Origin: Nymphaea colorata | Lineage: Eukaryota > Streptophyta > Magnoliopsida > Nymphaeales > Nymphaeaceae | Reading direction: 5' to 3' | NCBI RefSeq assembly: GCF_008831285.2 | Contig: NC_045144.1 | Location: 21,529,716-21,593,715, forward strand | DNA: 64,000 bases | Shown here: positions 1 through 64,000 of the stretch, in pieces | Layout: each line of letters opens with the position of its first letter | Position numbering within the stretch: position 1 is the first letter of the stretch | Program-made: the position numbers and the translations under genes | Notes under the pieces: model-generated | Seen by the model: the letters and a program-made list of their open reading frames with translations, nothing else | What the model was told of the DNA's origin: nothing | Database searches by the model: none

Positions 1-45
1 AAGAAAACAAGAGAAAATAAACAGTAGTGGAGACCAAAGAAGAAG

Positions 46-1980
46 TGTTTTAGATGTGGAAAATTGAGTCATTTTGCTCGTGACTGTTGAATCAAAATAA
101 ATGAGGGAAATACAGTCACGACAAGTAAGCAATATGGGGGAGCTAATGAGACTATACATAAAAGTTCGTTTCTGTACCCAATGGAGGTTGAGGAGGATAT
201 GACACAAGAAAGATGCAATTCCGCCCACATAAAACCTATAAAAGAAAAAGAAGAGAAGATCAATTATTCAACTAATTGGATAATTGATTTTGGATGCTCA
301 AATCATATGTCTGGTGATGAGAGCAACTTCGTAAGTATGAAAGAACATGATGGAAATTGAATTGTTGTTACTGCTAACAACATAAAGCTTCTAGTGGCAC
401 ATATTGAAGAAGCAGAGGTTGTAGCCAACTTCAGCAAAGACTGAATTTTACGAAACGTTTATCATGTTCCAGGAATGACAAAGAGCTTGTTGTCTATGCC
501 ACAACTTACAGCTTTAAGGCATTATGTTTTGTTCGGCCCAAATGATGTAAAAGTTTATAAAGACGTAGATGTTCAAGGAACTCTCATATTTGAATGAAAA
601 AAAGTTGAGTCAATATATGTCTTATCAGTAGGAACAACATATATTGACAAAGCGAAGAAGCATGACACTTCGGTATCTGACATGAGAGACTCGCTCATGT
701 TGGATACAACAAACTTCGGGACATGTCTAAGAAAGGGCAGTTGATTGGCCTCCCCAAACTTGAGGTACATACAGACAAAGTATGCTCAGGATGTTAATAT
801 GGAAAGACGCACAGGAGGCCATACAAAGAATCAAAATATAGAGCTAAAGCGTCATTCGAGCTTGTGCATTCAGATGTATTTGGGAAAGTATCAGACCCAT
901 TAGTTAGAGGTAAATGGTATTTTATCACATTTATTGATGATTTTTCAAGGCATACTTGGGTCTATTTTATGAAAGAAAAGTCTGAAGCACTTGAAAAGTT
1001 TAAGGAGTTTCACCAGATGGTGAGAAATAAACTTGGGTATAGAATTTGGTGTCTACGAACCGATAATGGTGGCGAATATATATCTGACAAGTTTATGGCA
1101 TACTTGAAACAACATGGTATTCAAAGACAATTTACTTGTGCCTATACGCCACAACAAAATGGAGTGGCAGAACGAAAAAATCGCCACATAGAAGAAACAT
1201 GTCGAAGCATTATGCATGCAAAGAACATGCCATCGAGAGTTTGGGCCGAGTGTGTCAGCACCGCTGTACACGTAATTAATCGACTACCAATGCCAAGATT
1301 TAATTTTAAGTCTCCATATGAAATGGTCCATAAAAGAAAATCATCTGTGAGTTATTTTAGAGTATTTGGTTGTGTATGTTATGTCTTTATATCTGAGTAG
1401 CACATGACTAAGTTCGACAAGAAGGCACAGAGGTGTATCTTTGTTGGATATGATTCATATCGAAAAGGATGGAGATGTGCTAATCCTAGCACAGGACAAG
1501 TTCACGTTTCTCGCGATGTCATCTTCGCTGAAGCATCACCGTGGTGGTTAGAAGAAAAGAAAGTGCTTTCAGACTCTCCAGTTTTTTATAAAGATGTTCA
1601 AAACAAAATACAATTTAAGATGAATCAATGAGAGTTTGAGTCGGAAGACATAGAAGCAAGATGACCAAATAAACAAGTTCATAGCCGAAGACAAAACGAA
1701 CGTGCAGATCCATCGAGAACAGGAGTCAATCCAATCCAACAAAGAAGTGCAGAAGAAGAAAGACAATCACAACTTGAAGAGCCAGAAGGAGTACCGATAG
1801 CACTAAGAAGATCAACGAGAATACCAAAACCAAATCCCAAGTATGCAGATGCAGACTGTGCCATCATAGAGGAGATCGAGCCAACTTCTTTTGAAGAAGC
1901 AAAAGATATTGAAAAATTGCATGCAGCAATGAAAGATGAAAAGAAGGCATTGGAGCATAACGAGACCCGAGAACTCATAT
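46..1980 (+). pseudogene. Degenerate copia gag-pol polyprotein
   Basis: A CCHC zinc knuckle (C-x2-C-x4-H-x4-C) is encoded at 46-87 and is followed at once by a TGA stop. The aspartic protease motif at 286-294 reads D-F-G where the family has D-S-G or D-T-G. The GAG-pre-integrase region (about 690-860) holds several stops, including a TAA right after its last Cys (C-S-G-C). The integrase core at 864-1400 keeps the D-x62-D-x35-E triad and the PQQNGVAERKNR signature, then meets a TAG at 1398; the same frame continues at 1404-1631 through the integrase C-terminus (KKAQRCIFVGY). The frame from about 1790 gives the linker and reverse transcriptase N-terminus (LRRSTRIPKP, FEEAK) before the deletion. 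Several stops sit where copia proteins have Trp or Gln, consistent with C-to-T or G-to-A decay; that is inference. Confidence 0.85.
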
Positions 1981-2048
1981 CAAAGGCTTGTCAGTGCAAA
2001 CATTCAAGAAGTTTGAAGAATGTTAAGAGTCATGCATCGAGAGTCGGT

Positions 2049-2062
2049 AATGAGGGGGAGAT
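2049..2062 (+). other. Polypurine tract of the left copia element
   Basis: The purine-rich run AATGAGGGGGAGAT sits immediately before the putative LTR start TGAAGAG. This is where plus-strand DNA priming occurs in LTR retrotransposons. Confidence 0.6.
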
Positions 2063-2565
2063 TGAAGAGAGTCATCACTGACTCTTGGGAAGAGTCGAGA
2101 AGAACCAAGAGGCTACGAGCCTCTTCCTTTTTGTTAGTCGGTGGATGTAATAATTACAAATAAAAAAAATAGAAGAAAAAAAAAATTATTGAGAATGTGG
2201 TGAAAACGTCCACCACCGACTACTCTCCCTATAAATAGGGATGGAGGGCATAGTGGGTGAGCATTGAAAGTGAGTTGCTCACTTGGTGAACTTGAGTGTA
2301 GTGTGTGTGAAAAAATTTGTGAGTTGAGTGTGTGCTCAATTTGTGAGCTGGTGAGTGCTCGTGTCTTCACTTCGTGAACTCGAGTGTTGAAGTTTCAAGG
2401 GCGTTGGGTGTTTTAGCTCACTAAGTGAGCCAAGGTGAGTTTTTTGGAGTCATCTTTTGTAATATCTAGTTTGATGAATAAGTAGTTTACATTTTAAAGT
2501 ATACTCTGCCAAAGTTATTATTGAGAATTATTCTGAACGTCGAGACTTGCTAGTTTTTCTCTACA
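2063..2565 (+). repeat. Putative 3' LTR of the left copia element
   Basis: It starts TG right after the polypurine tract and may end in CA at 2565 (TCTCTACA). It carries a TATAAATA box near 2231 inside a GC-poor context, as expected for an LTR promoter. The partner LTR is outside the window, so the right boundary and target duplication cannot be verified. Confidence 0.5.
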
Positions 2566-3949
2566 TAAATTTGGGTTTGGATCTAAGCCATATCTAGGGC
2601 CCACCCACATTCGTTTTTTTTTCAACAGCTTCTTCCTGTTCTCTCATTTTACTTAGTGTCTCCAATGCAGAGAAGCTTGTCTCTGGAGCTTATTTCATTT
2701 TTGCAGATTCACTCTCTGCAACTGCTACTAGATCTGTTTTGATGATCTCCCAGTCTTCTTTGTGACAACCCACTCATAAGCACTCTCCAATTGGAACACT
2801 GTTGCCCTGCTTCCTGCCTTGCCGCGTGAACAACAAAAAAGCGAGGAGAGAGCGAGCGTGATGCAGTGAGGAAGAAGAGGAATCCTGTTGCGCAAGAGAG
2901 GAGAGGGGTAAGGGCATCAACGGGGAAACGAGGGACCCTGTTGCCAGAAAGGTGAGGCAGCGAGAGAGGAGAGGGGTGAGGGCGTTGATGGGGAAACGAG
3001 GAACCATGTTGCGAGAGAGGTGAGGCAGCGGGAGATGAGAGGGGTAAGGGCCTCGACGGGGAAACGAGGGGCACTTTTCCCTGAAAAAAAGTCGGTCCTG
3101 CAAGGGCCTATTTTTGTTCGCGTGAAATTTCACCCGACCGTAAAGATATTTCGGGTGAAATTTTATGACGTTTGTTTCTTCATCGGGTGAAAGAGTGAAA
3201 TTTCACTCGTTGGTACACATTTCAACCGATGCACAGGATTTTTCCTGTGCCTCAAACGGACCCTAAGGGAGGGAGGCCGCTTTGGTTGCTGAATCCCGAC
3301 ACCAATAGAAAGAACGGAAGAGAAGGAGAAAATTTTATAGTGAGCAATAGCTTAGCTTTATAAGGAAATTATATTTCCTCTCCAACTATTTTCCTATTAG
3401 TTTTCAGAAATACAGTTATAATACAAAAGTGTTTATCCACTTCTCGTAAATGACATCACAGAAAGAGGTTCAGAGTCCCCTTTTCTTTAATTTTAGTAAG
3501 TTGCGTGTTCGTAATTTTTCAAATAAATGTTTTAAAGTTCAGAAAATGCGTTTTGCCTGGTTTTAGCTTTTAGAAAATTGTAAAAGAGGCTTTCGAACCA
3601 GTTAGGGTAAAACATAGATCATTCTTAAAACTCTTTTATTTTAAACCGAGCCTTTTTGTTTTCGGATGTGTTTTTTTAAAGCCTTTTTACTGACTCAAAA
3701 ATATCTGTAAGGGAGTGTATGTCTACATGTACTTTCGTGTTTAACTTAGAATATTAAGAAAATTAAATATAATGTTTATTTAAATTTAAAGAGATAATCC
3801 TGACTTGTATCCCTATGGATCTTCAATATGTGTCCAATTCATTCTGAAAATATATTTCGCCAGTTGTAAATAGATTTGGATAAGAGACTAACTTGTTTTA
3901 AACATATAGTTTATTTGTTTTGAACCCAGATGGATTTGGATCCACCCCG
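2566..3949. other. Spacer with a 68-bp minisatellite, no gene seen
   Basis: Apart from the minisatellite at 2879-3070 this is AT-rich sequence with poly-T runs and stops in all frames. The short open frames on the minus strand over 2709-3133 are readings of the minisatellite and have no recognisable domain. Confidence 0.6.
2879..3070. repeat. 68-bp tandem repeat, about three units
   Basis: The core GAGAGGGGTRAGGGC followed by GGGGAAACGAGG recurs at about 2901, 2969 and 3037, a period of about 68 bp. It is G+A-rich on the plus strand and stands out from its AT-rich surroundings. Confidence 0.75.
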
Positions 3950-5260
3950 TTTTTTAGTAGATGTTTTGGTCTTGCTGAAAATATATTTAGATGAGCATTT
4001 AGCTTGTTTATGGTTGACCCGTACTAGTTGTTGCAAACATATTACCTATATCTAACTTATTTTGAAAATAAATATTTTATGCTTTGCATAGTAATGAATT
4101 TGGAAATGGACTTGAACATGATTTTAGAAATTGAAGGTTTGAAAAGTTGTTTCTGCATTATTTATTTTGCAATTTGAAACTATTTTAGATTTTAGAAAAA
4201 AAAGCCTTAAATATTAGGGTCGTTATAGTTTGGTATCATTGCGGATTTCGATCCTAGGACCTATGAGTTATGGGCCCACCACCCTTCCGGTGTGAGTTAT
4301 AGCATCAAAATTGTGAGAGTACAGACAACAATTTTTTTTTTTTACAAAAGTAACTTGAACTGAAAAAAAATTATATTAAATTTGTGTTTATGAGCACATT
4401 AGGATGCTGCTCAAATTTTGTTTAATATAGTTTTCATAGCAAATTTAAGTCACAGTTGGTAAATCTGGGAATCAGACTTGGATCAATAGATGGCTTGGGT
4501 CAGTGGGTTTGAGAATTGACTCGTCAATTTGGCTAGGTTAGTTGTAAATTTTTATAGTGCATTTTTATTGCAGTCATGTAGTGTAATCTTTTGTCTTCTC
4601 ACCCAGCATAGAGCAACGTGGTCTCGATTATAATTTATCAACAACTTTAACCATGAAGGATTTCATGAATCTAACGCATCATTATCTTTCGGCACCTTTT
4701 CATCCAACATGTTATCCTTTAACACATCTTTAGTCCATCATGTCTTCATCGTCTTGCATAAATAAACAATAAACCCTCCTCATTCTCTTTATATTCTAAT
4801 TCATAATTTGTGTCTGTCGTTTCAAAGAAATTTAGCTTCCATGCCGGATTAGACCCTACGGATAAAATGTGAAGAACAAAATGACAATATTTTGAAGGAT
4901 ATCCACAACTTTTTCTTTTTGTCCATATTCATCATTGCACACCTTTCCTTTCATGCAGAAAAGGAGGAGTCAGTGTGTGGCCTTAGTTGTTTGAAGGTAG
5001 AAGAGGCAATGTGAGGTTCCCCTTCATTAAGGGACCATTTCGACACCAAAAGAGAGAGAGAGAGAGAGAGGTGTGGAATCATCGTTGTTTGAAGGTATGT
5101 GTGTTATTGACAATCAAAGAATTAAAGGCCAACCGACAAAATAATGTCATACGAGAGGAACTAGTTAATATTTAATGTTTATTTTAATCCTTAGGTTGTG
5201 CATGGAATACCACCATAGATCGGACTTGAAGAACTAAAATATTGGGACGGTCAAACAATT
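3950..5260. repeat. Noncoding duplicated block R, copy 1
   Basis: This block recurs at 8875-10435 and in part at 32220-32930. Shared landmarks are the start GATGTTTTGGTCTTGCTGAA, the phrase TTTGGTATCATTG with ATCCTAGGACCTATGAG, and a (GA)n tract within GGGACCATTT..GTGTGG. Each copy is followed by block S and then a peptide-gene exon 2, which suggests one ancestral 4-5 kb duplication unit. No conserved open reading frame runs through it. Confidence 0.75.
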
Positions 5261-5683
5261 TCTGAAACAGTTGACAACTAATGCTTCGCAACAGTTGCTG
5301 ATAAAATGCCAGACTGACAAGAAGTTCATTCTATTGAATACCATGGTGAATGACCGCAACTAGATGCATGCAATCGTCAGTGATACATGGCTTTTGCAGT
5401 TGGACAAATTAAATAACCTCTTACAGCCGCAAAGAGTTTTCCAAATGATACACAGCACGGTAAACCAAAAAAGCAAGGTTAAAGAACACGAAAGGGGAAG
5501 TAGGGCCTTGAAATTATCTTAGTTGAAGCCAACACTTTAAGCTCATACTCGATCGACTAGTTTATCTATAATTAAGGAGTAAACCTATCCTCAATAATCA
5601 CTTTCTCAACAGGACATTAGCCCTGAACGAATGCTTGATCAGCTGAATTGAACCAAGCAACAGTATCTCTTGGTTTAATATAT

Positions 5684-6044
5684 ATATAACAGAATGCATG
5701 ACATCCATTATATATATATATATATATATATATTGATATATATACATATATAGATATATATACATATATAGATATATATATAAGAGGGAACTTAAGCAGT
5801 AGCAATTGGGTCCATATTGATGCACTCCATAGATTTCATGGTTGGGAATCTCGGTGCCTTGGCGTTGAACTTCTCGCGCACATAGAGCTTCTTGTAGTCT
5901 TGATTTTATACAGTTATATATATATATACCAATTACTACTGCTTAATTTCCCTCTTATATATATATCTATATATGTATATATATCTACCTTGGCGTTGAA
6001 CTTCTCGCGCACATAGAGCTTCTTGTAGTCTTGATTTTATACAG

Positions 6045-6123
<79 letters not shown>
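5684..6123. repeat. TA/AC microsatellites with an inverted repeat
   Basis: TA tracts at 5709-5783 and 6046-6123 (the latter with a CA run) flank an inverted pair: 5740-5807 (TA tract plus AAGAGGGAACTTAAGCAGTAG) is the reverse complement of 5929-5987. A 63-bp direct repeat, 5859-5921 and 5987-6047, lies across it. The arrangement suggests slippage and template switching during replication. Confidence 0.7.
5818..5921 (-). pseudogene. Captured coding fragment of an unidentified plant gene
   Basis: Read on the minus strand this stretch is open, GC-richer than its surroundings and protein-like: DYKKLYVREKFNAK, then APRFPTMKSMECINMDP. Part of it (REKFNAK side, DYKKLYV) is duplicated at 5987-6035. 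Both ends run into TA repeats, so it is a fragment without start, stop or splice context. I do not recognise the parent gene. It may have been carried in by a transposon or by repair-mediated insertion. Confidence 0.4.
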
Positions 6124-6127
<4 letters not shown>

Positions 6128-6770
6128 TGATTTTATTCATATCGACAGTTGGTAGAAAAACATAAAGATGGATGTCCTTTAAGTTTTCATTTTTCCTTTT
6201 TATCCGTTCTTCGAAAGGGAAAAAGACCGGAAGCAATGCATGACGTTGCATTGTGATACAAAGAACGAGATTGACGCCTCATTCCCTGCCACAGGAGATT
6301 ATTCGTCACTGTAACTCTCTCTCTCTCTCGGGCGCGCATTTTCTCATTGTGTGAGTCTGGTCTGTAATTGTATTTTATCCATCTTTCACATATTATGCAT
6401 TACTGTCAACTCCTCATGTATGCTTTTCTTTTATATTTTCTGTCCAAAAGTCATTTTCATGCTTCAAAGCTTATTTTTTGCCCGATTTCATTGTTAACGC
6501 CAAATTGGGAGCCTTGAATGGGACTTGGTTTTTGCTGTTTCCGTTAACCTGCTGATTGGAAACACTACCTTGTGGTTTCTTGCAAAAGAGAGGAAAATCT
6601 CAAAACTTGCTCTGAATTTTGAATGCCCACAAATAAGTAAAATCTCTGTAATCAAATGATATGATGAATTGCTGTTGCCAATGGAATGCATTTAAATAGG
6701 CAATAACATTGGTGCATTTATTTCAGTGGTTCTGGTTCTTGAAGGCAACAAGAAGTAGGAAGTATAGACC
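6124..6770. repeat. Noncoding duplicated block S, copy 1
   Basis: It shares long stretches with 11498-11856 and 33119-33640, for example CAGGAGATTATTCGTCACTG, a CT tract, then TTTTATCCATCTTTCACAT and GTATGCTTTTCTTTTAT. It lies directly downstream (3' side) of the minus-strand peptide genes of type A. No coding signal is evident. Confidence 0.75.
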
Positions 6771-6890
6771 CTGCTTGCATGCTGTCCTAGCAGACAATAA
6801 GCATGCTTGCTTTATTATTTAGACATGCTAACCTTATTATTTAAATATACCACAAGTTACTACTATCATCATCACCAACATGATAACAGA

Positions 6891-7606
6891 TCAGGGATGA
6901 GAAGGTTTCAGTATGCTAGGGACACCGTGAGAATTCACGAATGCACCATACTCATTAAGACTGCAGCAACGTTGATAGCCGCAGCATCTTTCACTTGATA
7001 GACAGCACCAGTCGTTCGGGCAGCAGGTGTAACCAACGAGGCAGCATCTTTTAGAGGAGCAAACGGGTCCACAAACATAGTCGCCTCTTGCATTCTTTTC
7101 GTCTGCATCCATAGCCATAATGTTCAGGAAATTAAGTGTTTTGCCAATCAATTAGTCGAATGCATGTCTAGCTAGATGCGCAAATGGCAGAAGGTTGCAC
7201 ATGTATAGGTCACATTGAGTGACTCAAGCTGCCAAGCAGGTGGTCTGGTTAGTAGACTACTAGTCTTTTTGGATCGATTGATATTTTTTAGCCTAGTTAC
7301 TGGCGAAGAAACTACAACAATGACAACCCAAATGCATGTCAAACACCACTACTACAAGATTAACAACCACAAATTAAATCTGTCCTGGATCGATCGTTGG
7401 CTGCATCTTACTAAGCAACTGTCTCGTGAAGTTGCCTGTTTGACAGAAAGAGTATTGCGTGATCACCCAGCAGGGTGACATGTCCATTCTTCGTTTTGGA
7501 GGGAAATAACGAAAGACCAGCTAGAAACAGAAACATACCTTGTTTTTCAACCACAGAACGTGCAAAAGTCACAGAGAGCAGCAAGAGAAGGGCAAGAAAG
7601 AGGACG
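6891..7606 (-). pseudogene. Cys-rich peptide gene copy 1, exon 1 truncated
   Basis: Exon 2 (6891-7102) is intact and encodes all 12 cysteines with the family spacing: C-GPV-C-SSKR-CC-LVGYT-CC-PNDW-CC-LSSER-CC-GYQR-CC, then NEYGAFVNSHGVP. The acceptor TGCAG lies at 7103-7107 and the donor GTATG at 7534-7538, giving a 436-nt intron. Exon 1 (7539 to about 7606) keeps the hydrophobic signal core and V-V-E-K-Q, but the first six codons, the start ATG and the promoter are replaced by a plus-strand promoter from another copy. No in-frame ATG was found upstream, so I call it a pseudogene; a new upstream start or trans-splicing cannot be excluded. A polyadenylation signal (TTTATT on plus) is at 6811-6816. 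Its loop residues are the most divergent among the copies with all 12 Cys. Confidence 0.8.
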
Positions 7607-7621
7607 CGATCATCTCACTCC

Positions 7622-7629
7622 TATAAATA
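7622..7629 (+). promoter_or_regulatory. TATA box of orphan plus-strand exon 1
   Basis: TATAAATA lies 82 bp before the ATG at 7711. The flanking GATCGTTGAGAGGA and CATTCTGCACTC motifs match, in inverse orientation, the region upstream of copy 2. Confidence 0.7.
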
Positions 7630-7710
7630 GATCGTTGAGAGGATGACATTCTGCACTCTTCCAGTCATCCTCCATTAGTTGGTATTCACACGAACCAGTT
7701 GCTATCCACA

Positions 7711-7798
7711 ATGAAGCAAGTTTCACTTCCCGTCCTCTTTCTTGGCCTTCCCTTCCTGTTCTCTGTGGCTTTTGCAGGTAGTGAGGTTGAAAAACAGG
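7711..7798 (+). pseudogene. Orphan exon 1 of Cys-rich peptide gene, plus strand
   Basis: This 88-nt exon begins MKQVSLPVLF and encodes a 22-23 residue signal peptide ending S-V-A-F-A, then G-S-E-V-E-K-Q. It ends in phase 1 before the donor GTATGTTTC, exactly as in the other copies. Family similarity stops in the intron at about 7867 and no exon 2 follows before the TA repeat at 8393. The nearest plus-strand exon 2 is more than 11 kb away, beyond a gene in the opposite direction. It has its own TATA box, so it may still be transcribed, but it is unlikely to make the peptide. Confidence 0.75.
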
Positions 7799-7867
7799 GT
7801 ATGTTTCGGTTTCTAGCTGGACTTTCGTTACTTCCTCCAAAACAAAGAGTGAACATGTCACCCTGCT

Positions 7868-8390
7868 CATGAAATAGACATGCATCAATTCCTGCATGCC
7901 AAAAGTGATATTATTATGATGTATCATACATGGTATCTATTATGCCCATATGCATTACAAACACCATTTCTTTATGTTAGAAAGATTCATGCACATTTAT
8001 CTATGTCATACATAAAATATGATATGTCTACATGATGCCACTGTATATGCATTTGCTATTCACACACAAATCCTCTCAAGAATTAAACATGCATTCAGAA
8101 ACCTGCAAACATAATCTATCTTGTACATGATTCTCATGACGTTGGTATCCACCTGGTAGATGGAAATGAAATTTGAGGTCCTCCTTGGTTGTGTTGATTT
8201 ATTATGTTGTGTGCTTGTTTAATATTCTTCGTTAAAGTTGTTCCGGGTATGCCATTTCCAGACCTGAAACAGACGGAAAATAAACTTTAGATAGTATCAA
8301 ATGAATGAGTATGGAAAGAGCCCCCTTGCTGACTGGGATCACTGGTCATATAGTGAAACCCTTGGGTTGGCAAGGCAAAAACTGAGAATA

Positions 8391-8459
<69 letters not shown>

Positions 8460-8874
8460 AACACATAGAGGATACATTCAGGCATCTTTTGGCACCATGC
8501 CGCCGGCGGCCTTGCTGGCAGCCGGAGGTGCCTGCTGCATTTTATTCAGGATGTTGCAATAGCTTAGAAACCCTAAAAGGTCATTTGATTGCTGTCCATT
8601 GGGGCAGGACAGACAAGACGTCATGTCCATTACACTTCTGCCATGTCTTCATAGACAATGATGTTCCTTATCCACTATTTGATGACCTTAAAAATAGAAC
8701 ACTACGTTCTTTTTTTCCGCCATTTGTTTCGCATATGTCTGTAGAAGGTAAGAGAACCCTCATTTGGCAGGTAGACACCAATAAAAAGAATGGTAGAGGA
8801 GGAGAAAAATGGAGAGTGAGAAATACCAGAACATATACTTAGATAAGGATTTAACTTGTTTCGCATTTGCTTGG
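7868..8874. other. Spacer with a long AT dinucleotide tract
   Basis: An (AT)n run occupies 8393-8457. The remainder is AT-rich with no domain-bearing frame; the open frame at 8489-8842 on the plus strand resembles no known protein and continues into block R. Confidence 0.6.
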
Positions 8875-10435
8875 TTTTTAAATAGATGTTTTGGTCTTGC
8901 TGAAAATATATTTAGATAAGGATTTAACTTGTTTATAGTTGACCCGTATTAGTTGTTGCAAACATATTACTTATATCCAACTTATTTTGAAAATGAATAT
9001 TTTATGCTTCGCAAATTAATGAATTTGGATTTAGATCTATATGTTATAAAAATAAATATTTTATTGTAAATGGACTTGAACTTGATTTTAGAAATTGAAG
9101 GTTAAAAAGTTGTTTCTGCATTAGTTTTTTTAAATTTGAACTTATTTTAGATTTTTGAAAAAAGGCCTCAAATATTAGGGCCATTACAGTTTGGTATCAT
9201 TGTTGGTTTCGATCCTAGGACCTATGAGTTATGGGCCAACCACACTTCCGCTGTGAGTTATAGCATCAAAATTGTGAAAGTAGAAACCTCAGTTTTTTTA
9301 CAAAAATAAAACTAAATTTATGTTTATGAGCACAATAGGATGCTTATATTTTGTTTAAAATAGTTTCCACAGAAAATTAAAGTCACAGTGGCAAATCTGA
9401 GAATCAGACTTAGATCAATAGATGTCTGGGGTCATGGGCCTGAGAATTGACTCGTCAACTTGGCCATAAATTTTTATAGACTTGGAACAATAGATGGCTG
9501 GGATCGGTGGGTCTGAGAATTGACTCGCCAACTTGGCCATAAATTTTTGTAGTGCATTTTCAACGTAGTGAAATTTAATGTCTTCTCACCCAGCATAGAG
9601 CAACATGATCTCGATTATAACCATGAAGGATGTCATAGAGCAACAAGGGATAGTTATTTTCACCTTCTAACGCATCATTATATTTCGGCACCTCTTCATC
9701 CAACACGTTATCCTTTAACACATCTTTCGTCCATCATGTCTTCATCGTCTTGCATAAATAAACAATAAATCCTCCTCATTCTCTTTATATTCCAATTCAT
9801 AATTTGTGTCTGTCGTTGCAGAGAAATTTAGCTTCCATGCCGGATTAGACCCCATGGAGCTGCAACTTGGTTCCATACTTATAATAAAATGTTATTGTGA
9901 TCAATTGAGTAACAATTGGAGCATAAGAGGAAGTGTATATGTGAAAGCACTATTTAACTTCATAATCTTGGACATAATATGACTTGAAGAACAAAATGAC
10001 AATATTTTGAAGGATATCCACAACTTTTTATTTTTGTCCATATTCATCATAGCACACCTTTCCTTTTCTTGCAGAAAAGGAGAAGTCAGTGTGGGGCCTT
10101 GGTTGTTTGAAGGTGGAAGAGGCAATGTGGGGTTCCCCTTCATCCAGGGACCATTTCAACACCAAGAGAGAGAGAGAGAGAGAGAGAGGTGTGGGGTCAT
10201 AGTTGTTTGAAGGTATGTGTGTTATTGACAAAGAGGGCGCCCCATGCCCATGATATAGGAAAAATGAAACCCCTTACATACGTAAACAGTCAAAGCCAAC
10301 CAAAGCATTAAAGGCCAACCAACAAAATAATGTCATACGAGAGGAACTAGTTAATATTCAATTTTTATTTTACTCCTTAGGTTGTGCGTGGAATACCACC
10401 ATAGATCGGACTTCAAGAACTAAAATATTGGGAGG
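8875..10435. repeat. Noncoding duplicated block R, copy 2
   Basis: This is colinear with 3950-5260, including the phrases around ATCCTAGGACCTATGAG and the (GA)n tract near 10167-10189. An internal repeat of about 80 bp (CTTGGATCAATAGATG... type) occurs twice at 9400-9550. No gene is seen. Confidence 0.75.
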
Positions 10436-10509
10436 GTCATCACTGTTGGATCAAGTTTCCGGTCGACGCTCGACAGTAAATGATCCAGTGGGACCGTAAT
10501 GGGTCATTT

Positions 10510-11497
<988 letters not shown>

Positions 11498-11500
<3 letters not shown>

Positions 11501-11856
11501 CTGATTTTATAGAGATCAATAGTTAGTAGAAAAACAAAAAGATGGATGTTCTTTAATTTTTAATTTTTCTTTTTTATCCCTTCTTAGAAAGGGAATAAGA
11601 CCGGAATCAACACATCATCTTGCTTTGTGACACAAAGAAAGAGAGTTGTGACACAAAGAAAGAGAGTGACGCCTCATTACCTGCTACAGAAGATTATTCG
11701 TCACTGTTTTTTTCCTTCAACTCTCTCTCTCTCGGGCACGCATTTCTCAATGTTTGAGCCTGGTCGGTAATCGTATTTTATCCATCTTTCACATATTATG
11801 CAACACTATCAACTCCTCTTGTATGCTTTTCTTTTATGTTTTCTGTTCAAAAGTCA
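11498..11856. repeat. Noncoding duplicated block S, copy 2
   Basis: This is colinear with 6124-6480 up to the phrase AAAAGTCATT, where the GTATCG-rich element begins. A 17-bp phrase around GTGACACAAAGAAAGAGAG is duplicated in tandem at about 11625-11665. Confidence 0.7.
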
Positions 11857-12548
11857 TTGTAGTGTATCGCGTATGGGTCAGGCGACCTGTACGTTGTATT
11901 GTAATGTATCATAAACGTAGCGTAACGTATTGTAAAATTATTTTTTTAATTTTAAAAAATATTAAAAATCAGAAAAATAGACAAAAATCCCTAAAAATCT
12001 GAAAAAATGAACAAAAAATCAAAAATCAAGAAAAATAAAAAATATATTCAAATATAAAAAAGATCATCATCATACATAAGGAACATTTATATGTATACTG
12101 TCAACAACACATTCAAAAATAAGAAATCAAATATTCAAATTAACATAATAAACATCTATCACAATTTTAAACTTGAAAATTTTATAAAATTAGGACTTAG
12201 AGTTTAAGACTTGGAGTTTTAGGACGTCACAATTTTATAAGTTCAAACATACAGTTATGATATCTCCCAAATTGATAATCATTGGTTTATTTTTATAAAA
12301 ATATGCAAAATGTATTCTTCCTATGTCTATTAGAGTCTTTAAATACAAGAAGAGAGAGAGGGAGGAATGTTTGAACTTTTAAAAAATAAGGAATTTTATA
12401 TTTTCTCTTGTATGGTACGATATGAGGGTGTATCGCCCGTATCGTACGACAATATGCATGCGTATGTTGTATCGAACACGTATCGTATAGGTTGCTTTGA
12501 CTTATATGATATGCGTGCATATCGTACGATACAGATAACACTGGTACA
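11857..12548. repeat. GTATCG/CGATAC-rich interspersed element
   Basis: The left end (GTAGTGTATCGCGTATGGGTC) and the right part (12405-12548, many TATCGTACGATA-type motifs) are rich in short CG-containing palindromes and enclose an A+T-rich interior. It interrupts block S, whose other copies run on uninterrupted after AAAAGTCATT. This looks like a non-autonomous element, but exact termini and a target duplication were not resolved. Confidence 0.4.
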
Positions 12549-12639
12549 CGTATACTGTTCTAGTAGACAATAAACATGCTCTCCTAACAAACAAAAATCA
12601 TGCTCGCTTTATTATTTAGATATACCACAAGTTACCAGA

Positions 12640-13317
12640 TCAACGATGAGAAGGTTTCAGTATGCTAGGCCTGCTAGGGACACAGTGAGCATTCACGAAT
12701 GCACCATACTCCTTAAGATCACAGCAAAGACGATAGCCGCAGCATGTGGCACCTGATTGGCAGCATGAAAAGCCCGAGCAGCAGGTCTCACCATAGGCGC
12801 AGCATCGATTATAGGGGCAACTGAGTCCACATTGAAGGTCGACTGTTGCATTCCTTTCGTCTGCATCCATAGCCATATGTTCAGGAAATTAAGTTTTTAG
12901 CCAACCAATTAATCGAATGCATGTCTAGCCAGATGCACAAGAGAGTGATATTTTTTAGCCTAGTTACTGGCGAAGAACCAAGGGTCCCTCCTCCCTCAGC
13001 TACCAAGCAGCATTATTGACTACCCAAATACATGTCAAACACCACTACTACAAGATTAACAACCACAAATTAAATCTGTCCTGGATCGATAATTGGCTGC
13101 GTATTGCTAAGCAACTCTCTCGTTAAAGTTGCCTGTCTGACAGAAAGAGTATTGCGTGATCACCCAGCTGGGTGACATGTCCACTCTTGGAAGGAAGTAA
13201 CGAAAGACCAGCTAGAAACGGAAACATACCTTGTTTTTCAACCAAAATACGCCCAAAAGCCACGGAGAGCAGCATGAGAAGGGCAAGAAAGAGGACACGA
13301 AGGGAAACTTGCTTCAT
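12640..13317 (-). CDS. Cys-rich secreted peptide, copy 2 (two exons)
   Basis: Exon 1 (13230-13317, 88 nt) begins MKQVSLRVLF and encodes a signal peptide with a Leu/Ala core, then R-I-L-V-E-K-Q. The donor is GTATGTTTCC at 13229; the 369-nt intron ends TGCAG before 12860. Exon 2 (12640-12860) restores a GAC codon across the phase-1 junction. The spliced protein is 102 residues. The cysteine domain is C-GLS-C-PYNR-CC-AYGET-CC-SGFS-CC-QSGAT-CC-GYRL-CC, followed by KEYGAFVNAHCVP: this copy has a 13th Cys in the tail, and its tail is three residues longer (SRPSILKPSHR). The unpaired Cys could permit dimerisation; that is inference. A polyadenylation signal lies at 12608-12613. Predicted to be secreted by its signal sequence; function unknown. 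Confidence 0.8.
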
Positions 13318-13383
13318 TTTGGATAGCAACTAGTTCGTGAGAATACCAACTAATGAGTGCAGAATGGCGTCCTCTCAACGATC

Positions 13384-13391
13384 TATTTACA
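13384..13391 (-). promoter_or_regulatory. Degenerate TATA box of copy 2
   Basis: Read on the minus strand this is TGTAAATA, 67 bp before the ATG, where other copies have TATAAATA or CATAAATA. Confidence 0.55.
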
Positions 13392-13399
13392 GGAGTAAC

Positions 13400-13920
13400 A
13401 TGATCGGACTGAGTCAAGAGCTCTACCTTGCTGGAAAGAGAGAAAATTTAGCCGTCTTTTAACTCTAGATCTATAGCCTTAATTACTTTTTACTATCCCA
13501 ATTCCCATAGCTTCTTGTTAATTAATCTTTTGTCTATGTATTTTTCTTCCTTTTGCAAACATGCAAACAGGCCCTCAAACCATTACTTGTACGAAATTTT
13601 GACAACTGCGCTAAGATTTGTAGGAATAATTGCGAGATCCTTGAGTCGAGATTTGCAGGCCTCTACCCTTGGCCATTACCACCAATTGAATAAAGGCTAC
13701 CCGCCTTTCTTTAGAAATCCATGCATGGTGGGAAGTAGACAATTTTGATAGCATCATTCCACAAAATCTGACATATATATCACAACTCTGTGAATGCATG
13801 CATGTAGAGCTTTCATGGCCCACAAGACCATGGCAATTATTTAGTCCCCGGCAATTATTTAGTCCCCAGCAATTGGTTACCACATATATTTCCTTCAACT
13901 TATCTCCCCGCCACTGAACC
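13400..13920. repeat. Upstream block P shared by type A peptide genes
   Basis: Sequence upstream of copy 2 recurs at 34807-35760 and 37451-38360, with landmarks CCCTCAAACCATTA, AATTGAATAAAGGC, CATGCATGGTGGGAAGTAGA and CACAACTCTGTGAATGCATG. It marks copies 2, 4 and 8 as one duplication lineage. Confidence 0.7.
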
Positions 13921-14052
13921 CTAGGGCCTCCTCACTTATTGATCGGCCATGTTGTCATTGGATTTCACCCCCAAAATTGCTACTGACAAGTACTTCAAGA
14001 TGATTAATTTTATTATAAAACATTGAAGAAGGATACTATTCTCTCTATCCTC

Positions 14053-14094
<42 letters not shown>

Positions 14095-15119
14095 AAGGAA
14101 AGTTGGTAAATACCAAACCACTTAAATCAAAGACAAAAACCAGACTCACTTTGACGGCATTGTCCGTCACCAAAAGTTTGATATTGTGATGGATGGGCAA
14201 AACCGTTGGTATAACCAACGCAATATACAGATGAAAATGTCACCAATAAAGACATATTTATTATTTATAAAAAGATGCTTTCAAAATCATACTTGAAACT
14301 AGAGAATTTAGATTAGTACTATTTTAATTAAAAAATAAGCCAAAAACGGATGACATCTCTTTGCTTTGAGAGCTATCTAGCCAAACAACCACACAATAGT
14401 ACAACTCTCTCTCTCTCTCTCTCCGTATATATCTTTCTGAAAGCATGGACTTAAGGATCTCCAACCTACATGTCAAAGAACACACAGACGAAAACTATTT
14501 GTCATCCTCAAACCCGTCAGACGTGCTGTCCTTATTTCCCTCCTTTGTAGGAACAGCTCTCCCCCTTCTTTTCACAAACCAAATTATTACTAATCACCAC
14601 AGGCACAAAAAGTGAGTACCACCACCACCGCCACCACCCCGGCCACCGCCATCCTCGCCGCCACAAAAAATTTGCTACCAAGGTAAAATATGGTAGATGC
14701 ACACGTTTACTAATTGAAATTGGCAATAAATTACTTGTACCATTTAAGCACTAATATCAGAATTGTTATCAGGACTTTTGCATCCGGTAAGTCAGTGTTT
14801 ACATAAACAATGTGTATGGCAGGCTAGCAAATCTTAAAGGGATGGGTTCTTTGGTCATGAATGTTATGGTTATTTGATTATTATATTATAATGTATGCAG
14901 CCTTCAACAGTTCGCTGGTAAATCTGCCGTACTAGTAGTACTTAATTCGAAATGGAAAGCCATGAAGAGATGCTGCACAAGCCAACTAATGCATAGCAAG
15001 ATACATCTAACTAGGATGTTATTTAAAGAGAAGGTAGAAAAATTCACAACTTTTGTTAAAATAAAGAATGGCAGCTAAGAAAAACTTTTTTTTTCTTGAC
15101 AAAAATATAATACGCCACT
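13921..15119. other. Spacer, no gene seen
   Basis: It contains TA/GA microsatellites at 14055-14093, a CT tract at 14406-14423 and a short GCC/CCA-rich stretch near 14620-14665. No frame with a recognisable domain was found. Confidence 0.6.
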
Positions 15120-15722
15120 CTTTAGTTGCTTTCTGATCCATTTTTTCAAGGGAACCTCATAAAGAAAGAATTCATGATTTCGTATTGTAAATGCATTCCC
15201 ATAGTAATTCTCTATGCCGAAAAAGAGGTTGCGGATCTTATTGTTATCCCTCATGAGTGTGCGATGAAAAACCATTGAGTCCCAAGTGAATGGCTTTTCA
15301 TCCCATACTCAAGAGAGATTACAGCAACATCCATGACTTCTTTCTCCACAAACAATTAGTAGTGAGAATGCATTCACAAGATGACACCGTGAAATTTTTT
15401 TAAGAGGTACCATCTGAAAAAAGGTACAACAAAGGAACTAAAGAATTTTTACAGCACCATCTTGTGAATGCATTCTCACATGTAATTGCCTGTGCAAGAA
15501 AAGGTTGTGGATCTTGGTGTAATCTCTCTTAAGTATGCGATGAAAAACCATTGAGTCCTAATTCAATGATATTTCATGACATATTCAAGAGAGATTACAG
15601 TAACATCCACGACCTCTATTTTACAGACAATTACATATGAGTATGCATTCACAATATGGTATCATGTAAAATTTTTTATGATGAATCCTTTTAAAACAGG
15701 AATAATAAAGTAACTAAGGAAT
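15120..15722. repeat. Two adjacent long palindromes (foldback element)
   Basis: 15120-15443 is an imperfect palindrome about 324 bp long centred near 15282: CTTTAGTTGC at the left pairs with the right end near GGAACTAAAG. 15443-15722 holds a second, related palindrome centred near 15558. The two are direct repeats of each other at an offset of about 277 bp, sharing TGCGATGAAAAACCATTGAG. A partial third arm (GGTGTCATCTTGTAAATGC) follows at 15729-15750. It is typical of a foldback or long-TIR MITE without coding capacity. Confidence 0.7.
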
Positions 15723-17046
15723 TTTCATGGTGTCATCTTGTAAATGCATTTTGACGGGCAACTTCTATGTAGAAGGACAAGTTTTACAAGTTAAAATAAT
15801 ATGAAAAATTCATCGGTTTTTTTCTTGTCTCTCCTTATCTCCAATTTAGATTTAGATTTATATTTTATTCATATTTTTGGCAAGTCTCTCTTTCTCTATG
15901 TCACTTCATTCATGTTTCCCGTGAAGTATAATATTGTTTAGTCAAGCTCAAAATAAATAGTTTAAGATAGAATCTAATCACCCCAACCTTACTTATTTGC
16001 AAATTAAGCATTATAACAACTTGTAAACCAACTTAATTTATTAGTCTCTTTCTTAATTTTTATTTAACCATTTTTGGCTTATTAGTTTATTAGCAAATTA
16101 ACTTCTTAAATATTCTTCTTAAATGGCAAGGAACCACTTTGGAGGTTACTATATATATAATTCATCACCTGATGACGCTCACTGTTGCCGGAATGATCTC
16201 CTAGAAATTTAAAATTGCTGCCCTAGACATCGGAGAACCTTGATCTCCGAACCACCTAAAAATCCACCTAAAAATCTTGTGTGTTTTTTTATTCTTCTCC
16301 TTCATCTGCTTTTGATGTAGTGAATGAGAGAGAAAGGGAGAGGGCCTAGTTCCTAACATAAATGGGGTGCATACTTTAAGTTGGAAGTGTTCCCTCGCAC
16401 TATCTCTGATCACTCGGCACTCAGGATGGTGTAGTGTACCGTTCACTGAGAGTCCTTTTGTGGTTTCAAAGCTCTTCAAGGAATCACCCCATTGGGCAAA
16501 ACGCTAAAATTGCCAGTTATCACAGTCTCCTCGCTATTGATATGGATGAGAATGGAGGAAGTTTGTCTTGTGTGGGTTTTTTGGCAGATATATATATATA
16601 TATATATAGAATGTGCCACTGGCAGCAGCGGTCCTTCTCATTAATTAAGTTTTCTGTCCGTTTCTCTCTTGTATCACTAGCCACCACCCATTTCCCTCAT
16701 AAAAAAGACCTCACCATCATTAGCCTTCCCCATGGCGCTCTGTTTTCCACTAAGGCGGCTCACGCATACTCTCTCTCTCTTCCTATATGATCAGATGTCA
16801 TTCCTTGAAATTTGAATTCGTTTGGGTTTCATAATTAAATATCAAACTTTTTATCTCTTATTTTGAAAGGTTTATGTCAGATATGCAGTACAGCGCGATC
16901 CTACCCCACCCCATTGATGTTACAGGAAACACTCCAATTCAAACCCTTCCGCATTTATGTTGATGTTGCGTTTCCCTACGTTACAAATAGCAGTAAGCTT
17001 CGTAGAAGTGAGTAATCGACCACCAGCACCACCGATTGCATTATTT

Positions 17047-17092
<46 letters not shown>

Positions 17093-17310
17093 ATGTTGTA
17101 ATGGAAAGTTGGAAGACAAACTTTTCATTATCTAATATTAGTTCAGAATTTTTGTTCTTTTCTTTTTTTTTTTTCTAACAGCCATCCACCACGATCGTAT
17201 CTGTTCACATGGGTGCCTCAAAAATAATGTATTGACCATTATCTCTTTTAGCATTCTAAAACGGAAAATATCATGAGAACCTTAAATACAGTTAAGTTAT
17301 TTCTTCAGTC
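15723..17310. other. Spacer with CT microsatellite, no gene seen
   Basis: AT-rich; a (TA)n tract lies at 16588-16608 and a (CT)n tract at 17050-17091. Part of 16620-16790 matches the spacer block that elsewhere contains GGCATCAGCGGTCC. No convincing coding region. Confidence 0.55.
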
Positions 17311-18060
17311 GTGTCAAACTATCAAAGTTGTGAGCACCTATGTTGTTGTGAGCAAGATGCACACGTTCTGTTACCACTGTTTGTTAATGAAGGCTCACCA
17401 AACACCAAATATTGTGCAAGAAAGCAAGTGCACAAATATATACTGAAAGCTGTAAAAGATAAAGAGCCGAGGTTCAACGTTCTTTGCATATCCAATTTTT
17501 ATATGTACAGGGGAAACAATACCCAAGATGACAACTTTAATATCAAATAAACGTCTTTTTATATGTACAGGCGAAAAAGAATTTGGCGGACATACAACTT
17601 TTTTCCCTTAAAATTATATTCAACGTGAAAAGTTAGAGTTGTTGTATGTAGTGGGTTTTATGTTGGTTTTAGTGACAAAATATTTGGAAGTAATATTGGT
17701 TAAAAATCCGTGGCATCCTAATTATTTGCTCCCTTTCCTTTCATTTTCTAAAATTAATATTGCTCATGGGCAGTCTGTGTTTCTATTTGGCCATGTTTAT
17801 TAGGTGCTGAATGAACAAATACTGTTCTAGATAGATAATGTATGTTTGTCGAGTAAGTTTTTGGCCACCCATCAGTGGGAAAAGATATTTATTTGCATAT
17901 TACTCATTTCTTACAGCCCAATTTTCTTATTTATGTATTTATTAGCATCGGCTGATTCTTTTCACGGTTTTGTGCTGCAGGAAATTTCTGGCTTGGACCT
18001 TGGGCTCAGTGCAATTAACCTGTAGAACTTAAGTATTTTGATCTTCTAATACATATACCA
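17311..18060. repeat. Noncoding duplicated block U, copy 1
   Basis: It recurs at 27390-28200, 42790-43370, 56838-57180 and 58890-59140. Landmarks: GTGAGCACCTATGTTGTTG, CAAGCTGTAAAAGATAAAGA, CCTTAAAATTATATTCAA, and GGCCACCCATCAGTGGGAAA. Upstream of it, 17226-17275 resembles the site into which the copia element at 51244 inserted. Confidence 0.7.
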
Positions 18061-19182
18061 TGTCTACCATTCTTCAGTTCGAAATGGTATTAAAATGGGG
18101 CATGCCCCTACTGTATGTGATGCCCCTGCTGTATGTGAGATACATTCTCGTTTACAAAGCCAATAACTAACTACTTAAGCAAGCTGAGAATGGATCTAGG
18201 GGCGGAGGGAAGGGGGGACTTGCTTAGGCCGTGGCCCGGCCCTAACTAATTAAAAAAATATATATATACATTACAAAAATTAAAAATTGTTAATTGTGTA
18301 ATGTATTTTTTAGATTCGAGTTTAGTTTGGCCATACCCGGATAAGTTTATCCTAAAAAAAATCTTGGTTCTACCTATGCATGCATCTACTAGGCAACTAA
18401 AACCTAATTAGGCAAGCTGTGAATGACAATAATCTAAGGCATACAAAGCATACAAAAGGTCAAGCTGTTATGATATGTATCAAGCACAGGCAAGGGAAAT
18501 CAAAATAGATTAAGTAATAGAAGAGATAAGGAATGTAAACAGCTTTCAATAAGCAAGTAAAAATTTCGTGTAAAGCTGGAGAATTCTAACATAACTTAAT
18601 TACGCCTCACTAATCGAATTAAGTTCTTACCTAGTGAAGGTGCCATGGATGGTGGCTCTTTTGGCCAAACCACATATAGTGTATTTCCCTTTGTTTCTCT
18701 CTCTCTCTCTCTCTCTCTCTTCTTCAATCGATTTGCAGTTTGGTCCACCAGCTACGACTGGTGTGTTCCATTGTCCAAGCTAGCCATCAAAGACTTTTAT
18801 TGTGAGGAGCTGGAACCAAAGTGTAGTACCCACACCAGAACCAGGTCAATGGTGGTAGGCAGCAGCAGAAACACATATAGGCAGGTGGCCTACACCTGCC
18901 CCATAAAATCTCTTTACCTTTACGTTGATAGTCTTAGTCACACTTAAGAGGTGGGCAGGACTACAAATGGTATTTATTGCACGAAGGCAAGGGAAGCGGG
19001 GAGAGACGGCAAGGGAAGCGGGGAGAGACGGATTTTCTCCCCCTCTGCATCATCGCGCCTTTTACCATGCTCATTGGTATTTATTATCAAGCTTGTTGGT
19101 ATCTTTTATTATATATGGACTGCCATGTCTGCATTTCAAAATGCAGTCTGTGCGTTTTTCCTGATTATGGATATGGAGGCAG
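18061..19182. other. Spacer, no gene seen
   Basis: It contains a fragment rich in GGCGGAGGGAAGGGGGGAC near 18200-18240 typical of degraded plant transposons, a CT tract at 18698-18721 and a short direct repeat (GGCAAGGGAAGCGGGGAGAG) at 18986-19030. No exon 1 of the peptide family was found upstream of the exon 2 at 19183. Confidence 0.55.
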
Positions 19183-19340
19183 ATGAAAACGACGCGCGAC
19201 ATGAGGCTGGTGGATTTTCTTCTCGCTGCAGCTTCCTTAATTATGGTTGCGCCTTGGGCTGCCGAATTTGTACTGCTGCTCTGCGTTGGAGTAATGCTGA
19301 GTTCGTGAAAGCTCAAGGTCATGTACTCCCTCCCAACTGA
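19183..19340 (+). pseudogene. Divergent plus-strand exon 2 of the peptide family
   Basis: The acceptor context CTGATTATGGATATGGAGGCAG matches the 3' end of the family intron, and the exon begins DENDAR like other copies. The end, AEFVKAQGHVLPPN, aligns with the family tail E-Y-x-A-F-V-N-x-H-x-V-P. The middle is shortened and keeps only four cysteines (C-x6-C-x3-C-x2-C) instead of twelve. The frame is open to a TGA at 19338. No exon 1 lies nearby. It is either a decayed copy or an old paralogue with a different fold; I favour decay. Confidence 0.6.
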
Positions 19341-19784
19341 CACGCCCTTTATCGCTCTTCTATTATCACTATGATGATAGTCCTCAGACTGCTTGTGAAT
19401 AATAAAAGCGAGCATGACTCGCCGCCTTTGGAAAGCGTGCATTGAGGGTGAGGGTTTCCAAGTGCTTCTAAAACCGATATTATGTTTATCGTAATCACTT
19501 TTAGTTTGCTTAATTCCTTTTCATCCGTCACAGTTTTACCAGAACAATCTACATGCCCCAATTAAAGGCCAAGCATTTCCTTCTGTAGGGGCAACAATAA
19601 GACTTCTTTGGTAGCAAGAATCATTGTATAATTTCATTGGTTGCCAAGTATTTTGGTAAATTTTATATGGTAAATTTTAATTTTTTTAAAACTAAGGGGT
19701 TGCGGCCTCTGCTCCCTTGACTCTGTAGCTTAATTGTTTTTAGGTCTTTTTTTTCAAAAATTCAAAATAATTTCAAATTAAACC
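19341..19784. other. Spacer, no gene seen
   Basis: The sequence shows stops in all frames, T-rich runs and no recognised repeat landmarks. Confidence 0.5.
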
Positions 19785-20240
19785 ATAACGTACGAGAATA
19801 ACTTTCCAAACCTTTAATTTATAAAATCATTAGGTTTTGTTATTAACTCTAAAACTATCAATACTAAATAGCAAGTTAAAATAAACCATCAAATCATTAG
19901 GTTTTATTATCAAATCTAAACTATCAATACTAGGTAACATGTTAAATTAAACCATCAAATCATTAGGTTTGTTATTAACTCTAAACTATCAATACTAAAT
20001 AGCAAGTTAATTTAAACCATCAATTCGATCTTTCCTAAAAAGTAGAGAGTATGGAAGTCTTTAAAACACCTCATGATTCAGAGACCGGTTAGGTATCATA
20101 TCATCGCCCAATGAAACTATCAATACTAAATAGCAAGTTAAATTAAACCATCAATTGGATCTTTCCTAAAAAGTAGAGTATGAAGTCTTTAAAACACCTC
20201 ATGATTGAGAGACCGGTTGGGTATCATATCATCGCCCCAT
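19785..20240. repeat. Tandem repeats of about 65 bp and 125 bp
   Basis: ACTATCAATACTAAATAGC with AATTAAACCATCAA recurs about every 65 bp from 19850, and a longer unit (TTTCCTAAAAAGTAGAG to TATCATATCATCGCCC) occurs at about 20030-20110 and 20160-20236. Confidence 0.8.
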
Positions 20241-20511
20241 GCAACAACTTTATCATTATTTAGTAAAATGGGGATGAGAACTTTCAGAAGTTCCCAATAC
20301 AATGTCAACCTTTAGGTTATTCCAGTATATATGATTAGCAATATAAGATTTAACTTACATTGCTAAGACATGAAAACATGAGATGTAATATGGATGTTAA
20401 TATCGATTATGCACATGGAAAATAAAGTATTTCACGTTAACAAGTACTCGCAACACAGTCATCAAAAATGTATGCCTGAATGCATAAAATATTAATTATT
20501 TGTTAGCATTA
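20241..20511. other. Spacer, nothing recognised
   Basis: AT-rich noncoding sequence between the tandem repeats and the MITE; no repeat landmark or coding frame was noticed. Confidence 0.5.
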
Positions 20512-20852
20512 GGGATGTCAAAATGCTTGATTTGAATAAGATATCTGACTGATCCGATCCAAAAAAATTGGATATAGAAAAAAAATTTAACATCCGATTA
20601 AGAAACTGGATCGGATTCAGATTAGATAAATTGGCAAAATCTGGTTCAAAAGTCAGATTTAGATTCGGATATAAATAAAAAAATCAGATTCTGATCGGTT
20701 TCGGATTGTAAAATTGGTTTTCAGATTCGGATTCGGATATGACTTTTATTTATTTGAATTCGAATCCGAAAAAGAATCCAAACATGTGAATATCCAAAAA
20801 AGTAGATATGATTAAGGATATATCCGATCGAAATCTGATCTGTTGACATCCC
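20512..20852. mobile_element. MITE with 10-bp terminal inverted repeats
   Basis: The ends GGGATGTCAA and TTGACATCCC are perfect inverted repeats 341 bp apart, flanked on both sides by TA. The interior is rich in GGATTCGGAT-type and GATCCGAT-type words and has no coding capacity. The TA flank suggests a Tc1/mariner-type origin, but two bases are weak evidence. Confidence 0.65.
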
Positions 20853-21589
20853 TAATAACATGACGACAACCATTATTTAGCTTGTCTTGTCAAGAATCCA
20901 CAACACTATGTGAGTGGTAACCCTCCTGACATTGGTTTATTTACATAACACCATTGTTTTTTAAGTATGTATAAGTACAACCAAAACATCAATAGCATAA
21001 ACAAGTTGAGTTCCCAATATTTGGTATCAAAGCAATCGTCCATATTCCAAGTTCAATTTTGGAAAGAGGCGGCCTAAAGGGTCGCCTGAACCAAAATGAT
21101 GGCTTTGAAATTAAGGCTCGTGAGACAACCATCTTAGAGTGAACTTCACCTCTTTATGGTTTATATCGAGATCTCAGGTTTCAATTTACAGAAAATACAA
21201 GGAGATCTCATAATCAATAAAACAAGTGTCCTTGATTATAGAAAAAAATGTTTGCTTGCAGAATCCTGCAAAGCAGATACCTATGTCTGTAGAAAAGAGT
21301 TACAACTGTAGCGCCATTTGATGAAGACAACATTCATAATTTTGGGGAATGCAGAAAGACAAAAAGTCAAAAAAAAAAAAAACAAAACAAAGGAAGGGGG
21401 CCGTAGCTGAAGGCTTTTTTCACTGACGTCCTGTTCTGCACGTCAATAACAGACAATTACAGCCGAACGTCATTACCTTTCACCGATGTCCAGTTTTTTT
21501 TTTTTGTTTAGAAGTCTACCTCAATATCCGTTACTGTTGCATGAAACACATATAGTATCTCCTTGGGGCCATTTGGCAATTCTATTCAC
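20853..21589. other. Spacer with CGACGTC-type motifs, no gene seen
   Basis: Around 21410-21500 the words CACTGACGTCC, ACGTCATTACC and CACCGATGTCC resemble subterminal repeats of plant DNA transposons and recur at 36380-36560 and 61640-61980. Nothing coding was recognised. Confidence 0.45.
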
Positions 21590-22250
21590 AATAACAATCC
21601 AATCCAAATCTGATTGTTAGATTCACATATGAATCCCAATCTTGACTTGTAAACCAAATATAAACTGCATACATACAACTTTTAAAATATATAGACATTG
21701 GATATGAGATATTTAGAACTATTATGATCCAAATCTGAATCTGATAGGAGAAACTTAAATTGAATCTCGTTCCTTGAATTTCCTAATTAAATATCAAAGT
21801 TTTTTTTTCTTGTCTCATTTCTTTTGCAGAGTTTTTGTCATATGCATATGCACTGGAACACGTGACCACCCCACCCCAGTGATGTTACAGAATGACTGTG
21901 ACGCTGGTCTCCATCTGAAACAAGACGCATCATCTGACCATCTGTTACTGTTTGGTGGATGTCAGCTTCATTACGTGGGATGAAGCTTGCGTCAAGAACT
22001 AGCAGAACGCTTCCACAAGTATATCTGATGAATAGCTGTAAGTTTAGAAGTGAACAATCGATCACCAGCGCCGAAGCTCTGGTGTCCACTGATATGTGCT
22101 CCTCCTTTAACCTACATGGACCGCTGGCATCAGCGGTCCCTCTCATTATTTTTGTCGTTCTTCTTTCCATAGCGACCACCCATGTCCCCTCAGGCGGAGA
22201 AGAAGCCACAAGGGTTGCTCTCCTTTCTTTTTACATATCTACCAAGAGTT
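21590..22250. repeat. Noncoding duplicated block V, copy 1
   Basis: It recurs at 39430-40060, in part at 45900-46260 and 50300-50960, and inverted at 59160-59760. Landmarks are TTATGATCCAAATCTGAAT, GATGTTACAGAATGACTGTG and GGACCGCTGGCATCAGCGG, the last a 9-bp-stem hairpin at 22119-22140. Confidence 0.7.
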
Positions 22251-24371
22251 ACTCAGTCCTTTCTTGCGAGGAAAGTGTCCACCATCAAGTTGAATCGGTT
22301 CGGGTCCTCTTTTGAAGCTGGATCCAACCCAAAAGCCTGGACATTAGTATGTTTTTGAGAATGATTTTTATGATTGCATGTCCTTGTGTGGTTCCCAAAG
22401 CACATTAATGCGGAGGGCATGTTACCTTTACTTCAGCCTATCACTTTTTTTCTACATATTGTGAGGTGACGTGAACAAAGTTGACAACTTTTATATCAAA
22501 TGGACATGACCATGCTGTGAGAAGGCGATAGCTTGGAGCCGAAAGAGTTTGGCGGACGAACAATTTTTTGCCCTTAAAATTATATTCAAAGTGAAAATTG
22601 GATTATTTGAATGGTCAATAATTCCTTCCTTTCCTTTCCTGTCCCTCAATTAATATTACTGGTGGGTAATCTGTTTTTCTATTTAGCCATTTCTTGGACA
22701 AATACTGTCCTAGATAAATGATGTCTGTCTAGCTGGTTTTTAGCCACCTATCAGCAACTGTTGGTCTTTGCGGGCCATCTGGGTCATTATAGTGATGTCG
22801 GGTATCAGGGTACTTTCACCGAACATTTTTTATTTTTTCACCATCTTGCAGCTATCCATGACATATTTGGCTATATATTAGACTTGGATCGGAATTATTT
22901 GGGCCATTAGTTACAAAGAGATCAAACCATGAAGATTAATTAATTGGAGCAAGCTCTTTTTTCAAAACTACTCTAAAATTCCTTTCCAGGAAGGAGAGAA
23001 AAAGAGTGTTTTTTTGATTATTTTATCATGGGTTTTATTTTATTACATATAAATTTTAAATAGTTTGTACGTGCACACACACAGAGAGAGAGAGAGAGAG
23101 AGATGAATAGAACAAATCAAAAACATATTTTAAATTTGTCTATCCAATTATTTGAACACACATACAAGTTGAACATGCTATCCAAGCAAACAAATGTTAC
23201 TGATTCATATGGACAAGAACTCCTTGCACTTGAAACTGCACTTGAAACAGCTGCTTCAATTACATCTGTTCCAAGGACACTTGTTTCTACAACCAAACCT
23301 CATTTAAAGGGCCGGTTGGCAGTAGGAACAGTGTCAGCTTTTCGTGTATATACATCAAAAATAAGGATTTACTCTAAAATCGTAGTAGATTTATAAAACA
23401 CTTGTTTTAACTTTCTTCATCCAATTTTTATGTGTATTCGTGAAACTATACCCGAGATGACAACTTTTATATCAAAGACATGACCATGCTAGCTATAAGG
23501 AGACGATAACTTAAAGCCACGGCGGATGGACAACTTTTCTCCCTTAAAATTATATTGAAAGTGAAAAGTTGGACTTGTTGTAATGTACTATGCCTTATTG
23601 GTTTTAGTGACAGAATATTTGCAAAAAAAAGAAGGTCAAAAATTCATTGAGAAAGAACTGTGGGGTCCTAATTCCTTGCTGACTGCTAGGGGCCAACTTT
23701 GTCATTATAGTACGTCGGGTATAAGGGTACTTTTCACCCACAGGTTTTTAATTTTTGTTGCCATCTTGCAGTTATCCATGGCATATTTGGCTATATATTA
23801 GACTTGATCGGAATTATTTGGGCCGCCCATTACAAGGAGATCAAACCATCAATATTAAGTTACAGAAGCAAATTGGTTTTTCAAAAGTACTTTAAAATAC
23901 CTTTCAAGGAAAGAGAGAGAGAGAGAAAAGAGGGGAAACACATGTATATATATACATATATATATATCTTTGTGTGTGTGTGTTGATGCATGTGTCTATG
24001 CACGTGTGTGTGTGTGATAAAAGAAAGGCAAAAGAGATTGAAAGAGAGAAAAGAAAGGAAACACATGTGTTTATATATATATCTATATATATCTTTGTGT
24101 GTGTTGATGTATGTGTCTATGCACGCGTGTGTGTCATAAAAGAAAGGCAACTGAAGTAATCAAACATAGAACATATTTTATTTCATAGCGCAAGGAAACA
24201 CGATAGACGCAAATACTGCTTGTTGCTAACAACAACAAGGACTAGGAAAGGCGCACCCTGCATGCTAGCTGTCCTATCTGACAATAAGCATGCTCCTTTT
24301 ATTATTTAGATGCACCATAAGTACTGCTATCATCATGATGAAGACGATAACAGATTAGAAATGAGAAGGTT
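22251..24371. other. Spacer with U-like fragments and a tandem repeat
   Basis: Fragments like block U (CCCTTAAAATTATATTCAAA) lie near 22570 and 23545. At 23905-24150 a 120-bp GA/TA/TG-rich segment is tandemly duplicated (AAACACATGT to GTGTGATAAAAGAAAGGCAA). The open frame 23103-23396 on the plus strand (97 codons) has no domain I recognise and no paralogue in the window, so it is not called a gene. The 3' region of copy 3, with a polyadenylation signal at 24298-24303, closes the segment. Confidence 0.55.
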
Positions 24372-25412
24372 TCAGTTTGCAATGGATGCTATCCTGCTAG
24401 GGACAGCGTGAGCATTCACGAACGCAGTATACTCCTCAACATTGCAGCAAAGAAGATGGCCGCAGCATCTCTGACCTGATCGGCAGCATCCAGTGCCGGA
24501 GCAGCAGCTCTCACCATATCCGCAGCATCGACCATTGTGGCAACTGACTCCACAAAGAAGATCGCCTGTCGCTTGCTTTTCGTCTGCATCCGTAGCCATA
24601 ATGATCAAGAAAGTGGTCAGCCAATCAATAAATCTCATGCATGCCTAGATGCACAAATGGCACAATACTGTGGACTGGGTGCATCATAAGTAACTCGAGT
24701 AAGTGGTCCGGTTAATACGACTATCGAAGTGTTTGGATGCATGGAATTTTGCCTCCAAAACATTCTTTGTTTTTTAGCTTTCTTGGGCGGTTTGGAAACA
24801 GATTTTTCAGAAACATTGGTTTCACTTGTCAAAAAGGTGGTTTACGTATTAGCAACTAAACAAACTACCACCATAGGTTATCCTCCCAAAGCCAGTTTTT
24901 ACCAAACCACCCAAGGTAGATCTGCGCATGTTACTAAGATGGCAGCAGGTCTATTTTTTTGGTTCTTCAAGAAAATTAGCCTCAGGAGAGAGTATAGCTA
25001 AGCAAGATAAGTCTGATACAAGCAGAAAACTCTAACAAGCATACATGTATCATTGTGCATACCGATCTTCGTGCTCATGTGCATGTGCATGTGTGGTTTG
25101 CATTAGAGAGATAGAGAAATCTGGAGAAGAGGTATTGATCAGATCACCACTACTTTAACAACAACCAAAAATTTGTTCTTGTCGGCGTCTCATCAAGCAA
25201 CTCTACCATGCATGCAGTGGGCAGTTCGACGCCAACCAGCTGCTTGACGTGATCTAATCTACTTTTTCTTTTGCTTTTGGTGTGGAGAGAGGAGAGAAGA
25301 AAAAGAAGACTAAAAAAGGAAACATACTTTGTTTTTCTACCACATCTGCCGAAGCTACAGAGAGCAGCAAGAGAGCGGCAAGAAAGAGGACGGAGAAGGA
25401 AGCTTGCTTCAT
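24372..25412 (-). CDS. Cys-rich secreted peptide, copy 3 (two exons)
   Basis: Exon 1 (25328-25412, 85 nt) begins MKQASFSVLF and gives a signal peptide ending S-V-A-S-A, then D-V-V-E-K-Q; it is one codon shorter than in other copies. The donor GTATGTTTCC is followed by the longest intron of the family (744 nt), ending TGCAG at 24584. Exon 2 is 24372-24583. The junction codon is AAC, so Asn replaces the Asp of copies 2 and 4. The 98-residue product has C-GVS-C-HNGR-CC-GYGES-CC-SGTG-CC-RSGQR-CC-GHLL-CC and the tail EEYTAFVNAHAVP. Twelve Cys, even number. An intact TATA box lies 72 bp upstream and a polyadenylation signal downstream, so this copy looks functional. Confidence 0.85.
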
Positions 25413-25483
25413 TGTGAATACAAATTGCTTCACAATTGCTGGAGGAAGAGTGGATGGGTGCAGAATGGCATCCCTCGACTCTC

Positions 25484-25491
25484 TATTTATA
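25484..25491 (-). promoter_or_regulatory. TATA box of copy 3
   Basis: TATAAATA on the minus strand, 72 bp before the ATG, followed by GGATGCCATTCTGCACCC, which is conserved between copies. Confidence 0.8.
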
Positions 25492-25839
25492 GGGATGGCA
25501 TGGGACTCAACCAAGACGAAGCAGTTAAATCTGAATCTGATCAGATTTCTTTTCAAAAGTTTTTGTCCGATATGGACAGCAAGGGACTGGATGCATAATA
25601 ACCGGCCCCATTGATGTTACTGGAAACACCCAAATTACTTATATATGCCCTCTCTTTTACCTTCACCCTTTGATGGCTCTGTCACCCTTTAATGGCTCTG
25701 AAATTGAAGGCTGTTTGTCATTTTACCTTCACCTCTTTTTCATTTCTCATTTTTGTGTTTCCAAAAAGTTTTTTCTTCTGTGTGAACCAAATTTTGGTGC
25801 ACCAATACCGTGTGTTGAGTATAACCAGACACGTCCCCT

Positions 25840-26410
25840 TATCCCTTTTTTCTCCCTCCTCTATCTCCAAGGCTACTCGCCAGAAGTAGCCAGCCAGCGT
25901 CACCGGTACTCATTATTTTTCTTCTCTCTCTCTCGCTCTCTCGCTATATATATATATATGTCTTTGATAAATTCCTTTTCTGCAATGTCTTTGAAGTTTG
26001 AATCCTGCTATTGCTACCTACACCGAGATTTGGGGAACTGATAGAATATTGCACTTAACTTGTTTGCTGAAATGCCTGACAAGGGTGTGGTCTCATAGAA
26101 CTTGCAGATTGTGGGCTATGTGAAACGCAAGGATATGAGTTCTGCAATGGTTTTATGAATGTGAGCGATCGTTTTTCGAGCAAGAAGAAACTTGTTTTCA
26201 AACCTCTCAACCTTTATTGGTTCCTTGTTTCAATGTTATTCAGGTGTTCTAACACGGGCTGTTTTTTTTTTTTCTATTTGTTTTGGCTTTTTTAAAACCA
26301 AGAAGAATGGACTTCGAAAAGGGTATTAGGAGGAGGACTATATGTTATGAAAAGTCCTCATTTTCAAATAAAAACATGCATTGATGGTGTTTCATTGCAG
26401 ACTTACACAA
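25840..26410. repeat. Noncoding duplicated block T, copy 1
   Basis: It recurs at 30110-30900 and 41970-42690 and partly inverted at 60370-60590. Shared: a CT microsatellite, GAATCCTGCTATTGCTACCT, GAACTTGCAGATTGTGGGC, AACGCAAGGATATGAGTTCT and TTTTAAAACCAAGAAGAATG. On the plus strand 26097-26150 reads ELADCGLCETQGYEFCN, open but without a surrounding frame. Confidence 0.75.
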
Positions 26411-29400
26411 ATAGAAAAAAAAAAAGAGATACCATTCCTTAAAATTGAATTCGATCGGACTTTCTAGTTATCATTTTTTTTTATGTGTGGTTTCTTATGA
26501 AACGTTTGGGTCGGATATGTGATCTAAATTGGAACCATACATGAACAACTCCACCCCATTAATGTTGTTACAGTGCGAGTGGACCAGGTACATCGTCTGC
26601 GAGGTAGAAAACATCAGCTGCCTTACGTAGATGAAGCTTGCGTAATGGATTGGACAACTAAGAACGATGCAGCACAGGGGCGCGCCAAGGTGGGACCAGA
26701 AAGATTTTGAAAAATACATGTAATTTTTTTTTTAATCAGTCATCCTTTATAAGATTTTGAAAAATGATATTTCAACTCATGTCTGAAACTATAATTCAGC
26801 CTCCTCACAAAATGGGATTATCAATTAATGAATCGCAAAATGAGGAGCAATGAAAATATTTGATGCATAAAAAATTTTTGGAGGTATTTTAGACATGAAT
26901 TCTAGTTTCCACATGCTCGAGGAAAAAAAGGCTTCACCACTTTCGTACACCTCCTTTTTTAAAACAATCATAAGTTCATTAACTTTTTATAAACTACACC
27001 CCTCTGTTAATGATTTCTGTTTGAAAGGAACGATTTGTAGGAAAATTAAGAGCTTCTTTTTTAGTTTTCAAAGTTTTATTACGTCCATTAGTTTGCTAGA
27101 TGTTGTTTTTGCAACTTTTCGTTGATTTTACCTTTAAAAAACTTCTTTTTCCTCAAGAAACTTTACTTCACTGCCCGTAACAGCTAGTTGGGGTTAATTT
27201 CCATAAATACGCGCAATTTTCTTCTTATGCATGCTCCTTGGATAAGTCAGGATCTACCGGTAATCAAATCATTGCAGAGAGTCCATCTACATAACATTGC
27301 AAATAAAAACATGCAATGATGGTGAACAACTGCTTTGAAACATGGTCTTCTTCCGAGTTCTAAAAATTAGCGAACTGTATAAACGGAAAAAGGTGTGAGC
27401 ACCTATGTTGTTCCGAGCAAGATGCTCCCGCTCTGTTATCACAAAGATATACCGCAAGCTGTAAAAGATAAAGAGTCGAGGTTCAACTTTCTTTACATAT
27501 CCAATTTTTATATGTACAGGTGAAAGATGGCAACTTCCATGTCAAATAAGCATGACCATGCCATGGAGCTAAAAAAAAAGCCAAAAAGAGGTTGGCGAAC
27601 ATACAACTTTTTCCCCTTAAAATTATATTCAAAGTGAAAAGTTGGACTTGTTGTATGCACTGGTTTTTATGTTGGTTTTAGTGACAAAATAAAACATTGA
27701 TTAAAAATCCTTTGTGAAAGAACTGTGAGGTCCTGATTAATTCCTCCCTTTCTTTTCCTAAAATTAAGTGCTGAATGAACAAATACTGTTCTAGATAAAG
27801 ATCAGTTTTAGATAGATAGACGTTTCTCTAACTAGTGATTGGCCACCCATCTGTGGGAAAAGACATCTAACTTTGTATCTTTCATTACAGAGATGTCGGA
27901 TGTCAGGCCAACTCAGTCCTGCCTAGCTAAGTGGGGGAGGTACACGTGGGTTTGTATGGACATTTCCCACACAAACCCACAAAAGATATTTATTTGCATG
28001 TTACTATCTTTTACAGCCCAATTTGCTTATTTACATATGTATTAGCATCCTTTGACTCTTTCCATGGTTTTGCTGTGTAAGAAATTTCTGGTTCCGACCT
28101 TCGTCTCAGTGCAATTAACTTGTAGAACTTAAGTATTTTGATCTTGCTATACATATACCAAGTCTACCATTCCTCATGTTCTAATTGGTATTAAAGTGGA
28201 TCATGCCCGTACAGCATATGACATTGTGCTATATCTTCAATAACTTCTCAGTTACAAAGCCAACATCTGAAAATACTGCTGTGACGAATGAAAGTTTTAT
28301 AATTAATCAGACGAAAAATTGAGAATCTTTGAAGTAGTGCACCTCCCCATAAAATTTTTGTTTTTGCGATTGAGGCTGGTGCTGAAAAGGGCCATGGATC
28401 TCTCGAAAAGAATAGTCAGAGAGGAGAGAAAAAGTAAAAATAAAAATCGAGTTCGGGCATAGTTGGGGTATTAACACCCTTGTACTAGAATTTTCAAAAT
28501 CAACCCACAAAGTTACATAAATTTTCATAAAACGGGTCAAAATTTGGCAACATTTATGCGCTCACTTTTCATGCTGATGAAAAACATGGTGTCCTTTCTA
28601 TGCCAAGAACAACTCAAAGCCAGTGGCCTACTGGACCACAAAGTTCGAACCCAGTGCCAAAGTCGACTCGACTCTCTCATGGCTCTTGTTCTTCATGAAT
28701 GGGTTCGGCGACGAGCTCGCTTTCACGATCAGTTTGTTGTGGGAGTTTATGAGAGAGATCTTTCTGATAAGGACCAAGAGAGCATAAAAATTTTTAATTA
28801 TGTTTATATCGACCTACTAACATATCATTACTACTTGGTTTTAAACGGTGAAATTTTTCTGGGGTATTTTTTTCGGCAAGGCACCTCAAAAATATGTCCA
28901 CAAAAAACTGACAATCTTTTAGAAAAAAACATTAGTCGTATAATTAGGAAAAAGTAATGTAAATGAAGAATAACAAGAGTCGGTAAAATGATAAAAATGA
29001 TGTTTTAGTAACAAAATAAATGAAGGTAAATAATTAAACTAAAGTTGTAAGCTTTAAAGCAAAATAGCGTAAAAATAATGGGAAAAACGGGTTTTTTTTT
29101 TTTTTTTTTAAAAAAAAAGACAGGCTTTCGGGGACTATATTTTTAACTTTATCCGTATGCCTACAAAATATCTACATCTAGAGGCTATGTTTTGGAATTG
29201 TGCTAGGGATGGAGATGCATGTGGGGAATGTAAAAGAGCTGAAAATGGACTTGTCAGAATTGACATTGACAGTGTTTGTGTTTGAAAAGAGAAAAGGCCA
29301 ATGTTCCTGCTCTCAATTTTCAAACCCGCAGCCGCAAACAGCTCAATTCTCTCAAATCCACGACCACAAACAAACAGTGAGCAATCTTCCAGGATTTTCT

Positions 29401-30109
29401 AAGATCCCATTAAATAGTTTTTCCGTTTCTGACGATCTAAATGGATCAGACATATCTGATTACCGATTCAATTTGGTGACAGTAATCGGTCGGATTTGGT
29501 AAATAAATTCAAAGTACTTTAGCATGCAGCTTTGTAACTAGGGGCGGAGCTAAGGGGCCGGCAGGAACCTCTGTCCTTGCTTCAATTTTTCTAATTTATA
29601 TGTAAATTTTAGAAAATCTTACCTATCTTTTATAAAACATTTGGTTGTTCTTGTTAAAATTTTGAAACTATAAGTCCGTCGCCCTCAAATGGCTCCACTC
29701 CTGTTCGTAACTAAACCTGAGTGTTATATCTGTTTGACATCCGATAGCTAGTGATCCAAACCAGTTGCATGTACATGTTAGACCATAATGTAAACTTGGT
29801 TTTACAAAATAAGCACCTAGTCCAAGTCTGAATCAAAAGTTCATTAGAGTGAATCTGGTTCAGTTGAATTTGGACGTGGAGACATGCTTGTGGTGCATTT
29901 GGATTGTGAAACTAAGTGACAATTTCCGCTTTTGCGGTCCGCCATGTTTATTCGTGGAGATTTGTTTTGGATCTAGAACAATTCAAGGTTTAAATCCATT
30001 CGTAATTCAAATTTGATTAATTGATCGAGATCTATATGAGATCCAAAATTGTTTTATTGGTCCATAACTATTAAGTTCGTAGATCTGCACCTGCTCATAT
30101 TCCGTCCAT
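26411..30109. other. Long spacer: V and U fragments, TE remnants, no gene
   Basis: 26495-26690 resembles block V; 27390-28200 is a second copy of block U; 29096-29118 is a poly-T/poly-A run; 29540-29705 is bounded by GGGGCGGAGCTAAGG and TGGCTCCACTCCTG, a degraded transposon-like segment. Frames 26895-27125 and 28544-28957 (plus) are open but show no domain, no paralogue and no splice context, so I do not call genes. Confidence 0.5.
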
Positions 30110-30244
30110 TTTCTCTCTCTCTCCTTTATCCATAAGTGGCCAGCTAGCATCATCGGTCCTTCTCATTGGACCACCCAATCCCTCTTCACATGGAGAACAC
30201 CCACTCACCCCACCATCATTGCTCTTCTCCATGGCGCTGTTTTC

Positions 30245-30325
<81 letters not shown>

Positions 30326-30900
30326 TTATTTATTTATATTTATATTTATATTTATATTTATATTTATATTTATATTTATATTTATATTTATATTTATATA
30401 GTGACCTCCCGTTTTCATGTTTTATTGGAAAGGGTACCGTATGTCTTTGGTAAATTCTTTTTTTTTTACAATGTCATTGAAGTTTGAATCCTGCTATTGC
30501 TACCTACACGAGATTTGGGGAACTGATAGAATATTGCACTTAACCCGTTTGGTGAAATGCCTCACAAGGGTGTGGTCTCATAGAACTTGCAGATTGTGGG
30601 CTATGTGAAACGCAAGGATATGAGTTCTGCAATGATTTTATGAATGTGAATGATCGTTTTTCAAGCAAGAAGAAACTTGTTTTCCAACCTCTCAACGTTT
30701 ATTGGTTCCTTGTTTTAATGTTATTCAGGTCTTCTAACCCGGGCTGTTCTTTTTTTCTTTTTGTCTTGGTTTTCTTAAAACCAAGAAGATTGGACTTCGA
30801 AAATGGTAATAGGAGGAGGACTATATGTATAAAAAGTTCTCATTTTCAAATAAAAACATGCATTGATGGTGTACAACTGCGTTGAAACATGGTCTTCTTC
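30110..30900. repeat. Noncoding duplicated block T, copy 2
   Basis: Colinear with 25840-26410. It contains (CT)n at 30246-30289, (TA)n to 30320 and a TTTATA-type hexanucleotide repeat at 30321-30400 that expanded only in this copy. Confidence 0.8.
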
Positions 30901-32219
30901 CGAGTTCTGAAAATTAGCAAACTGTATAAACGGAAAAAGAGTGCTGATTGTGGTTCCTGATTATCTTTTTGTATGATTAATTACGTGGTATTATAGTCAC
31001 ATGCTGATGAAATTTGGGCCTGAATAAGGTTTTACTTTATGTAAAGATTAATTAAGGGCCATCAATCACATGGTAGCTGATGAAGTTTTGGGCCTTTTGT
31101 TCGGAGGCGATTCAGTGTTTAGTCTTGAAACTGGGAGAACTAGACAGTCCCAACTGATTTTCTTTTTATGGAGGAGAAATGAATTCATAGACTACGAGAT
31201 GGAGATTTGTTGCCATTGTCTCAGCAATAATTTCTCCAAGACAAGAACATGCCGTTGATTTTGGGAATTGCACGTCGGACACATTTTTCAGTTTTTTTCT
31301 TCATTTATTTGTTGAGAGAAACTATTCCGTCTCCATTTTTAGAAAGAACTCGGTTCGTTTCAGTGTCCGTGAAATGGTGATTGAGCGAATTCTTTTCTTC
31401 CTCTTCAGTTCGTTTCTTTCTTTAATTACGGCTCTCTGATTATGGAGGCCGAGGTGCTTGTATTGTTCTTTACCAGCTAGAGATTTTTATTTTAAATTCA
31501 AGAAAGCATGTGGTTTTATCTCAGTAGCTTAATGCCGCTGCCAGATTTTCTGCTATCAACTTCTTGTTTCACTTCGGCTGCTTTCATACAATTTACCTGT
31601 GTATTTTCTTTTGGGTCCTTTGCTCAAAGGCTGAACTTGATACAAAATTGCGTAACACAGTGATTGAGCTTAGCAATCCGATGTTAATGTTCTACATCTG
31701 CTGCTTAAATGTACAAAGTGGTGAAATACTAAGCATAGGAAGAGGAGGAAGAAGAAGGTTACAAGGAGAAAAACGTATAGAGACAGAAAGCAGAGGAAAG
31801 GGTATTTTTATTGACTAGTTTTTTCTTTTTTTGCATATTTTATTAGATATATGTTTTCTTTCAATTAATGTTGATTTTAGGTCTCTCGAATGTGTAATGA
31901 GAGGAAGTGGAAGAGTGAGTATTTTCCTTGGTTCATATTTTTTTAATATACTTTATCAATTATCTTTGATTATTATAAGAGAATTTTAGGCCATCCATGT
32001 GTAGAGATAAGAGAAAGGAAGAGACGGTATTAGAAAAAGTATGTGCAGCTCAAGCTACTCATCCCAAACAAATTAAGGAAGTATTAGAAGGAAAAATGAA
32101 AGGCAAGGTGCTGTAGTTTCGTCCTTTTGTGTTTGCAGTTACAATATTATCCATAATTGAAGATTTGCCACTTAATTCAGACATGGGGCGTGACTGTGAC
32201 TAATTAAACCATTGTTACA
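30901..32219. other. Spacer, no gene recognised
   Basis: Two short splice-bounded-looking segments (31880-31912 and 31990-32116, the latter open with HPKQIKEVLEGKMKGKVL) are flanked by T-rich intron-like sequence, so a gene fragment is possible, but nothing is recognisable. Confidence 0.35.
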
Positions 32220-32930
32220 AGAATCGGATCCACCATGTTATCTTCTAACACATCTTCATCCATCATGTCCTCATCCTCTTGCACAAACAAACAATATACC
32301 CTCCTCATTCTCTTTATATTCTAGTTCATAATTTATGTCTGTCGTTTCAAAGAAATTTAGCGTCCATGCAGGATTAGACACTATGGAGCTGCAACTTGGT
32401 TCTATAATTTACTACCTATACATAATAGAATCTTATTGTGATCAAATGAGAAACAATTGGAGCATAAGAGGAGGTGTATATATGAAAACACTATTTTGAC
32501 TTCAAAATCTTGGGATAATGTAACTTGAAGAACAAAATGACAATATTTTGAAGGGTATCCACAGCTTTTCTTTTTGTCCATATTGATCATAGCACACCTT
32601 TCCTTTCCATGCAGAAAAGTTGGAGTCAGTGTGGGGCTTTATAGTTGTTTGAAGGTGAAAGAGGCAATGTGGGGTTCCCCTTCTTCAAGGGACCATTTGA
32701 CACCAAGAGAGAGAGAGAGAGAGAGGTGTGGAGTCATCGTTGTTTGAGGGTATGTGTGTTATTGACAAAGAAGGCGCCCCATGCACGTCATGTTTCTGTT
32801 CTTACTTATCATATGCAAACCTTGCAAAGGAAAAAGGAAAACCCTTACGTAAACTGTCAAAGCCAACCAAAGCATTAAAGGCCAACCAGCAAAATAATGT
32901 CATACGAGAAGAACAAGTTAAAGATGGGAG
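32220..32930. repeat. Noncoding duplicated block R, copy 3 (partial)
   Basis: It matches the right half of the R copies at 4680-5170 and 9715-10350, including the (GA)n tract at 32708-32725 and the phrase AATAATGTCATACGAGA. Confidence 0.75.
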
Positions 32931-33118
32931 ATGTTTTTGCAATTAAAAAAACATGTCCTTTGTAGTCATTTAACTGTTTTTTATTTTTATTTTTTTCTTA
33001 TCAAGAACTTGTCTTTTTCTGTGTTTATGAGAGGTACTTTTGTGATTAACCAAGCAGATACACTAAATTTCGTGCACCAATATAGGCACATAACCAGCCA
33101 CATAACCTGCTTCGCTCA

Positions 33119-33152
33119 TTCTTGCCACAGGAGATTATTGGTCTCTTTACAA

Positions 33153-33192
<40 letters not shown>

Positions 33193-33640
33193 GGCATCGA
33201 CCCAACACTGTTTTCTTCTCTCTCTCACACATTTTCTTAATGTTTTAGCCTGGTTGGTAAATTGTATTTTATCCATCTTTCACATTTTATGCAATAATAT
33301 CAATTCCTCTTGTATGCTTTTCTTTTATATTTTCTGTCCAAAAGTCCTTATCATGCTTCAAAGCTTATTTTTTGCCGGATTCCATAGTTCCTTGTTAGAC
33401 CTAAACTGGAAGCCTGAATAAGACATGGTTTTTGCTGTTTTCTAAAATCTGCTGATTGGAAGCACTACCTTGTGGTTTTTTGCAGAAGAGAGGAAAATCT
33501 CAAAACATGCTTATTGCTCCGAATTTTGAATGCCCACAAAGAAGTAAAATCTCTGGGTAATGAAATGATCGGACGAATTGCTGTTGCCAATGGGATGCAC
33601 ATAAATAGACAACGTTATTGACTGCAAATAGATTTTTATT
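33119..33640. repeat. Noncoding duplicated block S, copy 3
   Basis: Colinear with 6280-6720; contains a CT tract at 33155-33186. It precedes the 3' end of copy 4, as S copies 1 and 2 precede copies 1 and 2. Confidence 0.75.
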
Positions 33641-33966
33641 AGCGAAAGATTTGAGAGAAGGAAAAAGAAATTAAGGGTGAGAGGCGATGAACTGCTTGTG
33701 GAATATATACATATATAAAACAAATTCAACTAAAGTAACTAAGCACAACTTCGGTGCATTTATTTGGATTGCACAAGTACACAAGCAGGAAAGACGAAAA
33801 CACAGGTTCTGGTTCTTGCAGGCAACAAAAACTAGTAGGAAGTACATAAGCATGCATGCTGTCGTAGCAGACAATAAGCACGCTCGCTTTATTATTCAGA
33901 TACACCATAAGTTACCACACATTAACATCATGATCAAGTTGATAACAGATCAGAGATGAGAAGGTT

Positions 33967-34717
33967 TCAGTTTGCTAGGGCAGCTGTCCTGCTAGGGACG
34001 GCGTGGGCATTCACGAACGCATCATACTCGTTAAGATCGCAGCAAAGAAGATGGCCGCAGCAGGTTTGACCTGATCGGCAGCATCCAGTGCCGGAGCAGC
34101 AGCTCTCACCATATCCGCAGCATCGACCATTGTGGCAACTGACTCCACAAATAATATCGCCTGTTGCAGTCTTTTCGTCTGCATCCATAGCCATAATGAT
34201 CAGAAAATTAAGTGGTCAGCCAACAAATTAATCGAATGCATGTCTAGCTAGATGCACCAATGGCACAATATTGCATATATATAGTTCAGGTCGACACTCA
34301 TACTGCCAAGCAGGTGGTCTCGTTAGTAGACTACTAGTCTTTTTGGTACGGTTGATATGTTTTAGCCTAGTTACTGAAGAAAAACCAAGGGTCCCTCCTC
34401 CCTCATTTCCCAAGCAGCATTAGTGACTACCCAAATGCATGCCAAACACCACTACTACAAGATTAACAGCCACAAATTAAATGTGTCCTAGATCGATCGA
34501 TCGTTGGCTGCGTCTTGCTACGCAACTCTGTCGTGAAGCTGCCTGTTTGACAGGAAGAGTATTGCGTGATCACCCACCAGGGTGACATGTCCACTCCTCG
34601 TTTTCGAGGGAAGCGAAACGGAAACGTACCCTGTTTTTCAACCACACTACGTGCAAAAGCCACAGAGAGCAGCAAGGAAAGGGCAAAAAAGAGGATGGGA
34701 AGGGAAACTTGCTTCAT
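33967..34717 (-). CDS. Cys-rich secreted peptide, copy 4 (two exons)
   Basis: Exon 1 (34630-34717, 88 nt) begins MKQVSLPILFF and ends A-R-S-V-V-E-K-Q; the donor is GTACG at 34629. The 451-nt intron ends TGCAG at 34179, and exon 2 is 33967-34178. The junction gives GAC (Asp). The 99-residue product has 12 Cys: C-GVS-C-HNGR-CC-GYGES-CC-SGTG-CC-RSGQT-CC-GHLL-CC, tail NEYDAFVNAHAVP, end SRTAALAN. Exon 1, promoter, intron and flanks resemble copies 1 and 2, whereas exon 2 resembles copies 3, 5 and 7, so this gene looks mosaic. The TATA-like box is CATAAATA. A polyadenylation signal is at 33888-33893. All expected parts are present; function unknown, secretion inferred. Confidence 0.85.
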
Positions 34718-34798
34718 TGTGGATAGCAACTAGTTAGGGTGAATACCAACTGATGGATGATGACTAGATGAGTGGAGAATGGCATGCTCTCAACGACC

Positions 34799-34806
34799 TA
34801 TTTATG
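34799..34806 (-). promoter_or_regulatory. TATA-like box of copy 4
   Basis: CATAAATA on the minus strand, 82 bp before the ATG; the first T of the consensus is replaced. Confidence 0.65.
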
Positions 34807-35115
34807 GGAGTGACATGATCGGACCGAGTCAAGATGTCTACCTTCCTAGAAAGAGAGAAAATTTAGTTGTCTTTAACTACTAGATCTACACCGACAATCC
34901 TTTCACTATCCCAATTCCCATAGTTTCTTGAAAATTAATCTTTTGTCTAGGCATCTTTCTAGCTTTTGCAAACTTGCGGGGTAAAAGGCCCTCAAACCAT
35001 TAGTTGGACGAAGTTTTGATTACTGATTGATGAAATAATGGTGGGATCCTTGAGATGTGCGATGGGTCGAGAGACCCACAACTGCCGGCTCGTGGCCTTT
35101 TAGCAGATTTTTTTC

Positions 35116-35362
35116 TGTTAGGAACAACACATAATAAACTTTCCTCTCTCACTCTCAAGAGAGGGTTAGAAGCAACAAGGAAGAAGACAACGATTTACGT
35201 GGTTCGGAGCAATAATCTCCTACGTCCACGGTCGCACAGATCTCTTGTATTCTCTCTCTTCTATGAACACACAGAACAGACACACTCAAGCGACGGCCAT
35301 CCTCAAAACATAAGGATTAGGGCAAACCCGCATTTGTACAAAATGACATATATGTCCTTACA
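35116..35362. mobile_element. Solo-LTR-like insertion, unit 1 copy
   Basis: It starts TGTTAGGAACAACAC and may end TTACA; it contains the word TTTACGTGGTTCGG, common in plant copia LTRs and TRIMs, and is flanked on both sides by about 130 bp of the same block P sequence (CAAACCATTAGTTGGAC to TTTTAGCAGA). No short target duplication was found, so origin by LTR insertion plus local duplication is a guess. Confidence 0.4.
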
Positions 35363-36587
35363 TAAAGAGCCATCAAACCATTAGTTGGACTAAGTTTTGA
35401 TTACTGATTGATGAAATAATGGTGGGATCCTTGAGATGAGCGATGGGCCGGGAGACCCACAACTGCCGGCTCGTGGCCTTTTAGCAGACTTTTCTCCTCC
35501 CAAATAACTTATGTCCGGACCTCTCTCTCCCCACTTGATGGCGGCTACCGTTGGCCGCTTCCGCCAATTGAATAAAGGCCTCCCACCTTTCTTTAGAAAT
35601 ACATGCATGGTGGGAAGTAGAAAATCGTCTTAGCATCATTGTACAAAATCTGACGTCACAACTCTGTGAATGCATGTGGTTATCGACATATATTTTCTTG
35701 ATCTTGTCTCCCCACCACCGAACCCTAATGCCTCCTTCTCACATATTATCGTATACCAACAATTTTTTTTGCTCATTTTTCTAGAAAAAGAGTACATATG
35801 CATGTACCTAGAGCTTCTTGGACTTCTTATGTGAACTTCGTTAGGGAGTTGCAAATCATCTTTTGTTCATGCTCTTTACACATTTTGTTGCGCAGAACAT
35901 GCTACCAACGTTTTCAATTTTTGCTAGTTTGAGTTACAATTCAAATTACTGTCTAAGAAAGAAAATGTAGAACTTCTAGTTGCCTTTAGAGTTAATTAGA
36001 TGCTTTACTTTGCCTTGTCGCTTAAAAGTGATTGATGATATTCCAGAACATGGAAACCTTCAGTTTATTGCTTTGCCTTTTTTTTTTTTCGTTCACCTTT
36101 CTAGCAAGCTCGTTAACGATTTGCACTTGCGAGATGAACTATATAGCTGCCACAGGATGTAGAATTGTATAGTTAGTTTAATTTGGGGAACTAATATGAA
36201 AAGTAGACAAAGGTCATTATTTATTCCGACGCTTTAAAATGACTACATGGGGAAGGACTTCCACGTCATGAAAAACTAAAGAAGGAGTCCTTAATATGCA
36301 GGTTGTGTTTTTGAATTTGTCAGTGAAAGAGACTTTTAGCGATGCGAGCATGAGCAAGTGCCGGTAAAACGTATTGTTTTTTTATCGACTGTGCAAAGTG
36401 GACGTCAGTAAAATGCTTTTTACTGACAATCATGTTTTTGAGCTGGATGTCGGTAAAAGGTCAATGTCAGATGACATCTTAACGGCACCGTCGGAAAAGG
36501 CTACTTTCCACCGATGTTTTTTTTGGATGTCGTTAAAAATGACATGTTTATGGATGTTGATAAAAGTTCAACTTCAACATTCTAGCC

Positions 36588-36683
36588 TATGTCACCTGAA
36601 TGCCGGGTGCGGGTGCGGGTGCCGGTGCGGCACATCTCAAAAAAATTAGGTGCGGCGGTGCGGTGAAAATATTTTATTAATAT

Positions 36684-36715
<32 letters not shown>

Positions 36716-37159
36716 TTTCGTAGAAATTGAATAACACAATTAAAATTATACATTTTTATGATAGTGGGAAAAAATCAAAAAAGAAATGTTTGAAAAAAAG
36801 GCAAAAAGATCGTTTTATGAAAGCCACCATTCTTTAGTCCTGTATCGTTTTTTTTTAAAGAGAAAAGAGAACATATAATATATCTATAAATGTATTAAAT
36901 TAGATGCAACGGCCGATAGGGATTTGATTTTGTGGATTTTTAATCTGATTTCATTCCGAAATCATATCCAGATCCAAACCATACACACAATAAACTTGGT
37001 TTGGATTTGGATTCGACTCGGAACTTGATCCAACTCCCTTGAGTGCGGTTTGGGTGCGCCTCATCGTCAGGTGCGGTTTGGGTGCGCACCTGGAGCGCAC
37101 CCGCACCCGAAACGCACCCGGTGCGGGTGCGAGCTCCTGGAAAATGCACCCGGTGCAGG
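36588..37159. mobile_element. Non-autonomous element with GC-rich GGTGCG ends
   Basis: Both ends are rich in GGTGCG/CGCACC words and the middle is A+T-rich. Unit 2 of the tandem duplication is uninterrupted here and has about 115 bp of other sequence between CATTCTAGC and CCTACGTGTCGG, so unit 1 changed after duplication. Near-terminal words ACCTGAATGCCGGGTGC and GCACCCGGTGCAGGT are roughly inverted. Open frames across it are compositional artefacts. Confidence 0.45.
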
Positions 37160-37277
37160 TACCTACGTGTCGGGGAATCCGTCTTGCTACGCAACTCTGT
37201 CCACTCCAGCAGGGTGACAAGTCCACTCCACGTTTTGGAGGGAAGCGACGAAAGACCAGCTAGAAACGAAAACGTAC

Positions 37278-37361
37278 CCTGTTTTTCAACCACACTACGT
37301 GCAAAGGCCACAGAGAGCAGCAAGGAAAGGGCAAGAAAGAGGAAAGGGAAACTTGCTTCAT
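37278..37361 (-). pseudogene. Orphan exon 1, peptide gene copy 8
   Basis: This 84-nt exon starts with ATG and MKQVSL, but a 4-nt deletion relative to copy 4 shifts the frame after Leu6. The donor GTACG is kept. The TATA-like box CATAAATA is at 37443-37450. No exon 2 follows, since the duplication junction lies 93 bp into the intron. It cannot make the peptide but might still be transcribed into the neighbouring element. Confidence 0.8.
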
Positions 37362-37757
37362 TGTGGATAGCAACTAGTTAGGGTGAATACCAACTGATGG
37401 ATGATGACTAGATGAGTGGAGAATGGCATGCTCTCAACGACCTATTTATGGGAGTGACATGATCGGACCGAGTCAAGATGTCTACCTTCCTAGAAAGAGA
37501 GAAAATTTAGTTGTCTTTAACTACTAGATCTACAGCGACAATCCTTTCACTATCCCAATTCCCATAGTTTCTTGAAAATTAATCTTTTGTCTATGCATCT
37601 TTCTTGCTTTTGCAAACTTGCGGGGTAAAAGGCCCTCAAACCATTAGTTGGACGAAGTTTTGATTACTGATTGATGAAATAATGGTGGGATCCTTGAGAT
37701 GAGATGGGTCGGGAGACCCACAACTGCCGGCTCGTGGCCTTTTAGCAGACTTTTCTC

Positions 37758-38004
37758 TGTTAGGAACAACACATAATAAACTCTCATCTCTCACTCTCAA
37801 GAGAAGGTTAGAAGCAACAAGGAACAAGACAACGATTTACGTGGTTCAGAGCAATAATCTCCTACGTTCACGGTCACACAGATCTCTTGTATTCTCTCTC
37901 TTCTATAAACACACAGAACAGACACACTCAAGCGGCGGCCATCCTCAAAACATAAGGATTAGGGTAAACCCGCATTTGTACAAAATAACATATATGTCCT
38001 TACA
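37758..38004. mobile_element. Solo-LTR-like insertion, unit 2 copy
   Basis: Same as 35116-35362, with a few substitutions; its presence in both units shows it predates the tandem duplication. Confidence 0.4.
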
Positions 38005-39429
38005 TAAAGAGCCCTCAAACCATTAGTTGGACGAAGTTTTGATTACTGATTGATGAAATAATGGTGGGATCCTTGAGATGAGCGATGGGCCGGGAGACCC
38101 ACAACTGCCGGCTCGTGGCCTTTTAGCAGACTTTTCTCCTCCCAAATAACTTATGTCCTGACTTCTCTCTCCCCACTTGATGGCGGCTACCCTTGGCCGC
38201 TTTCGCCAATTGAATAAAGGCCTCCCACCTTTTTTTAGAAATACATGCATGGTGGGAAGTAGAAAATCGTCTTAGCATCATTGTACAAAATCTGACGTCA
38301 CAACTCTGTGAATGCATGTGGTTATCGACATATATTTTCTTGATCTTGTCCCTAGGGCCTCCTCCTCATATATTATCGTATACCAACAAATTTTTTTGCT
38401 CATTTTTCTAGAAAAAGAGTACATATGCATGTACCTAGAGCTTCTTGGACTTCTTATGTGAACTTCGTTAGGGAGTTGCAAATCATCTTTTGTTCATGCT
38501 CTTTACACATTTTGTTGCGCAGAACATGTTACCAACGTTTTCAATTTTTGCTAGTTTGAGTTACAATTCAAATTACTGTCTAAGAAAGAAAATGTAGAAC
38601 TTCTAGTGGTCTTTAGAGTTAATTAGATGCTTTACTTTGCCTTGTCGCTTAAAAGTGATTGATGATATTCCAGAACATGGAAACCTTCAGTTTATTGCTT
38701 TGCCTTTTTTTTTTTCGTTCACCTTTCTAGCAAGCTCGTTAACGATTTGCACTTGCGAGATGAACTATATAGCTGCCACAGGACGTAGAATTGTATAGTT
38801 AGTTTAATTTGGGGAACTAATATGAAAAGTAGACAAAGGTCATTATTTATTCCGACGCTTTAAAATGACTACATGGGGAAGGACTTCCACGTCATGAAAA
38901 ACTAAAGAAGGAGTCCTTAATATGCAGGTTGTGTTTTTGAATTTGTCAGTGAAAGAGACTTTTAGCGATGCGAGCATGAGCAAGTGCCGGTAAAACGTAT
39001 TGTTTTTTATCGACTGTGCAAAGTGGACGTCGGTAAAATGCTTTTTACTGACAATCAGTCTTGAACGTCAATAGAAGTGACATGTTTAGAGATGTTTTTG
39101 AGCTGGATGTCGGTAAAAGGTCAATGTCAGATGACATCTTAACGGCACCGTCGGAAAAGGCTACTTTCCACCGATGTTTTTTTTGGATGTCGTTAAAAAT
39201 GACATGTTTGTGGATGTTGATAAAAGTTCAACTTCAATGACATTCTAGCAGCAAGTGTGGATGAAGGCTACTTTCATCCTTCTGAACGTCAGTTGATATT
39301 TAAAGTCGGGAATTGGTAAAAGTTGCCTTTCACCGACATCTAGTTTTCCTACGTGTCGGGGAATCCGTCTTCTTTTATAATGTCTGCAAGTCTACCTTCA
39401 TAATATGCCTTTTGGTGGGGTCATCTGGC

Positions 39430-40060
39430 AATTCACAATAAGAATCCAACCCAAACTTTCACAATGAATCTAAATCCTGACTTGTAAACCAAATCTAAAC
39501 TGCATAAACTTTGAAAATATATGAACATTGTTCCTGAGATATTTAAAACTAATTATGATCCAAATCTGAATTTGATAATAATTATGATCCAAATCTGAAT
39601 TTGATAAGAGAATCTTAAATCTGAATCTGATCAATATCGTTCCTTGAATTTCCTAATTAAATATCAAAGTTTTCTTTTTTCATTTCTTTTCTGACTTCTT
39701 TGAAAAGTTTCTGTCGCATATGCACATGCAGTACAGCACGTGACGACATTAATGAACATCCACGACACAACACCCCACCCCATTCATGTTACAGAATGAC
39801 TGTGACGCTGATTGGAGACAAAATCGGAGACGAGTGGACCATCTACATCATCTCTTACTGTTGCAGCTGAATTACGTGGATGAAGCTTGCGTCAAGGACG
39901 AGCAGAAGGGTTCCACAAGTATATCTGATGAATAGCTGTAAGCTTAGAAGTGAATAGTCGATCACCACCGCCGAAGCTCTTCTTTAACCTACATGGCCCG
40001 CTGGCATCAGCCGTCCTTGTCTCTAGCGACCACCCGTCTCCATTCACATGGAGAACCCAT
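39430..40060. repeat. Noncoding duplicated block V, copy 2
   Basis: Colinear with 21590-22250. An internal 31-bp phrase (AATTATGATCCAAATCTGAA) is repeated in tandem near 39551-39605, and the hairpin word is degenerate here. Confidence 0.7.
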
Positions 40061-40559
40061 AAGTGTGTCTGCTTTTTTTTTTTTTCTTTTTCAAAAACCT
40101 TTGCCAAAAAAAAAAAAAAATTGGTCAAAAATCCAATGCGAAATCGCTGTGGGGTCCTAATTCCTCCATTTCCTTTTTTGTCCATCCATTAATATTATTG
40201 ATTGGTAGTCTATTTAGCCATTTTTATAAGTTGTTAGCCATTTTTATAAGTTGCTGACTGCTACGGGCCAGCTGGGTCATTATAGTGATGTCGGCTATAA
40301 GGGTACTTTCATCCATAGGTTTTTAATTTTTTTACCATCTTTCAGCCATCCATGGCATACTTGGCTATATCCATGACATACATGGCTATATATTTGACTT
40401 GATCGAAATTATTTGAGCTATATATTAGACTTGATCGGAATTATTTGGGCCGTCCATTACAAGGAGACCGACCCATGAATATTAGTTTATAAAAGCAAAT
40501 TGTTTTTTCAAAAGTACTCTAAAATACCTTTCGAGGAAAATAAAAAGGGTAACACATGT

Positions 40560-40612
<53 letters not shown>

Positions 40613-40887
40613 TGATCTGTGTGTTTGTCCACGTGTGTATCATAAAAAAGCAAACTGAAGTATTCAAACATAAAACATATTTTATTTCATTGCAGAAGGA
40701 AACACGATAGAAGCAAGCAAGCATTGCTTGTCAGTTGTCGCTAACAAGAAGAAGAAGTAGGAAAGGCGCACCCTACATGCAAGCTGTCTTAGCAGACAAT
40801 AAGCATGCTCGTTTTATTATTTAGATGCACCATAAGCTACTGCTATCATCATGATGAAGACAATAACAGATCAGAAATGAGAAGGTT
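40061..40887. other. Spacer and 3' region of copy 5
   Basis: An A-run at 40106-40120, a (TA)n plus (GT)n tract at 40562-40612, then 3' flank shared with copies 3, 6 and 7 including the polyadenylation signal at 40813-40818. Confidence 0.6.
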
Positions 40888-41674
40888 TCAGTTTGCAATG
40901 GATGATATCCTGTTAGGGACAGCATGAGCATTCACGAACGCAGTATACTCCTCAACATTGCAGCAAAGATGGTAGCCGCAGCATCTCGGTACCGGAGCAG
41001 CAGCTCTCACCATATCCGCAGCATCGACCATTGTGGCAACTGACTCCACAAAGAAGATCGCCTGTCGCCTGCTTTTCGTCTGCATCCATAGCCATAACGA
41101 TCAGGAAAGTGGTCACCCAATCAGTAAATCGCATGCATGTCTAGATGCAAGAATGGCACAATACTGTGGACTGGGAGGTCACATACGTAACTCGAGCAAG
41201 TGGTCCGGTTAATATGATTGTGGGCATGTTTGGATGCATGCTAGGAAAGGCATTTTGCCTCCAAAACATTTGGATACAAGTAGAAAACTCTAAGGAGCAT
41301 ACATGCATCATTGAGCATACCAATCTGCGTGCTCATGTGCATGTGCGTGTGTGGTTGCATTAAGAGAGATAGAGAGATCTCGAGAGGAGGTTTTGATCGG
41401 ATCACCACTACTTAAAAAACAACCACAAGTTTGTTCTTGTCGGCCTTTCATCAAGCAACTCTATCATGCATGCAGTAGGCGGTTCGACGCCAACCAGCTG
41501 CTTGACGTGATCTAATCTACTTTCTCTTCTTTTTTTTGGTGGGGTAAGGTGTTGGAGAGAGGAGAGAAGCAAAAGAAGACTAAAGAAGGAAACGTACTTT
41601 GTTTTTCAACCACATCACTTGCCGAAGCTACAGAGAGCGGCAATAAAGAGGACGGAGAAGGAAGCTTGCTTCAT
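40888..41674 (-). pseudogene. Cys-rich peptide gene copy 5, multiply broken
   Basis: Exon 1 (41598-41674) starts MKQASFSVLF like copy 3 but has lost 11 nt in the hydrophobic core (with a compensating 3-nt gain near the signal end), so the frame runs into TGA at codon 20. Exon 2 (40888-41079) has a net 20-nt deletion between the third and fourth CC pairs, which shifts the tail out of frame. The upstream region has also lost about 55 bp that in copy 3 holds the TATA box. Splice sites (GTACG donor, TGCAG acceptor) survive, and the intron is 518 nt. Three independent lesions make this a clear pseudogene and the closest relative of copy 3. Confidence 0.9.
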
Positions 41675-41969
41675 TGTGAATACAAATTGCTTCACAGTTG
41701 CTAGAGGAAGAGTGGATGGGTGATAAGACTAAGACGAAGCAGTTAAATCTAAATCTTATCAGATTTCTTTTGAAAAGTTTTTGTCGGATGTGGATGAGAA
41801 GTAGAGCACAAGACTGGATGCATAACACCCCGCCTCATTAATGTTACTGGAAACAACCAAATTACTTATATGTGCCCCCTCCTTTACCTTCACCCTTTAA
41901 TGGCTCTGTACTGAGTATAACCAGGTTCGGCAGATCCTGGTGTCTGCAATGAAACAAACACGTCCCCTT

Positions 41970-42044
41970 ATCCCTTTTTTCTCTCTCTTCTATCTCGAAG
42001 GCTACCCGCCAGAAGTGGCCAGCTCGCATCACCGGTTCTCATTA

Positions 42045-42109
<65 letters not shown>

Positions 42110-42690
42110 CATAGAGAAGATCCATCCCCCTTCACGTGGAGAAGACCCAGTCACCTCACCATCATTGGCCTTATCCATGGCTGGCCTTCTCAACGGCGCT
42201 CTGTCTTCCCCTCACGGCTCACACACACACACACATACACTCTCTCCCTTCTCTGTATATTGACCTCCCGTTTTCATGTTTTATTGGAAAGGGTTAGCAC
42301 AGTATGTCTTTGATAAATTCCTGTTTAGGAATGTCATTGAAGTTTGAATCCTGCTATTGCTACCTACACGAGATTTGGGGAACTGATAGAATATTGCACT
42401 TAACTTGTTTGATGGAATGCCTCACAAGCGTGTTGTCTCATCGAACTTGCAGATTATGGGCTATGTGAAACGCAAGGATATGAATTCTGCAATGATTGTA
42501 TGAATATTGGTTCCTTGTTTCAATGTTATTCTGGTGTTCTAACACGGGCTGTTTTTGTTTTTCTATTTGTTTTGGCTTTTTTAAAACCAAGAAGAATGCA
42601 CTTCGAAAATGGAAATAGGAGGAGGACTACATGTTATGAAAAGTCCTCATTTTCAAATAAAAACATGCATTGATGGTGAACAGTTCTGAA
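41970..42690. repeat. Noncoding duplicated block T, copy 3
   Basis: Colinear with 25840-26410 and 30110-30900, with the longest (CT)n tract of the family (42051-42107) and a (CA)n run near 42223-42237. Confidence 0.8.
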
Positions 42691-42789
42691 AATTTGCGAA
42701 CTGTAGAAACGGGTGCTGATTGTGGTTCCTCGTTATCTTTTGTGAGGACAAAAGTATGATTAATTAAGTGGTATTATAGTCACATGCTG

Positions 42790-43370
42790 GTGAAAAATAA
42801 TGCATTGACCATGATCTCTTTTAGCATTCTAAAACGGAAAATATCACGAGCACCTTGAATACCGTTAAGTTGTTTCCACAGTCGTATCAATTAATAAAAG
42901 GTGTGCGCACCTATGTTGTTGTTGCGAGCAAGATGCTCACGCTCTGTTATCACCGTCTGTTAGTTAGTGAAGGCTCACCCTCCCTTCCTTTCTGTGTTAA
43001 CACGCACAAACATATTCCGCAAGCTGTAAAAGATAAAAATGGAAAGTTCAACTTTCTTTATATATCCAATTTTAATATGTACAGGTGAAACAATAGCTAG
43101 TGATTGGCCACCCATCAGTGGGAAAAGACATTTAACTTTGTATCTTTCATTATAGAGATGTCGGGTGTCAGGCTAACTCAGTCCTGCCTAGCTAAGTGGG
43201 GGAAGGTACATGTGGGTTTGTATGGACATTTCCCACACAAACCCACAAAAGATATTTATTTGCATGTTACTATCTTTTACAGCCCAGTTTGCTTTATTTA
43301 CATATGTATTAGCATCCGCTGACTCTTTCCATGGTTTTGCTGAGTATTTTGATCTTCTTATACATTATAT
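42790..43370. repeat. Noncoding duplicated block U, copy 3
   Basis: Contains AATAATGCATTGACCATGATC at 42796-42815, the uninterrupted equivalent of the insertion site of the copia element at 51244-56837, and then the U landmarks. Confidence 0.75.
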
Positions 43371-43598
43371 TTGTGAGCCTGCATATGTTTCTATGCACGT
43401 GTGCGTAGGTTTTAGATGAAACAAAGGCAACTGAAGTAATTAAACATAAAACATATTTTATTTCATTGCACAAGTACACCCAGACGAGAGAAGAAAACAC
43501 CGGTTCTGGTTCTTGCAAACAACAAGAACTTGGAAATGCACACCCTGCATGCAAGCTGTGCTAGCAGACAAGAAGGTGGCCGCAGAGATAAGAAGGTT

Positions 43599-44047
43599 TC
43601 AGTTTGCAAGGCCTGCTCTCCTGGCAGGGACAGCGTGAGCATTCACGAACGCAGTATACTCCTCAACGTTGCAGCAAAGAAGGTGGCCGCAGCATCGCTG
43701 ACTTGGTCGGCAGCATCCAGTACCGGAGCAGCAGCTCTCACCATATCCGCATCCAAGACCACCGGGGCACGGCCTCCACATGAGAATATCGCCTGTCGCT
43801 TGCTTTTCGTCTGCATCCATTGCCATAATGATCAGGAAAGTGGTCGGCCAATCAATTAATCACATGCATGTCTAGATGCACAAATTGCACAATATTGTGG
43901 GTGCACCAACAAGTGGCATGCTCATGTGCATGTGCGTGTGTGTTGCATTAGAGAGATTAAGAGATCGGGAAATGCGGTATATATCGGATCAACTATATCA
44001 TGAAGTTGCCGGTTCGACGCCAATAACATCGCCAACTGCGTGACGTG

Positions 44048-44091
<44 letters not shown>

Positions 44092-44215
44092 TTTGGTAGA
44101 GTTGGTGGGAGATAGAGTTAAACATACTTTGTTTTTTAACCCCATCACTTGCCAAAGCTACAGAGAGCAGCAAGAGAAAGGCAAGAAAGACGATGGAGAA
44201 GGAAGCTGTCTTCAT
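43599..44215 (-). CDS. Cys-rich secreted peptide, copy 6 (10-Cys variant)
   Basis: Exon 1 (44128-44215, 88 nt) begins MKTASFSIVF and ends L-A-S-D-G-V-K-K-Q. The donor is GTATG and the intron is the shortest of the family (317 nt, with a (TA)n tract). Exon 2 is 43599-43810; the junction codon is AAC. The product is 99 residues. The frame is open, but the domain starts DILMWRPCPGGLGC: the first Cys has become Met and the third Cys has become Gly, leaving ten. The change comes from a 1-nt insertion compensated by a nearby 1-nt deletion, plus substitution of the third Cys codon. The remaining CC pairs keep their spacing (CC-SGTG-CC-RPSQR-CC-GHLL-CC). The 3' flank lacks the proximal polyadenylation signal; a distal one lies at 43457-43462. 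It could be a functional variant or an early stage of decay. Confidence 0.7.
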
Positions 44216-44275
44216 TGTGAATACCAAGTGCTGGAGCAAAACTCGATGGGTGCGGAATGGCATCCTTCGATGATG

Positions 44276-44283
44276 TATTTATA
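44276..44283 (-). promoter_or_regulatory. TATA box of copy 6
   Basis: TATAAATA on the minus strand, 61 bp before the ATG, followed by the conserved GGATGCCATTCCGCACCC. Confidence 0.75.
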
Positions 44284-44533
44284 GGGATGGCATGAGAAGT
44301 GTGGTTGAGTTAATCCATGCATGATTAATAATCCATCCTTTCGTACACTAAACCAATGCGCGGTGCCATTGACTCCTAGTCATGCCGCCATGTTTTTGTT
44401 CAGTTTGTGGCTGGAATTCAATCTCATTCTTCGATTAGTTTTGAGCCTTTCATACGCTATCCCATGCTTGATAAGTATGCGTCCTCGAACAGAACACCAT
44501 CCCAATTCGTACTGTTATTTCATCTCTCTCTAT

Positions 44534-44586
<53 letters not shown>

Positions 44587-46383
44587 TTTTGAAAATTTTC
44601 GGTTTGTCCTGTAAAAATTTAAAAAAATATGTTGGAGTTCAATCCCAAATGATAATTTTTTTTGGATCCGCTGGATTTGAATCCATATACCTTTAATCGT
44701 ATTCGCTTTTTGGATATTCACATTCGAAATCTGATTTTTATAATGACATTTTAATCAGTATCTGAATGTTGAACTGAACCTTATCGATCTTCAAAATGCA
44801 AGAGTATTAGATATCGAACATTTAATTAAAACTAAATCTCATCTAAATCTGAATTTGATAAGATATTTGTGTATATCAGAATCCTAATCTGAACAGAAGC
44901 CATCTTTTAAAGTTGAATATGGCCAGATTTCTTAATTGGATATTAAGTGTTTTTCATTTATATTTTTTTTAGAACAGGTTAGTCGGGCATCAAATACAAA
45001 TTTGAGATAGTGACATCCATATATATATATATATATATATATATAAAGCAATTAAATCAAAATATAAAACGGAAAAGATTGCCTGCAACATGAATCGGAA
45101 CTCTTGATTTCTAAGAAGGAAGGGATTTATGGGATCTAGGATTATCGGCCCATAGCTCTTTGGAACTCTCTATACAAGTTTATTGTGAAATTCCTCACCC
45201 GTTTGAAGAAGAATATGCAATTAAGCCTCAATTAAGCCTAGGCATCATGCCCGGGCAGGCTCCATAACATATCGAGCCGGCCCGGATCATTTTTCATATT
45301 ATTTATATTTAATAATGATATATATTATATTATTAAAAAATTTATTTTAACCAGGCCGGGGGTGTCGGACCAGTCCGATGCCCAGGCCTATCTGCAGTCC
45401 TGATCTCAGGGCTTCAACGGGACGGAAGAACTCTAGTCTGCGTATATATTTGTGAATTAATTAATACATAAACATTGAATATATTCATTAATTAACTCAT
45501 GCACATGCATATTCATTTGCTAATCCTGGATTAATGCCTACCACTAATGCCACTTATATAGACAATATCAGAATTTTTGAAACTTAAGTGTAAATATTTA
45601 TTTATAAGTATGTTAATATTTTTTTGCTGATTGATCTGACTTATTGGATGTAACTTTTTAATACATAGTTTCATATATTCGCTCCTGCTTGACTCTTGGC
45701 ATATCTTTTGCACCCGCTGATAACTGTTGTTCTGGCAAGAGTTCACAAATTTGTCATCTAAGACTTGGTAAAGCAGCAAGAACAGTTTGACTGTTTCATG
45801 AATCTACCTCGAAATAAAGATTTATTCAAAAGATCGTGGCACATACATAAAATACTCGCGTTCCATAAATATACTCCAATCAATTCATGGGGCACTCACA
45901 GTATGGCCTTGATGAGGGCCATTTGGCGATTCACAATAAGAATCTAATTCAAATAGGATTTTAAGATTCACAAATGAATCCGAATCTTGACTTGTAAAGC
46001 CAATGTACACTGCATACATACAACCTTCAAAATATATAAACAGTCGATTTGAGAAATTTAAAACTAATTATGATCCAAATCTGAATCTGATCGGATAAAC
46101 TTAAATCCCAATATGATGAGATGTCATTCTTGAATTTGAATTCGTTTGGAGTTCCCAATTAAACATCAAATTTTTTAATGTCTGATTTATTTTGAAAAGT
46201 TTACATCAGATATGCCCAATTCCAGCTTTTCGTGACGCTGGATTGTTGGATTGTGACATAATTTGTAAGGTAGATGTCGGCTAAGTCGAGGACCAGCATC
46301 ACCCTTCCCATTATTTTTCCTCTCATTTTTTTTTCTCTCTCTCATTATTTTTCCCCTCTCTCTCTCTCTCCCTCTCTCTTAAA
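44284..46383. other. Spacer with TA tracts and a GC-ended TE fragment
   Basis: (TA)n at 44533-44583 and 45018-45045. 45235-45391 has GGCC-rich ends around an A+T core (TAGGCATCATGCCCGGGC, CGATGCCCAGGCCTA), similar in design to 46384-46812. 45900-46260 is part of block V. No gene seen. Confidence 0.55.
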
Positions 46384-46812
46384 GGTGGGCACCAGGCCGG
46401 GCCACCGCCGGGTACCCGATACCCAGCCCGCCTTGTGCCCGAACCCTGAAAAAACCGGCCCGGGAAAAACTGTTAACGGGTCGAGTCCGAGCCTGATATG
46501 CCGGCCCGGGTCAGCTCTGGCCCGGCCCGTTAAAAATTAAAATATAATTTTTTAAAATTTTTTAATTTTAATATTATATATTTATCATTAATAAATACTA
46601 ATTTTTTTTAAAAAATATTTTATAAATTAAACATAATATTATTTTATTATAACCGAGCCGGGCCGGGCCCGGACTCATGTTTCATATATCCGGGCCCGGC
46701 CCGGCCCGACCCGTTAAATATCCGGGCCGGGCCCGGGCCCAGGCCCGACCCAGCGGCCCGTCGGGCCGTTCCCGACGGTTCTTTATCGGGCCGGGCCGGG
46801 CCGATGCCCACC
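46384..46812. mobile_element. MITE-like element with GGCCGGGCC-rich ends
   Basis: The ends GGTGGGCACC and GATGCCCACC form an imperfect 10-bp inverted repeat. About 125 bp at the left and 170 bp at the right are extremely rich in GGGCCC/GGCCGG/CCCGAC words and partly complementary to each other, while the centre is A+T-rich. It is inserted in or next to a CT microsatellite, so a target duplication is not readable. Open frames over it (Pro/Gly/Ala-rich) are compositional artefacts. Confidence 0.55.
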
Positions 46813-48044
46813 CTTACTCTCTCAATAGCGACCACCCATCTCCCTTCACGTGGACAAGACACCACCATTATTGTCCTTTATCCCCCTTGGCCGCTCACAT
46901 ACACACTCTCTCTCCCTATATATGCACACATATACGTACATATTTACACATACGTACATATTTACACACACATATCCCTACACACTTACATAAAAAATCG
47001 TATGGTAGTTTTAGCCATTTAAAGTGTAACTCTGCTCACTCACTTGAACCCTCTTTTATCCGTTGTAATGGAAAATTGAAAGACAAACATTGACAAAAAA
47101 AAAAGTAATCGATGTTTTCATTATCCAATATCGGTAATAGACATGGATCTAATTTTGAACTGAATTCGATTGAAATCGATCTTCAAACTGCAAGAGCATT
47201 AGATATCAAATATTTATTTATCACCATATGCATCATCCCCTCCTCTCTTGGTTTAAGATACATATATTATCAGAAAACGGGTCAATATTTTACAGCATCT
47301 ATGCGCTCACTTTTCGTGAGTTTTACTGATGGAATTCGTGATTGGCATGAAACGTACATGGTGACATAATTTATACCCGTGAATTCTATCACTTATAATT
47401 TATAAATGCGGCGAGCAGCGAGCTTCTTTTCACTGTGCTTCGACTTGGCAACTGTGGGTTCATGAAATTCCTTATTTTTGATTAATTTCTTTGCCCATAA
47501 GAGTAGAATAGCCATTTCAAGTACATTGTCGTGACACTTTTTTTTTCTGTGAATTATTTTTATTCAAAAAAGTTGTTATTTGAATTTGTCAAATGTTATG
47601 CTTCACATGTAAATAAATTAATATGTGAACTGGGTAGTAACAAGTGTTTGAAACCTACGTGAAAAAGAGCTTGAGTATGTGAACTCAATCCGAATGCACG
47701 GCAACATGATTATTAATAATTCACTTACCAAAAATTAAAACTCCGGACCATATTTTTCTTCATCAATCATGCAAGTAATGATCACACCACTCAGAACTCA
47801 TTTGTAACTGAATTATGCACATTTATAAGATTAATTGGTAAAAAAATCATCAGTTTACTGTATGACAAATTTTGTTATATGGTTAAAAGGTAAAAATCTA
47901 TCACTTAAAAATAGTCATTACAGAAGCATTAATTATGGTTTATAGAGTGGCAACAGTTTGCAATTAATGTCTTTACCATTTTGTAACTATCCATGGCGTA
48001 TTTGGCAAAATATAGGACCATCGATTATAAGGACATCAAGCATG
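46813..48044. other. Spacer, no gene seen
   Basis: CT and CA/TA short repeats at 46900-46985 belong to the block also seen at 50880-51020. The rest is AT-rich without recognisable coding sequence. Confidence 0.5.
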
Positions 48045-48092
48045 AAAATTGAGCAATAAAAGCAAACTGTTCAAGGGAGGATAGAAAGAAAA

Positions 48093-48165
<73 letters not shown>

Positions 48166-48600
48166 AAAAATTGAATGGTGACTCTGCCTTTTAAAAATCA
48201 TTTAACCATCTAATCTCCACCACTGGATACAACATGACAGACAACTAAGAAAAAAATCTAGAGAAAAAAGTTATGAATATTTTTGTTATCTAATATTAGT
48301 TTACTCATTTCTCTCATTATTTTTATCTCAACTATCTATTTGTAACTGAAATTGAGCTATACAAGCAAACTGTTTAAGGGAGGATAGAAAGAAAAAGATA
48401 TATATATATATATGTGTGTGTGAAAAATTGAATGGTGACTCTACCTTTTTAAAATCATTTAACCATCTAATCTCCACCATTGGATACAACATGACAGACA
48501 ACTAAGAAAAAATCTAGAGAAAAAAGTTATGAATATTTTTGTCATCTAATATTACTTTACTCATTTCTCTCATTATTTTTATCTCAACTATCTATTTGTT
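48045..48600. repeat. Direct tandem duplication of about 300 bp
   Basis: 48045-48347 and 48350-48600 share AAGGGAGGATAGAAAGAAAAAG, a TA/TG tract, ATTGAATGGTGACTCT and CCACCA(C/T)TGGATACAAC nearly base for base; the first copy has a much longer TA/TG tract (48095-48165). Confidence 0.85.
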
Positions 48601-48970
48601 TTAAATCAACAGGCTTGTTTGTATTATTGGGTGATTCTATTAGACAAGAGTCATCATTCATTCGATCATATATATATATATATATAGTGTGGGTTTTAGA
48701 TGAAACAAAGGCAATAGAAGTAATAAAGATAAAACATATTTTATTCCATTGCACAAGTACACACATACGACAGACAAAAACAGTGGTTCTGGTTCTTGCA
48801 AAAACACTGGTTATGGTTTTTGCAAACAACAAGAACTAGGAAATGCAGACCCTGCATGCATGCAGGCTGTCTTAGCAGACAATAAGCATGCTCGCTTTAT
48901 TATTTAGATGCACCAAAAGTTACTGCTATCATCATTATGAAGACGATAACAGATCAGAAATGAGAAGCTT

Positions 48971-49481
48971 TCAGTTTGCAAGGGCTGCTGTCCTGCTAGG
49001 GACAGCGTGAGCATTCACGAACGCAGCATACTCCTTAACATCGCAGCAAACAAGATGGCCGCAGCATGTCTGACCTGATCGGCAGCATCCAGTACCGGAG
49101 CAGCAGTTCTCACCATATCCGCAGCAATAACCATTGTGGCAACTGACTCCACAAGAAATGTCGCCTGATGCATTCTTTTCGTCTGCATCCATAGCCATAA
49201 TGATCAGGAAAGCGTCAGCCAAGCAATTAATCACAAGCATGTCTAGGTGCACCAACCAGTGGCATGTTCATGTGCATGTACGTGTGTGTTGCATTAGTGA
49301 GTTAGAGAGACCTTCAGAGGCGGTTAGATCGGATCACCCAGCTGGTCACTACCCAAATATCAAACACCATTACTTTAACAACAACCACAAATTTGTTTTC
49401 GTCGGCGTCTCATCAGGCAACTCTATAAAGCAGTTGCCAGTTCGACGCCAATAACGTCTCTCACACACACACACACACACA

Positions 49482-49545
<64 letters not shown>

Positions 49546-49690
49546 TTTTTTGGTAAATGGGGTGGGAAATGTAGGAGGGAAGCTAAAGGAAGAGTATCAT
49601 ACTTTGTTTTTCAACCCTATCACTTGCCAAAGCTACAGAGAACAACAAGAGAAAGGCAAGAAAGACGACGGAGAAGGAAGCTGTCTTCAT
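48971..49690 (-). CDS. Cys-rich secreted peptide, copy 7 (two exons)
   Basis: Exon 1 (49603-49690, 88 nt) begins MKTASFSVVF and ends L-A-S-D-R-V-E-K-Q; the donor is GTATGATACT. The 420-nt intron contains CA/TA microsatellites and ends TGCAG at 49183. Exon 2 is 48971-49182, with an AAC junction codon. The 99-residue product has the complete framework: C-GVS-C-HNGY-CC-GYGEN-CC-SGTG-CC-RSGQT-CC-GHLV-CC, tail KEYAAFVNAHAVP, end SRTAALAN. Exon 1 is closest to copy 6, and exon 2 is closest to copies 3 and 4. A polyadenylation signal is at 48896-48901, 70 nt after the stop. All parts look intact. Confidence 0.85.
49459..49548. repeat. CA/TA microsatellite inside intron of copy 7
   Basis: (CA)n then (TA)n tracts, about 55-140 bp from the splice donor; copy 6 has a pure (TA)n tract at the equivalent position. 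Confidence 0.9.
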
Positions 49691-49750
49691 TGTGAATACC
49701 GGCTGCTGGAGGAAGACTCGATGGGTGTGGAATGACATCCTTGGATGATC

Positions 49751-49758
49751 AATTTATA
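49751..49758 (-). promoter_or_regulatory. TATA-like box of copy 7
   Basis: TATAAATT on the minus strand, 61 bp before the ATG. Confidence 0.65.
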
Positions 49759-51243
49759 GGGATGGCATGAAACTTCGAGTGTGGTTGAGTTAATCCATGC
49801 TTGATTAATAATCCATCCTTTCATACACTAATGCAATGCGCAGTGCATTGACTACTAGTCAAGCCGCCATGTTTTTGTTCAGTTTGTGGCTGTAATTCAA
49901 TCTCATTCTTGGATTAATTTTGAGCCTTTCATACGCTATCCCAATGCAAGGTGCGTTTAAATCTCTCTCTCTTGCTATACATTTTGATCGACCTTCAAAA
50001 TGCAAGATTATTAGATATCATATATTTATTTAAAACTTAATTTGATCTAAACCTGAATGTGATCCAATATTTATGTATATCAAAATCTTAATCCAAACTG
50101 ATGCCATTTTTTAAATTTGAACCTGGACAGATTTCTTAATTGGAAATTAGATTTTTTTCCATTTATGATTTTTTAAGAACGGATTAGCCATGCGTTGAAT
50201 CCAAATCTGAGATAATGACATCCCTTATATATATATATATATGTGTGTATATATATATAAAGCAATTAAATAAAAATATAATTCCCAATAGATTGTGTGC
50301 AACGATAATAGACATTGGATATGAGATATTAAAAACTAATTATGATCCAAATTTGAATCTGATCGAATAAACTTAAACCCCAATGTGATCATACGTCATT
50401 CCTCGAATTTGAATTCGTTTGGAGTTTCCTAAGTAAATATCAAAATTTTTTATCTCTGATTTATTTTGAAAAGTTTATGTCAGATACGCAGTACAACGCA
50501 TATGCAGTACAAGGCGATCGAGACCCGATGCATGAACATCCATGACACAAGCGCACCCTGCCCCATTGATGTCATGGATTCAAACTGCCTGTGACGCTGG
50601 ATTGGAGGCTGCGTCGAGGACGAGTGGACCATGTCCATGTACATAATTTGTGAGGTAGACGTCGGCTAAGTGAAGGACTGGCAGAACCCTTCCACAATTA
50701 TATCTGACGCTGCGTCTCCCTACTATACGAATAGCTGTAAGCTTGTTAGTAGTGTATAAACGACCACCAGCTCTGGTGTCCACTTATGTATGCCCCTTCT
50801 TTAACCTACACCCTTTAATGAGCGGGCGAGAAATGGCCCAAGCTTCGCCATTATTTTTCCGGTCTCTCCTCTCTCTCTCGATAGCGACCACACATCTCCC
50901 TTCAAATGGACAAGACCCTACCATCGTTGGCCTTCTTCATGGCGCTCTGTTTTCCCCTCTGGCGGCTCTGTCGCACACACTCTCTCTCTTTGTATATGCA
51001 CACATATGCCTATACACGTACACAAAAAAAATTGTATGGTAGTTCTAGTTATTTAGAGTACCACTCTTTTCATTTGCAAGAACTGTCTGATCCATTGTAA
51101 TGGAAAGTTGAAAGACAAACATTGAAAAAAAAATAATGGATATTTTCAATGTGTAATATTAGTTTAGACTTTTTTAATTTTTCTTTTTTCTATCAACCAT
51201 CCATGAAGATCATATCCTGCCTGAAAAATAATGCATAGACCAT
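49759..51243. other. Spacer with block V copy, no gene seen
   Basis: 49759-50290 is AT-rich, partly like 44284-45060. 50300-50960 matches block V. 51170-51243 ends in AATGCATAGACCAT, the left flank of the copia insertion. Confidence 0.6.
51239..51243. other. Target site duplication ACCAT, left
   Basis: The 5 bp directly left of the LTR equal the 5 bp at 56838-56842 directly right of the other LTR. Confidence 0.9.
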
Positions 51244-51583
51244 TGATGAAAACTTTGTGATTGTTACACCACATTCATAATCAATCACAGCACACAGAAA
51301 AAAACGTGGTTCGGCATGTTAGCCTACATCCACGAGAGAAGAGAGGAGCTCTTGTTTATTCAGAACTTGAAACAATCGAAGATACAAGGGAGATATTTAT
51401 AACAGCAATTTACAATCGGCTAAAGATGAGAGGGAGAGAAACGTTAGGGATAAGCCAGAAAAGCTTGAAAGAGATATCTCCAAAAATCTCTGTCCAGGAT
51501 CGACGCAATCTCCTCATCTCTTTCCAAGAATGTCGTAATTGATTTACGTGATCTTCTCTTCTCCTTGATAAGAAGATCCAACA
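51244..51583 (-). repeat. 3' LTR of copia element
   Basis: 340 bp, begins TGATGAAAAC and ends GATCCAACA on the plus strand. It contains TATTTATA at 51394-51401 (the LTR TATA box on minus) and ACGTGGTTCGGCATG near the plus-strand start. Confidence 0.95.
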
Positions 51584-51596
51584 ATCTCCCCTTCAA
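51584..51596 (-). other. Polypurine tract of copia element
   Basis: On the minus strand TTGAAGGGGAGAT abuts the 3' LTR. The pol stop codon TGA (51593-51595) overlaps it. Confidence 0.85.
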
Positions 51597-54500
51597 GTTG
51601 GTGCGCAGATATCAATCTGCCCCAACTTGTTAACAATATATCTATGTCGTTCCTTCCCAAGAGACTTAGTAAAAATATCTGCCAATTGGTATTCGCTCTT
51701 CACATGTGGCGTCTGAATTGTTCCATCTTGAATTTTTTCTCTAATGAAGTGACAATCAACTTCAATATGCATTGTGCGTTCATGATAGACAGGATTTGCT
51801 CCAATGTATATAGCTGCCATATTATCGCACATAAGTTTCATTGGCTCTTTTACTTCAATATTCATGTCTTTTAGAATAGCTTTCATCCATAGCAATTCAC
51901 AAGTACATGCCGCCATAGCTCTATACTCTGCTTCGGCACTTGATCGGGCTACAACAGATTGTTTTTTGCTCTTCCATGTAACTAAGTTGCCACCAACAAA
52001 TGTGCAAAATCTAGAAGTAGACCTTCTATCATTTGGGTCGCCAGCCCAATCGGCATCAGAGTAGCCTACCACATCAATAGGCTGATCACGTTTCATCAGA
52101 ATACCCTTTCTTGGGGAGCCCTTTAAGTATTTTAGTATTCTATTTGCAGCATCAACATGTGTAGATCTTGGCTTATGCATATACTGGCTCATAGTACTAA
52201 CAGCATGAGTAATGTCTGGCCTGGTTACTGTCAAATATATAAGTTTGCCAACAAGTTTCTGAAAGCTTTGGATGTTCTTTACTTCTGTTCCTTCGTCCTT
52301 TCTTAACTTGCAATTTTGTTCAAGAGGTGTGTCCGCAGTTCTGACACCCAAGTGCTTTGTCTCTTTTAGAAGATCTAAAGTGTACTTTCTTTGACATAGA
52401 AACACACCCTTGTCTGAATGAGCAACTTCTATCCCCAAGAAGTACCTCAACTTTCCAAGATCCTTGATCTCAAATTGTTTGTTGAGATATTTTTTTACAT
52501 GAATCATAAACTCCTCATTATCACATGTCATAATGATGTCATCTACATACATAAGTAGAATAGTTATTTTTGAATCTCGAATACATGTAAACATAGTATA
52601 ATCCGCAACACTTCTCTTAAAACCAATACTAACAAGAGCATCACTTAGTCGAGAAAACCATGCTCTTGGAGATTGTTTTAGACCATAAAGTGCTTTTTTC
52701 AATTTGCATACATACCCTTTTTCATTGGATATTCCCTGCGGTGCTTCCATGTAGACATCTTCATCAAGTTTTCCATGTAAAAAAGCATTCTTAACATCTA
52801 GTTGAGTTAGGTTCCATCTTTTGTTTGAAGCCACAGATATAAGAGTTATAACTGTGTTCATCTTAGCAACAGGAGCAAACATTTCATTGTAATCAATCCC
52901 TTCAGTTTGAGTAAAACCTTTTGCAACCAAACGAGCCTTATACCGTTCTATGGTGCTATCACTGTGATATTTTATTTTATAAACCTACTTGCATCCCACA
53001 GTTTTCTTCTCCTTCGGCAGAGGAACCAAATCCCTAGTCTGATTTTTATCTAATGCTGAAAGTTCTTCCATCATGGCTTGTTTCCATTGTAGATGTTTGT
53101 TAGCCTCTTCATAGGTTTTGGGTTCTTGGTGAGTATAAGTGTTTAAGATATAGCATCGATAAGGTTTAGACATGGTCTCGAATGTCAGGTACTTATCTAT
53201 AGAATGATCATGGTTGGTTGATAGGTATGTATAAAAATCACTAAGTCTAGATGGAGGTCTAGTAGGACGAGTGGAACGGCGAAGAAGTTGATTTTCTTGG
53301 TTAGGTTCACTAGTTTGGATAGGTTCAAGGATAGAATTGGTGGGTGAAGGCTGGTTTTCCATAATAGATTTGGAAGTCGAGGTAAAAACATCCACTAAGA
53401 GAAGAACAATGTTATCATTGTATGCCATGATTCCATCTCCATGGGCGTGTGCCTCCCCCTGATTTGCTTTCTCATAGAATGACTCATGTTCAAAGAATTT
53501 GACATCTCTGGTCACAAACAATTTTTTCAAAACTGGCTCATAACATTTGTAGCCCTTTTTCTTGCTGAAATACCAAAAAAAAATACACTTCATTGCTCGT
53601 TTCTCAAGTTTATTTCGAAATTTTTCCTGAATATGAACGAAGCATTTACACCCAAACACTTTAAGATGTCGTATATAAATAGGCCTCTGCAGTAGGAGTT
53701 CCAAAGGAATTTGATTTTCAACACTTGAGTTTGGTATTCGATTGGCAAGATAACATGCTGTACCAATAGCATCAGACCAAAAATTTTGGGGAACATGCAT
53801 ATGCATCATGATAGATCTAGCAATATTTAGTAGCTGACGATTTTTTCTCTCTGCAACTCCATTTTGTTGTGGAGTGCCTGCACACGTGTATTGAGGTTGT
53901 ATACCATTTTTCCTCATGAAATTGCGAAAGGAATCATTCACATATTCCCCCCCATTGTCAGACCTAAGATTTTTAATTTTGGTCCCATACTGAGTCAATA
54001 CCATATAATAGAACTCTTCAAAAACAGCAAGCACTTCACTCTTATTTCTAAGAAAGAAAATCCATAACATACGGGTTTTATCATCAATAAATGACACATA
54101 GTACCTGTAACCATTATACGATTCCATAGGAGCAGGTCCCCATACGTCTGAGTGAACCAACTCGAATATCTTGGTGGAACTTTCAGTGGAGGTATGAAAT
54201 GGTAGCCTGGTAGACTTAGAGAATTCACATGCGTCACAAGAATGTTCTTCTAGAGTGAGATGAGGGACCAAGGTCTTCAAGCTTTGATTAGCAATATGAC
54301 CAAGTCTAGCGTGCCATGTGAGGTACTCTTTATTCTTCATGCTTGTACAAGTAAAAAAACTCACTCCAAAGTTCTCCATCACATATAGACCATCTTGCTC
54401 TCGACCCCTACCAATCACTTTCTTCGTTTGGAAGTCCTGAAAAATCACATCCTTTGGAGAGAAAATTGCCACACAGTTATAATCATTAGTGATTTTGCTA

Positions 54501-55930
54501 ACATACATTAAATTGGTAGAGATTCTTGGCACATAGAGAACACTAGATGTCTTATGATTTGTAAAAAAATTGGTTTTTCCAATCCCAGCCTGAAAAATCA
54601 CATCCTTTGGAGAGAAAATAGCCACACAGTTATAATCATTAGTGATTTTGCTAACAGACATTAAATTGGTAGAGATTCTTGGCACATAGAGAACACTAGA
54701 TGTCTTATGATTTGTAAAAAAATTGGTTTTTCCAATCCCAGTGACAGCTATAGTGGTACCATCAGCAGTAAACACTGGTTTTTTATTTCCTCTATCAAGA
54801 TCGACTAACTTAAGAGGATCATTGGTCATATGATCAGTTGCCCCAGAATCGATAACCCATAAAGGAGACTTTGCTTGAGTAAATAAAGCATGGTTATTAC
54901 CTTCAGTAGATGATCCAACTGGTTGACTTGAGACGAGGTTGGTTTTGGAGAAATGCTGAAAAAAATTTTCTAAGTCATCCTTGGTAACAAAGTGTGCAAG
55001 ATCTGCCTGATTTGAAGAGATTGTTTTCTCCTTTGTGGGCTTGCCGACAAGTTCCCAACACTTCTCATGAGCATGACCAACTTTCTTGCAATACGAACAC
55101 CGCAACTTGCTGCGATTTCTAGTATTTGTATTTGTCTGGTTTCTATGCTCCACCTTATAAGTGGGTTTTTCAGGTCGAGTGAAGTATGCCATTCCTTCAT
55201 GTTTACCTTCGTTAGCAAGACACACCATTCGTTCTTGAGTCCCTTCATTAATCTCATCTTTGGACGTGACATTCATAACTTTCCTGCGTGCGTCCTCCCT
55301 CTGGATCGCTTGACATACTTCATTAAACTTCAGCAGTGGCTTAGTCATGAGAATCTGACTTCTAAGGCTTTCATAGTCAGTTCCGAGTCCTGCGAGTACT
55401 TTAAACACTTTATCTTCCTCAAATCTCTGCTTGTAAACCTCCGGATCAGAAGCGGCTGGTCGATATTGTAGTAGTTCATCATAGAGACAACGCAATTGAT
55501 TTAAGTACAGATGAGTTTGTTTTCCTTCTTTCTGCAGATTCACAATTTCAAGTTGTATTTGATACACCCGAGCTAAATTGTTCTACTGGCCATACATTTC
55601 TTTCAAAGTATCCCATACGCTTTTGGCTGTTTCCTGATATAGAAACAGATTTGCAATTGATGGTTCCATGGAATTCATCATCCATGACATAACCATGTCA
55701 TTCTCCGATTGCCATTCATCAAATTTGGGATCAGATGGAAGAGGAGCCATGATTTTTCCATTAATATAGCCGATCTTTGAACGTCCGCTCAAGAATAAAC
55801 GAACTGCTTTTGCCCAACTCAGATAATTTGTTTCATTCAAGAAAACAATAGTAATCTTTATCGTACCTTGGTCATGGTTCCCACTCTTAAAGCTGTTTGG
55901 CGAATCTCCAATAGAGTGAGTTGTCGCCAT
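51593..55930 (-). pseudogene. Copia gag-pol polyprotein with two amber stops
   Basis: The start ATG is at 55928-55930 in an ACCATGG context. Residues 1-115 are gag N-terminus (NYLSWAKAVRLFL), then a TAG at 55583. The frame continues (55567-52985) with the rest of gag, a zinc knuckle C-x2-C-x4-H-x4-C near 55061-55099, protease D-S-G near 54850, the H-x4-H...C-x2-C integrase N-domain, the integrase core D-x62-D-x35-E, and the start of reverse transcriptase, ending at a TAG (52985) where the family has Trp in the motif before V-Y-K-I-K. The third part (52930-51593, 445 codons) has reverse transcriptase with Y-V-D-D and RNase H with S-D-A-D-W-A-G and L-A-D-I-F-T-K. All three parts are in one frame, so only the two stops break it. 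Confidence 0.9.
54436..54741 (-). repeat. 153-bp in-frame tandem duplication in gag-pol
   Basis: 54436-54588 and 54589-54741 are direct repeats exactly 153 bp apart, each encoding 51 residues starting GIGKTNFFTN and ending KDVIFQ. They lie between protease and the integrase zinc domain. The only protein difference noted inside the repeat is Ser versus Tyr in NLM(S/Y)VSK. Confidence 0.95.
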
Positions 55931-56485
55931 GGTAGGAAAAACAATTTGAGAAGAAATATAATGCGTACGATGTGATTCAAGTCTGAACTATCGCTGGCTG
56001 CCACAAAATCAGATTTTTAATCTGAAGATTGCCTATACGACGCCTTTCACTGAGGAATTGACTAGTCGATCTGGCGAGCGTCGTGAGGAGTAGGAAGGTC
56101 GTCAAGATCCTTCTAATCACCAGGAAAGGAAACTAGAAGGTTCTGTCCCTGTGAACAGAGTCACAGGACAGCCTCCTGAAGACCAGCAGAACTTGGATAA
56201 TCAGACGCTCCTTACAGATAGCTTCTCAACTTCGTGAACAGACGTTGCGCAATAATTCCCACTTTGAACAACGCTGCAGTGGCAGACTCGCGCCGGATCT
56301 TCCCCTGTTTTTCTGGCAGCAACACAGTCGTCCTCAATTTTTGCACGATTATGCTTGGATTCAACTCCAATTGCTCAGATGAGCATTACAGGGATGGGTG
56401 ATTCCGATAAGATCACGTTCGGTCACCGGAAAGAACTCAGGTGGCCAGAATTGCAGGAAATCACCGGAATCCCCTTTTCAGATGA
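55931..56485 (-). other. Copia 5' untranslated leader
   Basis: 555 bp between the primer binding site and the gag ATG, noncoding on both strands as far as seen; expected place for the packaging signal, which cannot be identified by eye. Confidence 0.7.
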
Positions 56486-56497
56486 GCTCTGATACCA
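56486..56497 (-). other. Primer binding site for initiator Met-tRNA
   Basis: On the minus strand TGGTATCAGAGC follows the 5' LTR directly; it is the standard complement of the 3' end of plant initiator tRNA-Met. Confidence 0.95.
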
Positions 56498-56837
56498 TGA
56501 TGAAAACTTTGTGATTGTTACACCACATTCATAATCAATCACAGCACACAGAAAAATATGTGGTTCGGCATGTTAGCCTACATCCACGAGAGAAGAGAGG
56601 AGCTCTTGTTTATTCAGAACTTGAAACAATCGAAGATACAAGGGAGATATTTATAACAGCAATTTACAATCGGCTAAAGATGAGAGGGAGAGAAACGTTA
56701 GGGATAAGCCAGAAAAGCTTGAAAGAGATATCTCCAAAAATCTCTGTCCAGGATCGACGCAATCTCCTCATCTCTTTCCAAGAATGTCGTAATTGATTTA
56801 CGTGATCTCCTCTTCTCCTTGATAGGAAGATCCAACA
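56498..56837 (-). repeat. 5' LTR of copia element
   Basis: 340 bp, four differences from the 3' LTR by eye. The minus-strand TATA box TATAAATA is at 56648-56655. Confidence 0.95.
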
Positions 56838-56842
56838 ACCAT
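56838..56842. other. Target site duplication ACCAT, right
   Basis: Matches 51239-51243; the sequence continues into block U as in the uninterrupted copy at 42810. Confidence 0.9.
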
Positions 56843-57180
56843 GATCTCTTTTAGCATTCTAACATGGAAAATATCACGAGAACCTTATATACAGTTAAGT
56901 TGTTTCTTCAGTTATGTCAATTGTCAAAGGTGTGAGCATCTATGTTGTTGTTGCGAGCAAGATGCTCACGCTCTGTTGTCACTGCTTGTTAGTTAGTGAA
57001 GGCTCACCCTCTCTTCTATGTTAACACCAAATATTGTGCGCAAACATATACCGCAAGCTGTAAAAGATAAAGAATCGATGTTCAACTTTCTTCATATATT
57101 CAAATAAACCTGACCCTGCAATAAGGAGACAATAAAGGTGAAAAAGAGTTCGGCGGAGATACAACTTTGTTTTCTTGAAA
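56838..57180. repeat. Noncoding duplicated block U, copy 4
   Basis: It continues the plus-oriented block U interrupted by the copia element (ATGATCTCTTTTAGCATTCT, then GAGCAAGATGCTCACGCTCTG). Confidence 0.75.
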
Positions 57181-58889
57181 TTATATTTAATAAGAGACCT
57201 AAATCGGACGAATAGTCAACTCAGATGGTGGCTGCCGATCCCAGCCCGACTCAGGATTGCCAATTATGGATTCAAACTCAACAATTGAAATAAAATTTTA
57301 AATTTAAATAAATATCTAATTGGGGTTTTAGATTCACATTGGCTTTAAATAAATATTTTAAAACATTTATGTGTGTTGGCAGCACATTGATGGTATGAGA
57401 AAGGCAAAGCCCCTTTCCCCTCTTTCCTGCCCCTCTTTAGGGTTCAACGTGGTTTTATGGTACACTTTTCAACCAATTCTTCACGTGGTTTTATGGTACA
57501 TTTTTCAACCAAATCTTCACGCATGGCATCATCTGCAGTTCAAAATAATATTACTTACAGGAATCAAATTGAGCATGGGTCGTCTATGAATCAAACAAAT
57601 GATGTTATGCCTCTTGAAGCATGTTCGCAACTCATTGATACTATGGTAACTATATAGAGTAATGAATACTTTTACAATATGCATTCCTAACAAAGACCAG
57701 AAAATCTTAGCAAAAAAAATAAAAGAAATTAATCTCAAAAAATACACATGGTGATGTGATATTGTCTCTGTTTATTTGAAACCTTATGTGCATGCACACC
57801 CTGGTTCCAGAAAAGTTGTGCAGTTAGGTACCACCATACTTAATAACCAAAACTCTCGTGGTTAATTTAAACAAAACTTTTTAAAAGCACAAAAAAAGGT
57901 AACAAGAAATAAAAGATTAAGAAAACATATTTTTAAAATGACCCAACTCCTATGTGAGTGGTTATGTCCAGTATTTCAAATTTTCACTCTCCTTAAAAGC
58001 TGTCATATCTACAACATCTTAAACGTATCTTCGCGTGGTCTGTATTTCCCTGAGAATAATATCCCAACTGAATTGTCGCATCTACGGTATCCTAAAATAT
58101 TATCATCTCATGACATTTTAATAAAAACAATCGTGTTTTAAAATCTCACATTTTCAAAATTGAAGGTGCACTAGCCATTTTTCAAATCCAGCTTTGTGCA
58201 TAAGGTCGAAATTTTTGAAAAGAAAAGCATCAAGAATAAGAGGGGGGGGTGGGGGGGGGGGGGTGTGGATTTCAGAAGTGTAAAAGAAAATCAACAGCTT
58301 CTTTGTTAGTTTTCAAAGTTTGGAAGTTATGTGTTATTAATACATTAGTTAGGTAGGTGCTGTCATTGTAAATTTTTCGTCGTTGATTTTACTTTTAAAG
58401 AACTTCCTCTTCCACAAGAAATTTTACTTCACTACCAGTAACAGCTAGTTGGGGTTAATTTCCATAAATGCACGTAATTCTTTTCTTATGCATGCCGCTT
58501 GAATAAGTCAAGATCTAGCGGTAATCAATTCATTGCAGAGAGTCCATCAATGAGCGCTTATCTCTTGCCGTATATAGCACTCTTGCCGTTCACAAATTTA
58601 TTTTTAAAAAAATTGGACGGAAAATAAGAAAATATGACCCAAATGTATGAAATGCCGTTACTTGTTCAATTGTTAGTTAAGCTATTAAAATATACACAGG
58701 GGTGGAGCCAGTGGGGGCCTTGGCACACCTCAAAATTAAAAAAAAAAAAAAAAATCTTGTACATGTAATTTTTAAACAATTTCACATAGCCTATATAAAA
58801 ATTTTGAAAAATTATATTTTGAACTCTGTTAGGATATACTTCGGTCCTCCAAAGACCGCCTGAAATAACCGCCTGAAATAAGAGTATAT
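57181..58889. other. Spacer with poly-G tract, no gene seen
   Basis: A 26-bp phrase with GTGGTTTTATGGTACA is repeated at 57447 and 57484. A G-run (G8-T-G13) is at 58242-58263. 58698-58860 starts GGGGTGGAGCCAGTGGGGG and resembles a degraded transposon end. No recognisable gene. Confidence 0.55.
58242..58263 (+). repeat. Poly-G tract, potential G-quadruplex
   Basis: Twenty-one G in 22 positions within AT-rich DNA; the sequence is able in principle to form an intrastrand G-quadruplex, but it could include assembly error. Confidence 0.8.
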
Positions 58890-59760
58890 TATATCAAAGG
58901 TGTGAGTATCTCTGTTGTTGTTGTTGTTGTGCAAGAAAGCAAGTGCACTAACATTATACCGCTAGCTGTAAAAGATAAAGATTCGAAGATTTTTATTTGT
59001 ACAGGTGAAACAATACCCAAGATGACAACTTTCATGTCAAATCAACGTCTTTTCATATGTGCAGGCGAAAAAGATTTTGGCGGACATGCATATTTTTTCC
59101 GTTAAAATTATATTCAAGGTGAAAAGTTGGACTTATTGTATGTACTGCTTTTTATCATATTCAAATAGCCTTCCAAGTAAGTGTCTCATTAAAGGGTGCA
59201 GGTTAAAGAAGGGACATATACAAGTGGACAGTAGAGCTTCAGCGGTGGTGGTCGCTATCTTCTCTGATGCAGGCATGTCCACCGATGGAGGGTGGTGTTG
59301 GATCGTTCTTAGTTGTCTAGTCCATCATGCAAGCTTCATCTACGTAATGGAGCCGACATATTCTACCTCACAAATGAGATGATGCACATGGTCCACTGTA
59401 ACATGATCGTTAATGGGGTGGGGTTGTTCATGTATCCGGTCTCCCATTGGACTGCATTAGAGATTATTTTTCCAATTTAGATCACATATCCTACCGAAAC
59501 ATTTCAAAAGAAATCAGACATGGAAAAAAAAAGTTTAATATCGAATTCAAATTTAAGGAATAACATCAAATTCAGATTTAAGTTTATCTGATCACATTCA
59601 GATCCAATTTAATTTTAAATATCTTACATCTATCCAATGTCCATGTATTTTGAAAATTGTATTTACGCTTTAAATTTGGTTTGTAAGTCATAATTCGGAT
59701 TCATATGTGAATCTAACAGCCTGATTCAGATTCAGTTATTAGTGTGAATTGCCAGCACAG
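58890..59760. repeat. Blocks U (plus) and V (inverted) at the array's right end
   Basis: 58890-59140 matches U in the usual orientation. 59160-59760 matches block V in reverse orientation (for example CATATGTGAATCTAACAGCC and ATTTGGTTTGTAAGTCA). This marks an orientation switch in the array near 59150. Confidence 0.7.
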
Positions 59761-59869
59761 CACCCCCTTAGAGTTCATTTGACATCAAGGACATGTTGTG
59801 AATGTCCTGGAATATGCCATAAAGATCGGGGTAGATTCATGGGATACTAATCCTGCTGCCAAACTGCCC

Positions 59870-60140
59870 TTCAAGTGAATATGAGTACTCCACTTTATCT
59901 CCTACTTTCAGCTAACAATTTTGTTTTCAACCTTACCCAATTTACTTTGTCTTAGATGACAATTTTTTGAACATTTTCTGGAACAACGAATGGCGATTGA
60001 ATTTTGATTAATTTAAGAATTTTAAATTTTAAAAAATTGATTTTGATGACCGTACAAAAATATTTAGGTGCTTATCTACCAATATGCTGAGGTTGGGCAC
60101 GTTTGATTGCTAGGATTGTGGTCCCCAGTGTACAATCCCG
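59870..60140. repeat. Direct repeat of about 270 bp, first copy
   Basis: Repeated at 62360-62635. Shared words: CTTTCAGCT(A/T)ACAATTTTG, AAAAATATTTAGGTGCTTAT and GGGCACGTTTGATTGCTAGG. Confidence 0.8.
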
Positions 60141-60369
60141 AAGGTAAACTTTGGATTTAAAATCAAAACAAGAGAAATCAGTTGGGACTTTCTATTTCCC
60201 CCAGTTTCAAGGCTAAACACTGAATGTTTTTGGAATATAAGGCCCAAAACTTCAGCGCGCGGCCAGCATGTGTTTGACTACCCTTAATTAATGTTTACAT
60301 AATGTAAAACTTATTGGGGCCTAACTTTCATTGGTATGTGACTATAATACCAAGGTAATTAATCGTACT

Positions 60370-60590
60370 TGTGTCCTCATAAAAAATAACTTTTCCGTTT
60401 ATACAGTTTGCTAATTTTTAAAATAACTTTTCCGTTTATACAGGTTGCTAATTTTTAGAGCTTGGAAGAAGACCATGCTTCAATGCACTTGTACGCCTTC
60501 AACACATTTTCTTATTATAAAATGCGGCCTTCTCATAATATGTAGTCCTCATCCTATTGCTATTTTCTAAATCGATTTTTCTTGGATTCA
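60370..60590. repeat. Inverted fragment of block T
   Basis: Reverse complement of the end of block T (30790-30930); an internal 35-bp phrase (ACTTTTCCGTTTATACAG) is duplicated here. Confidence 0.7.
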
Positions 60591-61475
60591 AATAGTTGGA
60601 CATGTTCATCTCGCATAACTTATTTTTGCTTTCATGAGTGTAATAATCAATTATTATGGCAATTAAGAAGATCCAGAGTGCTATGGCAGAGAGGGGTGGT
60701 CCTTCCGCTTCCACAAGAAGAAAAGGATATTGAAATAGACATGCTGCAGAAATGGTGATACTGTTTGGCATGGCTCCTGTCGGCCCCCTTCCCTCTGCCC
60801 CCCTGCCTACACAAGAGTGAGAATGGACTCACAAGAAGATGCAAATGCTGAATGAAATAGTTCGAACGGACATAACACCAAACAAACACCGAACAGAATG
60901 AACATCATGTTTTCTTCCTGTCAAACAATGGACAAAAACTGTTAACATCACATCAAGCCTATCCTGTACCAAAGAACCTCATGAATATGAGTTCGAGTAC
61001 TCGATTTGGTAGCTTGCCTTTAAGTAACTCGATCTAAGCACATAAAAGGCAGTTATATAATATTGAAACTCGATCTAAGCACATAAAAGGCAGTTATATA
61101 ATATTGAAACTGATGTTTCTAACCGATAAAAATGATTTCCTGTCCAGTAAATCGCAAGTGACAAGGACCGTACGTGACAACCCAATCTCCAGCTTCTGGA
61201 CCTAGTGGGCCTATTTTGCCACAATAGGAGACACAATTTTCTGGGAAAGGGATATATATATAATTTCACGGCCTTCTCCCACATGGAATGCCAATTCCCA
61301 TTGAAAATAACATTTTCAATAGAAAATTATTCTCCTTCAAAGAACTTGACAAAATTTCAACCACTAGCTTTTTTATCTTGTAGGTCTAATAAGATCGAGC
61401 TGCAAATTGATTCAGATGGGGCCCAGATCTAAGTTATATAATATATAGAAAGTGATATTTTGAACCAATATATGC
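60591..61475. other. Spacer, no gene seen
   Basis: A 37-bp direct repeat (CTCGATCTAAGCACATAAAA) lies at 61028 and 61068. No coding region recognised. Confidence 0.5.
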
Positions 61476-61476
61476 A

Positions 61477-61652
61477 CATTGTATCTTAATTCATTAAATT
61501 GCAAGCAACAGGGAGGTTGACATCGCGGTCTTTGGCTTTTGGTATCATTGGCTCCAAGTCTTCATGGATTAGGACCTCCAATGTTACCCAAAGCCAAAAA
61601 TGGGATGTCAATTTCCTTATTGCTTGCAATTTAATGACTTAAAAACAATGGT
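61477..61652. repeat. Long hairpin, about 75-nt arms (MITE or miRNA-like)
   Basis: The left arm from CATTGT at 61477 pairs with the right arm ending ACAATG at 61652. The innermost 17 bp of the outer stem (61492-61508 with 61620-61636) pair perfectly, and the pairing continues with few mismatches through TTGACATC and TTTGGCTTT to CATTGG around a loop of about 26 nt. On the plus strand several mismatched positions are G:U. It could be a foldback MITE or a small-RNA precursor; sequence alone does not decide. Confidence 0.6.
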
Positions 61653-63099
61653 ACCGTTAATGTGTTAAACGTTACCGATGTCCAAGGTGTGTCGTTGAAA
61701 AGGGCACTAGCAATGTTTGGAGCGAATATGTCAATTAAATTAGTGCTTTACCGACTTGTGATGCTTGCGTCTGTAATATTTCGATTGAGATACTTTCAAT
61801 GACGCTTACGTCGATAAAAACTACACTAATACATGTACCTTTTACCGATGATTGCAACTGGACGTTGGTAATTTTCAACGACGAGAAGTTTCATGCGATA
61901 ACGTTAATGCGTTGGAAAAACTAGCCTTTTTTTCACTTTTACCAACATTCAACACCAGATGTCGTTAAAGTTACTACTTCGACGACATAATAGCTCTACA
62001 CAAAAATGAGCTATTAATTAGAAATGGAACTGTTAATAGCTTTCACTCGTTTTTTATTTTTTATTGTTAGTTTTTAGCAAAGAGAAGATTAGAAATGGAA
62101 CTTAGTATTTGCGAACCTTTCCTACTTTGAAAACTACACTGCCATTTTTACGAGAATAATCGTATGTTGGCTGTCTTGGAAAAAACATGAGTTCAAAATC
62201 GTGGGTGCCACACTATACTACCCAGTTGTTTGTTCTTTTTTTTATTTGCCGTTGTCAAATTTATCTTTTGGTTTTGCATCTCGTCAAATATACAATACTT
62301 GATGTTGAATAGTATGTTTTCACGAGGTCTTATTCAAATAGCTGTCAAGTAAGTGGTCGTATTCATACTGCCCTTTAAGTGAATAGTAGTACTCTATTTC
62401 ATCTCCGACTTTCAGCTTACAATTTTGTTTTCAACATTACCTAATTTACTATGTCTTAGATGACAATTTTGTGAACTTTTTCTGCAACATCGAACGGTCA
62501 TTGAATTTTTACTGATTTAAGAATTTTAAATTAAAAAAATTGATTTTAATGACCATACAAAAATATTTAGGTGCTTATCTACCAATATGCACAAATTGGG
62601 CACGTTTGATTGCTAGGATTGTGTACCCTAGTGTGTGTGTGAGAGAAAGAGAGAGAGACGCTGAGAGGCAACAATAGAGGGGAGAAGAAGAAAAAAAGGA
62701 AGAAAGGGCAAAAATACCTAATGATATGTTACATTGATAATCTGATATCCACGGTACATGAGGTCATCTGCACCTCATGCTTATAAGGTCGTATACTTTC
62801 CCATGCAGCCTTACATTTTCATTGTTTTTTTTTTGTATTTTGATTAGTAATGTAATAGAGTTTTAAGATCCGTTACTAAGATCCAAATCTACTCAGGATC
62901 TCACTATTCACATTGTTTAATGCTTCTCCTTTTTTCCATTAATGTACATACCGTTTTTTTTTTGTCAACAAAGATAATGGAGCCTAAACTCTCAGGAGCT
63001 CTTTATTGGAAATTTTTAATTATTAAATAATGGGAACAATGGAAGAAAATGTGAAAATACCTAATCTAGCTCAGGCTCCATCGACCATGAATGGTGCTT
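61653..63099. other. Spacer with direct repeat copy, no gene seen
   Basis: 61640-61980 is rich in TTACCGATG/CGTTGG-type words like 21410 and 36400. 62360-62635 is the second copy of the 270-bp direct repeat; a GA tract is at 62640-62660. Confidence 0.5.
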
Positions 63100-63475
63100 G
63101 TTGTCCACAGACCATGTTAAAGAAGGGAGTTATACAATTGTAGACCCGAGATTTGGCGGTGTTGATCGCAATCCCCAGTTAATTATTTGTGATGTAGGGC
63201 GTCCCAGCATCCCGTTCTCTGATGCAGTCCTGACCAGCAAAGGAGGGCGGCTTTCTTAGTTGTTTAGTCGAAGACGCAAGCTTCATCTATACCTAATGGA
63301 GATGACATTCTACCTACATAATGGAGATGACATATTTTACCTCACTGATGAGATGATGTACATGGTAGATCTATTAATAAGTCTCAGGTCACGCCTATAA
63401 ATAGATGACGGAGGAGGTTTCATTCTGCAGTGCACTCATCCAGCCTTTCTTCACCAATTGCAGTTGGCATTTACA
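63100..63475. other. Upstream region of the right-edge peptide gene
   Basis: 63100-63395 is related in part to 59200-59400 (AGCTTCATCTA, GAGATGATG(C/T)ACATGG), upstream-block sequence in reverse orientation. A 24-bp phrase with AATGGAGATGACAT is tandemly repeated at 63296 and 63320. Confidence 0.5.
63396..63403 (+). promoter_or_regulatory. TATA box of the right-edge peptide gene
   Basis: TATAAATA, 80 bp before the ATG, in a CCTATAAATAGATGACG context resembling that at 7620-7640. Confidence 0.8.
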
Positions 63476-63560
63476 ATGAAGGGAGTTTCCCTTCCAATCA
63501 TCTTTCTTGCCTTTCTCTTGTCCTCTATGGCTTTTGCACGTACACTATATGAGAACAAGA
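63476..63560 (+). CDS. Exon 1 of a plus-strand Cys-rich peptide gene
   Basis: This 85-nt exon begins MKGVSLPIIF, encodes a signal peptide ending S-M-A-F-A, then R-T-L-Y-E-N-K, and stops in phase 1 before the donor GTATGTTTCA, as in the other copies. It is the most divergent intact exon 1. At least 440 nt of intron follow to the window edge; family introns are 317-744 nt, so exon 2 should lie just beyond. It has its own TATA box and a CATTCTGCAGTGCACTC motif like the other promoters. Confidence 0.75.
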
Positions 63561-64000
63561 GTATGTTTCACTGATCTCTAGTCCTCCTTTGCTTCCTTTT
63601 CCCTTCAAAACCTTTAGCCCATTAACAGTCGATCACGTCATGCAGGTGTAGATTAGTATGGAAAATTACCCGCCCATGGGACCCTAAAAATTTCTTATTC
63701 TTTATGTTAACATTTTTAAGCAATTTTTCTGATTGTATATTGGTGCCCCATAAAAATTTAAAAATTTTGATTACTGCCCCTTAACCAGAATTTTCGGACT
63801 TCACCCTTGCCGCCTTGCGTACCCTATTGGTGACACTCTTAATGTTAAGCAGGCAACTCCACCCCAAGTTGCTTGATGTATAATACACAGAGAACGATAG
63901 ATTATTAAGTGTGTGTGTGTGTGTGTTTCCTAGTAGTGGATGAGAACAGCCTCTTCCGGCTCCTCCCGCCACCCCCGCTCTCTCTCTTTCTCTCTCTCTC
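63561..64000 (+). other. Intron of the right-edge peptide gene (partial)
   Basis: Noncoding; contains a (GT)n tract at 63909-63926 and a CT tract at the edge. No TGCAG plus D-E-K-type exon 2 start was found before the end. Confidence 0.55.

Follow-up and report, generated by a model that had tools for sequence, protein, structure and literature searches.

The class II glycine-rich proteins (GRPs) have a Cys-rich C-terminus, which carries six Cys in the AtGRP3 type and follows a canonical six-Cys motif ending in C-x2-CC; in the apoplast or wall, these proteins are known for binding a receptor kinase or for being perceived by a receptor. The granulin consensus (PF00396) consists of 12 Cys in the order C, C, four CC pairs, C, C, and its disulfides pair 1-3, 2-5, 4-7, 6-9, 8-11 and 10-12. 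The GASA/snakin peptides share with the genes described here a plant origin, secretion (predicted in our case) and 12 Cys, and their spacing includes a single CC pair. The glycine repeats of class II GRPs are given as [GG(X)3GG]n in an excerpt of PMC5852109. In coffee, an EST study of 2011 describes class II-like GRPs with 12 cysteines (CaContigs 1089, 3317 and 10126) beside further class II GRPs in which the number ranges from six to 10 (PMC3045888, in part); the comparison with our genes is by that description, and the coffee proteins may consist of two six-Cys motifs, not of a CC ladder.

The window analyzed here, i.e., the whole stretch of 64,000 nt from Nymphaea colorata contig NC_045144.1 (assembly GCF_008831285.2; positions 21,529,716-21,593,715 of the forward strand), carries 11 loci of a peptide gene. 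Five of them have an open frame and six are broken (g1, g5, three lone first exons and one degenerate exon 2), which matches the five intact-looking and six partial or broken loci counted in an earlier note on this DNA. The signal-peptide exon (exon 1) was found in 10 copies using nhmmer, three of them with no exon 2 recognizable by motif scan; the Cys exon (exon 2) is present in seven copies, every one on the minus strand, and in one degenerate copy on the plus strand. The loci are as follows:

6891-7608, minus strand: g1, broken; 12 Cys in an open exon 2 (7102-6891), remnant of exon 1 at 7608-7539, start codon and promoter lost at the inversion junction adjoining 7609
7711-7798, plus strand: lone exon 1, preceded by a TATA-type box (about 7622) and arranged head to head with g1; no exon 2 by motif scan
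12640-13317, minus strand: g2, open gene; exon 1 13317-13230, intron 13229-12861, exon 2 12860-12640; 12-Cys frame and a 13th Cys in the tail
19167-19340, plus strand: degenerate exon 2, EADEN start and EFVKAQ-type tail retained, Cys frame lost
24372-25412, minus strand: g3, open gene; exon 1 25412-25328, exon 2 24583-24372; 12 Cys
33967-34717, minus strand: g4, open gene; exon 1 34717-34630, exon 2 34178-33967; 12 Cys
37278-37361, minus strand: lone exon 1 that lacks 4 nt; motif scan revealed no exon 2
40888-41674, minus strand: g5, broken; exon 1 lacks 11 nt, exon 2 has a deletion and a frameshift, frame lost
43599-44215, minus strand: g6, open gene; exon 1 44215-44128, exon 2 43810-43599; 10 Cys, four CC pairs
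48971-49690, minus strand: g7, open gene; exon 1 49690-49603, exon 2 49182-48971; 12 Cys
63476-63560, plus strand: lone exon 1, post-signal sequence ARTLYENKS similar to that of relatives with 4-8 Cys; no exon 2 by motif scan in the window and 2.5 kb past it

The two-exon copies all follow the plan that the earlier note had claimed, i.e., one exon for the signal peptide, an intron in phase 1 and a single Cys exon (splicing is predicted), and each of the five open loci has a start codon and phase-1 GT-AG junctions and stays in frame up to a TGA stop. Judged by eye, exon 1 of these five copies is hydrophobic and ends in a site of the small-x-small type (AFA, AFG, ASA or ALA). The five CC pairs and two single Cys that had been given as common to the design are found in four of the five open copies and not in g6, where a local compensated frame change removed the first and the third Cys. 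The array is not a chance assembly, because its copies match one another at E-values down to 3e-48 and because exon-2 proteins with an identity as low as 51% retain all twelve Cys positions. The description of a tandem array with fixed spacing, duplication, inversion and pseudogenes is supported. Rfam and tRNA scans of the window gave no match. Across the 408-Mb genome, 21 such Cys exons were found, all on one contig, and the spacing C-3-C-4-CC-5-CC-4-CC-5-CC-4-CC is kept by ten distinct proteins; an exon 2 identical in protein to that of g3 lies at C7:20136083 (L011).

Searches with the 12-Cys exon against Pfam and NCBIfam (five proteins each) and against PDB sequences returned nothing significant, and the spliced proteins gave no significant Pfam match. 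The best PDB rows, inhibitor-knot peptides at E 0.12 or worse, were taken as chance CC matches; Pfam YxzE (E 0.0059, 18 bits for a cut-off of 40) was dismissed, as were WLS-like_TM and conotoxin, both far under their cut-offs. The GASA domain profile had no Pfam match in the window proteins. In the portions of the literature surveyed, no named plant family has this Cys frame, and the tail motif strings were not found in the papers searched. The earlier claim of an undescribed family is partly right but, as worded, not supported: on the same contig, genes with 4, 6 or 8 Cys share with the 12-Cys genes their promoter, their signal exon, a junction in phase 1 and a tail of the EYxxFV type, and class II-like GRPs with 12 cysteines had already been mentioned in coffee.

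These genes define what we call the GRP-tail family, whose ends are constant and whose middle varies. Its constants are the promoter, exon 1 (most often 88 nt), the phase-1 junction, an exon-2 start D-E/D/N/K and a C-terminal CC-x-x-x-EYxxFVxAxxVP, and the window genes display all of them; of the C2, C7, C11 and C13 genes, those of C7 and C13 were examined for promoter identity. Most of the family lies on the same contig, where members with 4, 6, 8 and 12 Cys occur within about 2 Mb. Of 2138 window segments, the seven Cys exons took the first ranks with a profile built from the 4-8-Cys relatives; for three of the seven the composition correction was large and the single-domain E-value weak (0.097, 3.1 and 420). 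With the Cys masked, the seven were still within the top eight, each at an E-value that is weak when taken singly (0.0084 to 3.9). In the tree, the 12-Cys genes form one branch of the family and the 6-Cys genes are not a single group; the direction from 4 to 12 Cys depends on its midpoint root.

The relatives also lead to the class II GRPs. Like AtGRP3, NtTLRP and CrGRP/Crip21, the window proteins have a predicted signal peptide. Their Cys-rich part has 12 Cys and not six, in another spacing; they lack long Gly repeats (the [GG(X)3GG]n type is absent) and do not match PF07172 (five exon-2 proteins and two spliced proteins). Gly-rich repeats do occur in relatives from this genome that share the gene plan and the tail (L044, L052, L054, L086, L087, L093 and L079-L082). 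Among the 4-Cys members are predicted Gly/Trp-rich secreted-type proteins that end C-x3-C-x4-CC-SAxEY. The class II motif differs in its C-x2-CC ending, which is consistent with the positions examined; this difference counts against the reading proposed below, as do the absence of a PF07172 match and of long Gly repeats in the 12-Cys proteins. The 12-Cys members have retained C-x3-C-x4-CC as their opening and carry four more CC pairs at the spacing 5-4-5-4. PF07172 scored 27.4 bits on L054, a C7 member, just under its cut-off of 30, and 31.2 bits at C2:1498547 in the C2 array, over the cut-off in a match that crosses one stop. The whole genome gave four matches, two of them over the cut-off (the C2 array, and C13:12810919 only with its neighbours in frame). 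Judged from these sequences, the 12-Cys array is the most cysteine-rich branch of a putative glycine-rich cell-wall-type protein family and not an isolated family.

We consider it fairly probable that the genes are a 12-Cys branch of the GRP-tail family that arose by stepwise gain of CC pairs and that encodes a secreted, disulfide-stapled wall or defence peptide. The CC pairs would have been gained in steps (4, 6, 8, 12), with loss of the Gly-rich part at the same time; afterwards the genes would have duplicated in tandem, swapped exon 2 among copies and given rise to pseudogenes. Such a stepwise gain leads one to expect an internal 39-nt duplication in the Cys core, which is weakly supported in ten related genes (p 0.012 to 0.44). 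The intron of g4 belongs to group A and its exon 2 resembles group B. The secreted peptide would form six disulfides from its twelve Cys in a stacked-hairpin ladder of granulin order, and this rigid core would present variable loops in the apoplast or wall. An AlphaFold model of g7 gives a low-confidence ladder of short strands (mean pLDDT 65.8, pTM 0.44). The most likely role would be that of an apoplastic wall or defence peptide, either a ligand or a direct antimicrobial, the ligand of a cell-surface receptor being slightly preferred; the earlier note had proposed a putative role in defence or reproductive signalling. A more specific possibility, which we put forward tentatively, is that a free-standing granulin-like ladder was built independently from a GRP Cys-rich tail by repeated addition of CC pairs, and that its products are diversifying apoplastic ligands with fast-changing loops and a constant tail.

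A rather doubtful alternative dispenses with the receptor: the peptides would be direct antimicrobials, with a protease-proof Cys ladder whose variable loops act on microbes. The tandem array with its copy turnover, the signal exon and conserved Cys amid variable loops would suit it, as does a dN that exceeds intron divergence in part of group A, and according to a note on a dodder GRP, some GRPs have antiviral, antibacterial and antimicrobial activities (PMC8096328). However, the mature peptides predicted for g2, g3, g4 and g7 are close to neutral and not strongly basic (K+R of 9, 6, 6 and 6 against D+E of 7, 7, 8 and 7), and members whose middles differ still have a conserved tail, as fits a partner common to them.

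Comparison of amino-acid with silent changes revealed no significant excess of amino-acid changes in any of five pairs (p 0.056 to 0.38), which counts against the main reading. A decaying array without current function, in which all copies are remnants, would be suggested by a dN/dS near 1 in many pairs, by six broken loci out of 11 in the window and by a stop in exon 1 of the copy at 7.89 Mb. Nevertheless, in 18 of the 21 exon-2 loci the 12 Cys are complete and exon 2 is open, and between g4 and L009, L013, g3 and g7 dN is 0.13-0.33 of the intron divergence, so that we regard decay as improbable. A secreted metallothionein-like peptide, binding Cu, Zn or Cd through vicinal thiols in the vacuole or apoplast, is suggested by the 10 of 12 Cys that stand in CC pairs within a core of 37 residues; we hold it to be very unlikely, for the signal peptide routes the product through the oxidizing ER, fixed spacing and the strand ladder of the model fit disulfides, and nothing in the 4-Cys, Gly-repeat relatives points to metal binding.

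The loss of Cys 1 and 3 in g6 might be read as a sign of the 1-3 disulfide of granulins; it was not counted, because one local frame change caused both losses. Least probable of all is a true stand-alone granulin family homologous to those of animals or plant proteases: the Cys order, the C-terminal CC-x5-CC-x4-C, which equals granulin spacing, and a listed match of the low-confidence model to granulin 6cku speak for it, but the loops are shorter, the last two Cys are adjacent, PF00396 does not appear among the Pfam matches up to E 10 (five exon-2 proteins and four 12-Cys spliced proteins; HMMER filters drop weak matches), PDB granulins were matched by the member closest to granulin, at E 3.9 and 7.9, and are not listed in the other PDB searches, homology to the 4-8-Cys GRP relatives explains the origin, and plant granulins are, in an excerpt of PMC4527844, in all cases fused to a protease and have two more Cys.

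The origin of new disulfide-rich peptide scaffolds is rarely visible. Here, one genome holds apparent intermediates between the tail of a glycine-rich wall protein and a 12-Cys ladder, all sharing one type of promoter and signal exon, and therefore one can test directly in which order the steps occurred, how each product folds and how function changed. An apparently orphan peptide array is also tied to the class II GRPs, a family with known receptor-linked roles.

The 12-Cys genes, which an earlier note took for an apparently undescribed family, do not stand isolated but are a branch of the GRP-tail family (GRP, glycine-rich protein), i.e., genes of the same genome with a common signal exon, exon junction and tail, as indicated by this architecture, by profile tests and by a tree. 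In the window, seven copies of the Cys-domain exon (exon 2) were found, all on the minus strand, together with ten signal-peptide exons (nhmmer), three of them without a partner exon 2 recognisable in a motif scan. Adding the degenerate plus-strand copy and the lone first exons, the 11 loci first counted hold. In the gene models, predicted from the sequence, all seven two-exon copies (g1-g7) share a donor (..AAACA(A/G)(A/G) before GTAYG), an acceptor (GATGCAG before ACGAA) and phase 1, with introns of 317-744 nt. Five copies had been described as intact-looking 12-Cys genes: their five frames are indeed open from ATG to a TGA stop, with a TATA-like sequence 68-89 bases upstream of each start codon, and four contain the spacing C-3-C-4-CC-5-CC-4-CC-5-CC-4-CC, common to all ten distinct 12-Cys exon-2 proteins. 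Copy g2 has a 13th Cys beyond this frame, in its tail. The fifth open copy and the degenerate one are as follows:

43599-44215, minus strand, g6, open frame with 10 Cys
19167-19340, plus strand, degenerate exon-2 copy

Copy g1 (6891-7608) has no start codon because an inversion junction truncates its exon 1; a lone plus-strand copy, with its own TATA box and exon 1, begins next to this junction. Long TA/TG runs occur in the introns of g7 (about 49460-49530) and g6 (44050-44095).

In the whole assembly (408 Mb; the window is C7:21529716-21593715), a protein search returned 21 rows on contig C7, corresponding to 20 exon-2 loci because one broken locus was hit twice; a second query added one more broken locus, bringing the total to 21, all on C7. 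Eighteen of them (13 read outside the window and five inside) have all 12 Cys, one has 10, and two are frame-broken in exon 2. Not all of these 18 are working genes, since g1 lacks a start and in the copy at 7.89 Mb the third codon of exon 1 is a stop. A single exon-2 protein is shared by four copies spaced about 5.9 kb apart at 21.499-21.517 Mb, and a different one by five copies at 21.73-21.88 Mb.

Used as a DNA query, the promoter and exon 1 of g4 gave at least 41 matches in the genome, among them those of a second cluster (C7:20.03-20.25 Mb) and of a single C13 site, with identities up to 72-86% outside the 12-Cys genes. Relatives were sampled from 17 stretches of these matches and 15 of a relative's protein-search matches. 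Many have a similar signal exon, the phase-1 junction, an exon 2 starting with D-E/D/N/K and a CC-xxx-E(Y/F/H) tail, and differ in the middle. Those with 4 Cys (e.g., L044, L054, L086) carry Gly/Trp-rich repeats followed by C-x3-C-x4-CC; in those with 6 Cys (L043, L048, L055, L063, L084), different stretches precede the cysteines; those with 8 Cys (L047, L092, and L091 if counted from its exon start) read C-x2-C-x5-CC-x3-CC-x3-CC. A sequence search gave a further relative (E 1.3e-9):

C12:8867444-8867527, minus strand, Gly/Trp-rich 4-Cys relative

In the Gly/Tyr-rich genes of a C2 array (L079-L083, L094; C2:1.478-1.542 Mb), C-x3-C-x3-CC-SAxE(Y/F) modules occur singly or in pairs (two per protein in L079 and L080), and one C2 gene has the same 88-nt first exon in phase 1. 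The single 325-residue open frame of L089 (C11:9857400-9859700), with nine tandem modules of type CHHYCGHKCCSAEEYAEFVKKGAEDMHGG, reads as a repeat expansion of the 4-Cys tail. The Pfam GRP family PF07172 scored 27.4 bits against L054, below the cut-off of 30, and 31.2 bits, above it, at C2:1498547, where the match crosses one stop; the 12-Cys proteins gave no match to it. No recognisable exon 2 was found in some fetched stretches, e.g., L042 and L045, and L051 is a first exon that has lost its donor. The promoter and signal exon recur without a recognisable exon 2 nearby in L042 (C13), in L045 (C7:20.126 Mb) and at window positions 7711, 37361 and 63476; this cassette seems to have been copied on its own.

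A profile built from 15 relatives with 4-8 Cys only ranked the seven window Cys exons 1-7 among 2138 stop-to-stop window segments (E 7e-8 to 0.066; next 1.1). Counting against this link, three of the seven were corrected for composition by 25-30 bits, and their single-domain E-values are weak (0.097, 3.1, 420). After masking of every Cys, in the model as well as in the targets, the seven exons and the degenerate copy on the plus strand made up the top eight (E 0.0084 to 3.9; next 7.9); thus, the link to the 4-8-Cys relatives does not come from the cysteines alone, though individual E-values are weak. A midpoint-rooted tree of promoter and exon 1 (26 rows) was made without g1, near-identical copies, lone exons, L010, L042, L045, L056, the C2 and C11 genes, and relatives that lacked a model of the first exon (L063, L084, L088, L091 and L092 among them). 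One branch (89/90) unites the 12-Cys group (11 rows, including 10-Cys g6 and broken g5) and another (99/94) three 8-Cys genes; the Gly/Trp-rich 4-Cys genes lie across the midpoint, the 6-Cys genes do not form a single group, and the 4-Cys genes require two changes. The 12-Cys core starts with the 4-Cys pattern (CGVSCHNGRCC vs CRYRCYYGRCC) and its last CC pair resembles the 6-Cys relatives (CCGYLLCC-DLNEY vs CCGYFCC-SAEEY), so we locate the additional CC pairs between these two parts. A 39-nt duplication inside the core is possible, the indication being weak.

The introns define two groups, with identities of 85-94% within A and 61-71% between A and B; that of L009 stands apart (75-81% to A, 57-73% to B). 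Despite this grouping, g4, L013 and L009 match the group B genes g3 and g7 at 86-90% identity in exon 2, a pattern suggestive of exon-2 exchange or homogenisation across intron backgrounds. In five of the six pairs among g1, L012, L017 and g2, amino-acid-changing divergence is 1.75-3.55 times that of the introns (p 0.021 to 5e-7 against introns, but 0.056-0.38 against silent sites), and in the sixth, g1 vs L012, it is 0.45 times the intron value; between g4 and g3, g7, L009 and L013, it is 0.13-0.33 of intron divergence. Older exon-2 exchange could also produce the high ratios of the first subgroup. From the contrasting ratios, the loops look diversified in that subgroup and conserved in the second.

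By eye, the window also contains two long open stretches encoding a Copia-type retroelement polyprotein (51593-55582, minus strand) and, near its start, an integrase-like fragment of another retroelement (864-1400, plus strand). An imperfect palindrome of about 600 bases (15119-15750), 72% identical to its own reverse complement and with internal repeats, may be a mobile element of the hairpin type.

The definition of class II GRPs is a signal peptide plus a Cys-rich C-terminus (PMC5852109), and 12-Cys class II-like GRPs of coffee are reported to be differentially expressed following arachidonic acid treatment (PMC3045888). The predicted mature peptides of the four open 12-Cys genes are near neutral. 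From these published properties of class II GRPs, we infer that the 12-Cys products would be secreted into the apoplast and act there as disulfide-stapled wall or defence peptides, a role as receptor ligand being slightly ahead of direct antimicrobial action.
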